Program-made: the position numbers and the translations under genes | Assembly (NCBI RefSeq): GCF_029867415.1 | Contig: NC_081185.1 | Span: 117,345,987-117,409,986 of the forward strand | Direction: 5' to 3' | DNA: 64,000 nt | Source of the DNA: Vicia villosa | Lineage: Eukaryota > Streptophyta > Magnoliopsida > Fabales > Fabaceae | Part shown: positions 1-64,000 of the stretch, in pieces | How positions within the stretch are numbered: the stretch's first letter is position 1 | Layout of the letters: every line of letters starts with the position of its first letter | The notes under the pieces: generated by a model | What the model was told of the DNA's origin: nothing | What the model saw: only the letters and a program-made list of their open reading frames with translations | Databases searched by the model: none

Positions 1-545
1 CAGCAACTTCATGCCCGTAGAGGTCGTCTGATAGTTATGTGTTCAGAAGGGGATGCTGCTTCTGTATGCCCTGGTAAATCGTGTAGGACAATTGAAGTTC
101 CACAGGTTGAGGATTGTCTTCAGCCTGTGATTAATGTTGTTCCATTACAGGTATCTTTTTAACCTTTAACTGTACTTTATTTTTTCCTAATATTAGTACA
201 CTAAACAAAGGGATAATATTAGTCTGTCTTTATATTAACATATTCTCAACTGTGTTGCTACTGATTCTATTCATTATTATTCCATGAACTTCTTTGTATT
301 TTCTCATTTTGAAAATAAAATGAGCGTCTAATTTCCACAAGTGCAAGTTTTGCAGTTCTATTTTATTGTAATCTAAAATAACAGGCTGGCTTCTTCCTTT
401 GCATTCTTCAAAAGATTTGTGAGTAGTATATATTACAACATATCATTTCTTTCTGTTGCAGTTACTGGCATATCATCTCACCGTACTGAGGGGATTTAAC
501 GTTGACCAGCCTCGGAATCTTGCTAAGAGTGTCACTACGCAGTAA
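1..545 (+). CDS. GFAT: Glutamine:fructose-6-phosphate aminotransferase, C-terminal two exons (5' part outside window)
   Basis: The enzyme makes glucosamine-6-phosphate from fructose-6-phosphate and glutamine, the first step of the hexosamine (UDP-GlcNAc) pathway in the cytosol. Two exons are visible: 1-150 (50 codons, open at the left edge) ending at a GT donor at 151, and 462-545 (27 residues plus TAA) after a pyrimidine-rich tract and AG at 460-461. The joined 77 residues belong to the second SIS (sugar isomerase) domain. They end in the family's hallmark C-terminus, [18 protein letters not shown] followed by LAKSVTTQ, where the conserved [11 protein letters not shown] segment lies near the active site. 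The phase is 0 at the junction. Nothing is broken. The N-terminal glutaminase domain must lie to the left of the window. The identification rests mainly on the C-terminal signature, which is very specific. Confidence 0.93.
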
Positions 546-2719
546 AGTAGTTTGTTTACTAAGGAGAGAGGAAGAAGTTCGTTGAGTTCTTTTCCATTAT
601 TCTGACAAAATATATTACCAAGGTCCTTTATAACACTCCATACACCGCGACATGATTGCGCTTGATGAACACTTGAATTTTTTTATCATGGGCAGGGTAG
701 CATATTAGCATGTTGTAAATCGATAGATGTAGGCTCACTGATTTATCTACAAGTCAGCTTGTCACCAGATAGAATAGACATCAAGCATTATTTATTTGCG
801 GTATTTGATGTATTTGTTTGATATGGTTGGAATTGGAATGGGAATGAGTACTCTAATTGGCATGACCTTACATTACACGTCAATATTTTTTAGCCTGAAA
901 ACCACCCACCACACGCGCCCTTGAAGAAAATGAAGTTATTAATGAGCAAATACTGTACATTGGCCAAAAAAAATTATCAATCTGCACGGAACGATGTTAT
1001 ACATTAGGGCTGTAACAAATATCTCAATTTATTAGTATCGAATTCAGTTGTGACTTGAGACACAGCCTAGAATCCTCTCTATTTCAGTCAAATAAACAAA
1101 TTCTTAACATTGCTACTCCTTGATTTAGGATCATTTTAACTTTTTTTCTTTATAACTATCAATCTCATAATACGTAAGTTTTTTTTTTCAATATTGTTTA
1201 CATAATCGAGTTCATAAATACCCACTCTTAATCATCACAAAACATACTCAATAACTATTATGACATCTTACTAATCTTACGAGTAACAAGATAAAGCCTC
1301 ATTGATAATTTAGTTTATTATAATTTTTTTAATTAGTTTGTAGATTGAAGGGGTTTATATCTACTACAGTAGTTTTTTTTATTTTTATTGAACTCAATAT
1401 TTCATTACATTTTTTAAATAGAGAAATATGATAACCAAAAGTAGCATTAATTTATCAATGATATCTGCAATCCAATATCAAGTAGAAGTAGCCAGTATCC
1501 TAGTTAAGAAAAACATTGCACATATTTTAGTTTTTTCCTCCATCACATTGGTACACTACTGCCATGCAACATTCGAAGGTCCCACACGCCATTTTATTCA
1601 ATGAATGTTCAATGTGTTATCATTACGCATTTTAGCCAAAAAGATATTTCTATTACGCATAGATCTGATCATTTGATCTAAGGTGGACAAAAATATCTTA
1701 GATGCCAAAATATTCGACTCAAATTGATTAAAGTTGGATTACGCGTGTAGCAGTGTCACAATTCATGGCCCCCACAGGCCACAGCTCATGCAGAGGTTAG
1801 CATCATTCACAATTTAGGTATAGAATTCACTCTTATAACTTAATTAAATAAAATTGAAAACCTTGTTTAAACATATACGAGTACACTACAAAATGTCAAA
1901 TCATTGGAACAACCAAGAAAAGAAAATTTTAATCAAAAAGCTTTTACGAATTGTAATATTCAGATACACTAAAAAAATGTCAGCTTTTTTGACTGAGGTT
2001 AGTTTTCAGTGAAGTTGGTAGATACTTCACTCTTATAACATGTTAAAACAAATCCTTTGTCCTGTTATCCATAATCATAGGTACTGTATTTGCCAACTAC
2101 AAACATTTCCATGTTCAATCTACACAAAAATCTTGTTCTGTGTAGGACCATGACAGAACATTATGCAGATAATAGAATACAATATGGAACAACAAACAAA
2201 TTTTAAACAGTACCTAACACATTATTAGAGAAAACTGCCCCACTGAATTGAACCAACAAGCAAAAATTGAAAATTATAGGCAAATGGGACTATCTTACAT
2301 AAAAGAACAAAGTGTAGGGAATCAAATTTAGTTACAATACAAGAACCACCAACACATTATGCTAAACTTTATTAAAATAGTGGAATCTGGAATCTACACA
2401 AAACAAGCCTGAAAAACTTGTTTGTAGAAATGACAATACCGAAATACAAATTACAAAACCTTAGTACTATATAGAACATTAATAGCAAAACCAAACCTTA
2501 TCCAACATCCCTGACTAGCACAGATTTTGCCAAAACCATATAGGCCATTGCTGTTGACCACCAAAATTGTCATCCTTTGTCCCTTGACAGAGGAGATTGA
2601 TTCCAATCCAAGCAGAAAAAGAAAAAGACCATGACTGTACAAAAACACCTTCACAAAGACCAACCACAAGCACAGCTAAACTGATTGATCTATTTGAAAT
2701 GCGCCGACATCCTTATCTT
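546..2719. other. Intergenic, AT-rich, no gene seen
   Basis: This holds the 3' UTR of the aminotransferase gene (first few hundred bases) and, on the other strand, the 3' UTR of the DUF538 gene near 2450-2719. The open frames here are short, AT-driven and unlike any family. No transposon ends were recognised. Confidence 0.6.
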
Positions 2720-3750
2720 CTACCAAACTGCCCTCCGCACATCATCACTATCACCATTAACCTGAATTAAGCAAACACCAAATTAATTAAAAAATTCAAA
2801 TTCAAATAAAAATCTATTTACATATAACTCTCTTTAGGTCAAAATCAATATGTAGAATGCATATTCTGGTAGCAAAGTTTTAAGCCACTAGAATTAGCTG
2901 GCGATAATTGGCAAAGTCCATGACTTGTTTACATGAGATCATACCTTGAAACCTCACTCCAATCATCAACACTATTGTACCATGAAAAACCCTAAATTCA
3001 TGTATCATAACATGGACTAATATAACAGATGCTACATTTTTGGCATAAAAACCCTAAATTTCATATACCCAACCATAATTTTCACAACTTCAAGACATCC
3101 AAATAACAAAATTCAAGAAATCACAACTTTAAGATACCCATCAAAAATCTGAATTACAAGCACCCAATCCAAAAAAATCACAACTTTAAGATACCCAGAT
3201 ATTAAAAAAAACCCTAATTTGATATACCCATCTAAGAAAACATGAATTTTTGATTAAAAAAAATTAAAAATTCACGGGAGGATGAAAAAACCTGAGGGTT
3301 ACAATCAGGAGGATCTTCAAAGAGGGACAAAGAGAATTGTTTATCAGCAACACCAACATCGAAATGAATGAGACCAGAGCTAGGTAGATCAACACGAATG
3401 CCCTTAACCGGGAACCATAGGAAAAGTTCCTGAGCAGTCATACCAGATAATCCCCCGATCTTACCATAATCTAGGGTACCCTTAATGTTCGGATCATAGT
3501 GAACCTCGTTTTCAAATTTTGCATTACACGGTTCTTCCATCCAAACCTGAAATTCACCACTGGTACCATTGATCTCATACCGTGTTATTCCCTTCGGTAG
3601 AAGCCCTTCCGGAAGACCCTTTGCCCTTAATTCATCATATATGGTTGTTGAATTTGAACCCTTAACAAAGGTACAATACCAAGAAACGCTTACGAGAAGG
3701 AGAAGAAGATGAATAGATGGCAAAATTGAAACCCCACCAGCCATAGCCAT
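2720..3750 (-). CDS. DUF538 family protein, two exons
   Basis: Exon 1 is 3292-3750 (153 codons, ATG at 3748-3750) and ends CAG with a GT donor at 3291-3290. Exon 2 is 2720-2761 (13 residues plus TAG) after TTCAG. The spliced product is 166 aa, the usual size for DUF538 proteins. Residues 1-30 form a hydrophobic signal peptide, so the protein should be secreted. The DUF538 core follows: YDELRAKGLPEGLLPKGI, then EFQVWMEEPCNAKF, then the DYGKIGGLSGMTAQELFLWF segment typical of the family, and an acidic, Cys-containing tail (FEDPPDCNPQ). No enzymatic function is established for the family; members are linked to stress and trichome expression. The short second exon gives a polar C-terminus. The gene appears intact. 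Confidence 0.93.
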
Positions 3751-4197
3751 CGATTATGATGATTATTGGGGCTGAGAGAGAGGCTGGAGAGAAAGGAATC
3801 GCCTAAGATTTTGGAGTTGAGAATTCTCGGCTTTCCCTTTCCTTAATTACACCGAAGGGTAAGTGAAAACATTAAATTTAATAGTTTTTTTTTTTGTTTT
3901 TGGTTATTTTGTTTGTTTGTTTGTTACTTTGTTATGTTCTGTTTTTTTTAACACGTTTGTTTGTTCTTTTTGTCAAAATATATGCTTGATTCTTTTTTTA
4001 TCTTTCATTTTAAATTTTAATTTACTCAATATTAAACATGTTTAATGTCATCATCTAAATAAATATTAGTTGAATTAAATGATTAATATTGAATAATTAT
4101 ATTACTTATTTATTTTTATTTAGGAAAAAAAAGTGAATTAGTTTTGAGTTTAAAGAGAGGGATATTATTGATTCCTCATACATTTTTATTCTCATTA
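3751..4197. other. Intergenic: promoter side of the DUF538 gene
   Basis: This is a T-rich stretch between the start of the DUF538 gene and the truncated 5' end of a LINE relic. I see no gene and no convincing TATA box. Confidence 0.5.
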
Positions 4198-6326
4198 CGG
4201 AAGGCCTGACGGCTCTGGTTAGAAGTGTTGTTGCTAGCGGTGAGATTCATGGGGTCCAGATATGCAGAGGAGCACCTAGTGTGTCTCATCTGGTTTTTGC
4301 TGACGATTGTTCTTTGTTTTGTAGGGCAAATCTTACGGAGGTTCACAATATTATGGAGATCCTTAATATTTATGTTGTTGCGTCTGGTCAGGAAATCAAT
4401 CTTTCAAAATCAGAGGTGTTTTTTTAGCAAGAATATCAGTATCCCTGCTCAGGAGGATCTGGCCAGCATTATGGGAGTTCGTCATGTTTTAGGTACGAGA
4501 ACCTATCTGGGTCTCCCGTCTCTTATAGGTCGGAGCAAGAAGGCCACTTTTGGATATGTAAAGGGCAAAATTTGGAAGAAGATTAATTTATGAAAAGGTA
4601 TACCGATATCTAAAGCAGGGAAGGAAGTTATGATAAAATCGGTGCTTCAGTCTATTCCTACCTATGTTATGGGTTTATTTATTCTCCCTGATGGTATTGT
4701 TTCTGATATTGAGAAGATGCTTAATTCTTTTTGGTGGGGAGGTAGTAGTAATCACAATTGTATCAGGTGGATGTCGTGGGATAGGTTGACAGGTTCTAAG
4801 AACGAAGGAGAGTTAGGATTCCGTGATCTAAAGTCTTTTAATATGGCTATGGTGGCTAAGAGAGGATGGCATCTCTTGACCAAACCTCATTCATTGGTCT
4901 CCAGAATCTACAAAGCAAGGTACTTTCCCCACTCGTTGTTCTTAGAGGCTAATCTGGGTTATAATCCTAGTTTTGTTTGGAGGAGTATTTGGCAAGCTAG
5001 AAAACTTTTATCTCTTGGGCAGTAGGTGGAGTATTGGTGATGGCAGAAATATTTTAGTAATGGGTGCTCCTTGGCTTAGGGAGAATAATAGTGATTGGGT
5101 GAAAGGTCCTCAAAATCAAGGGGTGTACGATCTTAGTGTTAATGAGCTCTTGTCTAATAATGGGAAACAATGGAACGGTCCATTAATTCGGGAGTTGTTT
5201 GATTTTGCGGTAGCGAAGGATATTTTCCAGACGCCTTTGGTTGAGGATGTGGCGGAAGACAAATGGGTTTGGAAAGAATAACATAATGGTTGCTATAGTG
5301 TCCGATCGGGTTACAGGTTATGGATTAAGGAGCATAAAAACTCGGAGTCTAATGGTGTGGAGGGAGATTGGCGGAGCTTGTGGAATATTAAGGCGACTCC
5401 TAGGGTGAAACACCTTCTTTGGAGGATTTGTAGGGATGTTTTGCCCACTAGAAAGAGGTTACAACAGTATCATGCTTTGTGTCCTGGTGCTTGCCCATTT
5501 TGTGATCATCATATGGAAGATTCTTGGCATGTCTTCTTCGGGTGTAATATTACTAAGCAGAGTTGGAGCATTGCAGGTTTGTCCCATATTATTGATTCTC
5601 GTATTCATTCTTTTCATGATGCTTCTTCTCTGATTCTTGATATTCGTAGTAAAGAGGATAGTTTGGTGGCGGGTAGAGCCGCGGTGTTGATTGACTCTCT
5701 TTGGAGAAATCGTAATAATATGATTTGGAATAATGAGAGTGAGGGGTACTCTAAACTTGGATTATATGCTTTTTGTAGTTGGCGAGAGTGGTTTTTGGCT
5801 CAGGAAAGTAGTGATCGGGAGCAATCTTACCAACCACCTTTGAATTGGAATCCGCCGACGAATGGTAGGTTGAAAAGCAATGTAGATGCGGGTTTTAATA
5901 CTAGAAGAGGTACCACTAATAGAGGTTAGTGTTTTAGAGACCATTTGGGGAATTTTGTTCATGCTGGAGCCGCTTGGGATTTTGGGTCTTTTCCTATCAT
6001 CGAAGCTGAAGCGTTGGCACTCAAAGAAGCTATCCAGAATGCTATTGAGCTTTCGGTTGGAGAATGTTATCTTCGAAAGTGATTCACAAAATACGGTTCA
6101 AGCTACTAGGACGGGTCTCATTGGTTCTTCTGAATTTTTTTCTATTATTTCTACTATTCGTAATTTATTGCTTAATTTCCCCAACTTTGAGGTAAAGTTT
6201 GTAAAGCGCCAAGCGAATTCGGTTGCTCATGCCTTAGCAAAGGCGGCTGATTTTTGGACTAGGCGTAGCATTTTTAATTTTCCACCTCTTTGTATCAAAC
6301 AGTTGCTTATAAATGATATGAGTTAA
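4198..6326 (+). mobile_element. 5'-truncated, decayed LINE (non-LTR) reverse transcriptase
   Basis: This is an L1-type plant retroelement relic, entered in the middle of the RT domain. The order is: RT catalytic motif VFADDCSLF near 4288; RT thumb and connection (INLSKSEV, GLPSLIGRSKKATF, SKAGKEVMIKSVLQSIPTYVM); zf-RVT zinc-binding region (RVKHLLWRICRDVLPTRKR, CPFCDHHMEDSWHVFFGC); and a C-terminal RNase H fold (SNVDAGF, EAEALALKEAI, FESDS, RQANSVAHALAKAA). The single original frame is broken by a slip in the T-run near 4421-4428, a nonsense codon at 4591-4593, a shift near 5020, stops at 5279-5281 and 5927-5929, and a shift near 6060. Several stops fall where Trp is expected, as in TGG to TGA or TAG decay. 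The RNase H acidic residues are preserved, so decay is moderate. No poly(A) tail or TSD was found with confidence. Confidence 0.9.
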
Positions 6327-7329
6327 GTTTCCTTTGATCAAAAAGTATTTTAGTTGTTTGACATAAATTTAGAAATATAATTAATTTTGTGTTTAAAAAA
6401 ATCTATAGTTTATAAACTTGTTAATTATTAATGACATGAAAAAAAAATAGTTGAAAAGAGTTGAAAAAAAAAAGTAGAGAATAATAATAAATAGTAGTAG
6501 ATGGTGTAATAGAAAAAGAATCATTAATGTTTGATTAGTATGATAAAAGTTTAATTATATTAATGTCACCATTTTAACCCATTTATAAAATTATTTTTTA
6601 TTTTGAATTCAAACTGTTTTAATCTTTAATATTTTTTCATTTAAATAAAATTGATGATATGATATTGTTTCATTACGATTATTTCAAAAATATGACATTT
6701 TATCACTAAAAAAATTATAATATGCTATTAAAAATAAAATTGACATGTTAGTCATTTGTTTTAAATGCGAAAATATAAATTGGCTTATAGTTTAAGAAAA
6801 TTTTCTTTTACAATGTGATTTGTAACTTGAAACAAATGTAATATCGATCAACAAGATTTACATGTTAAAATAAAAATTTAACTTAAATGTTCAAGCGAGA
6901 TATGAATCATTACTGCCCAACTTGCATCTATTACTTCTAAAAACATATTTAAAATGAATAAAACTTATAATTGTTCATACTTTTTAATTTTTAAAGATAT
7001 TTGATGAGATAAATCAATTGTATTTTATTTAGATTGTAAGAATTAATATATTGAATTTTAATTTGTGAACAAACTAATATTAAAATTGAAATAAAACAAA
7101 AAAAAAATATACGTATGGTATAAACTATAAACAAACAAAACAGACAATTGTTTTCTCATTGATGTGAATGAAATACATAAATAAGAAGATATTCCTTGAC
7201 AATTGATAATATAATTAAATTAAATGTAATTATAAGATTTAAATGTATAGCTAAATGCAAATCAAATAATTACTATAAATTAACCGGACTTGTTTGACCA
7301 TATGCATGATTATGTAGTATTGCTATCTA
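6327..7329. other. AT-rich intergenic, nothing recognised
   Basis: About 1 kb of very AT-rich sequence lies between the LINE relic and a Copia relic. No reading frame, inverted repeat or transposon end was recognised. Confidence 0.5.
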
Positions 7330-8890
7330 ATATGTCAGGACGCTCCAATTCGCTTCCTCGAGAGCAAGTTTCAATCAATAACTTGTTTCTTGGATATTAA
7401 ATATTGGAATGATTGTGTTGTTAGGGGTTTTGTGAAAATGTCGGCTAATTGATTTTTCGTGGATACATGAGAGACATGTATAGTTCATGTTAAGACTTGT
7501 TCTCGAATAAAATTGTAATCTATAGCAATGTGTTTTATCCTAGTATGAAAGATAAGATTTGACTACAGATACTTTGCTCCTATATTATCACATAGAATTC
7601 TTGGGAGTTGTTGAATTGCTACCCGTATCTCTTGCAGTAATTTAAGAAGTCACATAAGTTCAGTTGCTCCTATTGCTATTGCACGATTATCCGCCTCAAA
7701 GGATGATATAGCTACCAACCTTTGCTTTTTAGATGTCCATTAGATAGGATTTCCAACAGAAAAATATTAAGTATGTTGAGGTAGAAGTTCGATCATCTAC
7801 ATTACCACCTCAATCTGCGTCAGGGTAAGCAAGATTGGTTTTCGCAGTAAAATATCACAGTTCATTGTAGATTTCAAGTAGTGAAGCAATCTCTTGAGAT
7901 GTTGAAGATCCAATATGGTAGGCTTGTGCATAAGCTATGAGAGTTTGTTGATGGAAAAGGAAAGATCCGCGCTTGTAAGGTTTAAGTATGTAAGTGGTAC
8001 AAGAATTTTCCTATAGTGTGCGAAGTCTGTTGTTGGGGTTCCATCATACAAGTTTAGGGTGGCTGTTTGGGACAGAGGTGTGGGAGATGGTTTGGCTCAT
8101 TCCATTTCAAACTTTTCAAGAATATCACGAATAAATTTATGCTGAGATAGAACCATGTATGCGGCTGTGGGGACGAATTCAACTCCCAATAAATAATGAG
8201 AAGTTCACATATTCTTAAGTGAGAACCTATTTGATATAGATGTAATAAAGCTTGTAAGGAATTTGGCATAATTACATGTAAGTAATAAATCATCAACATA
8301 CACAAGGAAGTATGCTAAGATAGATCTTTAAGCATATATTAATGATGACAGGTCATTTTGGCTCAATGGAAAATCGTGTGAGGTAGTGAAATATTTGAGT
8401 GCATCATGTCATGCTCTGGGTGCTTGTCTCAAACCATATATTGCCTTGTGAAGTTTACAAACATATAGAGGGTGTTCTTGATCTTTCATACCACGTGGTT
8501 AAGTCATGAACACTTCTTCTTTGAGAGAACATTGGAGAAATGCATTGTTGACATCAAATTGATGCATAGGCCAAGCATTGTCGAGTGCAATAGTTAGGAT
8601 GAGTTTAATTGTTCGAGGTCCCACTATTGGGGCAAATGATTCTTTGAAATCCACACCTAAGCATTTGTGTGAATCCTTTTGAAAACTAATCTTGCCTTAT
8701 ATCATGAGATAGAACCATTTGAAATTCTTTTAGTGCAAAATAAACATTTGCAATCCGTTGTGGCCCCGTGGTGGTGGTGGTGCTTGGAACCAAGTACCAT
8801 TACAAATCAATGCATCGAATTCTTTATAAATTGCTTGTCTCCAATGTGGTAGTTGCATCGTTTATCTCACATTAGATGAGACAAAGTTTT
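7330..8890 (-). mobile_element. Heavily decayed Copia pol (RT plus RNase H) relic
   Basis: Reading the minus strand from 8890 down gives, across many stops and frameshifts, the Copia reverse transcriptase landmarks in order: WRQAIYKEFDALICNGTW, then DFKESFAPIVGPRTIKLIL, then the first catalytic region MHQFDVNNAFLQ, then KLHKAIYGLRQAPRA, then the active site YVDDLLLT near 8290, then LGVEFVPTAAYMVLSQHKFI. The Copia RNase H segment follows (AYPDADWGG, the start of the conserved DADWAG motif, near 7820). No gag, protease or integrase is seen, and no LTR was fixed at either end, so this is an internal fragment. Decay is much deeper than in the LINE at 4198-6326. Confidence 0.85.
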
Positions 8891-9172
8891 CTCGTAATGG
8901 ATAGTTTGTGACATTGAGCACTTGTTTTGGCTTGAATATATTATGTTGGATCTAGTTTGCACATGATACTCACTAATGGTATTTATGTGAGTGCAATATC
9001 CTCTTAGATGTTTTTAATGATGTCAAAACTAGGTAATATTTAATATTTGTACATTGAACTTTATCTCTATATGTCTAAGTATGCATTTTCATCTTAGGAC
9101 ACTTAAAATCAGGCTAAAAACATTTTTACAAGTCAAAATTATGATTTTATGTAAAAAAAAAAACAAGGTTAG

Positions 9173-9461
9173 GAGTCGACTCCTAGCTTCTATGGCTAAA
9201 CTCACGATTATTTTCAAAAAATTATGTTTAGTAGGAGTTGACTCCCAAGCGTTTTTCATACAGTTTGTTTAATAGAAGTCGACTCCCAGCTTCTATGGGT
9301 CGACTCCCAATTGTTTACAAAAACTTATGTTCAGTAGAAGTCGACTCTCAGCTTCTATGGGTTAACTCCCTCTGAAGCTTTTTTCAAACCAACTGGAATT
9401 GCCTTCTTGGAGTCGACTCTCAGCTTCTATGGGTCGACTCCTAACTTTTATGAGTCGACTC
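9173..9461. repeat. Nine interspersed copies of palindromic GAGTCGACTC
   Basis: Nine near-copies of the 10-bp palindrome GAGTCGACTC start at 9173, 9235, 9276, 9297, 9338, 9359, 9410, 9431 and 9452. Five are followed by a half-unit like CCCAGCTTCTATGG, giving doublets about 21 bp apart (9276/9297, 9338/9359, 9410/9431/9452). The second copy of a doublet often starts GGG instead of GAG. Spacing of 41, 62 and 72 bp separates the doublets. This is a degenerate tandem array, probably inside a retrotransposon LTR. Confidence 0.85.
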
Positions 9462-10165
9462 CCAAGTCCTGGAATTTAGTATGTTTTGATTTGAATTTTT
9501 CCAAAAGTTTTAATTTTACAAATCTGTTATTTATGTTATCTCTTTAGAACAGACACATATATAAAGATATTCATGCATCATTTCAAAAAGATCGAAACCA
9601 AAAACATACAAAGAATTTTTCTTCATCTTCATCCTCTCTCATCGCATACATACAACAATTACACATAATCATTTTTGTTGTGTGATCAAGAGATATTTTG
9701 ATATGGTCCAATTAGCATTGTTGTAATCAATTGGGTTGAAAATTCTTTAGGGGTTTCAAGATAAATCCAATTGGGATTTTCCTCCAAGATCAAGGATTGA
9801 TTTAGGGTTTTTTTTCATAAGATTTTGCAATTTAGATTCAGCCGAGTGAAAGCTTTCAAGAAAGATGTTTCTTTCAAAGGAGTAATGGTAACTAGAGGAT
9901 CATTTTAGTAATCTTGGGTCATAATAGCTTGTAATTTAGATTCATCCGGGTGAAAGCTTCGAAGAAAAAGGTTATGTAGAAAGAGTAACGGTAACCGGAG
10001 GATTAAATTAGAAGTATTGAGTTTTTTGATGGAGCTCAAGATCAAGGGAAGATAAGAAGATAGGATCAGCATCAAACATAAGGTTAATTTTCATTATCTC
10101 AATTCATTTGGAATTGGGGGAAGACGTACCCATAACGAGGCGGATTGGGGAACTGTCTAAACAAA

Positions 10166-10170
<5 letters not shown>

Positions 10171-10204
<34 letters not shown>
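10171..10204. repeat. (CT)17 microsatellite
   Basis: A perfect CT dinucleotide run of 34 bp. Confidence 0.97.
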
Positions 10205-10207
<3 letters not shown>

Positions 10208-10589
10208 GTTTACTTACAAATTGTGCAATCGATACATAGAGATAATTTCTTTGTCTAATACTTCAAACTGTTTTGTTGAGTTGATTGCAATCTATGTAAT
10301 TGTAATTGGTTTCTCATATCATGATTGTAGTCGATGGAGTTGGACAAAGTGGTCAATTGTTGCTTCCCTCTGTAACAATAATATCACAACAAAATATGAG
10401 ATAAAGTTGTGAGATCCAATATATGTTCTTAAGAATTACATTGTTAAAGTTAAAATTAGCTGATTTATCCAATAATGACAACAACCATTCCCATTTTTTT
10501 TTTAAGAAATAGAAGTAATAGATAAGTCTTATATGAGGGCATATTGAGAAATGAAGAAGATTGTATGATGGCATACTCAGATGAAAAGA

Positions 10590-10864
10590 TCTGACAAAGA
10601 ATGGGTTAGGAGGACTTGGTTTGAGGAGACTCCATGTTATGAAGCTTGTTTTCTGAAATTATGAATGGATTATTGAAGGGGGAAATGAGTTATGGTGTCA
10701 AGTGCTTCAAGGAAAGTGTCATTGTCGGCATAAATGTCACATAATGAATTTATTGTTAAAGCTAAAAATTTAAGCTTATTTATGGAAGGCAGTGGGTTTG
10801 GTAAATTGTAGCAATATTGAGCGTGTTCAACACTTATTTTGGTTCATGTATCATGAAACATTAA
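10590..10864 (+). mobile_element. LINE relic, left part (interrupted by the MULE at 10865-15282)
   Basis: Read on the plus strand this is the C-terminal end of a plant L1-type RT and the start of its zf-RVT region: GGLGLRRLHVMK, then ELWCQVLQGKC, then NIERVQHLFWFMYHETL. It is shifted and stopped at several points. The last codons run straight on into the sequence after 15290 once the MULE and one 8-bp repeat are removed (see the right part). Confidence 0.8.
10857..10864. repeat. Left TSD of element 1 (AACATTAA)
   Basis: Identical to 15283-15290. It is part of the LINE reading frame that is restored when the insertion is removed. Confidence 0.93.
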
Positions 10865-10914
10865 GAAAATTTCTTCACCCACCTCCTAACCTTCTTGCTC
10901 ACCCCTGGTGAATT
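10865..10914. repeat. Left terminal inverted repeat of element 1
   Basis: It begins GAAAATTTCTTCACCCACCT and continues imperfectly into a CACCCCTGGTGAA segment. It matches the inverted right end at 15233-15282 and both ends of element 2 (52393-55536). Confidence 0.85.
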
Positions 10915-10932
10915 TACAACATTACCCCTTGT

Positions 10933-11139
10933 TTCGGAAGTTCATTTCCGAAACGGTACTTTTTTTTGGAAAAAAGGTGTTTTCGGAAATGAACTTCCGA
11001 AAACGTGTTTTTTTTAATATAAAATATTGGTTTCGGAGATGCATCTCCGAAATAAAGTTACATTATCAGAAAATGTGGTGTTTCGGAAGTTCATCTCCGA
11101 ACGCACCCCCATGATGGAATTCGGAAATGAACCTCCAAA
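10933..11139. repeat. Palindrome cluster, 3' subterminal region of element 1 (5 copies)
   Basis: Copies at 10933-10952, 10982-11001, 11032-11051, 11082-11101 and a decayed one at 11120-11139. The consensus is TTCGGARRTGCAYYTCCGAA. The copy at 11032 is a perfect palindrome with centre ATGCAT. Starts are spaced 49, 50, 50 and 38 bp, a strikingly regular period. The TTCGG and CCGAA arms are constant while the middle varies, as expected for a site bound by a protein dimer. Confidence 0.92.
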
Positions 11140-11233
11140 TTTATGTCTGGACAGAAGAAAAATGAAAAACAACAACGATTCGCTTTATTTAATCGGGTGA
11201 AGATTACAACGATAATATTACTGAAAATTAAAG

Positions 11234-11605
11234 TTACATATTGTTGAACACGGGTAGGTGGGGATGAGTCAACATTTTGATAACGTCGTCCGCCGATCTT
11301 TGAAGTTTGGCGTCCAACTCGATCGGGCCTTTCGAAGAAAATCGGTCGAACGTTGTCCACATAACCGCTAAATCTTCGTCGTTCTTGATCTCAAAAGGTG
11401 TGAACTTAATGCCTCCCTCGTCGTTAAGCGATGGCGAGCGGTACTCGAGCTTGACAACCTTTCGATTCTCGGGATAGCGCAAAAGCGTGTTGAGCGACGG
11501 TATCAATTCCGCAAACGGCGTGTCGCGCGAGAAGCGAAATTGGAACGGCATCGGGTAGCCGGTTTCAAAGTAGACGAATGCTAGGTGGGGGTAGGTTTGT
11601 GTCAT
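11234..11605 (-). CDS. Small accessory protein of element 1, MuDR N-terminal-like domain
   Basis: The product is 123 aa, starting MTQTYPHLAFVYFETG. An in-frame ATG exists upstream at 11683, but it lies upstream of a TATA box at 11647-11654, so I chose the ATG at 11605. The body has a basic and hydrophobic pattern (QFRFSRDTPFAELIPSLN, VVKLEYRSP, FTPFEIKNDEDLAVMWTTF). This resembles the N-terminal beta-grasp (PB1-like) segment often placed before the transposase domain of plant MuDR proteins, where 'L-Y-R-P ... F-P-D-DDED---MW' is characteristic. Here it would be a separate protein downstream of the transposase gene on the same strand. It may be the element's second protein, as MURB is for maize MuDR, although no sequence relation to MURB is seen. 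The ORF is intact. The domain call is tentative. Confidence 0.6.
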   Translation of the reverse strand: MTQTYPHLAFVYFETGYPMPFQFRFSRDTPFAELIPSLNTLLRYPENRKVVKLEYRSPSLNDEGGIKFTPFEIKNDEDLAVMWTTFDRFSSKGPIELDAKLQRSADDVIKMLTHPHLPVFNNM

Positions 11606-11646
11606 TTGTGTTTTGTGGTGTGAAGAGGATGAAGAAGAGTGTGTAG

Positions 11647-11654
11647 TATTTATA
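11647..11654 (-). promoter_or_regulatory. TATA box of the small gene of element 1
   Basis: TATAAATA on the minus strand, about 42 bp upstream of the ATG at 11605. The predicted start of transcription is about 25-30 bp downstream, near 11620. Two palindromes lie about 54 and 96 bp upstream of it. Confidence 0.6.
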
Positions 11655-11707
11655 GACTTATTGGAGCATTGATGGCCCAACAAACCTTATCCTGCCTCAG
11701 GGGACAT

Positions 11708-11769
11708 TTCGGAAATGAACTTCCGAAAATAGGCTCCAGACATGTATATTTCGGAAGTTCATTTCCGAA
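11708..11769. repeat. Palindrome pair upstream of the small gene's TATA box
   Basis: Copies at 11708-11727 (TTCGGAAATGAACTTCCGAA) and 11750-11769 (TTCGGAAGTTCATTTCCGAA). The two are reverse complements of each other. They sit between the stop of the transposase gene (11981) and the TATA box of the small gene, in promoter position. Confidence 0.9.
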
Positions 11770-11980
11770 TTATGCAGAAACAGAGGTGAATTTTGCATTT
11801 TGTGCATTGCATTCTGTTTTGTGTAAACAATACCAAAAGCATACAAAATAGGCATAAAATAGGCAATGACAACATAAAACATACTTATATTATATATGTA
11901 TTGAATCGGTCCGATTTTACATGATAAACAACAATACATACAAAAAATGATCGTTACAAACAAAAACGATCCGGAACGAA

Positions 11981-14707
11981 CTAAAATTCACCGAACCAAT
12001 CGGTGGATCCTAAGTCCAAAATAGGCACGTTCTTCGACCGCTCTCTATTTTGCTCGCGCTCTTTGCTCATCATTTCTTCAAACTCCGCCATCCTCGAAAC
12101 GAACAGATCCGGCCAAGTCTCCGCCTCATTTGAACGATGTGCCGTCCATTGACAAGAAGTAGCCGGTATAGGACAACCCGGTTTCAAAAACACTTGAACG
12201 AAGTGCCGCGATCGTAGATACCCGATGCATATGATGCGGCCCGACGCGTCCAACGGCGGTCGACTATGAAGTGGAAAGAAAGTCTCACTTAGTCCAAACC
12301 TCGTCAAATCGATACACACCATATCATACGCACTTGCTATTAGATGACCCATATCGGGGAATGACATCCACTTCGAAACCGGAGCGATACCGGTAAGTGA
12401 TGGAACAAGTGCATCATGAATTTTTGCAAACTTTTCTTGATTTTCATATAGTCGGCCGTAGATGTCCCGATACGAAGTCAACTCCGCAATGAGTTCCCGT
12501 CGGACTAAAGTGTGATTATTTTCCCCTTTACTGAGCAAACCCGCAACGGCCCGATATCCACAATTGTCGTCGCCTCCAACATCAACGATGTTATCGATAT
12601 ATTTGTGCATAAAAAATGGCATCTCATCAATGTAGACAATTAGTGATTTTTTGATCGGCGGTGTACGAGGTGGCTTCGAAATACGGGCTCCTTTGTTACC
12701 CCTACACTTAGACTTCGGTGTCTCATGAATTTCCGGGAACGATGCATCAACATGTTCAAAGTAGGAAGGAGATCGTTTTGTTGACATGTCATCTTGTGTA
12801 ATTTTGGACTTTTTCGGTGCACCTTTCGTTTTAACCGGTTGAGATGGCGGTTTCAAATCGGTGGTCTCCGGAAATGCGATCTTTCGCAATTGTTCTTTTA
12901 TGTGCATTTTTGTTGTGTCGTCCGCTTTAGCAAACTTCTCCATTATCACTTCCAACTCGTCGGAGATGGTGATTTTGGAGTCATTTTCTTTCGTCGGGTC
13001 AAAATCATCAAAACGAAGCTTCTTCCAATGGTCGGCTACCTCATCCATGCGTATTGGTGAATTCAACTTCTTCTTTTTTGCAAGTATACAAGCACATGGA
13101 AGGCCGTATGTCTTTCTAATGGTGCACCCACATAATGAACTATTGGGCCCCGTGGTCTCCGACCGCTTAGCTTCATGAAACAAAAAATTCAAACCCGTTC
13201 GAGATATGTTGTAAATCAATTGGGAGAATAGAATTTGGCCCTTATACCGGTGTTCCATAACCGTCTTGCTCCGACCGAACGATGTTTGAATTTCATTGTG
13301 TTGATTTTCAAGCATTTGGTTCACGGTGTCCCATCCCCGACACAAATCTCCCTTGCTATCACCCAACCACCTCTTGAAGACCGCATGTGCGGATTCAACA
13401 CGGTTAGTCGTGGTGCAACCAAGATGTCTAACTCGATTTGTCCAAGCGCACACGACTTTTTCTCTAACTTTGTCAAGAATGGTGGATTCGACGTAATGAC
13501 AAAATGTCCTAATGGAACCACACAAAGACCTAAAGTGTACCAATTTCTCGGTATACACCTCTTCGGAGTGTGCATCCAAAATTTCCTTCCATGCCGACAT
13601 TATCCTTTCAACCACAACACCGGCTTTGACAACTTTACCGTTTTCATCCGGCCTATCTTTTGTCCCAACCGCGGGTTTCAACTTGCTTCTCACGTTGCAA
13701 GTTATGTGATACCGGCAAAGTAACGCGGTCGATGTCGGGAAGACGGTATCGACCGCATTCATCAAAGCATTGTCTCGATCGGTGACAATGACGTTTGGCA
13801 TAACCTCTTGATCAACTAACAAAGACTTGCAAATTCCCAAGGCCCACGTAAAGTTTTCTTCTTTTTCACACTCCAAAAAAGCAAACCCCACCGAATAAGT
13901 CTTGTCCGTCGAGGTCACACCGACGATCTCTAGAAGAGGAAGCCTATACTTGTTTGTCTTGTACGTCGAATCCATGACTAGAACGGTTGGAAATGTGTTG
14001 AACAATTTGATACTTTCGGGATGAGTCCAAATAATATCACGCACGGTAACTTTGTCCTCGGAGGTTCGGAAGCTTGAAACATAATTGTTATCGCCTAGAA
14101 GTTTCAAAAGTTGTTGCATTTCCGACCGAGGGCCCATATTCAAAACCTTGAGATTGTGCCGTTCATTGTAAACTTGCTTGATATTTGAAACGCTATCCGG
14201 TTTCTTACGCTTCAAATCGGCAAGTATGTTGCGAGGCGCCACTTTGACTATCGTTAGGTCCGATATCACATTTCTCTCTTCGCAGGACAAACGACACGCC
14301 ATTGGATGCCCGTGTAACTTGACATCCAAGGCATGATTATGCATTCCACAAATTACGGTTAACTGCCACAAATCATCAACCCTCCGAGTGGCACGCAACT
14401 TAAACGGACACCCGCACTTTCTCGATCCCGTGTCCTTGTGTTTTAGCACCCGGTTTGATTGTACATATCTACCACCCCGTTCGCAATTCAAAACAACGAA
14501 AGCTTTCCGCCTACTATTTCCGTTGTCCGACCTTAAAATAACAATTCCAAATCCATGTTTGTTAGCTTCCTTCCAATCAACCAAATGTTGCCGAACATCG
14601 ACCGCATTGATCATGGGAGTAGCGTCAATAACCGGATCGTTATTAACGTTGACAATTTCCGGATTTAATACTCCATCGTCTTGCACAATGTTGTCCGGAT
14701 GCACCAT
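11981..14707 (-). CDS. MULE transposase with FAR1-type DNA-binding, SWIM-like and C-terminal OTU domains
   Basis: The product is about 908 aa (913 if translation starts at the in-frame ATG at 14722). I prefer the ATG at 14707 because it directly follows a splice acceptor at 14710. Numbering from the 14722 ATG: a FAR1/WRKY-GCM1-like zinc-binding domain at about 45-135 (C103, C105, C125, H128/H130); MULE DDE core with D251 (VLVMDSTYKTNKY), D315 (VIVTDRDNAL) and E443 (NRVESAH), plus a CRYHITCN motif; a SWIM-like finger at about 531-545 (CGCT...PCAC, where the last ligand is Cys instead of the usual His); a basic linker; and an OTU cysteine-protease fold from about 711, with catalytic D718/C721 (GGDDNCGYRAV) and H840 (RSRHFVQVF). 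The transposase cuts and moves the element. The OTU domain would be a deubiquitinase. The frame is fully open and all catalytic residues are present, so the protein may be functional. FAR1-MULE-OTU fusions are known in plants, but the OTU role in transposition is not established. Confidence 0.92.
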   Translation of the reverse strand: MVHPDNIVQDDGVLNPEIVNVNNDPVIDATPMINAVDVRQHLVDWKEANKHGFGIVILRSDNGNSRRKAFVVLNCERGGRYVQSNRVLKHKDTGSRKCGCPFKLRATRRVDDLWQLTVICGMHNHALDVKLHGHPMACRLSCEERNVISDLTIVKVAPRNILADLKRKKPDSVSNIKQVYNERHNLKVLNMGPRSEMQQLLKLLGDNNYVSSFRTSEDKVTVRDIIWTHPESIKLFNTFPTVLVMDSTYKTNKYRLPLLEIVGVTSTDKTYSVGFAFLECEKEENFTWALGICKSLLVDQEVMPNVIVTDRDNALMNAVDTVFPTSTALLCRYHITCNVRSKLKPAVGTKDRPDENGKVVKAGVVVERIMSAWKEILDAHSEEVYTEKLVHFRSLCGSIRTFCHYVESTILDKVREKVVCAWTNRVRHLGCTTTNRVESAHAVFKRWLGDSKGDLCRGWDTVNQMLENQHNEIQTSFGRSKTVMEHRYKGQILFSQLIYNISRTGLNFLFHEAKRSETTGPNSSLCGCTIRKTYGLPCACILAKKKKLNSPIRMDEVADHWKKLRFDDFDPTKENDSKITISDELEVIMEKFAKADDTTKMHIKEQLRKIAFPETTDLKPPSQPVKTKGAPKKSKITQDDMSTKRSPSYFEHVDASFPEIHETPKSKCRGNKGARISKPPRTPPIKKSLIVYIDEMPFFMHKYIDNIVDVGGDDNCGYRAVAGLLSKGENNHTLVRRELIAELTSYRDIYGRLYENQEKFAKIHDALVPSLTGIAPVSKWMSFPDMGHLIASAYDMVCIDLTRFGLSETFFPLHSRPPLDASGRIICIGYLRSRHFVQVFLKPGCPIPATSCQWTAHRSNEAETWPDLFVSRMAEFEEMMSKEREQNRERSKNVPILDLGSTDWFGEF

Positions 14708-14709
14708 AC

Positions 14710-14901
14710 CTAACAAATGCAAAAATTAGCAAAATTGGCCAAAACTGTTTTTTTTTAACTGCCAGGGCATATTTCGGAAGTTCATTTCCGAAATTTATTA
14801 GGTGATATATTTCGGAAATGAACTTCCGAACCATATCAGTTTTCAGCATAAATTTGTTGAATCAATGTAGTGAAATAGGGGATGAAATGAGAGATGTTTA
14901 C
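14710..14901 (-). other. 5'-UTR intron of the transposase gene, holding two palindromes
   Basis: On the minus strand, TTTCAG is followed by GTAAACATC (donor at 14901-14900) and the acceptor is TTTGTTAG ending at 14710, 3 bases before the chosen ATG. The 192-bp intron contains palindromes at 14773-14792 and 14811-14830. The upstream exon would lie between a TATACAAAT-like box near 15050 and 14902. The intron is predicted from splice signals only. The same architecture is found in element 2. Confidence 0.6.
14773..14830. repeat. Palindrome pair in the transposase 5'-UTR intron
   Basis: Copies at 14773-14792 and 14811-14830, with starts 38 bp apart. They are reverse complements of each other (GAAGTTCATTTC versus GAAATGAACTTC centres), as in the pair at 11708/11750. 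Confidence 0.92.
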
Positions 14902-15069
14902 CTGAAATTGTAGCTTTCTATGCTCCCTTTAACGTGATCAACGGTTTGAAACTTGATTTTAGGGCGAAAAATTGATGGAGATTGATTGGGTTTTAGAGAG
15001 GATTTTGAGAAGTTTTGGAGAAAAATGATGAAATAGTGAAGGAGGGAAATTTGTATATGCAGAAATATT

Positions 15070-15218
15070 TTCGGAAATGCACTTCCGAAAATATTCACGG
15101 TTTTGAATTTTTTATGACTTCGGAGATGCATCTCCGAAAATACCAAAAAAGTGGTGTTTTCGGAGATGCATTTCCGAAGTAAAAAAAAAAAAAAAAACTT
15201 CGGAAGTTCTTTTCCGAA
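15070..15218. repeat. Palindrome cluster, 5' subterminal region of element 1 (4 copies)
   Basis: Copies at 15070-15089, 15119-15138 (perfect, centre ATGCAT), 15159-15178 and 15199-15218. Starts are spaced 49, 40 and 40 bp. The cluster lies between the predicted transposase promoter and the right inverted repeat. Confidence 0.92.
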
Positions 15219-15232
15219 GCAGGGGCAGTTTT

Positions 15233-15282
15233 GGGTTTTCGCTGGGGGTGACCCCCATAGGGAGGTGGGTAAAGAAATTTTC
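15233..15282. repeat. Right terminal inverted repeat of element 1
   Basis: Read inward it begins GAAAATTTCTTTACCCACCT, then CCCTAT and a GTCACCCCCAGCGAAAA segment. The GACC-CCAGCGAAA block is closest to the ends of element 2. Confidence 0.85.
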
Positions 15283-15290
15283 AACATTAA
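15283..15290. repeat. Right TSD of element 1 (AACATTAA)
   Basis: Identical to 10857-10864. The following T and the base at 10856 do not extend the match, so the duplication is 8 bp rather than the 9 bp usual for Mutator elements. Confidence 0.93.
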
Positions 15291-16040
15291 TGACTAATTA
15301 TTCAAAAAGCAAGATGGGATTGAGGAATGAAAATTGTAGTTAGTGTAGTAACATCGTTGAGATGAAGATGCACATGCTTAGTGATTGTCCTCAAGATATG
15401 ACGTTATGGTTGAATGTGATGAGTAGTAATAATGGTCGGAGTTTATTTTTCAACACTAATCTTACATGTTGTCATGTTGAATTAAGTTTAATATCATGAA
15501 TGAAAATAATGTTGGTTCTGATATGGATTGGTCGTCCTATTGAGCTACCACATACCATGCTATTTTGTTGTGGCAGAACAAAAGCATACATGTGGATAAT
15601 TGGCAACGGCCTATGAAACCTTGAGACAAAAACTCCAAGTATGTTGGAGCATATAACAGTTAAGAGATCGATTAATGTGATTCGTCGTCGAGCAAGGATG
15701 AGAATCAAGAAGGCAGTGGACGGCTCTTTAGAGTAAGTGGTCGAGAATGGCTTGGAGGTTTTTCAAAATTTGTGGGGAGTTGTCGTGCTTGTGTAGGCGA
15801 GTTGTGGAGTGTGTTAGTAGGATTGTTTTGTGCTATGAGGCTTGATTTTGAAAATGTTGAGTTACATGTTTATTCTCAAGTGATGGTCAAGATGACTATG
15901 GGAGATTATAGTGTGAGTCTTTCGTGTCGAAGTTTGATTAGAAGAACTCGTCGTTTAATCAATTAGATTGGAAAATTAGAGCTTAACATTCTTACCATAT
16001 GTGCAAATTTGTTGGCAAATTTGGGTTGTGATTTGGAATA
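15291..16040 (+). mobile_element. LINE relic, right part (zf-RVT and RNase H)
   Basis: This continues the LINE relic at 10590-10864. zf-RVT residues come first (NENCS, then MKMHMLSDCPQDMTLWLNVM), then spacer, then the RNase H domain REWLGGFSKFVGSCRACVGE, LWSVLVGLFCAMRL, VELHVYSQVMVKM, and LANLGCDLE ending at a TAG at 16038-16040. In the RNase H fold the conserved HVDS aspartate is Tyr (HVYS), so the enzyme would be dead. Several stops and shifts occur before about 15740. This LINE differs in sequence from the one at 4198-6326. Confidence 0.82.
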
Positions 16041-16396
16041 GAAACATTCTTAACATAGTTGGGAAAAAGAAACATGAAAGTTTTTTAGGATCAAATGCTC
16101 CCTTACTCTTAAAAAACATAAAAAAGGAAAAACAGAAGATTTGGAATAAATATCATACACAATAACTTAACTTAAAGTTGAAAACAAAAGAAAAGTTAAC
16201 CAAAACTTAGTCCAATCATCTAGAAGTGAAAAATAAGAGGGAAAATAAGCTAGTAATTCTTCTCAACATTGCAACATCCCAACTCAAAACAAAATCTTCC
16301 TACACTTCCTCTACCTCGGGGACGGGATAAGCCTCACACTTTTCAACTAACACGACCTGCAGATTATCGTCCGCCTACTTGAATACTTTGCCGGCT
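16041..16396. other. 3' UTR region of the BCCP gene
   Basis: No separate gene. This lies just downstream of the BCCP stop codon on the minus strand and abuts the end of the LINE relic. Confidence 0.5.
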
Positions 16397-19300
16397 CTAC
16401 GGTGCAATCACAAATAGGGGCTGCAAAGGAACAAACAAAATCAAATCTCTAATGACAAAAAGTTACTAGTTTTGCTTGAGTTACTAGTCACGGGGGTCCG
16501 GAATGTACTTACAGTACCAACGCTGACAGGCTTGGCATCTTGCGTGATGATTTCAACTATGGTTCCTGACTTATCAGCCTGTAAATAGTACACAAATTTA
16601 GTCTCAGATGCCACAGGATCATCAAGACCATAAAAAATCGCTACAGCCAACACATCTTTTGTTGACTTTTTTGTTTCCATCTTATAGTTACAACTTACAA
16701 GCCAAGTTAGGAATCAGATTTAAGCATATTTATGCTTCTTCTTGTTTTAAATTCAAGGTTTAAGTTTAATGAATGAAGATGTCTAAAACCATTGTCCAAA
16801 CTTATATAATTCATTAATTTAGCACTGTATACTTTTCTTTCCATAAAAACTGTGAAGTTTAGCTATTCTGAACTAACATAATAAATGCAATTTGCCCAAT
16901 TTTTTAGTACTACTTGAAGTACAAGTTTTCATTAATAGTTGATATTGGAAGGATTCTTTGCTTTATTTATTCATGCTTTATAGGTGAAGAACTGTACCTT
17001 AACAAAAAAGCTAAATGTATGTTAACAAACTCATGAAACTACATGGAGCTTCAAAACTACTGAGTCTTTATATTTGATTACTAACAAACCTATTCACATA
17101 TTATTAAATATCAAGGAAAACTACAGGAAGGAGCTATTAATGAGAGGTGGAACAAAGCATGCTGAAAATGAAAACAAAAGAAACAAAGATTCCTGAGCAA
17201 TAGATTAACCTATATACCGCTTTCCTCCTTTACCTATCTCATTCAACTTTTCCAAATATTTGCTTACTTGTAAGTCACATTTTTTCAATAAGTTACTATT
17301 TTATGGTAAGAGTGAAAGGCATCGGTTTAATCATGGTTTTACTGTCAAAATCGAGGAATATAATCCTAGATATGTTAAAAATGCAACACAAAGTCCTGAA
17401 ATACTAACAAAACAAAATGAGAAATGTAGAGCTATAAAAATGGGTTAGCCCATATGGGTGGTCGTCAAGCCCAATAAGACATAGGGTGTGGGCCTTTAAA
17501 TTTAAACCTATAATTTTTTTAGGGCTTTTTACCGGCCAAGAAAAGTCTGCTACCCATTAGGACTAGCCTGTATGGGCTATGGGCAGTCTATCTGACCCGA
17601 AATACTCAATCTCAATCGTAAACAACACAATGAAGACCTCCCTCACTTTACAAAATATCTTTTCTATTTTATTCAATTTACATGATAGAAAAGTAGAGGT
17701 TAGTTCTTACTATGTTATATTATACATTTGTACACCAAGAGACTATTAAGCAGAAAAAAGAGCATCGTCAGACACATGTAATAATCCATATTTAATAATA
17801 ATAAGCTAAGTCTGAAAAAATGGATGTGAATGGCTTAATTTAATGTTCTTGAAGATAATTAATTAGACACGACCCTTCACCAATCATACATTGCGAGTAA
17901 ACACGATTTTTCAAGTGGCTTTTTTCCTAAACTAGTACTTCCTCCTTTCTTTATTATAAGTAAATTTTAACTTTTTAGATTTATTGAATAATTGAAGTAT
18001 CTAGTTTATAGTATTTTTTAAAATAGAATATAGTACTAATAAGTAATATGTTTATAGTTTTTGAAAAAAAATATATTTAAGAGTTGGCCTGTTCAGGGCC
18101 AGATTTAAACAGTTTTTTGGCCCAATCTAATAAACCTTGAGGCCGGTTTAGGGACGGATAGCCCATTTTGACAGCTAATTAGTATGGATGGTGAAAGCAT
18201 CGAAAAGCAACTTGCAGCTTGTGTTTAAGGTACATGCCAACAAGAAAAGCTACTTCAAATCTCATTCACATGAGACAGAGAGAGCATCCGATAATACCAA
18301 ACTCAAATGTTCTTAACTTTCCAAGCTAGATTTGTCGGAACATAGGCCAAGAAATTCAGAATATCTAGTAAATTGAAAATCCTAGATGTAGTATGGATGG
18401 CAAAAGCATCGGAGAGTAACTTGCAGCTTGTGTTTAAGACTTTAAGGCATATACCAACCAGAAAAGCTACTTCAAATAGTTTCTCCATAACAACTGATAA
18501 TTCTAAACTAAAATGTTCTCAAGTTTCCAAGCTAAATTTTTCGGAACATAGGCCAAGAAATTCAGAATATAACACCAGGCGTAACTAACAACAGCCAAGA
18601 CTTATAAGTTATACCAACTACTGGATTGGCTCATGGATGAATGAAATGGATTAATAGATGCCACTACAGAAACAGGGTCTCCAAAAAACGAAATATTCAG
18701 AAAACAAAAAGCAAACAAAATAGACCGAGGCATACTGGGAAGGCCAGTTTTGTTAATACACGGATGTCCTACAGAATCATAGACCTGACAAAAAAGTCTA
18801 TTGATGTGGGTTGCTTTTGTTAAGGAAAAGCTACACAGTTATTTTTTAACCTTGCCTTTGCATTTGGACTTTCTCGAATTGTTGGTGAAAAATGAGTTTT
18901 CTCAAAGACCTTGCAACTAATCTAGTTGAACAAATTCCAAGGCTTTAAAACGGGTAAGGAGAGAAAGATGTTATGGCGGGGTCCTCTTCATGTGTTGTTC
19001 TGTGATATCTTTGTTTGAAGTGGATTTTGATTTTTGGGAAAATTTTGTCACTTCTAGACTGGTTTTTGTGAAAGGTTTGTTTCAAGGCTCCACCCTAGTG
19101 CTTTTCAGATGGTTCTTTCAAGTATTTCTATGTTATTCAAACAAAGGGATTGTAAAACATTTTTATATTATCAAATATGCTAGCAACACCCTATTTTCTA
19201 TGCAAGGTAATTAAAGAACCAAATTCAATATTTAAATAGTGCAAAGAAAAACATGAGAGGTAGTTGGTGTATAACAAATAAGTGCATCTTATAGAGTCAC

Positions 19301-20725
19301 AATATGTAAAATTCAAAATTTTAATAGCTACTATAAAAAAAGAAGATAAAATCTTTGAACTTACTTCTATTTCATTCATCAACTTCATTGCCTCAATGAT
19401 GCATAAGACTTGGCCCTTCGTTACTTTGTCTCCAACCTAAAGAAAGAGTCCTTTTATATACAGCTTCCAAAAAGCACTATACAAAGAATAGTAGTATATA
19501 ATTAAACGGAAGATCTACCTTCACAAATGGTGGTTCACCCGGTGCAGGACTTCGGTAGAATGTCCCTGCCATGGGGCTTTTAAGAGGCGGATGTGATGAC
19601 TTAGGTGACTTGACATGAACGAGAGAAGTTGACGGTGAAGGTGAAGGAGTAGGAGTAGGAGGAGGCTGAGAATACGATGGTGCAACAGGGGGTGCCGTTT
19701 GCCAAGGTGGTGAATACGTCCCTGCAGGTGGAGGAGCATATTCTGGTTGAGGCAAAGCCTCTTTTTTCCTGATTGTTACTTCACAGTTTGACTGCTTCAG
19801 CTTCAACTCCACAATGTCTCTTGAATCAACAAGCCTGCCGTAGAAAAACACAAACAAAGATTCTCATTGGTCCACTCCAACAATGTTAGAAAAGTTCATA
19901 TATAATATATTTGTCACTGCTTAATTAATAGTTAATACTATCAATAACTAGCAAGCAAGATCGAAACTGGTTACTTACCTAACAAGACTTGCAACTTCAA
20001 TAAAAAACTGAGAGATTGATTCTTCATTTTCCAGGACTGAAGAAGACTGTTCAAATGAAGGTTCGGTAGGTGGTTCCACATCTGATTTGGCTTTAACATG
20101 AGGCACATCATTGGAAGAACCATCAAGGGAAACCTTGTCGAATCCAAAATATGAAACCAAAATCAGCATATAAACATGTGTGTGAGTGCGCGCAATCAGC
20201 ATATAAACATGCGTGAGAGCGCGCACATATGCATCAAGACAGTAAATTTTGAAAAAAAACTATACTAATTTGCAGCAAACTGTATGTATATTTCACAATC
20301 TCAAGAGTTAATTTTCAAAGCAATGATTATAATTTTTTGTTTTTGAATCCTCTAAAATAAAATGAAAGTTTACCTGATTTAACTGGGCCTTAACTCTGGG
20401 GCATAGTCCCTGCACACAAAGTAGTGACATAATTAAGATTCAATTTATAAAAAATAAAATAAAAAACAAAGAGTAAGAGTTAATAATTATGGAAGATAGA
20501 TGCAAAAGATAAGATATGAAAAGAGAGAAGACAAGTGTTAATTAATGAAGGCATGAGAAAGATAGTTAGTTAGTTAGTTACCTTGTTGAAGAAACGGAGG
20601 GAGTTGTTGGAATTAGGAGAGAGAAGAGGGAAAGAGATGGAGGAGTGAGAAAAGCGTGAGGATTTGGTGGTGGAAGGTAGAGTTGAAGGTTTAAGAGTAG
20701 CGGCAAAAGGTGAAGTGGAAGCCAT
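16397..20725 (-). CDS. BCCP: Biotin carboxyl carrier protein of plastid acetyl-CoA carboxylase, seven exons
   Basis: It is a subunit of the multi-subunit plastid acetyl-CoA carboxylase. Its biotin carries CO2 to acetyl-CoA to make malonyl-CoA for fatty acid synthesis. Exons (minus strand, in order): 20582-20725, 20374-20409, 19979-20133, 19519-19834, 19365-19436, 16513-16578, 16397-16420; all introns are GT-AG. They sum to 813 nt, or 270 aa. Residues 1-60 are a Ser/Thr-rich plastid transit peptide. A conserved helix (SQFFIEVASLVRLVDSRDIVELKLKQ) and a Pro-rich linker follow. The C-terminal biotinyl domain spans about 190-270 (SPMAGTFYRSPAPGEPPFVK, then EAMKLMNEIE, then VSVGTPLFVIAP). The biotinylated Lys is residue 235, 35 residues from the C-terminus as expected. 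Intron 5 is long (16579-19364) and repeat-filled. The gene appears intact. Confidence 0.95.
17440..18175. mobile_element. Possible MITE in BCCP intron 5
   Basis: The left edge near 17440 (AAAAATGGGTTAGCCCATAT) and the right edge near 18175 (inverted: TCAAAATGGGCTATCCGTCC) share an inverted AAAATGGGYTA motif. GGCCC-rich stretches occur near both ends, as in hAT-type legume MITEs. Flanks match only partly (AGCTATAA versus AGCTAATT), so the ends and the class are uncertain. Confidence 0.4.
18181..18575. repeat. Tandem duplication, two ~200-bp units, in BCCP intron 5
   Basis: Units at 18181-18389 and 18390-about 18575, period 209 bp. Both begin AGTATGGATGG, contain AGCTTGTGTTTAAG and AGAAAAGCTACTTCAAAT, and end near GGCCAAGAAATTCAGAATAT. 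Small indels separate them. Confidence 0.88.
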
Positions 20726-23498
20726 GAATGAATCTAAAGTGAAGTGAAGTGTGAAGTGAAAGAAGGAAGTCAGGATGTTGGATCGAGGAAATCAAAGGTA
20801 AGTCAGTCAGACTTGTTTTGTGTTTTGATGAGTGAGGCAGCTCTCAACTGTACAACTAGCTCACACTTATGATATCCAATGCATATCTGTGTATCTGTGT
20901 TTTTTTAATCAAATAAACTTTTCTTTTTAAATAATTTCCCAAAATATCATATATTACAAAAATATTTTCAAATTATTCTACTTTAAAGCATAATAAAATG
21001 ATAAAAATAAATTAATTAGTAGTGAACTCACACCATCTCGCAAAATGAGATGACTTATTATTTTTCTATCTATGATATATAATATATTTTCAATTATTAA
21101 TTTATAAATATCAATAATTTTTATATTGTCTTTTAAGATTTTTTTTTATATTATACACATAAATAACAAATAAGTATTATTATAAATGTGTGAAATTAGT
21201 AGATACAAAATATTGTTAGAGATTTCATAATTTAAAGTTAAATTGTTATAGGTTGACTCTATCGGTTTAATGCATTTCAACAACATAGAAACAAATGAGT
21301 CGTAGGATTCCAAATCATGTTTGTACTAGTCAAAAAATACAAGTCTATGTATTCCTCCTGCAAGGTTAGTGGGACTCAGAGGTCTTAATATATTTATAAC
21401 ATTATATGGTGGTTAGGGTTAGCTCACAACGACGATAAGCCTTGTATGGTGGTGTTTTGTGGTGGTTTTATGAGTCTTGCTCATGTGAGGTGAAAGGCTC
21501 TGCAAATGGACGATGTGCTTAGGTATAAACTTCTAAGGGGTGTGATCATATAAGTTACGATCTTGCTAAGCGTTATGATTTAGGGTGTAACGATTTGTCC
21601 TTCCTCCCTTGAGGGGAGAGCCTTTAAAGAGATCCTTTGGGCTTAGGATTTGATATCCCTGAGTGACGACAACCCCTCCCTCCTATCTAGGAGAAGTTAT
21701 TTTCAAGGGCTAGTGGAATACTCCATCTCCTTTGACTAACGCATTTACAAGTTATCTGTGTCTAATGCGAGGATGCCCTAGTTTATGATCCTCGATAATT
21801 TAACACTACATAATCCCTTGAACACGAGGACTTTTGCTAAGGACAGGGTTTTGTTAAGATCCTCTTTTGTTTGAAATGTGTCACTTTCCCTACTAGCGAG
21901 TTCCTTCGTTGAATGTAAATATTAATTAAAGGTCGAATATCTCAGCTACGGGCGGTTTTCTCAACTGAAGGCGACTATATTAAAAGGTGAGTCTGAAATA
22001 GATCTGGTTCAAACCGATTTACCATTTTTATCGAAACACTTATCGAGAAACTCTAAATAGTGAAATTAACACAAAAATGAAACAAAAGAAAGTCATTGTA
22101 GCTCGGAACAAGTTTCTATCACATATTCAATGTGTTTCTATCTTAGATTCAATGCATCACGCTAAAAGACATGAGTTAATGGATCTTTATATGGTTCCCA
22201 GTGTTACTCGTTTCTCAGATCTAACTGCAGGAGATTAGGAACAACGTTTGAGAATCAAAGGTTTGAGATTTCCCATGCAAAAGATGCTCATATTCTTCAA
22301 AGATTTGAAACCAACCTTATTATAAAATCTTATCCAGACATTGCTCAAAATTAATATCTTTGTATTTATATTTGATTTAGATCTAGAGAGTACTTTTATT
22401 GAAATAATTGTTGATTTTATAGAAAGTTGATCAAAAAAGAATGAAATTTGCGACTTTCAAATTAGAATTGGTGAAACAAATTTGCGATCTTTAAATGGGT
22501 TCAATTTCCAATGAATTCTAAATTGTTTCAGTAAAAGAATAAACTTTTTTAATTTAAATGAACAGGTTTAATTATTTTATTCACTTGGTTGAATTTTTAA
22601 ATATGAAATTATTTGATTATAGATTTAAACTAGTTAGATATTTATGCGGCCGTATGTATAAATATATTTGATACGATATAAATTGTATTTAGATACGTAT
22701 CTAAATTTAAAATCAATTATTAATTTTAAAATGAACAATAATTATATAATTCAATTGTATTAAAATACAAGAGAGAAAAAGAAAAATAAATATTTAATAT
22801 TTAAAAATAAGAATATATAATATCTTTTAAATTAAGATAATTACTGATTAAAATTAAATATGCAGTTGAGAGTGAACCATGAAAAAGAAAATTTACTTGA
22901 ATATAAAATGTAATTATATTCAGATGTAGATTTAAAATATGTTACTTAATTGTAAACAAATAGATAAACAAATTGATATTTAAATAATCATGCAATTAGA
23001 AAAAACAATGACTCTTGAGAAAAAGAAAAAATTGATATTTTGAAATAAGGATTTTGTCTTTCAAATCAAAACAAATTATTAATAAAAATAAAATAGACAT
23101 TGTGTTGATAATATCTCATTAAATAAAATAATTATTTGAGACGATATAAAATGTATTTAAATACATAGACAAAATTTGAAAAAAAAATTAAATAAAAACA
23201 TACACAATAAAACACAATGGAAAAATGTACACACATACACATACATTATTAATTTGTGAAGATGATTCTATCTCATTTTCAAACATTCCACCAAATATTT
23301 TATCTGTATAATAATTATAAAATAGTAATAATTTATTTTAAAAATACAAATTTATACTAATGTTTATTAACGAGTCTCTACGTAGTATATCTAGCCCAGC
23401 CCAATGAATGTAAGGATGAATACCGAAACAAAGCCCTAAAACAGTTGCATTTCATTGCAGCAGCAGCAGCAGTTACCAAAAACTCAATTTCAAAAAAA
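20726..23498. other. AT-rich intergenic between two divergent plastid-protein genes
   Basis: It contains the promoters of the BCCP gene (left, minus) and the TIC20 gene (right, plus). A GC-richer stretch at about 21240-22320 looks different from its surroundings, but I found no coding frame, terminal repeat or known family in it. The rest is low-complexity AT. Confidence 0.5.
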
Positions 23499-24125
23499 AT
23501 GGCATCCCTTGCTCTTCTCCGTCCCTGCACATTCCACCACACACACAAACCTTCCACCCAAACCCTCAAACCAAAACCCAATTCCCTTTCATTCTCACCC
23601 TTAACACCACCCCCCTCAAAACTCAAACTCCGAAACGCCGTCGTTAAAGCCAACCTATCCTCACCCGCACCACCGGAACGGTTAATCTCAATCGCCGCAT
23701 ACACACTCCCATTCTTCAATTCTCTCCAATACGGCCACAACATCCTCACCCAATACCCCAAATTCGCACTCCTCTTCGATCCCATCATTCCCTTCCTCTC
23801 CTTCTATAGATCCCTCCCTTACGCTTCGTTTGTCGCATTCTTTGCTCTCTATTTGGGGATAGTGAGGAACCCTAATTTCCCTCAGTTTGTTAGATTCAAT
23901 GCAATGCAAGCACTCACGCTGGATGTTCTCCTTGTTCTTCCGCTTCTGTTTCAGAGAATCTTCTCTCCTGGTAGATATGGATTGGCTTTTAAGGTTATGG
24001 TTTGGTCTCACAATGTGGTGTTTGTTTTCAGTATTCTCTGTTTTGTTTATAGTGCTTTGTCTTGTCTTTTGGGGCGTACTCCTTACTTGCCTTTTGTTGC
24101 TGATGCTGCTGCTAGACAAATCTGA
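23499..24125 (+). CDS. TIC20-II: TIC20-type chloroplast inner-envelope translocon protein (TIC20-II-like), intronless
   Basis: TIC20 proteins are four-helix membrane components of the chloroplast inner-envelope import apparatus. The frame is open from an upstream ATG at 23445. I prefer the ATG at 23499 (208 aa), because it starts a typical transit peptide (MASLALLRPCTFHHTHKP, Ser/Thr/Pro-rich, no acids) and is preceded by an A-rich context. The mature part begins near residue 60 (PERLISIAAYTLPFF). Hydrophobic segments follow: ALLFDPIIPFLSFYRSL, YASFVAFFALYLGIVRN, FNAMQALTLDVLLVLPLLF and HNVVFVFSILCFVYSAL. RNPNFPQFVRFNAMQA is the family signature in the TIC20/YCF60 fold. The choice of subtype II over I or V rests on length and the N-terminus, and is less certain. 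A CAG-rich run at 23458-23471 lies in the leader. Confidence 0.88.
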   Translation: MASLALLRPCTFHHTHKPSTQTLKPKPNSLSFSPLTPPPSKLKLRNAVVKANLSSPAPPERLISIAAYTLPFFNSLQYGHNILTQYPKFALLFDPIIPFLSFYRSLPYASFVAFFALYLGIVRNPNFPQFVRFNAMQALTLDVLLVLPLLFQRIFSPGRYGLAFKVMVWSHNVVFVFSILCFVYSALSCLLGRTPYLPFVADAAARQI

Positions 24126-25215
24126 ACTTCATTTCTATGTTTTTTTTTAGTGTTTTTTTTGTATTATCATAAACAAACATTCTCTTTTGCTTTACTATGT
24201 TACTTGATTGATTGAATGAATACAATTAGGTGTCGTTTTCAATTTCGACTCACTATATTGCTTGTCATGTGTAATCAACCCGGTTGAATCATCAAGTGGT
24301 TTTTGCATACAAGTGTTTAGAGAATGAATTTTATCTCATACAGCCTAGAATGAATGTGTTAGTTATAGAAACAGTTTATTTCATTATTATTAAATGTTGA
24401 GTGGGCAGTAACTGCTATATAACTGCTTTATATGACTGGTACAGAACCAGTTTTCTAATATATTGCCCTAAATAAACAATCACAATACCAGTTTCTATCA
24501 GAATGTTTTAGAGAATAATTGTTATATAACCCTAGAAAACATGTCTAATAAGTTACAGATTATGCTTATTTTGGCATGTGAACTAAAACTAAAACTTTAT
24601 GGTAGCGTTTCATCATGTGCCAAGCATAAGTTTGAGACATTTCAAATTATATTTCAAATGATTGAGTTAATAGGAAAGTTTGAGACATTTCAAATTATAT
24701 TTCAAATTATTGAATTTATTGGTTTAACGTAAGCACTTCAATAGATTGCCAAACATATTTTGGCATGGTATGTAAATAAAATTGCACAACAAATAACAAT
24801 GTATTTGAATAATTACGTGGCAGATGACAAATCTAAAATCTGGCTACTATTAAAGTAGGTAAATTTCTCCGAAAGTTATATGCAGTATTTTGTCAACAAA
24901 ATAGACTGTTCTGAAGAGCAATATTCAATTACTCTTAAAAAACAGTATTCAAAAGAAGTATCAATGGCTGCAAGTACTATATTTTGTTCATATGAATTTT
25001 TAAAGAAATTTGAAAAACGCAACTAAGTAATGCATTCTACAGCTTACTACAAATATTGTCAAGATAAATTAGAAAAACGGTGACCACCTTTGCAAGAATT
25101 TCCGGTTGCAATTTCATGCACAGCCATGTCCTTGCGAACGTAGCGCATATACCTTCTAATTGAAAATGACAAACTTAGTGAGCTCGGTAGGGTCAATTTA
25201 CACGTCCCATGGGAA
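24126..25215. other. Intergenic downstream of TIC20, with a short tandem repeat
   Basis: This is the 3' UTR followed by AT-rich sequence. Nothing coding was recognised. It contains the 48-bp duplication listed separately. Confidence 0.5.
24628..24723. repeat. 48-bp tandem duplication (two copies)
   Basis: AAGTTTGAGACATTTCAAAT is repeated with a 48-bp period (TTTGAG at 24631 and 24679). The second copy differs by a few bases. Confidence 0.9.
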
Positions 25216-25967
25216 TAGGGATGGAAAAAATTCATATTCCACGGTATCCACCGATAAAATCTGTCACTGATATGCAACAAGTAGTTCAATAAATATCGGC
25301 AGTCCACTGATACATTTCAAAACATTTAAATATTATTAGTTTATTATACATAAGTCTTTTATATTTTAAAAGAAAAAACCAATCTTCTCATTTTATAAAA
25401 GTTTTCTTGGAAAAAAATCTTTCACATTCCACACATCCTCTTTGCCCATTGCATATTTGAACTTCTATATTTTTTCTATATTTTATACCTTTATACCTTT
25501 AACAATTCCACTGTCCAATCAACCTATACCAACCTTCTTTAATCAAACCTATACCACCCTTCTTTAATCAATTTTTGGCTCGTTCTCTCTTCCAATATAA
25601 TTCACAATTACAATATCTTTTATTTATTTTGGTTAAAAATGAAATATATAGATATTATATTTGAATATTATTAAATTTTGGTGAAAGTGAAAAAAATTAA
25701 TGTGATAAAAATTAATGTGAAAAAAATAAGGGAGATTGTTTAGATATTATGTAATGATAAGTTCTTTTTTGTCTTTAAAAGAACCTGAAAAATAAATTTA
25801 AAAAAATAAATGTTATCCATAGATAACAGATACCTTAAAATCAACGAATTACCAACTTAGCGGATACCCGCACGGACATGAGACGCATATAGATATCATA
25901 TTTATCCAATGGATCGCGGACACGGATATCACACTATCCGTCCCGTAGATATCCATTTACATTCCTA
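25216..25967. mobile_element. hAT-like MITE, 752 bp
   Basis: The left end TAGGGATGGAAAAAATTC and the right end (inverted) TAGGAATGTAAATGGATATC form short imperfect inverted repeats. Flanking 8-bp repeats are CATGGGAA (25208-25215) and CATGGAAA (25968-25975), 7 of 8 identical, as in hAT insertions. GGATACCCGC- and ACGGGACGG-type subterminal motifs are typical of a common plant non-autonomous family. There is no coding capacity. Confidence 0.75.
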
Positions 25968-25975
25968 CATGGAAA

Positions 25976-26355
25976 ATGTTAATTGAAACAAAATCGACAA
26001 AACAAATTATCACTATCACAACATTCTTTGCCAAAGTTTTAAATTAATTTCTTAGTAACTAAAAAAGGCATGATGCATAAACATAAAGGATGCACACTTT
26101 TGTTTTAATAAGTCAAAGACAGCCAAAACAAAACTAACAATATTTTAAAGCACGGCTGCAGAACTGCTCCAAGTAGGCAGATTACAAATTAGATTTAACT
26201 ACTGCAAAGCAACACCAAACCATGATTTCGTAACACCTAAGCTCAAATTACATCCATATTTGGATATGGTTCATAACAATGCAAAATTATTCGTCCAAAA
26301 CGAGGTTTAACACCCATATTACATCTTGTAGCACCCATAAGATTTATGGCAGCTG
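25976..26355. other. 3' UTR side of the LUC7-like gene
   Basis: No gene of its own. AT-rich sequence downstream of the stop codon at 26356-26358 on the minus strand. Confidence 0.5.
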
Positions 26356-29300
26356 CTAATACCGATCATGACGCCTGGCAAAGCAGGAAAGACATGTTAG
26401 TAGGAGGCAACCATAATAATATAACAATTGGCTTTCAATAAATGTGAAAGAAAAAAAATAGAGAAAATTTTTTTTCAATCAATGGTGTGAAAATCAATCC
26501 ATAACATCAGAGATGCATAATAATCTATGTATCGGTTAAAATCCACTCTTGGATTTTTTATCATTAGTTGAAATTGGTCACTTTTCTCCTAAACAAAACC
26601 CATGTCCGGAAGATTAACCAAAGACTAAGAACTAGACTTTCAACACAGACAAGAAATTAAGCATTTCCAAAACAAGGAATGCAATAGGAGTGACAATTTA
26701 GTAAAAACCATACTGATCCTGGAACGACGTGTATCAATCCCATTTGATCCAGTATATACTAGTTTACAGTGGGTTATTTACGGCGTGTCATAGAAAAAGG
26801 ACCCACAATTTAAAAAAGTAAGGAATTAATAAAATAAGTAGTTAAGGATGCTTGTACCTATGACGGTCATAATCTCTAGAACGCTCTCGAGATCGTGACC
26901 TCCGACGACTTCTTGAATCATATGAGCGGGATGAGTCTCTGTCCCGATCTCGGTCATATCCACGGTCTCTATCATGGTGCCTATCACGGTCCCTGCTCCT
27001 GCGATCATTGTCTCGCCCTCGCTCATGGCTCTCACCACGTTCACGGTCCCTACTCGGCTCCCTGTCACGATCCCTACTCCTTTCTTTTGATCTGTGCATA
27101 TAATGCAAACAATGGTTGACTACATATGAAATTCTACTTTACTGCCTATCAAATATGCTTTTTTAAGTTTAGAAGCAATGAAAATTTACCTTCTATCATC
27201 AAGACGATCAGTCTTACGGCTCTTGTTCCTTTCTTCCTGAACCAGAGAAAATAATAGCATTAGATCTGTCCTATCTCCAAATAAAACAAAGGTTCACATA
27301 GTATATGATATAAAAGCTTCAAAATCAAACAATAAACTGAACACATGCCCAGAAAGACAAACCAGGGTTATGCAAAGTCAACCTCATTTCTTTTTATTCT
27401 TCCGCTTGTCTATGAATGGTCAAGCACTTCGAAATAATCATAAGTAGTGTTTAGAGTTAACAATGCACAAAAAAAGAGTATTGAAAATAATAGACAATTG
27501 AATATTACTCCCGATGTTAGTGGCCGAAAAATAGGTGGAGTAGCAAACTTCTTGTGATGGGATGGACCATCTCGTCACTAATTAGTAATAACTAACTAGA
27601 ACCAAGATGAATCTGAAACATAATTTATCATACCATAATTTTCAAATGTAAATGAAATCAAATAACTAAATTTTCTACGAGTCACAACATGTTTCCTTTT
27701 ATACATGATTCCAGAAAGAGATAAAAACAATAGCCCGGAAGATGAACAGAGGAGAAGATTTAGGAGTCACGCTGTTAACAGTTAACTGGTAAAACCTAAC
27801 AATTTCTCCATATTCTAAAATTTCTAAAATGAAATACATATTAAGCAATCAGTTTTAAAATAGGATAACATTACACATGATCAGAAATTCGAGAAAGATT
27901 ACTTACTTGAAGTTCTGCCAACTTCTCACGAATTTGCATATACCCTAAATGAAGTTTCCCTCCAAAATGATCAGCTAATCGACGATCACTGTAAATAATA
28001 TAAATCAAAATGTTACTGCAAAATGTACAGAAGTATCAAGAAAACATATTGATGTACAGCTTGAGTTCCCCATAAATTTCTAACTAGGAATAGCATGATC
28101 TACAAGCAAAAACATAAAAACATAAAAGACGCACATTCTTTAGCTGCAAAAGTTATCCCTCGTAAAACTGGCACAAGAGCCTGCTGGTGACAAGGAGGTA
28201 TTACTAACGGGTCAAAAGCTGAAGCAGTTGAAACCCCAAATTCTACACTATAAATCCCTAGTAAAACTTTAAGAACAAAAAAATGCATGGGTGCAGGATA
28301 AGTTCTTACCTGTCATACACACTTAGAAATGCTCCACAGATATCGCACACACGTAGCTTTTGATCAGTCTGAATTGTTGAGTAAAACAGTAGTAAGAATC
28401 ATTACAATTATGCTATAGCTAAAACAGATTACAGATGAAAATCGCAAGTCAGCCAACTGACGATACACACAATTGCCTTGAGGCTTTGTTTGAGAGGTTG
28501 GAGGGGAGGGGAAGGCTTTGAAAAAAGAATTTTTTAAAAAAATATAGAGAAATCTATGACATTTTTTAAAAAATCAAAAAATGACTTTGTATAGAATGAT
28601 AAAAGAGTTTACCATTAACATATTTTTAATTTTTGCAATACTATAACAACAAAGATTATATTTGAACAATTTGTCTAATCCCTCCAAAAACCCCTTCACA
28701 ACCCTCCTCCAATACAAATTTGGAGTTCCCCAAATTAGGGGGATTTTGTGTTATGAATAAAAATAAACCCTTCAAAATCCTTCAATTCTTTCCACTCTAT
28801 CGTTACTTTTTTTCAAAACCCTCCTCTCCCCTCCCCTCCCCTCCAAGCTCTCAAACAAAGTCTAAGGCCTATCTTATTAAAGAAAGTGTTTTTTATCAAT
28901 AGAAAAAGAGTTGTGAATCATGTAAAGTCTACTCACAATCCGCACGTCTGCAGCGGTATACTTGGATGAATCCAGTGCTGGCTCCTGCCTGGAAGGAAGC
29001 TGTGATAAAAAAAAAAAGATCTTCAGACTTATGAGCCATGACACATTATAATAACCTTCATAAACAAGTTCATGATAAAATAAAACAAATGAATGACCTT
29101 CTTAAGAGCTTCGGCCTCTTCCAATGCTTTCTGGGCCTCATCAATCAATCCTTGTTCACCTGTTCATTCAAAATAATATAATTTAAATAAAAAGCATAGA
29201 GCCTTCCTAAAATAAGACTTTTTTTTTACATTTTGGAGTTGCTAAATATAATTTGTTTGCAGGATATATTAGAGGAGAGACAAGGTTGAGGAGCATTGGT

Positions 29301-31322
29301 GGAAATATACATGATCCACAGTGATGGCGGGGACTTATTGAATTAGCAAAGTTGTTCCTTTATGAACTAAACTTAAAAAATACTACTACTATGTTTATTG
29401 GATGATGGAATTGATACAATCAGTAGTAGATAGTAAGCAATTGAATAGAGCCGATACTTCATCCGAATATAATTAATGGAACTTTTAACAATATTCGGCC
29501 GGCCATTGGTTTTTTTGACATGCTAACAAGGAAAAGAGTATGTATCTATGTCAACCAAAGAAAGATGTGTCTGTACTTAATTAGTTATGCTCAAAACTAT
29601 CATTATGTACACACATATACAAGATACAGATGATAGTATCACTGACTTACCAAGATCCTCAGCCTTCTTCAACTTTTCATTTATCATCTCCTGTGTTCGA
29701 GCATCGGGAGTAATTACAGGAAGGGGTGCCAATGGTGGTGGATTAGGCAGAGGTTGAGGTAAAGATGCCCTATCTTTGTTGAATGCATCTAAAAGAAGCG
29801 TAGACTGTTTGAAAATTGATAAAAAGCCAAAAGAGTTGTAAGTAATAGTATTCTCCAATACAATAGTGAACAGAATCAAATAACTAAATTTACGGTCTAC
29901 CAATGTACAAATGCAAAAGAAAAACACACCCAGGATCACCCACAGATCTTCATGTTCAAGGAAGATCACTGACCTGTTTGTCTGCTCTTTTGATTCTAAG
30001 TTCTTCAACAATCTCCAAAGCTCTAATCTTCATATCTGACAAGCCTTCAAGATCTGCAAGTGCAGAATCATTTCAAATCAGTGAAAAGAATAAACAAAAA
30101 CCAGATAGTTCAACATTGTGGGTTATAAATAAAAGCATCTAACTACATATCAAACAGTTCCAAAGCTAATCAATTTCATTTGACCGGCAGTTCTCATTCA
30201 TACCACAAGATCTTGCACACTAATAACTGGAATTGAAGAAAGTTATCTACGGATGTTACTACCAACACCTCCGCTACACTAGGATTTATTCCATCCCTAA
30301 AACAGATCGTGCCTATCAATAGTTTCAAGTCGTGTATATGACCCCTTCATTATTCATTGATATATACCCACAGAAACATGCACGTTCATCTTATTGGAAA
30401 AGCTACACTTGAGACAAAAACTATGTGTTTGCAGTAATAAAAGCAGATAACATTAATGACTCCAAGTCGTGTATCACCCACCCTTTTTATCATTCTATTA
30501 TTCTTTCATCTTCACAGTAAAAGACTAAAGACTAAACACTAAACAGAACTTTACACATTATTTTTTACCAGAAACTTCACACATTACTGAAATTGAAAGT
30601 ACTAACAGTACCATATTTATCCGCTTCTTTCAACTTTTCTTTGATTTCCTTGGCCAACTCAAGCACTTCCGGTGTCTGCATGTCATACAAACCAACTATA
30701 ATTACAACCGGCCAGAAACCATCAACTCCTAAAACAACTCAACCTGTAATCATTACTCAAAAATCACCTGAGTAACTTCAGATACTGAAATTGCAATTGC
30801 CGCTTTAGCATCATCATCCTCGAGTCGCTTAAGAGCTCTCCCAATTTTCCTATCACATTCACCAATAAGCTTATCTATAACATCCTCCAACTCCCTCTCA
30901 TAATTATCGATCCCTTTGCCTCTGGCTTCCTCATATCTAGAAACAGAGTTAAGCAAACAGCACAATCCAAAAACACAATAATCACATTCCCAACACAAGG
31001 GAAAAACAATTCAAGTGAGATCGTAAAGGATACTCTTTTCTGAGCTGCAATGAGTGAACCTTAGGGCATGGACCCATATCCATTTTCTGAAACAAACAAA
31101 AACGATGAAAACCTAAGTAATCGTCGTCGCTTAGCGTAATAACAGAATGAAGAGAGAGATAGAGAAGTGAATTACCGTTAACTGGAAGAGTTCGTGAGGG
31201 CAAAGACCGACGAGGTAGAGACGGCAAACGTCGCGATCGTAATACTTGCGGTTAACTTCACGGACGTCGCCGTTTCGATTGGCTCCCATGAGCACATCGA
31301 GCTGCTTCCGTATAGCGTCCAT
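26356..31322 (-). CDS. LUC7: LUC7-like U1 snRNP-associated splicing factor, thirteen exons
   Basis: LUC7 proteins are U1 snRNP components in the nucleus that help choose 5' splice sites. Exons (minus, in order): 31176-31322, 31034-31086, 30768-30936, 30612-30675, 29974-30053, 29651-29804, 29098-29159, 28937-28999, 28310-28368, 27907-27988, 27190-27236, 26858-27091, 26356-26374; all GT-AG and phase-consistent. They total 1,233 nt, or 410 aa, the normal length for plant LUC7L. Visible parts: N-terminal MDAIRKQLDVLMG; first zinc finger with VCRLYLVGLCPHELF and GPCPKVHS; a long coiled coil (about 75-240); second zinc finger CDICGAFLSVYDSDRRLADH through KLHLGYM; and a C-terminal Arg-rich RD/RE/RS tail (about 330-405) ending RRHDRY. 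The exon reconstruction is mine from splice signals and family homology. No lesion was seen. Intron 8 hosts a MITE. Confidence 0.95.
28475..28868. mobile_element. MITE inside LUC7 intron 8
   Basis: Inverted ends GCCTTGAGGCTTTGTTTGAG (from 28475) and, inverted, GCCTTAGACTTTGTTTGAGA (from 28868) continue into GGAGGGGAGGGG. The centre is AT-rich and non-coding. The element lies wholly within the intron 28369-28936. The class (hAT or PIF) could not be decided because no clear TSD is visible. Confidence 0.72.
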
Positions 31323-31550
31323 GGTTCCTTCTCTTTCAGTTTCACTACTGGTGGTATTGCTCTATCTCAGTGCTCTTTTTCTTTGTTTTCGATCTGGAAC
31401 TCCAATTTACCGAGTTCTGTTGAGTTGACGAGTTAGGGTTAGATTACGTTCAATAAGTGGGGTATCCGGGTAAGTGAGAGTCTCGTTAACTTGATAATTA
31501 AAAATATAGATAAAATATAACTTTTTTTTTAAAAAAAAAAAGACAAAACT

Positions 31551-31710
31551 TAATTTAGGTGTGGTATTCACTATTTTTCAATAAAAATATGATAAATGTA
31601 TAATTTTATTTTACACGTATACAAACTCTCCTACTTTCCATCACTAAATGATATTCAAGTATATTTGTCATATTTTTATTAGAAAATAGTAAGAACTACA
31701 TCTAAAGAAT
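31551..31710. mobile_element. MITE copy A of a family present twice in the window
   Basis: A short inverted-repeat element of about 155 bp. The left arm TTTAGGTGTGG leads into CACTATTTTTCAATAAAAAT, and the right arm read inward (TTTAGATGTAG, then TACTATTTTCTAATAAAAAT) matches over about 35 bp. Copy B is at 55831-55989. Exact ends and TSD are uncertain. It lies just upstream of the LUC7 gene and about 95 bp from the CACTA element. Confidence 0.78.
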
Positions 31711-31801
31711 ATTAATTTGAAATCTATTTAAATCTTTTCTTTTAAAAAAATTAATATGATCTTTCATCTCTTCAAATTGTATCAAATATTTTTTCATCTA
31801 A

Positions 31802-32160
31802 CACTACAACATTTAGGCTCTCCAGCAACACTTGAAAAATGTTGCCAAAACTTTGGAAAACGTTGCCTAAAAGAAAAGGGGACGTTTTTTAAGTGTCTCC
31901 TGTGCAGGCGTTGCCTATTCTCTAAGGCGACGTTTTTCAATGGTCTTTGGGCACGCTTTTCAAAAACGTCGCCTAAACCAAAGGAATAGGGGACGATTAT
32001 TAGCGGCCTCAAAGGCGACGTTTTTAAGTGTTCTTTGGGCGCGCTTTTAAAAAGCGTTGCCTAACCAAAAAAGAATAGGGGACGATTATTTGTGTCCTAT
32101 TAGGGGACGCTTTTTAAGTGTTGCCAGATGTGGCTACAATTTACTAATTGTTCCCTTAAA
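31802..32160. repeat. Left subterminal repeat region of the CACTA element
   Basis: GGCGACGTTTTTMAA, GGGGACGATTATT and KGGGCRCGCTTTT motifs recur several times in about 350 bp, in both orientations. They resemble the sub-TIR arrays bound by CACTA proteins. Confidence 0.75.
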
Positions 32161-32553
32161 TCTGAATAAGGAGGAACGTTTTCAAAGTGTAGCCATAGCT
32201 TATAGGCTGTTCTTTTAGATTGTCCCCATAAAATATATTATTTTGTGATTATTTTCTTGATAATATAGTCGATGATGATTGATTTAAAAAAAATGTCGAT
32301 AATAACATAAACAAGATCAAATTTAAACGTACATCCATAAAAGTTATATTATAATAAAATCTAGTTCTAACATTAATTCAAGATAGTAGCCAATACATAA
32401 AATACCTAATGTAACAATACTTATAATATTACGTTTAAAACTTTAAAGTATGACCCTAGCAAAATAACAAAAAACATAGTTCAACAAAATAACAAAAAAC
32501 AAGTTCAAGTTTAATGCTTTCAACTACAAGTAAAAAAAAATCCATCATCCAAC

Positions 32554-34203
32554 TCATTTAAGTTTTTCTTCTTCGAATTCATCACCCACATCGTCTTTTT
32601 GAAATTCATCACACATGTCTTCTTCCAAGAATTCTTCATCTACGTCTTCCTCTCGAAATTCACCATCTATATCGTCCTCTTGAAATTCATCATCTAGATC
32701 TATGTCCTCTTGAAATTCATCATCTAGATTTGTGTCGTCCTCTTGAAATTCGTCACCTACACCGTCCTCTTGAAATTCGTCATCTACGTCGTCCACTTGA
32801 ATTTCACTATCTACGTCGTCCTCTTGAATTTCATCATTGATATCATCATTTTCTACATCTTCATTGATACCTTGCTGTATAAGAAAATAAAATAAAATAC
32901 ATCAACAAGAGTTAAACCTCGCATAAATAAAAACTCAAAAAAATGAGTAACACACTCAATTATGAATTATCAAACCCTTTTTCAATTTATGTTTTCCAAT
33001 TATGGAACGCAAAAACAAAAACTAATAATGCAGAGAACACAAGTTTGTACAAAAAACACAAATTGAAGAAACAAAATTTATACATGAAATCAATCTATGT
33101 ATGTGTAAAATTATATCATGCTCCAAGGACTACATATAATACTCTGTCAAGTGAATTTATTTATAATGTTAGAAACCTGTGATTATTATAATCAACAAGC
33201 TAGATTGACACCTTTAAATTATACTAAATATATATAATATAGTCATTCCCGTATATACTCTGTTATATGTTATTGTAAATATATATTGTTGATATGGTCT
33301 GAATCACAGAAATATGGGCCACATTGATATCAAATTAATTAAATAAAACCTACATCAATCTAATTCATATTTATAGATCTATATAACCTGTGTATAATAT
33401 CTAGATGACAGAGACGTTGTCGAACTAACAGAGTATATTTAATTATATCAACGTGGCTCATATATTCAAACCATACAACCAGAGTATGAATCTAGTGGTA
33501 TCATAAAATTCACTATTAAATCAATAATATTGGTATATATGGTTACCTTTCCATGACATGGAGCATGAGTTGATGTAGAGGAATGCAATTGTTGTGTCTT
33601 ATTCTTTGGGGAACTGTTAGCATCTCCATGAGATAATCCTAACAAATTTTCAATTGACTCCATATTAATTTGAGGATTGCATTCAGAACATAGTGTTTGT
33701 TCTTGTTTAAAGGATCTTCAATAAAGAAACACTGTTGAACTTGAGATGCCAACACAAATGGGTCATTTTTGTAGCATTTTTTGTTAAAATAAACGAACGG
33801 AGATCCATATTTATCCTTTTCATCCACAAACCAATCACATTTGAATAGTACATATTTTTCATGACCATAATAATCTAACTCTATGATATCTTTTATTGCC
33901 CCATAGTAAGTCACACGAATCTTTTTGGGATTTTCATCCTTCGCATTTCTAAGAATTTGAGTCACCGCTTCTAATGTCACACCACTATTTTGTGTTTTAA
34001 GCCTTGCTTCACGGATTGTTGTATGAAACCTGTATCCACTAATAACATATCCAGAATACCTTTTAACAACATCATTTGGTCCCCTAGACAACACCTTCAA
34101 CCATTCAGTAACTTCCTCATCCATGACACGTGTTTCAAACCATTGAATAAAATCTTCTCTTTGATTGTTAGCTTTTTTGGACTTCCTTTTTTTTTAGGAT
34201 TAT
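32554..34203 (-). pseudogene. CACTA second coding block: DUF4216 domain, C-terminal helix and acidic repeat tail, frameshifted
   Basis: This follows the transposase frame on the same strand and may be its 3' exons. After an acceptor near 34203 comes EHEVNVHNPKKKG. The frame then appears to slip in a run of nine As (34187-34195 as T on plus) and continues QREDFIQWFETRVMDEEV into the DUF4216 domain (RYSGYVISGYRF, then YGAIKDIIELDYYGHEKYVL, then FKCDWFVD, then ASQVQQCFFIEDP). A second one-base shift near 33690 is needed to reach MESIENLLGLSHGDANSS. That exon ends at a GT donor near 33545. A final exon, 32554-32874 (107 codons, after TTATACAG), encodes an acidic tandem repeat built on DDEFQED. 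The two shifts suggest a damaged gene. They could also reflect exon boundaries I did not see. Confidence 0.7.
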
Positions 34204-34246
34204 GAACATTAACCTCATGCTCTCTACAAAATAAATAACTAATTTT

Positions 34247-36808
34247 TTAATACGAAAGAAAAAACTTATTGTGAGAATGAAATGTTGTATCAAGTAAATG
34301 GTTATGCCTAATGTATTCTTGCACTTCATCACAATTGAATAAAATGTAGCCGTGAGCTTGGTTTAGAGACTTATGGTCAAGGGAAATTAGTTTCTTTCCC
34401 CCAATTGGATGACCTATGGTTGGAGTATCATCACTATTTCGTGTCATTCTATTCATCCTCGTGTCTACAGCACTAGACAAATATCTTGAACAAAATGTTA
34501 AAGACTCTTTAACCAAGTAAGCTTCAGCAATAGAACCCTCCGGACGACTCCTGTTACGAACAAAAGATTTTAGATCACCCAAATATCTTTCCATATAATA
34601 CATCCATCGAAACTGAACCGGTCCGCCCAATCTAACTTCATTTGCAAGGTGAATTGGTAAGTGAACCATTATGTCAAAGAAACTTGGAGGGAAGATACGC
34701 TCGAATTGGCAAAGTGTTTCAGCAATTTCTACTTCCAAGTAATCCAAAGTTTTCACATCTATAACCTTCTGGCATAAACACCGAAAAAATGAACAAAGCC
34801 GGAGCAAAGGAATAATAACTTGATTAGGAGATATCCCTCTTATTGCTACTTGCAACAAGTAATGCAATATAATATGAGCATCATGACTCTTGTATCCAGA
34901 AACTTTTCCTTCATTAACTTGAACACATCGAGAAATATTAGATGCAAGGCCATCAGGAAGTTTTACTGTCTTCAACACATTACAAAAAATAGATTTCTCT
35001 TGCTTTGTTAAGGAGAAACAGGCCTTAGGGATTTGAGTTTTCTTACCATCACTCGTGGCTTTCAAATGGAGATTTTTTCTTATCCCCATGTGTTGTAGAT
35101 CCAAACGAGCTTTTGCATGATCCTTTTTCTTACCTTCAATCTCCAAAAGAGTCCCTATTATATTATCACAAATGTTCTTTTCTGTATGCATAACATCTAC
35201 ATTATGGCGCAAAGAATTATCCTTCCAATATGGTAATTGCCAAAAGATAGACTTTTTCTTCCATGGACCATCCCTTTTTTTTTGATATTTTTGCCCCACT
35301 ACATCAGGGATATTTTCTAAGTCTTTTAAAACCATTGTTGAATCTAACAAGGAGGGTGCAGACCTATATTCTGGCTTTCCATCAAAAGAACTTGAATTTG
35401 ATCTCCAACTATGATTTGAATCCAAAAAGACTCGATGACCCATATAACACATCTTTCGACTATGTTTTAAGTATCTTGAAGAAGTATTATGATTACAAGC
35501 AGGGCAAGCAAACTTCCCTTTAGTACTCCAACCGGATAACATAGCATATGCAGGGAAGTCATTCACAGTCCACATAAGAGATGCACGCAGTTGAAATGAT
35601 TGATTTTTTGAAATATCATATGTTTCTACACCGACATCCCACAATATCTTAAGCTCCTCAATAAGTGGCTGCAAAAACACATCAATTTCATTTCCAGGTG
35701 ACTTCGGTCCAGGAATAAGTAACGACATCAAACAATTTTCAGCCTTCATGCACAAATTTGGAGGATAGTTATATATTGTTAATACAACAGGCCACGTGCT
35801 GTGTGAAAGACTCATAGTCCTAAATGGATTAAACCCATCACTTGCCAACCCAAGTCTTATGTTACGAGTTTCACAAGCAAAATCTGAATGTTTGGCATCA
35901 AAGTCTTTCCATGCTTGGGCATCGGCCGGATGCCTTAACTTCCCATCCCTTGAACGATGCTCGGCATGCCATCTCAATGTGTCGGCTGTCTTTGAACACA
36001 TAAAAAGTCTTTTCAATCTTGGAATCAAAGGAAAATATCTTAGAACTTTGGCAGGAACCTTGTGAGCTTTTATAGATTCTTCAAGATCATTAGCAACTTC
36101 AGGATATTCAATCCACCTTGATGCTCCACAAATATGACATGAATCATCTTTCCCATGATCTTTCCAAAATAACATGCAATTGTTGGGACATGCATCAATC
36201 TTTTTATAGTCTAAGCCCAAATCTTTTATCATAGATTTTGTTTTATTGAAAGAGACAGGGATGTTCAAATCTGGCATAGCCTCTTTCAACAACTCTAAGA
36301 GAGCAGTGAACGAAGCATTGCTCCATCCATGGAGACATTTCAACAAATAAATTCTAATAGTGAATGATAATGAGGAAAACTTTTCACAACCAGGATACAA
36401 CTCTTGATTTGCATCATCAACTAGTTTATAAAATTTCTTTGCATCTTCATTTAGCCCTTCATGTACTCCACCTCCTTTAGCCGCATCTTTAAATGTCTCA
36501 AATAGCAACCCATCAATATCATCATGAGATGATGTTTCATCATCACTATCACCATCCAGATCCATAAGGCTTTCATCTTCACCATGATAAATCCATTCAG
36601 TGTATCCCTTTACAAATCCTTTGCTACATAAATGGTCATACACTACATCTCTTACTTCCCAACTATCATTGCAACATACAGCACAAGGACACAAAATCTC
36701 TTCTTCTTCAACCTTTCCTTTGGTGAATGCAATATCCAAAAAGTAATTGACACCATCCTTGTAACCTTGACTGTGTGGAGGCAACTCCACCCAATCCTTT
36801 TTTATCAT
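34247..36808 (-). CDS. CACTA TNP2-type transposase
   Basis: This is an open frame of 853 aa. Residues 1-80 are the transposase-associated domain (DWVELPPHSQGYKDGVNYFL, CPCAVCCNDSW). The Transposase_21 core of En/Spm follows (CPNNCMLFWKDHGKDDSCHI, CGASRW, VLRYFPLIPRLKRLF, ADTLRWHAEH, then LMSLLIPGPKSPGNEIDVFL, MWTVNDFPAYAMLSGWSTKG, ACPACNH). A DUF4218 block follows (FDIMVHLPIHLANEVRLGGP, YYMERYLGDLKSFVRNRSRP, EGSIAEAYLVKESLTFCSRY). The protein binds element ends and catalyses excision and insertion. The open frame ends at 34247, close to where a splice donor would join the DUF4216 exon in related elements, so the true C-terminus probably lies further down. The frame itself is uninterrupted. 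The 5' UTR may be spliced: a GTAAG donor follows CAG near 37925. Confidence 0.93.
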   Translation of the reverse strand: MIKKDWVELPPHSQGYKDGVNYFLDIAFTKGKVEEEEILCPCAVCCNDSWEVRDVVYDHLCSKGFVKGYTEWIYHGEDESLMDLDGDSDDETSSHDDIDGLLFETFKDAAKGGGVHEGLNEDAKKFYKLVDDANQELYPGCEKFSSLSFTIRIYLLKCLHGWSNASFTALLELLKEAMPDLNIPVSFNKTKSMIKDLGLDYKKIDACPNNCMLFWKDHGKDDSCHICGASRWIEYPEVANDLEESIKAHKVPAKVLRYFPLIPRLKRLFMCSKTADTLRWHAEHRSRDGKLRHPADAQAWKDFDAKHSDFACETRNIRLGLASDGFNPFRTMSLSHSTWPVVLTIYNYPPNLCMKAENCLMSLLIPGPKSPGNEIDVFLQPLIEELKILWDVGVETYDISKNQSFQLRASLMWTVNDFPAYAMLSGWSTKGKFACPACNHNTSSRYLKHSRKMCYMGHRVFLDSNHSWRSNSSSFDGKPEYRSAPSLLDSTMVLKDLENIPDVVGQKYQKKRDGPWKKKSIFWQLPYWKDNSLRHNVDVMHTEKNICDNIIGTLLEIEGKKKDHAKARLDLQHMGIRKNLHLKATSDGKKTQIPKACFSLTKQEKSIFCNVLKTVKLPDGLASNISRCVQVNEGKVSGYKSHDAHIILHYLLQVAIRGISPNQVIIPLLRLCSFFRCLCQKVIDVKTLDYLEVEIAETLCQFERIFPPSFFDIMVHLPIHLANEVRLGGPVQFRWMYYMERYLGDLKSFVRNRSRPEGSIAEAYLVKESLTFCSRYLSSAVDTRMNRMTRNSDDTPTIGHPIGGKKLISLDHKSLNQAHGYILFNCDEVQEYIRHNHLLDTTFHSHNKFFLSY

Positions 36809-39800
36809 GTTTGGCTTACTAAAATGAAATAAATTATATACATTTTAGACATTCTTAAATTGGCAATTACTAGATAAAATAGTAGAGTACCCTTTCAATT
36901 ATTAACTAAAATACTAGCTGTCAAAAATCCAAGTATGCCATGGTGAGACTTGAGAAAATACGTGAATATATAAAACATTTTTATTCTTAATAACTAAGCT
37001 TTATTAGTGATATATTTGTAATTCTAATTTAAAAGAAAAATTAGTTTAAGTGATGACTCTACAACTTTTTCATATATGCACTGTATTATTGAACTAGAAA
37101 GAGACTAACGGGAAAAAGCCAAGCATTTGTTGTTTTGGTTTCTATATAAAAAAAGGAAAATTCAAACACATTCTAATATATATATTATATTTTCTATTCC
37201 TTTATTCCTTGAAAAGCTATACTCATTTTTTTAAAAATAGACAAGATATAGTATTCATGTCTCATACACATGCATTGTTAGTTTCTCATGTAAATTGTTA
37301 GAGTTTTTCTATCACATAGCCATGTGCTCTTAATTTGGTTAAAAAGTAGTGAGATTAATCATTTCTCGTTTGTCAAAAATTACAACTTTTTTATCCTAAA
37401 AAACTGATCATTATTCGGTGAAGGTGAAGAAATAGAAAGAAAACTCTTATTTAATATTTTTTTTAAAACTCTTCTTCTATTGCAGGAAAGAAAATGTTAA
37501 TAATCATTTTTTTTAATTCACTCCAGTAAAGCACCTCTTCTTTTCTCAACCTATGAGCACCTCTTATATTGCACGAGTATAAATATTTATGCGAGAACGT
37601 GGTGGTGTTCAATTATCTCCTATGTTACGTACGTTTATCAAGTTATGGAAACTCTCCACTATAAATACTCTTTCTAGCTTTACATAGAAACAAATGTTTT
37701 CTTAATTTGAATTAGAATGATTATTTTATTAAAAAAATTATAAAAGAATATATCTAAGATAAAACAACTGATGTACAGTGGATACCCTTTCAATTATTAA
37801 CTAAAATACAAGCTGTAGCAAAATTAAAACAGAAGCAAATATTTTCATTTTTAAGAAAGCTAAAGCAAAATATAATATATTAAGCCTGTATGAAACATAT
37901 AAGCAAATAAGTTTAAAAACTTACCTGAACACACCAACACAAAGAAGCAAGAACGCAAGAACGTCAAAAATGTTGAAACGCAGAACGTGTCGAAAGCGAT
38001 GCTGCAACCAATTGTTCAAAGAAGTTAATTAACTTAAGCTATGTGACTTGTAATAAACCAAAATGAAAATGTAGGAAACATGAGGGAAAAGGCTTTGAGG
38101 AATCAAGAGGGTGTGTTATACATATGTAAATAATTTAAGTATTTTAGTTAGAACATGTGTTATACATATGTTATACATATATTATGCAAGTAATACTGTT
38201 AAAACTGTGATATATCACAGGACAAAGTATTTGAATTGTTATCCTAGAAAATTACAACAGATATTCGTCGGCAAGAAGCTATGTCACAATATTTAAGGTA
38301 CCAACATACATTTAGGCCAAAACAAGAGGTTTCACATAGGTATAGTTCCCATATGACCTCTCTTTCTAGGATTCAAAGTAAGGTTACACATATTCTCTAT
38401 TACTATCAAACTGATGACAGAAGATTACTTGCATACTAACACAAAACAATATGTAGTCAAAATAGTATGTAGCTATTGTTCTCATATTTCACATACCCGA
38501 ACTGATACAAAAATGGTATGCAATTTTAAAATAAAAAAAAACATGTCGACAGCACGAGGAGACCTAAGTTTCTAGCATATTATTTTGTTCAGAAACATAA
38601 ATTAGAAGACCAGATTGTAAATAGGTCTTCAACGTTAGTATCAAGCGCAAATCCCGACGGATTTCCGGACAACAGAGCTAATTGATCTTATAACACATAA
38701 CACACCCAATATTTTACCGAATCAACCTAAGTCAGTTCTCAGCAAAAATAACCCAGCTCACGTTTTTCCTTTTTCGCTCAGCTTGCCAAACTCTGAAACT
38801 CTCGACCTCAACAGCAATACTTGCTAACTCGGCATGGTCATTAGGAGAGACAAGGAGCTTACAAGGGTTCTGCTCTCGTTGTCGACGACAAACCGGAACC
38901 CAAACACATGAAATTAACCAGAATATAAGAAACGTTCAGAAAAAATGATAAAAAATATAACCTTTTGAATCGACTACTTTTTCTTGAAATTTCACAGTTC
39001 TGAGTGGGGCTTCACTCTCTGCTTCTATTCACCATATCAGCATAGACACTTGAGCCAAAAACTAATCCACAAAATGGTTAACAAACACATTAAAATAAGC
39101 TCTTTTTTTTCAACAAACATACAATTTATTAATAAAAAATGATGAAATTAATGGAGGATGAAGAAGAGAAGAAGAGTTACAGAATGAGATTGGAATAGAG
39201 GAAGATGAGCAACAAGAAGCTCTTCTAGGGATTGAGCAGTCTGTGAGATTGGGATTTAAGGTATTGATTTAGGGTTTGAGGAACGATTGAGATTGTGGTT
39301 TCGATTTAAGACTGATTTGATGAGCGATTTGAAGAATTACGATGCAATTGGGATTTTGGTTTGATTTAGGTTTCTGGTTCGATTTGAAGAATTATGGAAA
39401 GCGTTAGATTTGAGGAGCGACTTGAAGACTTACGAAACGAGTTTCAGCGTTAGATTTGAGGAGCGATTTGAAGATTTATGGAACGAATTTCATGAAGGTG
39501 AAAGGTTTGTTGATCGAGGAACATATTCTTCGATATAGTTGTTTTTTGACGTACTATATGAGAAGGGTACGTATGGTTTTAGTGATGATACTGAAAAGTT
39601 TAAATGAATAAAAAAATATTTCTATAATGTTTATGATTTTTTATATTAGTATATTATCTGTTAGATGCTTTTTTATATTTAAATTTTTTCTTATAATGTT
39701 TCAAGGAAATTTTTTGTTTTTTTAATCTATAAGTTTGGAGGGAAGATTGCCACCAAAAATTTCATGTTGAATTTTTTTTTGAAACTTGAAGCGATGCAGC

Positions 39801-40122
39801 CTTTAATTAAAAATAAGATAACACTCTAAAAATGACCCCAAAAATATTTAAGGGGACAATTATCAAACATTGCTAAAGAAATTGTTTAATGACATTCCTA
39901 AATCGTCCCCAAAGTATTTAAGGGGACAATTATTAAACATTAATAAAGAAATACTATAATAACGCTCCAAAAACGTCCCCAAAAGTATTTTAGGCAACAA
40001 TTATCAATGGTTGCAAATATATTTTTTGCAACAATCAAAAATCGTCGCCTAGATGAATTTTAGGCAACAATTTTTAAATGTTACTTAAAAAAGTGTTGCT
40101 AGAGACAACAAATGTTGTAGTG
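36809..40122 (-). other. CACTA 5' region: promoter, untranslated exons and right sub-TIR array
   Basis: No long coding frame. A donor (TTCAG then GTAAG) near 37925 suggests an untranslated first exon. The last 350 bp before 40122 repeat AGGGGACAATTATYAA and similar motifs four or more times, facing the left array. I cannot exclude small exons of a second (TNPA-like) product. Confidence 0.55.
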
Positions 40123-40359
40123 TAATTTCAACAAACGTTTATTTTTGCATGTGTGGCATACTTGTTGGCATTTGTTCATCAGCGTCTTCATTTTTATTGT
40201 GTTGATTCCCAACTCTTCTGTTAAATGGACCCTAAATCAAATTAGGGCACAATTCTCCTTGATTGCCATAGTCTTCGTTTGAAATCACGGAAGCTTGTAA
40301 GAATGAGTTATGGGCGTTGTTTATCCATAGCAAAAAGGAAGAGTTCTTGGAGTTTAGAT

Positions 40360-40815
40360 TTGAAGGTTTATAGAAGTTCCAATCTTCAATGGAGATTGAG
40401 TTGCCGTTGTGGAGATATTATTGTTCTTTGCAAGACAACAAGAGTTAGTAACTTAGTAACTATGGCAATCAATTATGGAGATGTCCATATTTTAAGGTAA
40501 ATTTTCATAATTATTCATCCTTATCAAAAAATTATGGAAATTATAATTGGTTTAATATTTTTGTTTTGTTTCTTAATTTACACATAGCTCTACCCATATT
40601 GGGTGTGAGTTCTTTCATTGTTTTTATGAAAAAGTAGAAGATGTGAATGACCAATTTATGATGAAGCAAAATTGAAGGTTAGAAAAGTTAACAAAAGAAG
40701 ACGAGAAGCATATGGATAATATTGAAAATCTAAGGGTCGCAATTGAGGAACAAAAGTAATATTTGTTGGAACTTGAAGTTGATACGAAGAACATTATGAA
40801 ATGGAAGAAATTTTA
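40360..40815 (+). pseudogene. GRF-type zinc finger gene relic, two exons
   Basis: Exon 1 (about 40360-40496) gives LSCRCGDIIVLCKTTRVSNL, then after a one-base shift near 40460 YGNQLWRCPYFK, ending AAG with a GT donor at 40497. Exon 2 (from 40588, after ACATAG) gives THIGCEFFHCFYEKVEDV, then a stop (TGA near 40673), then a charged helix (RLEKLTKEDEKHMDNIENLR). CRCG, then CPYFK, then GCEFF are the GRF zinc-finger ligands and core in order. Small GRF-plus-coiled-coil genes of this type are abundant in legumes. The frameshift and the stop indicate a pseudogene. Confidence 0.78.
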
Positions 40816-41713
40816 GAAGATATTATTTTTTTCTCATTTTCATTGTTTTAATATTAAGGGTGTTTTAAATGTTATTATATATAAGTACAATGAAATTATA
40901 AGTTGAATGCAAATGGAATTATCTATCAGTACTAGTTTTTATATCAGTACAATGAAATTATAAATTTAATCCAATAGAATTATATTGAATCCAAATAGAA
41001 TTATCTATCAGTTTTGTTTAAGACCAATGACAAGTTTAGTTGAATGTTTTTTATACCAGAATACAAAATTAGTATGTGTATGTTGATTGTACCAATTTTG
41101 GGTTGAATGTTTCATTATTTATACCATAATTTTTATGCTTAAGTTGAATGGGTGCCAATTATGTATTGGTAATTTTAAGTTGAATGTACGAGTTTTTTTA
41201 AACATGGGTTTTGTTTATCAGTATGTACTAGGATTTTTATCAGTATGTATCACTTTACCATCGTTTACATCATGTTGTATATTAGATGTCACACCATGTT
41301 GTATACCAGAGGTTTACCATGTTATTTACCAGAGTTTTTATCAGTATGTTTAATGTACCAATACCTTGTTCATAACCATTCATGAAAATTCAACAAAAAT
41401 ATACCTTATTCAAACAGACATACAAAAGAACCAATGCTTTTTCAAAAAGACATGCAAAAACAACATTGTTTGTTCCAATAGACATCAATTTATATATTAA
41501 ACATTCAACAAATATTACACATAAATAAACTAACTAGTATGGTTCTCTTTGTTGGAGTAGACATTTATGTAGTTGGTCCAATTATATTCTTTGTTGCACT
41601 TAATATGGTTTTAAGACCCTAGGTAACATCAAATGATGATGTCTTCCTAACACTAGATGATGATACATTCCTAACACTCAACTTCTTTGTCCTCCCTTGA
41701 TTTAGTTGAGATT
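40816..41713. other. AT-rich non-coding, degenerate short repeats
   Basis: Words like TATCAGTATGT, TACCAGAG and GTTGAATG recur irregularly at about 41030-41350. No gene or terminal repeat was recognised. Confidence 0.4.
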
Positions 41714-42190
41714 GGCTAACAAACTTGACTTGCCTGAGTTATGGGTGTAGCCCGTGTAGGTTGATTAGCTTGTTGAGTTTGTTGACAAACATTAGCACTA
41801 CCATGAGTTTGTTGACTAGCCTTAGCTTGATTGTCATGAACTGGTTGAGTAGTTGGTGTCATCTTACAAGTAAATTCATTGTGACCTATTTGATTGCTCC
41901 ACCACATTTAACACTTAATCTAGTTTTCCTCATTTTATGATTAGAGCCATTAATTTCTCCATGTTCAAGAATTTTTCTCTTCTTTGGCCTTCCTGACATT
42001 TTTTATGTACTTTGGTGGTTGAGCATGTGGATATTCTGTCTTGACCCATAAATTTGATCTATTGAGAAGATAAATTATTGGATTGTAGTCTGTCTGATAC
42101 CTTGATTTTTTGTAAAATTAAGGGATGTATTCATCTACTCTTAGGTTTCTATTGTTCATGGATGATATCGCATGAATGCATAGAAGACAT
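41714..42190 (-). pseudogene. C-terminal relic of a MuDR-type transposase (SWIM finger and zinc knuckle)
   Basis: Read on the minus strand from 42190: LLCIHAISSMNNRNLRVDEY (end of a SWIM finger: C-x-H), then YNPIIYLLNRSNLWVKTEYP and HAQPPKYIK. After one shift comes SGRPKKRKILEHGEINGSNH and KMRKTRLSVKCG, and after another shift SNQIGHNEFTCK, the CCHC knuckle typical of MURA-type proteins, with a Gln/Thr-rich tail. The DDE core is absent, so only the 3' end of the gene remains. It is unrelated to the FAR1-type transposase at 11981. Confidence 0.8.
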
Positions 42191-42319
42191 ATGAGTTCTC
42201 ATTGTTTGCACGAGCATACATATTCCCTCAAGTTGACAGAAAAATTTTATGTTGGACTTTCAATGTGTCAGACCCTAAACATATGTTCATCTGACATCCT
42301 ACAATATGTTCATCTGAAT

Positions 42320-43457
42320 CAGTTTGATATTCTATTACGTTTCAAGCGCGTCCGTAAATTATGGCTTTCTATTATCTCTAATTTCAATTTTCAACTTCAC
42401 GTTTTCAATTTGCTGCTTCACCCACACACAGACTTCTATTCACAAAAACTAATTCTGATTTAGTTGCTTCTGAAACCCTACCCATATATTTTGATGCATC
42501 GCTTGATGATGATTCATCATTTTCTTCGTGATACCTTGAGTTTTTGCATTATTCTTATCCTTAATTTAGAGGTCTGTGTATAGGGTTTCTGTTTTTGAAC
42601 GTCACACAAGATAATACATACGGAATCCATCCACTAGTGTCCACAAACAAATACCCGCATCTCTCATAAATAGTGTCTCTAACCATAATCTCTCACAACT
42701 TCTGTCTAGTTTTTTATACGACCAGTCAAAGGATGATTAGTTTGTTGTTTTGGGTTTCTATGACCAACCACAAACTGATTCGATTTACTTGATGATTTTC
42801 TCATTGAGAGCTAATGAGTGGAAACAAATTAAAGTTGGTTCTCATTTTTCTTATATTAGGTCTGTTCTTGACCACGATGATAGTCCTAAAGGGGGTTGTT
42901 CTTGAATGGCTCTATTCATTTTCTAGTTTATAATTATGAGACCAAAAGGGATGTTATTATTATCTTTGATTTTAAGGAAAGGAGAATGTTAGAGATATCT
43001 CTGTCAGAGATACCTCTGTCAGAGGATTTTAGGATTAATATATTTGTTCAGGTAGAATATTCAATATGATTTGTTGGTACTATATGAACATATAGATTTG
43101 TTGGGGTATAATATGATTTGTTGGTACTAGGTGGACATATCAGTGCATGGATGAATGACGGTCATGATCATAAAGTGAAGATATGGATGATGCCAGAAGA
43201 TGCAGTGCATTCATCTTGGACTAAGATTGTTGAAATTTCTGTCAATTTTGTTTCACCGTGGCTTTTTTCTAACATGCCTTACAAAGTGTGGTGATATAGT
43301 TGGAACAAATAGTTATCATCATCATTTAGTTAAGTTTAATGACAAAGGAGAATTGTTAGCGGGTAACTCCTCTCATATGTGCTTCTGTAACATGTCTGAA
43401 TCGGTGGTATATACAGAGTCTCTGCATTTATTACCTGCTGATATCGAGCAAGCTTAA
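42320..43457 (+). pseudogene. CPR1-type F-box (F-box associated interaction domain) gene relic
   Basis: This is a broken gene for an SCF ubiquitin-ligase receptor-like protein. The F-box end is seen as ILLRFKRVRKLWLSIISNFN, then, after a shift, RFQFAASPTHRLLFT. The associated domain follows: SLRANEWKQIKVGSHFSYIR, DDSPKGG, NGSIHFLVYNYETKRDVIII, FDFKERRMLEISLSE, VHSSWTKIVEIS, KCGDIVGTN, LVKFNDKGELL, and the C-terminus VVYTESLHLLPADIEQA with TAA. At least five frameshifts or stops occur, the N-terminal F-box half is incomplete, and a small duplication (ATCTCTGTCAGAGATACCTC) lies near 42995. It cannot encode a full protein. Confidence 0.85.
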
Positions 43458-43911
43458 GATGACAATTGATAAGAAACATGTAGAATGCAATTGTGAAATA
43501 TAAGCACTTACCATTTTCTTTATATTATGAACCTTAGGTATCATGAATCATAAAAAGTGAGGCAGAACAGGGAGACTGCTACAAGACAGAACATAACTTC
43601 TTCATCTTTATCATTTTAAATGAAAATATTTATTTGAGGTGAAATAAAATATGAAATGTACATTCTGTTTACAATAGACATATTCAAGAGTAAAAGGACA
43701 TGCTATGTCAATTTCTGTCTTGATGAAGCCAACTTTTGAATGAATATATACAGATTAAGGAGTTAAAATGAGTCATTTATTTTTATCCATATAGTGGATT
43801 CCCCTCCATCTATAAATATAAAATGAAGCACACAATTATAATAAATTAATAATAATCTAGCATTTTACAAGAATGTGGACTCCATCTGAGAGGATGGTGA
43901 AAAGCGTTTCA
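43458..43911. other. Non-coding spacer
   Basis: AT-rich sequence between the F-box relic and the kinase fragment. Nothing recognised. Confidence 0.5.
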
Positions 43912-44150
43912 CTATGGAAACGTGTCATTAGTTGAATGCTCAAATAATTGCCCGTCACTTGTTTTCTTCTTATCATCTTTGATATATAAAAAAGTTTGCA
44001 CCTTTCTCAGTGCTTCTAATTCAGCTAAAACCTCTTTAATTGTTGGTCATTTCTTACCATTAAGTTTCAAACACCTCATTGCAAGATTTGCAATAGTAAG
44101 AATGTTGTATTTTCTTGCTTCCTTAAGCATTGTGTTGTCTATAACTTCCA
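43912..44150 (-). pseudogene. C-terminal fragment of a wall-associated kinase (WAK-like) gene
   Basis: On the minus strand: VIDNTMLKEARKYNILTIAN, LAMRCLKLNGKK, a stop, PTIKEVLAELEALRKVQ, then a polar tail ending FP with TAG at 43912-43914. This is the end of the kinase domain (subdomain XI) of WAK and WAK-like proteins, where 'LAMRCL-L-G--RP-MKEV--ELE-LR' is the standard signature. The conserved Arg before Pro is a stop codon. The fragment is cut at about 44150, exactly where Copia RT sequence on the other strand begins. Confidence 0.82.
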
Positions 44151-44478
44151 CTTTCAAGATGAAAGATCTTGGACTTGTTGACACAATTTTAGGGATTAAT
44201 GTAAAGCAAAATATTGGGGGTTATGAACTTAGTCAAAGACATTACATTGAGAAAATGCTTGATAAGCTCAAACACCTAAACTTTTTAGAAGTAACTACTC
44301 CATTTGATCATGTCGTCAAACTTCAAAAGAATAATGGAAGAGCAGTGGCTCAATTGGAATATGCAAGTACAATAAGGTGTCTTGTATTTAATGCAATGTA
44401 CCAGACCTTATATATCATTTGCAGTTAGTAAAATGAGTAGATTTACTAATAATTTAAATAATGAACATTGGAAGGCAC
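44150..44478 (+). mobile_element. Copia RT 3' portion, inverted relative to the next Copia fragment
   Basis: Read on plus: FKMKDLGLVDTILGINVKQN, YELSQRHYIEKMLDKLKHLN, VTTPFDHVVKLQKNNGR, AQLEYAS, and after a shift [17 protein letters not shown] and NEHWKAP. This is the segment after the YVDD active site in Copia RT. It stops where the minus-strand fragment at 44479-47400 starts. Confidence 0.82.
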
Positions 44479-47400
44479 CATATAGATTTCTTCTTCTAAG
44501 TCACCATTTAAAAAGACTATTTTAACATCCATTTGGTATACTATTAAGTTATCAATAACAAATATTGAAATAAGTACCCTAATGGATGTAATTCTAGTGA
44601 TTGGAGAGAAGGTGTCGAAGAAATATATATTTTTCTCTTTATCTAAATCCCTTGGCTACAAAGCGAGCCTTGTATTTATCAATAGTTCCATTAGGTTTTA
44701 GTTTCTTTTTCAAAACCCATTTACAACTGATTGATTTGCAACCAGGAGGCAAGTCTACTAAGTGCCAGATATTATTATACTATAGAGAATCTATCTCATC
44801 ATTGATAGCTTCTTGCCATAAATCTGCATATAGAGATGACAGTGCCTATTGAAGATTTATTGGATCCACTTCTACATCTTAAGCCGCATACTCGGGCCCA
44901 CAGTCTTTAGCAACTCTTACTCTTTTACTTCTTTGAAATTCTATTTCTACGTTGTCGTTGCTTTCCGTACTTCTTATCACAGGAATGTGACGCGATTGGG
45001 TCCCGCCGCTATTTCTCGATTTGAAAGGAAATTTATCTTCATAGAATTCAACATCATTTGATTCTAAGATTAATTTTGCATTTAGGTCATAAAACCTGTA
45101 TGCCTTACTGTTTGCTGCATATCCAATGAATATGCCTTCATAGGCTCTACTAGCGAGTTTAACTCGTTTTGGATCTAGAATACTGACATAAGCCAGACAA
45201 CCCCAAGTTCTCAAATAAGACAAGTTTGGTTGCCTTTTCTTTAATATCTCATAAGGTGAGATCTTACTTTTTGACTTGGAACTCTATTCAGTACATAGAA
45301 AACAGTCAATAAAATTTTCCTTCACCAGTGAGGTGCAGCACCAGAATTCATCATAATTGCAACAACAAGTTCAGTAAGAGTTCTATTCTTTCTTTCTGCT
45401 TTACCATTCATTTCAGGAGAATATGGCGTAGTCGTTTCATGTACAATTACATGTTTAATATAAAAATCATTAAACAACCCAGAATCGTATTCAGTTCCCC
45501 TATCACTACGAAGTCTCTTAATCTACTTATTAAATTGATTCTCAATTTCAGTTACATACATCTTAAACATGTCAAGCGCTTCACTTTTATTCTTCATTAA
45601 GTATACATAAGTATACCGTCGTGATACGCGTCTTAATATTATAGTTACGACAGTTATCAAGTAACTGTCGCAATTTTTGTGTCGTAAAAACATAATTTTC
45701 TTGTAGTGAATCAGGGCAACCGTCAATAAAATTGATAAAATAACGTTTACTATTTCTTGTCAAAGTTCCATCTAATTCACATATATCAGAGTGTATAAGA
45801 TCTAGGGGATCAAATTCTTTAATAATTGATTTATGCGAAGTCTTAATTATTTTAGCTTGACTACAATATTCACATTTATTTGAATCATTGACATTTAATT
45901 TAGGGATTAGGCCTAAGTTGCTTGCATTAGAAATAACTCGCTTATTAACATGACAGAGTAAACAGAAAGCCAAATGTTAAATGACACAAAGAGTAAACAG
46001 AAGGAGAAATTTATTCAAATCAACATTTAACTTAAACATGCGATCAGTGGCGTACCCTTTCCCCGAAAAATATACCATTCTTAGTGATTGTGTACAAATC
46101 TGCCCCTATAGACTGACTAAACTCTGCCTTATTCAAAAGAAAACCAGAAACAAGATTCATTCTAAGTTCAGGAACAAGTATGACGTCCTTCAAGATTAAA
46201 GTCTTTCCTGAGGTGAAGTTCAACTCAATGTTTCAAATTCCAGCACCATCGGTGGTGTGAGCATCTCCCAACAACACTTTATTATTTTTAGCATTCGTGT
46301 ATGTCTTGAACATAGCACGATCATAGCAGACATGACGAAAGGCGGCAGTGTATACCCACCAATCGTCACTTCCCCCAACCATGTTGATTCCAGTGATCAT
46401 AGCAATGAATTTCTCATCAGTCAGGTTAACCTGTGCATTAGAGCCAACAGGTTTGGGCCTACTCTTACATCTCTTAGTCATATGACCTGATTTTCCACAA
46501 TTATAGCAAGTGAAAACCGGAGCATCATTTATTTGAGTTGGTGGTTGCTGTCTAGCAATTGGAGCAGATGGGCCCCTTGAGGGATTCCCATTCTTAATTT
46601 GGTTCACAACATTGCAGTTCTGATTCTTTAATGTTTTTCCCGTAGGCTTCAGTTTGTTATTATAAACAACTAAGACTTCATCCTTCTGATCTTGTTTTCT
46701 AGCTTCCTATTCAATTCGAAGGCGAGTGATCAGACTCTCGATTGAAAACTCTTTTGTTTTATGCCGAAGCATGTTTTTGAAATCTTTCAACCAAGGGGCA
46801 GTTGTTAATGATAACAGCAATTTGAAAATTTTCATTGAGGGGCATACCTTCTGTAATGATTTCATGAGGGATCTTCTAAATTTCGTGGCTTTGAGCTTCC
46901 ACAGATTTTTCATCCACCATCTTATAGTTCAAGTAGCGGCTGACAACATATTTCTTTGCACTTGCTTCTTCAGTATCATATTTCTTTTGCAGAGCCTCCC
47001 ATACCTGTTTAGCAGTCTTGTAATTATTGTAGTAATCGTACTAATCATCAGCAAGACTGTTCAAAATGTGATTTTTGCAAAGATAGTCATTCTCTTGTCA
47101 TAAGGAGATTTATTTCCCAGGCTGTAATTTATCTGTTGCATCTTTAGTTTTTGTAGCAGAGTCTAAATCAGACATTTTTTAAGTCCCGTCTAATTCCACC
47201 GGTGTCTTACCATTAGTTAGTTTAATTGATCCAAAAGGAGCAATAGAGATATCCTCAGTCAGAACATGGGCAACCTTCCTTAAAGTTAAGAAGAATTTCA
47301 TCTTAGCTTGCCAATGTTTGAATGGAGAACCCTAAAATTTAAATGTTTTGTCAGACACAATAACGACCGCGATAGTTCTGATAATTTCCTCAGTAGACAT
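44479..47400 (-). mobile_element. Decayed Copia gag-protease-integrase-RT (5' two thirds)
   Basis: On the minus strand from the gag ATG at 47400 (MSTEEIIRTIAVVIVSDKTF): UBN2-type gag, a CCHC knuckle (CYNCGKSGHMTKRC) at about 46500, protease region (WWVYTAAFRHVC), gag-pre-integrase (LCHVNKRVISNASNLG), integrase core start (HSDICELDG), integrase end (TWGCLAYVSILDPKRVKLAS), and RT start ([43 protein letters not shown]). It ends at about 44479. Many stops and shifts occur. The protease active-site triad DTG is YTA, so the enzyme is dead. Part of the integrase is missing. No LTR was fixed. Confidence 0.88.
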
Positions 47401-48736
47401 GAAAGTTAATACAAACATCTTAAAATTGTTGTTTTTTGGATTTTGAAAAGATTGCCATGACGAAAGTTATCGGCTGAGTTGCGAAACAATACGCTTTCTT
47501 TAATACGTTTAGCGATACTGTCAAAATTATGCAAAACAACTCTTAATAACCACGACGCCTCCAGGATAAAACAATTCATTCACAAAATGGTTACGATTAT
47601 CATTTGCACTGTGATGAATCGTTCAAAGAAATACACCTTCAGATGGTGTTTAAACCACTCGTAGTATCTGAAACAATTTCAGTCATTGATGGCGCACAAG
47701 GTCACTCAAAAAATAAAGAAGAAAGAATTTGTTTTAAGATGAAGAAAATAGATAGGGAGAAGAGAGATTCCAAAATTTTGAAATCTGGCGTACCTTTTCA
47801 ATAAACTTAAGAATCATATTTATAGGTAAATGATTGAACTAAGTGGAGAGAAAATAGTGGGAGAGTGGAGAGAAAATAGTGGGAGGGAGTTACTTAGTCA
47901 AAATTAGGGATAAAGATTCTTTGATGTTAGGGCGCGAAAGTTAGAGTGCCTTTTGTAACTTTTGCACCGTTGGATTAATCAGGCAAATGCAAAGGAGCCA
48001 CATCCTACTTTTCTACTTAAAAACGAAACATACACACGGCTGAATGAACTTGGAACTGCCACAGTCAAGATTGAAAGCTTTATGGAGATGCCTCTTTTGC
48101 TTCCTCTTCGTGAACTTACAAATTGAAAGAATTTTCAATTTGACTAGCTATGATGTGATAAAAATTATTCTTCTTATATTAAATTTCATCCCTGTTATGC
48201 AATTTTTTGTTTGTTAGAAAATCGTACAATTGAATTGATGAATTTTCAATTAATAGCATTGCACCTGAAAAAATTGTAATCTAATGATGTAAACAATGGT
48301 GAATATCTATTGTAACCTTTAAACAGTTCATGGAAATTTTAGAATCTAATGGAAGTATATATGGAAATTTATGCCATGGAAATCAAGCCGTCCAAGTTTT
48401 TCTTGTTTTACCAAAAGTGTAATGAGATGGAAGCATACTCTCAAGTGGTCGTAACAACAGTGAGTGTCATGACATTAAAGTGATGTGGTGCAACAAAAAA
48501 TATTACTGCGGGGGCGGAACATCTGCAGCAAAGTGTAGGGGCAACAAAACAGCCTATTATTTTTTTGTCCAACGTTGTACTTTAAAAAATGGAAGAAGAT
48601 AAACAGTAAGTCTCACGTGGCATATTTGAGTCCACTCAGTATATCAGACGGCTTAAAATTTCCAACAATAACGTTAAACTAACTTTCCCGTAATAAAGTT
48701 AGACAACCCGTTCTCCAAAATTAAGTTTTGATGAGT
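47401..48736. other. Leader/LTR side of the Copia relic, then spacer
   Basis: The stretch to about 47960 is probably the 5' leader and LTR of the minus-strand Copia, but I found no primer-binding site or TG/CA ends. About 48000-48736 is AT-rich with no recognised gene. Confidence 0.35.
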
Positions 48737-48741
48737 GACTC

Positions 48742-51502
48742 TGTAACACCCGAAAATTAATTTAATTATTTAAATAAATTATTCAAGGATTTAATATGGA
48801 AATTCGATCGAAGTTGGATTTATTAGTGATATTATAAGACGAGGGATTGGATTATTTAGTCGATTAATCGGAGAATTAATAAAGTTGATTTTTGTTGAAG
48901 AAATAATATTAGTAATAATATTATTATTTAATTTGGTTCAGTTGTGGTGTGGCATATATAGCAATACGGTGGTGTACAATTAGTAGGCCCATTAAGAAAT
49001 AATAGTAACTATATTATTATTTGATTTATTGGATTAAGAAGGAGAATATATGGAATTAGGTTTCTGTGAAAATAAAGTTGTGGCTTTTGGGAGAATATAT
49101 CGTGAAACAAAGTTGCCGACAAAGAGGAGCGAGGTTTTGGCAGAGGAAGAATCGATTGTTAATTTTTAGGAAAAGGCAAATAGGGCAAAGGCTTGCACTT
49201 GATCGGATATTAGAGGCGATCTCCAATACAAGGTAAGGGTGGGGTTCGAATCTTATAACCGAGAATATGATGATTGTTATGTGGGATCGGGGTTGTATAA
49301 TTTCTACCATGATTTTGTTTAAACAGTGCAATCGTTAAATCGTTAATTATTCGGTTTTGTAAATCAGTGAATTTATGTTGAACTGTTGTTGTTGGTATTG
49401 TCGAGTAGTATGTTGTTTGCTGATAATTGACCCAATGATGTGATCTGATAAATTGATGGAATTGAAAATCGTGGTATGGCTTTTGTATAATTATCACCAG
49501 CAAGAGTCTGTACTCGGAAGGAATTAGGAAAAAATTAGAAGGAAGAAACAATCTGGAGACGGGGGCCTCCAAATGGTAGTGGGACCCCCTTGTAACCGAG
49601 ACGGGCGTCTCATGGCCCTTGAAGATGGGGGAGGGTGCTTCCATGGGCCCTTAGAAATTGGAGACAGACATCTCCTTGATTGTGATGGGCGTCATGCCAT
49701 TGTGGAAGAATGAGGCGCGCGCCTCATACTTAAGGTGGAGGCCACTTTGTTGTTTTGTTCTTTCTCCTCACGTGTGTGTAGTGTGTGTAGTGTGTGTACA
49801 GTAAGTATGGCTTTGGATAGTCCTTGTTAGCTCTACTTAGTATATATAATGGTTAAAGTAATATAAGTATCCTAAATATAATTGTGCAGATGTTTAATAG
49901 GCAAAAATATTGTATGGTAATAGAAAAATAACTTAGTGAATATTTGATGGAAGTATCAGTAGCATGTCTATAATTTAGCAAAAATAATATATTTGCAGAG
50001 TAGTATATTTTGCTAAGCAGTGTTATTTTTAGTGCGATAGAACACTAGTATTAAGTTGCAGGAAAGTAGTAAGCCCCTCATTTGACAGTATAGATTTTTA
50101 GTAGCAGTGCAGTTGGTAGTGGGAGTAATTAATCAGTAACAGTATAATTAAGTAGTAGTAACGGCAGTTAATGAAAACAGTACCGGCTAGTCACATTAGT
50201 AAATTTACGCGATAAAATTAGTTGTCCGGAATTGGTTGGAATTGTCAGAGTAAATCGCGTATACTGAGATGTATTTTTGGTTAATTTGTTTCGTTATAAT
50301 TATGTCGAATGAGTTGATATACAGGTGCAATATAATTATTTCAGTTTATGGGAATGTGTTGTTGATGAGTTGCTATTGAACACGTTGTTTTGAATACTTG
50401 TTGCTGATTCTGTTGTTGCCAAATATATTGTTGTTGTTGAACTGCCGTCGATTATAAGTTGTTATTGATAAGTTGAATTGTTCCGATTTATGGACAAGTT
50501 TGAGTTGTAGGTCGAATGACCAGCGTTTGATTTAAGTTGATGCAATTGATGCATGTTTAAGTTGTTGTTTTCGTTGTTGTTGGTCTGGTTGTCGTTGTTG
50601 ATATTATTGATTGTATGTCATACATAATGTCGCATACATTGCATTGTTTAAGTTGACCTTGATTGGCATTGTTGAAGTTGGCCTTGAAGACACGCTGTTC
50701 AAGTTGTAGAAATGTCTCGATAACCTGACATATGTTTAAGTTAGGAGTTCTGCCCCAAATGGTACCACATGCATGTGCATAGTTTGTGTCGCATTTCGAG
50801 TCATTGTGAAGTTGCCGTTGTTATGAGTTGCTGTTGATATAAGTTGTGTTGGTTTGAGTTGTGAAATAGTTAATATAATTATTGTGATGATTGTTGTTGC
50901 TGATGGTTGTTACTAGTTGTTGCTATAGTATTATTATAACCGTTTTTTGAAAGTAGTGATGATTATATGATTCCTATCTAATATATTAATTATCATACTT
51001 TTGTTTATATTTTTCGATATCTCACCCCTTCTGCTGTTGTTTCCCCTACCATGGGAAACAAATAGGTATTCAAGATAGCGGTGGAAGTTTGAAGTGATTT
51101 TGTGAAGTCTTTAGTTACTGTTAGTCGAGTTGGTGTCGTGCTCTGATACGTAGCACTCGGGATGGGATTACGATTGTATTTGTTGTTTTGTTGTTGTGTT
51201 ATTATTATAGCTGTTGCTGTTGAAATCCAAGTTGAATAATTAGAAGTAATTATTGTTGTTTTAAGTTGTTTTTAGTTGAATAAAAGTTGATGAATAGTTA
51301 TAAGTTGAAGTTTGATCTAGCTGAATAAACTTGATGAATTATAATTTTAAAATTGTAGATGCCGAATGCTATGTATCAAAGATAAATGAAATACAGGTTG
51401 TTTGTGGCTTTAAGTAGAAAATGTAATGCCTCATGTTTGATGTTTAAAATTTTCCGTACTCTAATTTTATTATAATTACTGGGTAGAAAATAGGGTGTTA
51501 CA
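48742..51502 (+). mobile_element. Solo LTR, 2,761 bp, Gypsy/Tekay-like chromovirus
   Basis: It begins TGTAACACCC and ends GGGTGTTACA, the inverted-repeat termini usual for Tekay-type Gypsy LTRs. It is flanked by a perfect 5-bp duplication GACTC at 48737-48741 and 51503-51507. No gag, pol, primer-binding site or second LTR is present, so it is a solo LTR left by recombination between two LTRs. The 3' third has a pattern common in such LTRs (CCCCTTCTGC, CCATGGGAAACAAATAGG, GTAGCACTCGGGATGGG). The middle (about 50380-50930) is very rich in GTT/TTG words. The open frames inside are chance. Confidence 0.9.
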
Positions 51503-51507
51503 GACTC

Positions 51508-51971
51508 ATTATTAATTAATAATTAATTAATATTAATAATTACCAACAACTCATTCGTTATAAATCTCTCGAGTAATAACCATTATGGTTATTTGATCTA
51601 AGTATGTGACATTCCTTTACTTCTCGAGCAATGTCAGGCTACAAATGAAGAGGAAATATTTGAAGCACGGGTATCATGATCTCTTTTCCCCTTGATGGAT
51701 TCACGATCTCTTTTTCTCATTACCTTTTGAAGCTCATGATTTAGCTCATTGGTTGTTAGAACAACTTCTAGATAAGTCATATAATAATGTGTTTTTTAAG
51801 TCGGTATTTATGGTTTGGGTTCTGGTTTTTATGTGATTTTGTGGTCTGGGTTGATTTGTGTTTATGCATAGCAAATTCAGAATTTTTCCTTCATTTTGGT
51901 ATGTGTTTACGTATAGCAAATTCAAATTTGAACATGTGTTTTAAATCCCTTACCATTTCTTACGCTTAGGT
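51508..51971. other. Spacer between solo LTR and MITE
   Basis: An AT-rich run, then unremarkable sequence with no gene recognised. Confidence 0.5.
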
Positions 51972-52272
51972 CAGTGGTGGAGCCAGAAATTTTAGGGAGC
52001 CTGGGCAAAAAATTTTACACCTTGTTTTTACTAATTTTACACTCTGTTTCTACTAATTTTACCCTTAATTTTATCTTAAAATTTTGCCCTTAATTTTGTC
52101 CAAAAATTTTACACCATGTTTTTACTAATTTTGCCTTTAATTTTGTCTAAAATTTACTAATTTTGTCCCTGGTGTTATCTGAAAATCGACTATTATGTGG
52201 GGAATATACAACAAAAGGAGGGGTTGAGCCTGGGCGCATGCCCGGACTCGCTGGGCTGTAGCTCCACCCCTG
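51972..52272. mobile_element. hAT-type MITE, 301 bp
   Basis: The ends CAGTGGTGGAGC and (inverted) CAGGGGTGGAGC are inverted repeats of a widespread plant hAT family. Flanking 8-mers GCTTAGGT (51964-51971) and GGTTAGCT (52273-52280) match at 6 of 8. The inside is built of imperfect TTTTACTAATTTTACCCTTA-like repeats. Confidence 0.8.
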
Positions 52273-52384
52273 GGTTAGCTACTATTTAGTAAATACTTTT
52301 TATCTTTGTGGGGCACATGCTCCACATCTAACTCCTGAACTTACTTTTGTCTTTTTGCTCTTTGTTTTACGTTTATAGACAATT

Positions 52385-52392
52385 AGAATAAA
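52385..52392. repeat. Left TSD of element 2 (AGAATAAA)
   Basis: Identical to 55537-55544. As in element 1 the match is exactly 8 bp. Confidence 0.88.
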
Positions 52393-52446
52393 GAGAATTT
52401 CTTTATTGACCCATAGGGGGGGGGGGTGACCCCCAGCGAAATTCTC
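52393..52446. repeat. Left terminal inverted repeat of element 2
   Basis: GAGAATTTCTTTATTGACCC, then a G-run, then TGACCCCCAGCGAAATTCTC. The G-run (about 11 G) replaces the CACCTCCCTA block found at the other three ends. Confidence 0.85.
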
Positions 52447-52459
52447 AAGTTGCCTCTGC

Positions 52460-52613
52460 TTCGGAGATGTATCTCCGAAATATTTTTTTTTAAAGATTTT
52501 TTCAGACTTCGGAAATGCACTTTCGAAAAAGCCAAATGGGGGTGTTTTCGGAGATGCACTTCCGAAAACACCTTTTTCACATTTTAGGGGGATTTCGGAA
52601 GTGCACTTCCGAA
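52460..52613. repeat. Palindrome cluster, 3' subterminal region of element 2 (4 copies)
   Basis: Copies at 52460-52479, 52508-52527, 52547-52566 and 52594-52613, with starts 48, 39 and 47 bp apart. The last (centre AGTGCACT) is a perfect palindrome. Confidence 0.92.
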
Positions 52614-52848
52614 ATATGCAGAAAATGTGTTTTTTTATGTTTTTCTTAACAGTCCCGTATTTTTAATTAAACGAAAACGCCGAATAAAATAAACGACATA
52701 TCAACATAAAATACTAATATAATAAATACAATCCGAATAATATATACAAGTCGAATAAAATAGTATTAGTGTGTGAAATACAACCCGGATACAATAAAAT
52801 CCAAGAAAATAATCCGGAACCCTACTGTGTATGCCTAACCCTATCTCC

Positions 52849-54835
52849 CTAGGACCTCCTCTGCCTCCTATATGCCGCCGCACAGTCCGCATCACCGACC
52901 ATCCTCTCCATCACGGCGACTGCCTCTAGACCGCCCTGATCAATGATACCTCACTCCAACGCGTCCCGCCCAAGCATCCCTATCCGCTGGCATATCGGCA
53001 GGAGATCAATGGCATGGTCATCCTCGACCTGCTGGTTCTCCAGGATCTCCTCGTACGCTGGCCTAGGAGCGCTGGGAGCGTCGCCTGACATTAGAGGATG
53101 TGACACCCGATAGAACCATGTGACGTACCCCTCTACACAATGCCATTCCTGGGTGGCCTGCATGCGACGATACTCCTCCGGGACCACATGACGCTCCCAG
53201 TCCGCAAATATGGAAGTGAGCTCCACTCGGGTAACTGTGTCGGGAGCAGCCTCAAACGGTGACCTCGGTATCATCTGCACATGTCCAAATTGCCGCATGC
53301 ACCACTCTGGGAGATACCTCACCATGGTGTTGGTCCCGCATGCCAACCAGCCAGAATATAACGTGATGTGGTCAAAGGGGACAGCAACAGTGTAGTCACT
53401 GAATGGCCTCGAACGAATGTCATCGTGAGCTCTGCGGTCGAGGTACCTACGATATGGTCTCACTGCATTGTTCCCCCTTTGGAGAATGTACCGGGCGGCC
53501 CTGGGCATGGTGTCCTCGTACGCAGGATCATTGGCGAAGCCGTGGATGCGGGGGAAGTAGGAGATGATCCAGCCCTGAAACACAAACACAATAATGTATT
53601 CAAAATAAATACGAACCATAAATAAATGTGAAACAATTAAAATGAAATGTACCGTCAGGAGTGTGGCGGATCCGGTCATCTGCCTGATCCTCCAATTGGA
53701 GGCTTCATTAAGCTTCTGGTATAGGTATACCAGAATAGCTGACCCCTAGTTCCACTGGTGAATGGTAGTCACATCCATGAAGTAGCGGAGGTAGGTCACG
53801 TCGACGTATCTTGCACTCTTGTCCACAAAGAGTGCAGTGCCTACCAAAAACATGAACCAACACCGGAGAGCACAGGCACGGTGATACTCCATAAATAGGT
53901 CATTACCCGCATCCTCGGAATCGACCGCCGCCACCAAGTGGTGCTCATACTGATCGCTCAATGTGGAGAACCGGATATGAGGCCCATTTGTCGTCCGGCA
54001 CTCAAAATCAGCCATATCTGGGTCCATACCCATATAGATCGCCATCCACTCGATCGCATCAACCCTCTGGATCTGGGAATGGTTCAGCAGTATCCCCCTA
54101 ATCGGCAAGTGGAGAAGACAATGCACATCGTGCAAGGTGATCGTCATATCCCCAACCGGTAAGTGGAAAGAAGACGTTTCCATATGCCACCGCTCCATAA
54201 AAGCCCCCTGCATGCCGTGGCTGATGGTGGTATACCCGGTCATGCATAACCCACCTAGCCCGAAAGCAGTCACTGCATCATTAAACCACTGCGCCTCTGG
54301 TTTAAAGAGACCAAATATCTTCCGCGCTTGGTTCACCATTTTTAAAGTCAGCCTTTCTTGTTACAACAAAAACAAAAACAAAAAACATTGTTCTATAAAC
54401 CGTTAAGAAAATGTGGAATAAAAAGCTAAATAAAAAATGGTTAAATAATAAAGTCGAATAAATTATAAAAAATACCTCTCCCTCCCAGACACGTAGAGCG
54501 ACGTGCTCGTGGTAGGAAATCAGAACGGACGTGTCCCTAGGCCCTTCCGGGTAGCCCTTCTCCTCCTCCCCGTGTGGAGGATCAACATCAGGTATCTCCT
54601 CCTCCGCCTTCTGGTATCTCACCTCCTCCTCCTCCCGTACCTCTTCTTGACGGGAAGAAGATACCCGAGCCAACTGACTCCTCGATCCAGACGAGGAACC
54701 AGGCTCATCTGTCTGTACAGATGCTCGTACTCCACCCCGTCCCCGTGTCGATGCAAGCTGCGCCGCCCGCTCGCGTCTAGCCGGCGCTGTCTGTGTCTCT
54801 CTCCCCTGTCTGATACGTGTTGGGTTGCCTGCCAT
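52849..54835 (-). pseudogene. Plant mobile domain (PMD, MAIN/MAIL1-like) gene with two nonsense codons
   Basis: Exon 1, 54476-54835 (120 codons, ATG directly after a splice acceptor), encodes a basic/acidic disordered leader ending HEHVALRVWEGE. Exon 2 (about 54350-53653) holds MVNQARKIFGLFKPEAQWFN, LGGLCMTGYTTISHGMQGAF, VGDMTITLHDVHCLLHLPIR and CALRCWFMFLVGTALFVDKS. Exon 3 starts at 53574 (GWIISYFPRIHGFA) and runs through FDHITLYSGWLACGTNTMVR, YLPEWCMRQFGHVQMIPR and YRVSHPLMSGDAP to LPICQRIGMLGRDALE. These are the PMD-C signatures. In-frame stops at 53746-53748 (where Trp is expected after HQWN) and 52951-52953 interrupt it; reading on, the domain continues to a natural stop at 52849-52851. 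The exon 1/2 phase is imperfect at the acceptor, so that junction is uncertain. Host PMD proteins act in transposon silencing and meristem maintenance. Confidence 0.85.
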
Positions 54836-54839
54836 ATTC

Positions 54840-55158
54840 CTGAAACAATTTAAATCTATAAGCGAACAGGTTAGAAGGCGAAACAATCAAGAAAATAAAA
54901 AAAAAACTTTCTGAGTCAACTTTGGAAGTGCATTTCCGAAACTGGTCAAGGAGGTGTTTTCGGAAATGCATTTCCGAAAACACCTGCGACTCCATTTTTG
55001 CAGAAAACCCATTTCTTCCCCTAAATGCTTCAAAATCAGATTTTTCCTATCTAAACAACCTAAGTGACTAATAGTAACTTAACCCTATATCATTATCCTA
55101 ATTTCTAACAACCCTAATTTGAATATCAATGCTACAATTTAAGTTTGTGAGAACTTAC
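54840..55158 (-). other. 5'-UTR intron of the PMD gene, holding two palindromes
   Basis: Donor GTAAGTTCTC begins at 55158 and the acceptor TTGTTTCAG ends at 54840, four bases before the ATG. The 319-bp intron carries palindromes at 54921-54940 and 54959-54978 (starts 38 bp apart, the same spacing as the pair in the intron of element 1). Confidence 0.68.
54921..54978. repeat. Palindrome pair in the PMD 5'-UTR intron
   Basis: Copies TTTGGAAGTGCATTTCCGAA (54921) and TTCGGAAATGCATTTCCGAA (54959). The second is a perfect palindrome. Confidence 0.92.
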
Positions 55159-55360
55159 AATTTTGAAGCTTTGAATGTAGCCTTTGAGTAGTCTTTGAAG
55201 GTTGTAGAGCAACTTTGTAGAGCAACTTTAAAGTAAGTTCGTGTAGTAGCAACCGCAAATGGGAAGATTTTTGAAAATATTTGAGTTTTAGGATAAAATG
55301 GAATTGGTGGGGGGCTGTTTTGTTTAAACACCAGAAAGGTGATTTTTTATGTAAGTATAT

Positions 55361-55467
55361 TTCGGAAATGTATTTTCGAAATATTTTTTTTACGTAAAAA
55401 AAAAAGTGATTTTGGAAATGCATTTCCGAAATCAGTCTTTTTTCAACTTTGGAAATGCATTTCCGAA
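55361..55467. repeat. Palindrome cluster, 5' subterminal region of element 2 (3 copies)
   Basis: Copies at 55361-55380, 55411-55430 and 55448-55467 (starts 50 and 37 bp apart). Two carry TTTGG instead of TTCGG in one arm. Confidence 0.9.
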
Positions 55468-55485
55468 GTAACGGGGCAATTACGG

Positions 55486-55536
55486 AATTTCGCTGGAGGT
55501 CACCAAGAAGATAGGGAGGTGGATAAAGAAATTCTC
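55486..55536. repeat. Right terminal inverted repeat of element 2
   Basis: Read inward: GAGAATTTCTTTATCCACCT, CCCTATCTTCTTGGTGACCT, CCAGCGAAATTCCG. Shares the CTTCTTG-type block with the left end of element 1. Confidence 0.85.
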
Positions 55537-55544
55537 AGAATAAA
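55537..55544. repeat. Right TSD of element 2 (AGAATAAA)
   Basis: Identical to 52385-52392. Confidence 0.88.
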
Positions 55545-55581
55545 TCTGAAAGAAAAATCTCTAGAACTTTCGACGTAGAGA

Positions 55582-55737
55582 ATGGAGTTGGCAGGTTGCC
55601 GAAACCTATGTTTTTTAAGTTCAACGCATTGGCCAGCTAGTCAAACTTCTCTTTCTTATTCACTTAGATTCGGCTCGAGGGGTACTAAGAGTGACATTCA
55701 ATCAGACATACTATACATGATTAAAGAATTACAATGA
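55582..55737 (+). CDS. Short unrecognised frame (51 aa), possibly a truncated first exon
   Basis: It starts MELAGCRNLCFLSSTHWPAS and continues Ser/Thr/Arg-rich with almost no acids for about 40 residues, which resembles a plastid or mitochondrial transit peptide, then DIQSDILYMIKELQ and TGA. I do not recognise a family. It begins 38 bp after the TSD of element 2, so the transposon may sit in its 5' UTR or promoter. No clear downstream exon was found; it may be a gene fragment or chance. Confidence 0.3.
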   Translation: MELAGCRNLCFLSSTHWPASQTSLSYSLRFGSRGTKSDIQSDILYMIKELQ

Positions 55738-55830
55738 GCTACTTGTGTGTTTTTAAGAAAGAAAGGTGGTACAATGTAGCTGTCATGTCAAGGTAAATAT
55801 TTTGTATTAGTATTTGGAGAAAACTTACAT

Positions 55831-55989
55831 ACAATTTTTTAGGTGTGGTTTATACTATTTATGAATGAAAATATGACAAGTGTACTTTAATATTATTTAA
55901 CAAGAAGAAAATTGCATATGTGTAAGAGGAAATTATACACTAGTCATATTTTCGTTAGAAAATAGTACAAATCACACCTAAAGAATTGT
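55831..55989. mobile_element. MITE copy B (same family as 31551-31710)
   Basis: The left arm ACAATTTTTTAGGTGTGGTT and the right arm read inward (ACAATTCTTTAGGTGTGATT) match for about 45 bp, including TACTATTT and GAAAATATGAC. Total about 159 bp. No coding capacity. Confidence 0.82.
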
Positions 55990-56131
55990 ATTTAAGTATC
56001 CTCCTTAGTATTATATATTAGATATAGCAAATTCATTTGAGGGAGCTTAATGTTCCACTAAAATCAGTGTATTGTATAATAAATCATAATCCGCTTTCAA
56101 AAAAATAGCAGCTACAATGCAACAACATCAC

Positions 56132-57639
56132 TAGATCAGTTCATTTCGAACCCGAAAGTTTGCACAGGATGGTGCATCCAGTAGGAAGTGGAAGTTCCGA
56201 AGAGATTCTTGGTGGCAAAACGACATATTGAGCAGTCGTTTGGAGCTTTCACCTAGTTCGTTAGCTAGTGATTTTCACTTTTGGGTCGGGGTTGTTGTTT
56301 AGGTGCGAGAAATCGAGTCAATCTCGGTTGAAAGCTGACTCGAGTTCTCTTCAGGCGGCTGTATCGGTCCGCGTAACCAAATTAGGAGGAGTTGGTGATT
56401 TGTTTCTCTGGAGGAGGCCCCAAGATGTATAGGTTGCTTGACATCCTGACTGGTTTAATTGGTGAAGACATTCTCAAGGCTTAACCTGTTGCACATGTAT
56501 TGCTCAGGGACTTGGACTTGCTATTGGGGCAACACTAATGAACTTGAAAAGAGAAACAAAATTTGGCTTCACTCACTGTCAAGATTTTTCATATGTTGGC
56601 TGAGGGTTTCTTTGTAAAGAACATCCACGTACTACTCTTGGATTCAACATCAATCTTTCAATTACCAGACGGTCATGCTTTTGCCAAAACTGCAATATGA
56701 GGGAACATATTACACCTAGCAATAATGGGATTAGAATTGACAGTGGTTTGTATGGGGTTGTTGATTTAATAGCCATGGCTTTTAGTTAATGTTTATTGGC
56801 ATATTTTTCTCTATTGTGGATGAAAAATCAGTCATAGCTGGCAATAGCTGCACTTGTGATGAAGGGTGATATTAAATGACGATTCATAATTTTATACTAT
56901 CATATAAGGAAGACTTGCAAGTGAAGTACTAAGCTTAATTTGTCTGGTTACATCTAATTATGTGTATTTAGATGTATATGAAGCTTTTATGAGGAAGCTG
57001 TTATTGGAAAGATTTGTCCTTTGTTTTGAGACTATAGCTGGACTAATAGATTGATGTGGAATCACTTTAGATGTATTTAGATAAGGTTTGCATCTATCAA
57101 TCTAAGGCATAGTTGTTAGTGTTGGTTTCACTCTAAGGCTACTCGTGATCGTTGGCAGCGACGCTCTTTCGGCTATGTTTTGCTTCTGGTGAGGAGCTTT
57201 CAGCTGTTTAGAAGGTTGGTTTAGGTGTCAGCTTTGGCGCTGAACTTGTGTTTCCAGTCGAGAGACCTGGTGCAATGTTTCCGCAGGTGGTGGAGTATCT
57301 ATTCTGAGGTGGCTTTGGCTAGAGTATTGTGCCGAGATGCAGGTGGTATTTTATCAAGGTCCGTTCATGTCGTTGAGGAGTAGCGCTTTTCAATAGTCCA
57401 TTGAGCAAGTTCTGTACTGGAGTCAATGCATTACTATATGGGAGTGTGGGTGGTATATAATAGCAAGGTGTTTTTCTATTTGCAGGGTTTGGTGTATGTT
57501 ACATGTTATTTGGTTTTGGTGTATAAGTTCTGTTACTGTCATGTTTTTTTGGCTTGGTGTTTATGAATAATGTTGTATAATTGGACATTACTTATGCCTT
57601 ATTTCTTTAATAAATTTTATTGGCCTTAAAAAAAAAAAG
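56132..57639 (+). mobile_element. Poly(A)-tailed retroposon, 1.5 kb, with 13-bp TSD, class unknown
   Basis: Flanked by the perfect 13-bp repeat GCAACAACATCAC (56119-56131 and 57640-57652). The insert ends AATAAATTTTATTGGCCTT plus an A11 run (57628-57638), with an AATAAA-like signal about 20 bp before the tail. These are the hallmarks of target-primed reverse transcription (5'-truncated LINE or processed transcript). I found no RT, zf-RVT or RNase H motif, and no long frame. It could be the 3' UTR of a LINE family, or the retrocopy of a non-coding or unrecognised transcript. Confidence 0.85.
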
Positions 57640-57652
57640 GCAACAACATCAC

Positions 57653-58854
57653 AAAACAACACTATAACTCAAAAATGTGTTACAAGCCTAATAGAGGAAC
57701 AATCTCTAGTTTAACCAGATTTGATAACAAAAGAGTTTGTCATGCCTTCAATCAATACTTTAGTCACTACTCAAATCTTTCTTAGTTTTGATTAAAAAAA
57801 GGTTAAATGTCTTTTTTGTCCCTATAAAATTATAAAAAAAAAATTTCCCATTAAAAAAATGACATGTTTTAGTCCACACAAAATTATTATGCACGTAGTT
57901 TTAGTACCGACTATTAAACTAATATATATTTTTAAATGATTATTTTACACACATGTTTAGAACTTTATAAAATGTTCCTTGAAAATAAAGGAACTCAAAA
58001 TTTAATTTCTAAGCCGAGATTTGCATTACTTTTATCATTATTTTTTGAAATTTAAAAAGTTCATATTTAATTCTTCTCATTTTAAAAAATTCAATAATTT
58101 GGTAAAGAAATATTTTATAGTATTTTAAACACATGAAAAAAATTATTCAAAATTTAAAAAGTTTAAGGGTAATTAAACAGTTTTCAAATTTTAAAAAAAT
58201 AATAAAGACTAAAACTACATGCATAAAATTTTTGTAGGACCAAAATATGTCATTTTTTTATAAAGACTAAAAAATGAAATTTCAATATTTAAATGGACTA
58301 AATTGAAATGTAGTATACTTATTTTAAGAATCTCTTTTGATTCTCAAATACCTTATAAATTTTTTAACTGCCAGTACCAATCTCATCTAAATTGAAATAC
58401 CATCAAGTGGCACCACAAGATTTCAATATTTAGGAACATTAGTATTTAAAGTATGTTGTCTGACAGTGCAGGATTCTGGCAATGATAGATTTATAAACAA
58501 AAATATGCATGTTGTTTGGAACTCTAAAATTCTGGTAGGAACCATTCTTAATAAGTGTACTGTCCAAGTGGATGTTTACCACATATTTTGACAGCAATCA
58601 TAGTAAGATTACATCCATTTCATTACTATAAGTATAATCTATCATTAATTACTCTCATACATCATTCATCATGAATACAATAGGTTCGCATATAGCAACA
58701 ACAGCAAAATTTCTAAAATGCCAAACAACATCACATTGGAGCAAACAATCATTTGTTGAAAAACCAACAGAGTAATTCAAACTTTTGAAGCCAACAACAC
58801 ATGTAATAATTGTTTTGAATATACATTCAATTATGAATATGAAAAGTGTATTCC
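57653..58854. other. AT-rich spacer with a large inverted repeat
   Basis: No gene. Contains the inverted-repeat element at about 57803-58316. The remainder is the 3' flank of the F-box/FBD gene. Confidence 0.5.
57803..58316. repeat. MITE-like inverted repeat
   Basis: The left part (ATGACATGTTTTAGTCC, then ACGTAGTTTTAGTACC) is mirrored on the right (inverted: ATGACATATTTTGGTCC, then ATGTAGTTTTAGTC). The left edge GGTTAAATGTCTTTTTTGTC is typical of a frequent legume MITE whose copies start GGTTAAATGT. The right edge is decayed and no TSD was found. Confidence 0.55.
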
Positions 58855-60470
58855 TCACACTTTAAATGTGACGGAATGAGCTGAATATTCTATGTTAAAA
58901 CTTCTCTTAACTAAAAATATTTTCTCCTTAATTTTTTCAATTTCTTCCTCGCGCAGTGTATAACGAGAGAAACTAATACTCTCCAAAAACTGGCTATTCT
59001 CCATAACAAATTTAGCAAAACTCAACTCCAGTTCACCACCAGCAAAATTTACAAATCTTACCACTTTCAGAGTAGATAGAAAACATTCGGGTACGATTGC
59101 AAAATTCGGCGGTTCTGTGTAAGACTCTATTGCCTGTTGAAATAAAAAACATAACATGTTAATATTACATAACAAAACAAGGTACAATCAAGAGAATGAA
59201 AAAAAAAACTCAAATAAGTATTATGTATTTATCTTCAATAACAAAAACATTACCACGATTTTTACTTTTTTTATATATTTCAACAATAAATAATCAAAAG
59301 AAATAGATATCTTATTTTCACTTCTTTTTTGTTGTTGCAATTTTGTAAAATTTAAAAATATTATCAATCACGAACCTGTAAAACTAGAGTCTCTAGACAT
59401 GGTGATTTAAAAAGTAAGGCTAACAAAAGCTCAACTGTAACAGAGTAACATATATCCAGGGAGCTGAGCATTCGAAATGCAGGAATATCAACCAAATAAG
59501 GTTTCAATGGTGCAAGACCCTGGAAAACAAAAACAAATGTGTACTGTTGGACAATATATTAAGAAACCTACTATAAGTAAAGTAAATGAAGAATTAGACA
59601 AGTGTTTCAGTCACTAGAGACTTTTATCTATGACATGAAACAATTTCTTCTTATCAAAATTAACTTAAAAGTTGAAGAAGAAAATCATACCCGAATTAGT
59701 GTTAAACATTTCAAATTATTAATATTGAAAAGTTTGCAAAAAAAATTCTTCATTTGTTGCCCACTCTTGACGTTCGATTTCGTTAGAGAAATGGAGGCTT
59801 TATCAACATGAGCATCTAGCAAAATGGTCTCAGACGATATATAACCCTCATAACGATATTTTGTAATATAGGAAGCACGAATCACAATTTCAGCATGAGA
59901 TACATCACACGGCCACGACCTAACCCACTGACGACTTATTTCAACCTTCTCAAGAAGAGGCGCTTCTATAGTAACACGTTTTACATCTAACCAAATGCAA
60001 TTATGTGAGTGATATTGTCTAAGAACTGGGAATTTTAGTGTTAACTCTTTGGACTGGTTGGAGGAGTAACAAGTAATATACATCGGATTTACCAATGCAG
60101 TCAAATATAGTACAGTGAGGGATGAAAGACAAACAAAAGACGGAAATTGGATGATAGAATGATCCATACTCAGCCTCAAATTCTCCAAGTACTGGCATTT
60201 GAAAATGGGATAGCATGAAATGTTGCATTGTTCAATGGAACAGACAGAAATCTTTTTAACATTTTTATTTGAAACACAAGATATCAATTGACTGATAATG
60301 TAGGGGTCATATTTCTCTGAGAGACAAAGATCAAATCTATTGATGTTTGAAGCATTGAGATGAAGCATCATCTTGCATGCAAAGTTGATAAAAGTAGTTT
60401 TGTTTATCTTTGCTCGAGAATAAATACCATTTTTATCTTCAAAATATAGGTTTGCCAGAAATGTCCACAT
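58855..60470 (-). pseudogene. F-box/FBD/LRR gene, 3' three exons; 5' end cut off by a Copia insertion
   Basis: Three exons on the minus strand: 59691-60470 (260 codons), 59376-59519 (48), 58855-59133 (92 plus TGA); all GT-AG and in phase, total 400 residues. The first visible residues MWTFLANLYFED are the conserved segment that normally follows the F-box (SKRW..LWTF). LRR-type repeats follow (ENLRLSMDHSIIQFPSF, SSLTVLYLTAL), and exon 3 is the FBD domain (ESISFSRYTLREEEIEKIKE). The F-box itself is missing. The reading frame runs upstream without a natural start to 60475, where a Copia LTR begins, so the 5' part should lie beyond the retrotransposon. Such proteins are predicted SCF substrate receptors. 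The remaining exons are undamaged, so the break is recent. Confidence 0.88.
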
Positions 60471-60475
60471 GGATA

Positions 60476-60701
60476 TGTTAGGTTAGACGTGGTATCTTTT
60501 AGTTGTTTAGTGCAGAAATAAACTCCTACATTTTAGGAGGTAGTTTTGATAGACTAGTTCAAAGTTATTTTAATTATGTGTGTAACAAACTCCACTATTC
60601 AAGTGCAGTTTAATTTTGTAAGGCTATTTAATAGCCAAAGCTTTCATAATAAACTCAAGGAATTACTCCTACTTTCTGTGCGTGACTAACTGAGTGCAAC
60701 A
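60476..60701 (+). repeat. 5' LTR of the Copia element (226 bp)
   Basis: Starts TGTTAGG and ends TGCAACA, directly before the primer-binding site. An AATAAA-like word (TAATAAA near 60649) lies in the 3' half. The base-exact ends are inferred from the TG..CA rule, because the second LTR is not in the window. The flanking pentamer is GGATA (60471-60475). Confidence 0.78.
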
Positions 60702-60705
60702 AAAC

Positions 60706-60717
60706 TGGTACCAGAGC
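60706..60717 (+). other. Primer-binding site, initiator Met tRNA type
   Basis: TGGTACCAGAGC, one base different from the usual TGGTATCAGAGC complementary to the 3' end of tRNA-iMet. It begins 4 bp after the LTR. Confidence 0.85.
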
Positions 60718-60782
60718 TTAAAAAGAAGCCTGGCCTGTGAGTGAAACAAAGTGTGTGAAAAAAAAAGAGTGAAAATCAGTAC

Positions 60783-63700
60783 ATGATGAGTGAGAGCAGT
60801 AACTTTGCGCAACCAAGCATTCCCAAGTTTGACGGGGATTATGATCACTGGAGTCTTCTCATGGAGAACCTTCTTAGGTCAAAAGAGTATTGGAGCGTGG
60901 TGCAAGCTGGCTTCGTGGAACCAGCAAATGAAGAAACCCTATCTGCAGTCCAAAAGAAGAATACTGATGAAGCAAGGTTAAAAGATTTAAAGGCCAAGAA
61001 CTATCTGTTCAGTTCAATCGACAAGACCATCTTGAAGACCATCACTCAAAAGGAGACATCGAAACAGCTCTGGGATTCGATGAAAATCAAATATCAGGGT
61101 AACGCGAGGGTGAAACGAGCGCAGCTGCAAACATTGCGTAGAAACTTTGAACTGTTGGACATGAAACAAGGTGAGTCAGTCACAGAATATTTTGGTAGGG
61201 TTATGGTGGTTGCCAATGACATGAGGAATTGTGGAGAAGACATGCCAGACGTAAAAATTGTGGAGAAGATCTTGAGGACGCTCACGGAAAATTTCAATTA
61301 CATTGTATGCTCGATTGAAGAGTCCAAAGATATTGATAGTCTGACTGTAGATGCATTACAAAGCTCGCTACTCGTTCACGAGCAGAAATTTAAGAAGACA
61401 ACAAATGGAGGAGAAGAACAAGTTCTAAAGATCTCACATGATGAACGTGGAGGAGGAGGAAGAAGCAGAGGAAACATGGTTCGAGGAAGAGGTAGAGGCA
61501 GAGGAAGGTCGTTGAACAAAGCACTTGTAGAGTGCTTCAAGTGTCATCAACTAGGGCACTTCCAATATGAATGTCCACAATGGGAAAGAAAAGCAAATTA
61601 TGCAGAATTTGATGAATTTGACGAAGAGGATGAGATGCTGTTGATGGTGGAGTCAAACAATGCCAAGAAAGAAGAGGTATGGTTCTTGGATTCAGGTTGT
61701 AGTAATCATATGTGTGGAAACAAATTCTGGTTTACAGATTTGGATGAAGACTATCGGCATTCTGTAAAGTTAGGAAACAATACTCGAATGGAAGTCGTGG
61801 GAAGAGGCAGTGTGCGGCTTAATATTGACGGAACAGTCCAAGTGGTGTCAAACGTTTACTACGTACCGGACTTGAAGAGTAATCTCCTTAGCATAGGCCA
61901 ACTCCAAGAAAGAGGCCTCACTATTCTGATCAAACACGGTGTCTGCAAGATGTTTCATCCGAAGAGAGGGTTGATAATGCAAATAAGGATGACGGCGAAC
62001 CGAATGTTTGCATTATTAGCAACAACAGTAGCCAAAATTGCCGACAACCCTAGATGCATGCAAACCTCAATAAATGATGAGTCCCAATTGTGGCACCGTA
62101 GGTACGGACATTTGAATTACAAAGGTTTGAGAACCTTAAAGTTCAGAAATATGGTGAAAGGATTGCCGGAGTTAAAAGGAACGACCAAAGCATGCACCAA
62201 TTGTTTAGTAGGCAAGCAACACCGTAAAACCATTCCAAAGAAAAGTTCATGGCGTGCTTCAAGAAAATTGCAGCTGGTACATTCAGATCTCTGCGGTCCA
62301 ATTACTCCATCATCAAACAGTGATAGAAGATATATCATGACCCTCATTGATGACTACAGTAGAAAGGTATGGATTTATTTCTTAAAAGATAAATCTGAAG
62401 CTTTTACATTCTTTAAACAATTTAAGAGTCAAGTTGAGAAGCAAAGTGGATCAATGATATGCTGTCTGCGGACCGACAGAGGAGGTGAATTTACTTCTGA
62501 TGAGTTTAATTTGTTTTGTAAGGAGACCGGCATTACAAGGCAACTTACAGCAGCCTATACGCCACAACAGAACGGGGTAGCAGAGCGCAAAAATCGGACA
62601 ATCATGAATATGGTTCGATGTATTTTGAATGATAAAGGAGTGCCAAAGAGGTTTTGGCCTGAGGCTGCTAAATGGGCAGCACATGTGCTAAATAGGAGTC
62701 CAACATCAGTAACAAAGGAGAGAACACCAGAAGAAGTATGGAGTGAAGTGAAGCCAAATGTAGACTACTTCAGAGTCTTCGGTTGCTTAGCCCACATGCA
62801 TGTCCCAAATCAAAGGAGAAAAAAGCTAGATGATAAAAGCCTACGTTGTGTGCTACTTGGAGTAAGCAATGAGTCGAAAGCATACCGATTATATAACCCA
62901 ATAACACAAAAGATAATGATTAGTCGGGATGTGATTTTTGAGGAAGATGAAGGCTGGAATTGGGAGAAGGATATCAGTCAAGCCGAAGAAGAAAAACTGA
63001 TTTGGGAAGATTGTGATGACAAGGAACAACATGAAGAAACTGAAGTGGATGAAGGAGAAAATTCAATAGCACGCACAGAAGAAGCAGAGAGAAGAGGTGC
63101 AAGAGTCAGAAAACCACCTGCTTACCTGCAAGAATATACCACGGGAGAAGAGTTTTCAGATGAGGAAGAGGCTGGTAACTTTGTGATGTTTGCAGCCTTA
63201 GAAGATCCTACTTCATTTGAGCAAGCTGTAGTGGATGAGAAGTGGAGGGCAGCGATGGAAATTGAGCTGCAAGCCATTGAAAAAAACAATACTTGGGAAC
63301 TAACTGAACTACCTACAGGTGCGAAGAAGATAGGAGTTAAATGGGTGTTTAAAACTAAACTCAATGAGCATGGAGAAGTGGACAAGCACAAAGCCCGACT
63401 TGTAGCCAAGGGCTATGCACAACAACATGGGATCGACTATAATGAGGTATTCGCACCGGTGGCAAGATGGGATACTATTCGTATGATTCTATCTATAGCA
63501 GCTCAAAAAGAATGGAGAGTTTATCAACTTGATGTGAAAAGCGCCTTTTTGCACGGAGAGCTGGAAGAAGATGTATATGTAGAACAACCTTTGGGATACG
63601 TTCGAAGGGGAGAAGAGGAGAAAGTCTACAAACTCAAAAAGGCACTATATGGATTAAAGCAGGCACCACGTGCCTGGTACAGTAAAATTGAGGCGTACTT

Positions 63701-64000
63701 CATTAAAGAGGGGTTTCAAAGATGTGATTACGAGCATACACTCTTCATCAAGAAGGAAGGAGGTAATAAAATTCTTATCGTTAGCCTGTATGTTGATGAT
63801 CTGATATTTACGGGCAATGATAACTTGATGTTCGCAAAGTTCAAATCCTCCATGAAGAAAGAGTTTGATATGACTGATCTAGGAAAGATGAAGTATTTCC
63901 TAGGTGTGGAAGTGATCCAAAAGCAAGAAGGAATATTTATCAGTCAGAAGAAGTATGCTGGAGAGTTGCTGGAAAAATTCAATCTTCACGAAGGAAATGC
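60783..64000 (+). CDS. Copia gag-pol polyprotein (partial, open at right edge)
   Basis: I read 1,072 codons without a stop from the ATG at 60783. In order: UBN2-type gag (FDGDYDHWSLLMENLLRSKE; LWDSMKIKYQGNARVKRAQL); an Arg/Gly-rich stretch and CCHC knuckle (CFKCHQLGHFQYEC, about residue 250); aspartic protease with D303 in LDSGCSNHM; gag-pre-integrase (LWHRRYGHLNYKGL); integrase core with catalytic D502 (HSDLCGP), the second Asp in RTDRGGEF and Glu in NGVAERKNR; then reverse transcriptase (WVFKTKL, ARLVAKGY, YQLDVKSAFLHGELEEDVYV) with active site YVDD at residues 1003-1006. All catalytic residues are present. The order protease-integrase-RT is diagnostic for Copia (Ty1 class). RNase H and the stop codon are beyond the window. 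The sequence is of the TNT1/Tork-like type. Confidence 0.94.
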   Translation, partial: MMSESSNFAQPSIPKFDGDYDHWSLLMENLLRSKEYWSVVQAGFVEPANEETLSAVQKKNTDEARLKDLKAKNYLFSSIDKTILKTITQKETSKQLWDSMKIKYQGNARVKRAQLQTLRRNFELLDMKQGESVTEYFGRVMVVANDMRNCGEDMPDVKIVEKILRTLTENFNYIVCSIEESKDIDSLTVDALQSSLLVHEQKFKKTTNGGEEQVLKISHDERGGGGRSRGNMVRGRGRGRGRSLNKALVECFKCHQLGHFQYECPQWERKANYAEFDEFDEEDEMLLMVESNNAKKEEVWFLDSGCSNHMCGNKFWFTDLDEDYRHSVKLGNNTRMEVVGRGSVRLNIDGTVQVVSNVYYVPDLKSNLLSIGQLQERGLTILIKHGVCKMFHPKRGLIMQIRMTANRMFALLATTVAKIADNPRCMQTSINDESQLWHRRYGHLNYKGLRTLKFRNMVKGLPELKGTTKACTNCLVGKQHRKTIPKKSSWRASRKLQLVHSDLCGPITPSSNSDRRYIMTLIDDYSRKVWIYFLKDKSEAFTFFKQFKSQVEKQSGSMICCLRTDRGGEFTSDEFNLFCKETGITRQLTAAYTPQQNGVAERKNRTIMNMVRCILNDKGVPKRFWPEAAKWAAHVLNRSPTSVTKERTPEEVWSEVKPNVDYFRVFGCLAHMHVPNQRRKKLDDKSLRCVLLGVSNESKAYRLYNPITQKIMISRDVIFEEDEGWNWEKDISQAEEEKLIWEDCDDKEQHEETEVDEGENSIARTEEAERRGARVRKPPAYLQEYTTGEEFSDEEEAGNFVMFAALEDPTSFEQAVVDEKWRAAMEIELQAIEKNNTWELTELPTGAKKIGVKWVFKTKLNEHGEVDKHKARLVAKGYAQQHGIDYNEVFAPVARWDTIRMILSIAAQKEWRVYQLDVKSAFLHGELEEDVYVEQPLGYVRRGEEEKVYKLKKALYGLKQAPRAWYSKIEAYFIKEGFQRCDYEHTLFIKKEGGNKILIVSLYVDDLIFTGNDNLMFAKFKSSMKKEFDMTDLGKMKYFLGVEVIQKQEGIFISQKKYAGELLEKFNLHEGN

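What the first reader, a model, noticed from the sequence alone, without database searches (positions are those of the whole stretch)
10865..55536. One 20-bp palindrome family unites two transposons that encode unrelated proteins
Element 1 (10865-15282) and element 2 (52393-55536) together hold 22 copies of TTCGGARRTGCAYYTCCGAA, 13 and 9 respectively; I saw none elsewhere in the window. The outer arms are almost constant while the centre varies but stays nearly self-complementary, as expected for a binding site of a symmetric dimer. Starts are spaced mostly 37-50 bp. Placement is the same in both elements: a cluster inside each end and a pair in the 5'-UTR intron. Element 1 has a further pair upstream of a TATA box. 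Known background: transposases often bind subterminal repeats, and FAR1-type domains bind DNA. Inference: the FAR1-MULE protein binds these palindromes to pair ends and to control transcription. I know of no description of this motif system, but could not search.
Basis: partly seen in the sequence, partly recalled or inferred. Interest (0 to 1): 0.93.

Follow-up and report, generated by a model that had tools for sequence, protein, structure and literature searches.

The report
Two-part transposon sharing palindrome tags
In the hairy vetch genome two kinds of jumping gene, one carrying the enzyme for jumping and the other a protein predicted to resemble a known transposon anti-silencing factor, share the same repeated 20-letter DNA tag, and related elements carry both genes together with a different tag, which suggests one transposon system split in two.

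Summary
In detail: 22 palindromes (13+9), none expected by chance, in two transposons with similar ends and 8-bp duplications. The genome is Vicia villosa. It holds 19,037 exact palindromes. Of 3,277 exact TIR 17-mers, 2,705 have a palindrome arm 30-60 nt inside. Of 21 sampled clusters, 12 belong to elements encoding a plant mobile domain (PMD) protein, 2 to FAR1-MULE transposase remnants, 6 to short noncoding elements; 1 is unassigned.

Best reading: a split VANDAL-like system whose palindromes are shared recognition sites, most likely for PMD as anti-silencer, with the FAR1 transposase as main rival. Binding is untested.

The parts
10865..15282 (.). Element 1: FAR1-MULE transposon; TIR GAAAATTTCTTCACCCACCTCC / inverted copy
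   Evidence: TIR arms 22 nt, 95%; two genome copies L029 and L030, 97.8-97.9% identical, with own 8-bp duplications TTTAGTTA and AAAAAGTG
10857..10864 (+). Target-site duplication AACATTAA, left (right copy 15283-15290)
   Evidence: read
10933..11139 (.). Five palindromes at one end of element 1 (starts 10933, 10982, 11032, 11082, 11120)
11708..11769 (.). Pair of palindromes upstream of gene 2 (starts 11708, 11750)
14773..14830 (.). Inverted pair 38 bp apart in the inferred 5'-UTR intron of the transposase gene
   Evidence: intron 14710-14901 inferred by eye from splice-site sequences
15070..15218 (.). Four palindromes at the other end of element 1 (starts 15070, 15119, 15159, 15199)
11981..14707 (-). 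Transposase, 908 aa: FAR1/AFT zinc finger, MULE DDE domain, C-terminal OTU domain; open frame
   Evidence: Pfam: MULE and AFT above cut-off, FAR1 26.9 bits against 28.1; structure model matches ISCth4 transposase and OTU domains
11234..11605 (-). Gene 2, 123 aa, no Pfam match; 20 relatives found, the named ones all Vicia villosa; 35% identical relative in sister element B
52393..55536 (.). Element 2: PMD-encoding transposon, no transposase found; duplication AGAATAAA
52460..52613 (.). Four palindromes at one end of element 2 (starts 52460, 52508, 52547, 52594)
54921..54978 (.). Pair of palindromes 38 bp apart in the inferred 5'-UTR intron of the PMD gene
   Evidence: intron 54840-55158 inferred by eye
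55361..55467 (.). Three palindromes at the other end of element 2 (starts 55361, 55411, 55448)
52951..54339 (-). PMD (PF10536) in ORFs 53746-54339 and 52951-53679; premature stop at 53746-53748 in this copy
   Evidence: Pfam E 2.8e-16 and 9.8e-9; stop by comparison with P24 and P22

Best explanation
Elements 1 and 2 are the two halves of a Mutator-superfamily system in Vicia villosa. Element 1 supplies the transposase (FAR1 finger + MULE + OTU) and a small second protein. Element 2's family supplies a PMD protein and is moved by the transposase in trans through shared ends. The 20-bp palindromes are the system's recognition sites. Most likely a PMD dimer binds them at both ends and in the 5' noncoding parts of the genes, and keeps these elements out of host silencing, as VANC does for VANDAL elements, so that the transposase gene is expressed and the ends stay open. 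Shown: anatomy, linkage of palindromes to ends, conservation of sites in most alignments, complementary gene content in the copies examined, co-residence of both genes in two sister elements with a different motif, purifying selection on PMD. Supported by a structure prediction and weak sequence matches only: the VANC-like fold. Inferred: binding, dimer, anti-silencing, mobilisation in trans, and that the split is derived.
Confidence: 0.5

Rival explanations
1. The FAR1-type zinc finger of the element 1 transposase binds the palindromes as subterminal repeats to assemble the ends, and the internal copies autoregulate transcription. PMD in element 2 acts by other means.
For: Sites cluster inside both ends and are retained in short elements without a long ORF; the transposase has an AFT/FAR1 zinc-finger match; a sister transposase family has a different motif.
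Against: Does not explain why PMD is under purifying selection and keeps company with the motif; sites are also in introns and a promoter region, in an inverted 38-bp pair; most of the FAR1 part of the model is below pLDDT 50, so nothing supports a particular specificity.
Confidence: 0.3
2. A host factor binds the palindromes (for instance a plant transcription factor that recognises the TGCA core), and the elements have copied its site.
For: Sites lie in inferred 5' introns and upstream of a gene.
Against: The outer arms are at least as constant as the central dinucleotide; the site changes with the element family in the same genome; similarity to the MAIN/MAIL1 DOWN motif is not above shuffles (3192 of 20000 reach it).
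Confidence: 0.08
3. The palindromes act as DNA or RNA hairpins (cruciforms, small-RNA sources) rather than as protein sites.
For: Arms are self-complementary; one copy in element 2 is a perfect 34-bp palindrome (sequence).
Against: The centre is TTCA or TGAA in 84 of 128 sites of the gene-bearing elements counted, and site spacing has helical steps, neither needed for a hairpin.
Confidence: 0.06
4. Passive amplification: the palindromes spread by tandem duplication and are carried along without function.
For: VANC motif arrays expand as tandem repeats (PMC5735166, passages); an 80-bp tandem array with the motif lies in L014; in one of 4 alignments sites are no better conserved than spacers.
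Against: Sites exceed spacers in conservation in 3 of 4 alignments (0 of 665, 3 of 302, 0 of 323 circular shifts; the fourth 129 of 267).
Confidence: 0.06

Closest known systems
VANDAL elements and VANC anti-silencing proteins (Arabidopsis MULEs; PMC5735166, PMC10398659, passages seen)
   Same: MULE encoding a transposase plus further proteins; short motifs in terminal noncoding, intronic and intergenic DNA; motif differs by family; a PMD model superposes on VANC21.
   Different: VANC motifs are short, in tandem repeats, and the word palindrome does not occur in the two papers; here 20-bp palindromes; transposase and PMD sit on two different elements; clear TIRs; PMD instead of a full DUF1985 protein.
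PMD captured by MULEs (Ikeda et al. 2017, PMC5418596, passages seen)
   Same: PMD-C gene in MULE transposons, with an anti-silencing role proposed there as speculation.
   Different: Described there as fusions with the transposase in grasses and Amborella; here a separate PMD gene in a legume, alone on an element or beside an unfused transposase; no DNA motif described in the passages seen.
Host PMD proteins MAIN/MAIL1 and the DOWN motif (PMC7156037, PMC9899485, passages seen)
   Same: PMD protein linked to a short promoter motif.
   Different: Motif CATGCAGTTT is not significantly like the palindrome; direct binding was left open in those papers.
En/Spm TnpA subterminal repeats (recalled, not looked up)
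   Same: Element-encoded protein bound to many subterminal sites at both ends and in the promoter.
   Different: CACTA superfamily, different protein, shorter non-palindromic sites.

Membership tests
Mutator-like elements (MULE) | MULE DDE transposase domain | tested here: met
   Met by element 1: PF10551 E 1e-25; model matches ISCth4. Element 2 has no transposase hit and is filed by its ends.
Mutator-like elements (MULE) | 8-11 bp target-site duplication and TIRs (range recalled) | tested here: met
   8 bp in elements 1, 2, L029, L030; 9 bp in L015, L017, L021, L027 and both sister elements.
VANDAL | Transposase plus VANC-type anti-silencing protein on one element | tested here: not met
   Genes are on separate elements in this family; together only in sister elements A and B, with PMD in place of VANC.
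VANDAL | VANC protein with a DUF1985 domain | tested here: inconclusive
VANDAL | Protein binds the motif and removes silencing | not testable with these tools
   needs binding and methylation assays
VANDAL | Non-TIR MULE (as described in PMC13317346, passage) | tested here: not met
   22-bp TIR, 95%
Plant mobile domain (PMD) family | PF10536 above gathering score | tested here: met
   60.1 and 35.3 bits for the two exons against a cut-off of 34.9

The most novel reading that the evidence does not exclude
PMD proteins are, as a class, VANC-fold sequence-specific DNA binders, and the vetch pair is a bipartite transposon: a once single transposase + PMD element has split into two mutually dependent elements held together by a shared palindromic code whose centre changed in both halves.
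Probability: 0.35. Interest if true: 0.88.

Novelty: new variant of a known kind. Interest (0 to 1): 0.74.

Why it matters
What PMD proteins do at the molecular level is described as unknown or unclear in passages of PMC8616336 and PMC9899485. A predicted VANC-like fold, plus a TE family in which a PMD gene travels with a specific palindrome, gives a direct binding test with a ready-made target site. If true it links the host proteins MAIN/MAIL1 to TE anti-silencing factors, and gives a natural case of a transposon split into a jumping part and an anti-silencing part. The family looks recently active (33 of the 50 scored transposase copies, all at 95% identity or more and the window's own included, have no inner stop), so it could be followed in living plants.

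Tried and rejected
Prokaryote and virus collections: 0 hits in viral contigs, 4 in genome contigs, all in Bacteroidota records, taken as chance and not followed. Five exact motif strings in papers: 0. DOWN-motif similarity: rejected. PDB sequence search with the PMD profile: only a ribosomal protein at E 3.5; single PMD P0144 gave only an RNA polymerase subunit at E 0.87. Foldseek without VIA gave no significant PMD match (23 at E up to 10, 0 at 0.001). A self-complementary centre as a hairpin requirement: rejected. Literature for a PMD-DUF1985 or PMD-VANC structural link: none among the listings; two searches listed only 15 of 119 and 20 of 179, and the library has no preprints. I recall a preprint on PMD protein-DNA motif modules and Polycomb; not seen, content unsure, and it could lower novelty. 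Babu et al. 2006 (PMC1702500) is not held.

Sampling notes: the 21 clusters are the first listed on contig C1, not random; two of them (L019, L020) are the two ends of one element. Loci L005-L008 (cut out) overlap L009 and were not counted. S11 was left out of the short-element alignments. One search counts only EL1, L029, L030, eight C1 PMD elements, element 2 and six short elements; L009, L013, L016, L019/L020, L026, L028 and the clusters L010b, L011b, L012b, L014b are not in it, and their sites are.
Full report
WHAT IS THERE. The window lies at G000:C6:117345987-117409986 of a 2.03-Gb assembly. Element 1 (10865-15282) encodes a 908-aa transposase with MULE and AFT/FAR1 matches and, by structure model, an OTU domain, and a 123-aa second protein. 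Element 2 (52393-55536) encodes a PMD protein; no transposase was found in it. Its PMD has a premature stop, so this copy is broken, while P24 and P22 have a Trp codon there. In both elements an intron inferred from splice-site sequences ends just before the ATG and holds a palindrome pair 38 bp apart.

GENOME SCALE. The TIR 17-mer TTTCTTTACCCACCTCC has 3,277 exact places (control 1), and 2,705 of them (82.5%) have TTCGGA 30-60 nt inside (control 0). From base composition I would expect about 0.6% (own arithmetic). I fetched the first 21 listed clusters on C1 (20 loci). Twelve clusters (11 elements, one apparently interrupted by a large insertion) carry PMD, two carry remnants of the transposase (80% and 52% identical over the part kept), six are 1.2-1.9-kb elements without a long ORF, and one is unassigned. 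Both ends were recognised for 16 of 21 clusters, one end for 2 and none for 3; the right end of L009 was judged by eye. Duplications are exact over 8 or 9 bp in most of these; L018, L023 and L025 have 1-2 mismatches, L011 is a run of A, L009 is approximate, and L024a shows no clear one. For element 1's transposase 50 of 12,214 first-look candidates were scored; all 50, the window's own included, are full length at 95% or more, 33 without an inner stop.

CONSERVATION AND SHAPE. In nine PMD elements the palindromes are more alike than spacers: 0.913 vs 0.747 at the 5' side (0 of 665 circular shifts reach this) and 0.910 vs 0.822 at the 3' side (3 of 302). In five short elements the right side gives 0.929 vs 0.826 (0 of 323) but the left side 0.933 vs 0.929 (129 of 267; no difference). 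Detection by similarity and alignment anchored on the sites favour this result, so it is supportive rather than proof. Start-to-start spacings fall in modes at 28, 38-40 and 47-51, steps of about one helical turn; copies are related by descent, so no p-value is given. The centre is TTCA or TGAA in 28 of 39 sites (three element-1 copies), 56 of 89 (nine PMD elements) and 8 of 53 (six short elements). Six more divergent copies (L009, L013, L016, L026, L028, element 2) have TGCA, TGTA or TACA centres, with one TGAA site in L009. The intron pair is an inverted TTCA...TGAA pair at 38 bp in three element-1 copies and in the eight C1 PMD elements (element 2 has TGCA centres). The 18-bp spacer is unrelated between the two types in the copies printed. 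Relative to the ends the two genes run in opposite directions, because the 5' end of element 1 resembles the 3' end of PMD elements best. So the shared pair is not simply a shared end.

SELECTION. Median dN/dS is 0.27 (66 pairs of 12 sequences) and 0.31 (78 pairs of 13) for the two PMD exons; the ranges reach 0.78 and 1.17, several copies have stops, and pairs are not independent. Transposase and gene 2, element 1 against L009: 0.19 each; transposase against L013 (82 codons): 0.31.

SISTER FAMILY. FAR1-MULE transposases found with a Lathyrus sativus query (P0053) are about 35-36% identical to element 1's. The three loci fetched (L031-L033) have none of our palindromes at up to 4 mismatches. 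Flanks completed two elements: A, 5,652 bp with duplication AAATTGAAA, and B, 5,785 bp with AAAAACAAA; L033 is a near copy of A. Both carry a PMD gene and the transposase gene facing each other; B also has a relative of gene 2 (35%, E 6.6e-16), not found in A. Sites AACCGGA/TCCGGTT number 14 in A and 10 in B, all within about 410 bp of the ends, against Markov means of 0.36 and 0.49. Many pair into inverted repeats such as AACCGGAATACCC-N6-GGGATATCCGGTT. They share the core CGGAA with our site, but the CGGA and TCCG cores span 25-26 bp instead of 16, about one helical turn more (worked out by hand). Divergence is parallel: transposase A-B 64-74% and element 1-A 33-41%; PMD, with P0151 (90% identical to A's PMD over its main match) as stand-in, 48-61% to B and 32-35% to P24. 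PMD HMM hits: element 2, eight PMD elements, A and B; none in three element-1 copies or six short ones. Transposase HMM hits: three element-1 copies, A and B; none in the other 15. The joined state as ancestral is likely but not shown, since no plant outgroup DNA was available.

MECHANISM. Published passages say VANC21 sits in introns, intergenic and terminal noncoding DNA of VANDAL21, binds a 9-base motif, and that VANC6 has other motifs, also found in an unrelated element that loses methylation with it (PMC5735166). The layout here is the same, with PMD in the place of VANC and the transposase on another element. Ikeda et al. 2017 (PMC5418596, passages) report PMD captured twice by MULEs, as fusions with transposases, and speculate on anti-silencing; [quoted passage not shown] I therefore prefer PMD as the binder (0.5) over the transposase (0.3). 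The short noncoding elements and the end clusters fit both. The TTCA/TGAA centres shared by both element types suggest that one factor reads both, whichever it is; exchange of ends between elements is another way to share terminal sites, but would not explain the intron pairs with unrelated spacers.

NOVELTY. Each ingredient has a precedent. The separation onto two element types with one palindromic code, the sister elements with other codes, and the PMD-VANC fold match were not found in the listings, in a library that lacks preprints and most subscription papers.

Noticed in passing
L014 5706-6013: Tandem array of about 80-bp units, each with a more or less decayed palindrome, without recognised TIRs.
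   Followed up: partly
L010 2708-3255: Palindrome cluster with decayed copies and no TIR or gene assigned; perhaps an older related family.
   Followed up: partly
window 54952-54985: Perfect 34-bp palindrome AGGTGTTTTCGG...CCGAAAACACCT in the element 2 intron; similar extended arms are seen in other PMD copies printed.
   Followed up: no
proteins: Many legume relatives of the transposase are annotated 'PKS-NRPS hybrid synthetase' or with other unrelated names, apparently misannotation of transposon proteins.
   Followed up: no
proteins P0194 and P0195: A Vitis protein with PMD and MULE domains and an Aristolochia protein with PMD and PF03108 (MuDR-type, name recalled).
   Followed up: no
L012, L015, L021, L024, L027: Short 1.2-1.5-kb elements without long ORFs, 90% or more alike over long stretches, with 9 palindromes each; apparently a multi-copy non-autonomous family.
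   Followed up: partly
L019 and L020: One PMD element apparently interrupted by an insertion of roughly 11-12 kb between its two ends, which still share the duplication ACAATTTA; the middle was not fetched.
   Followed up: no
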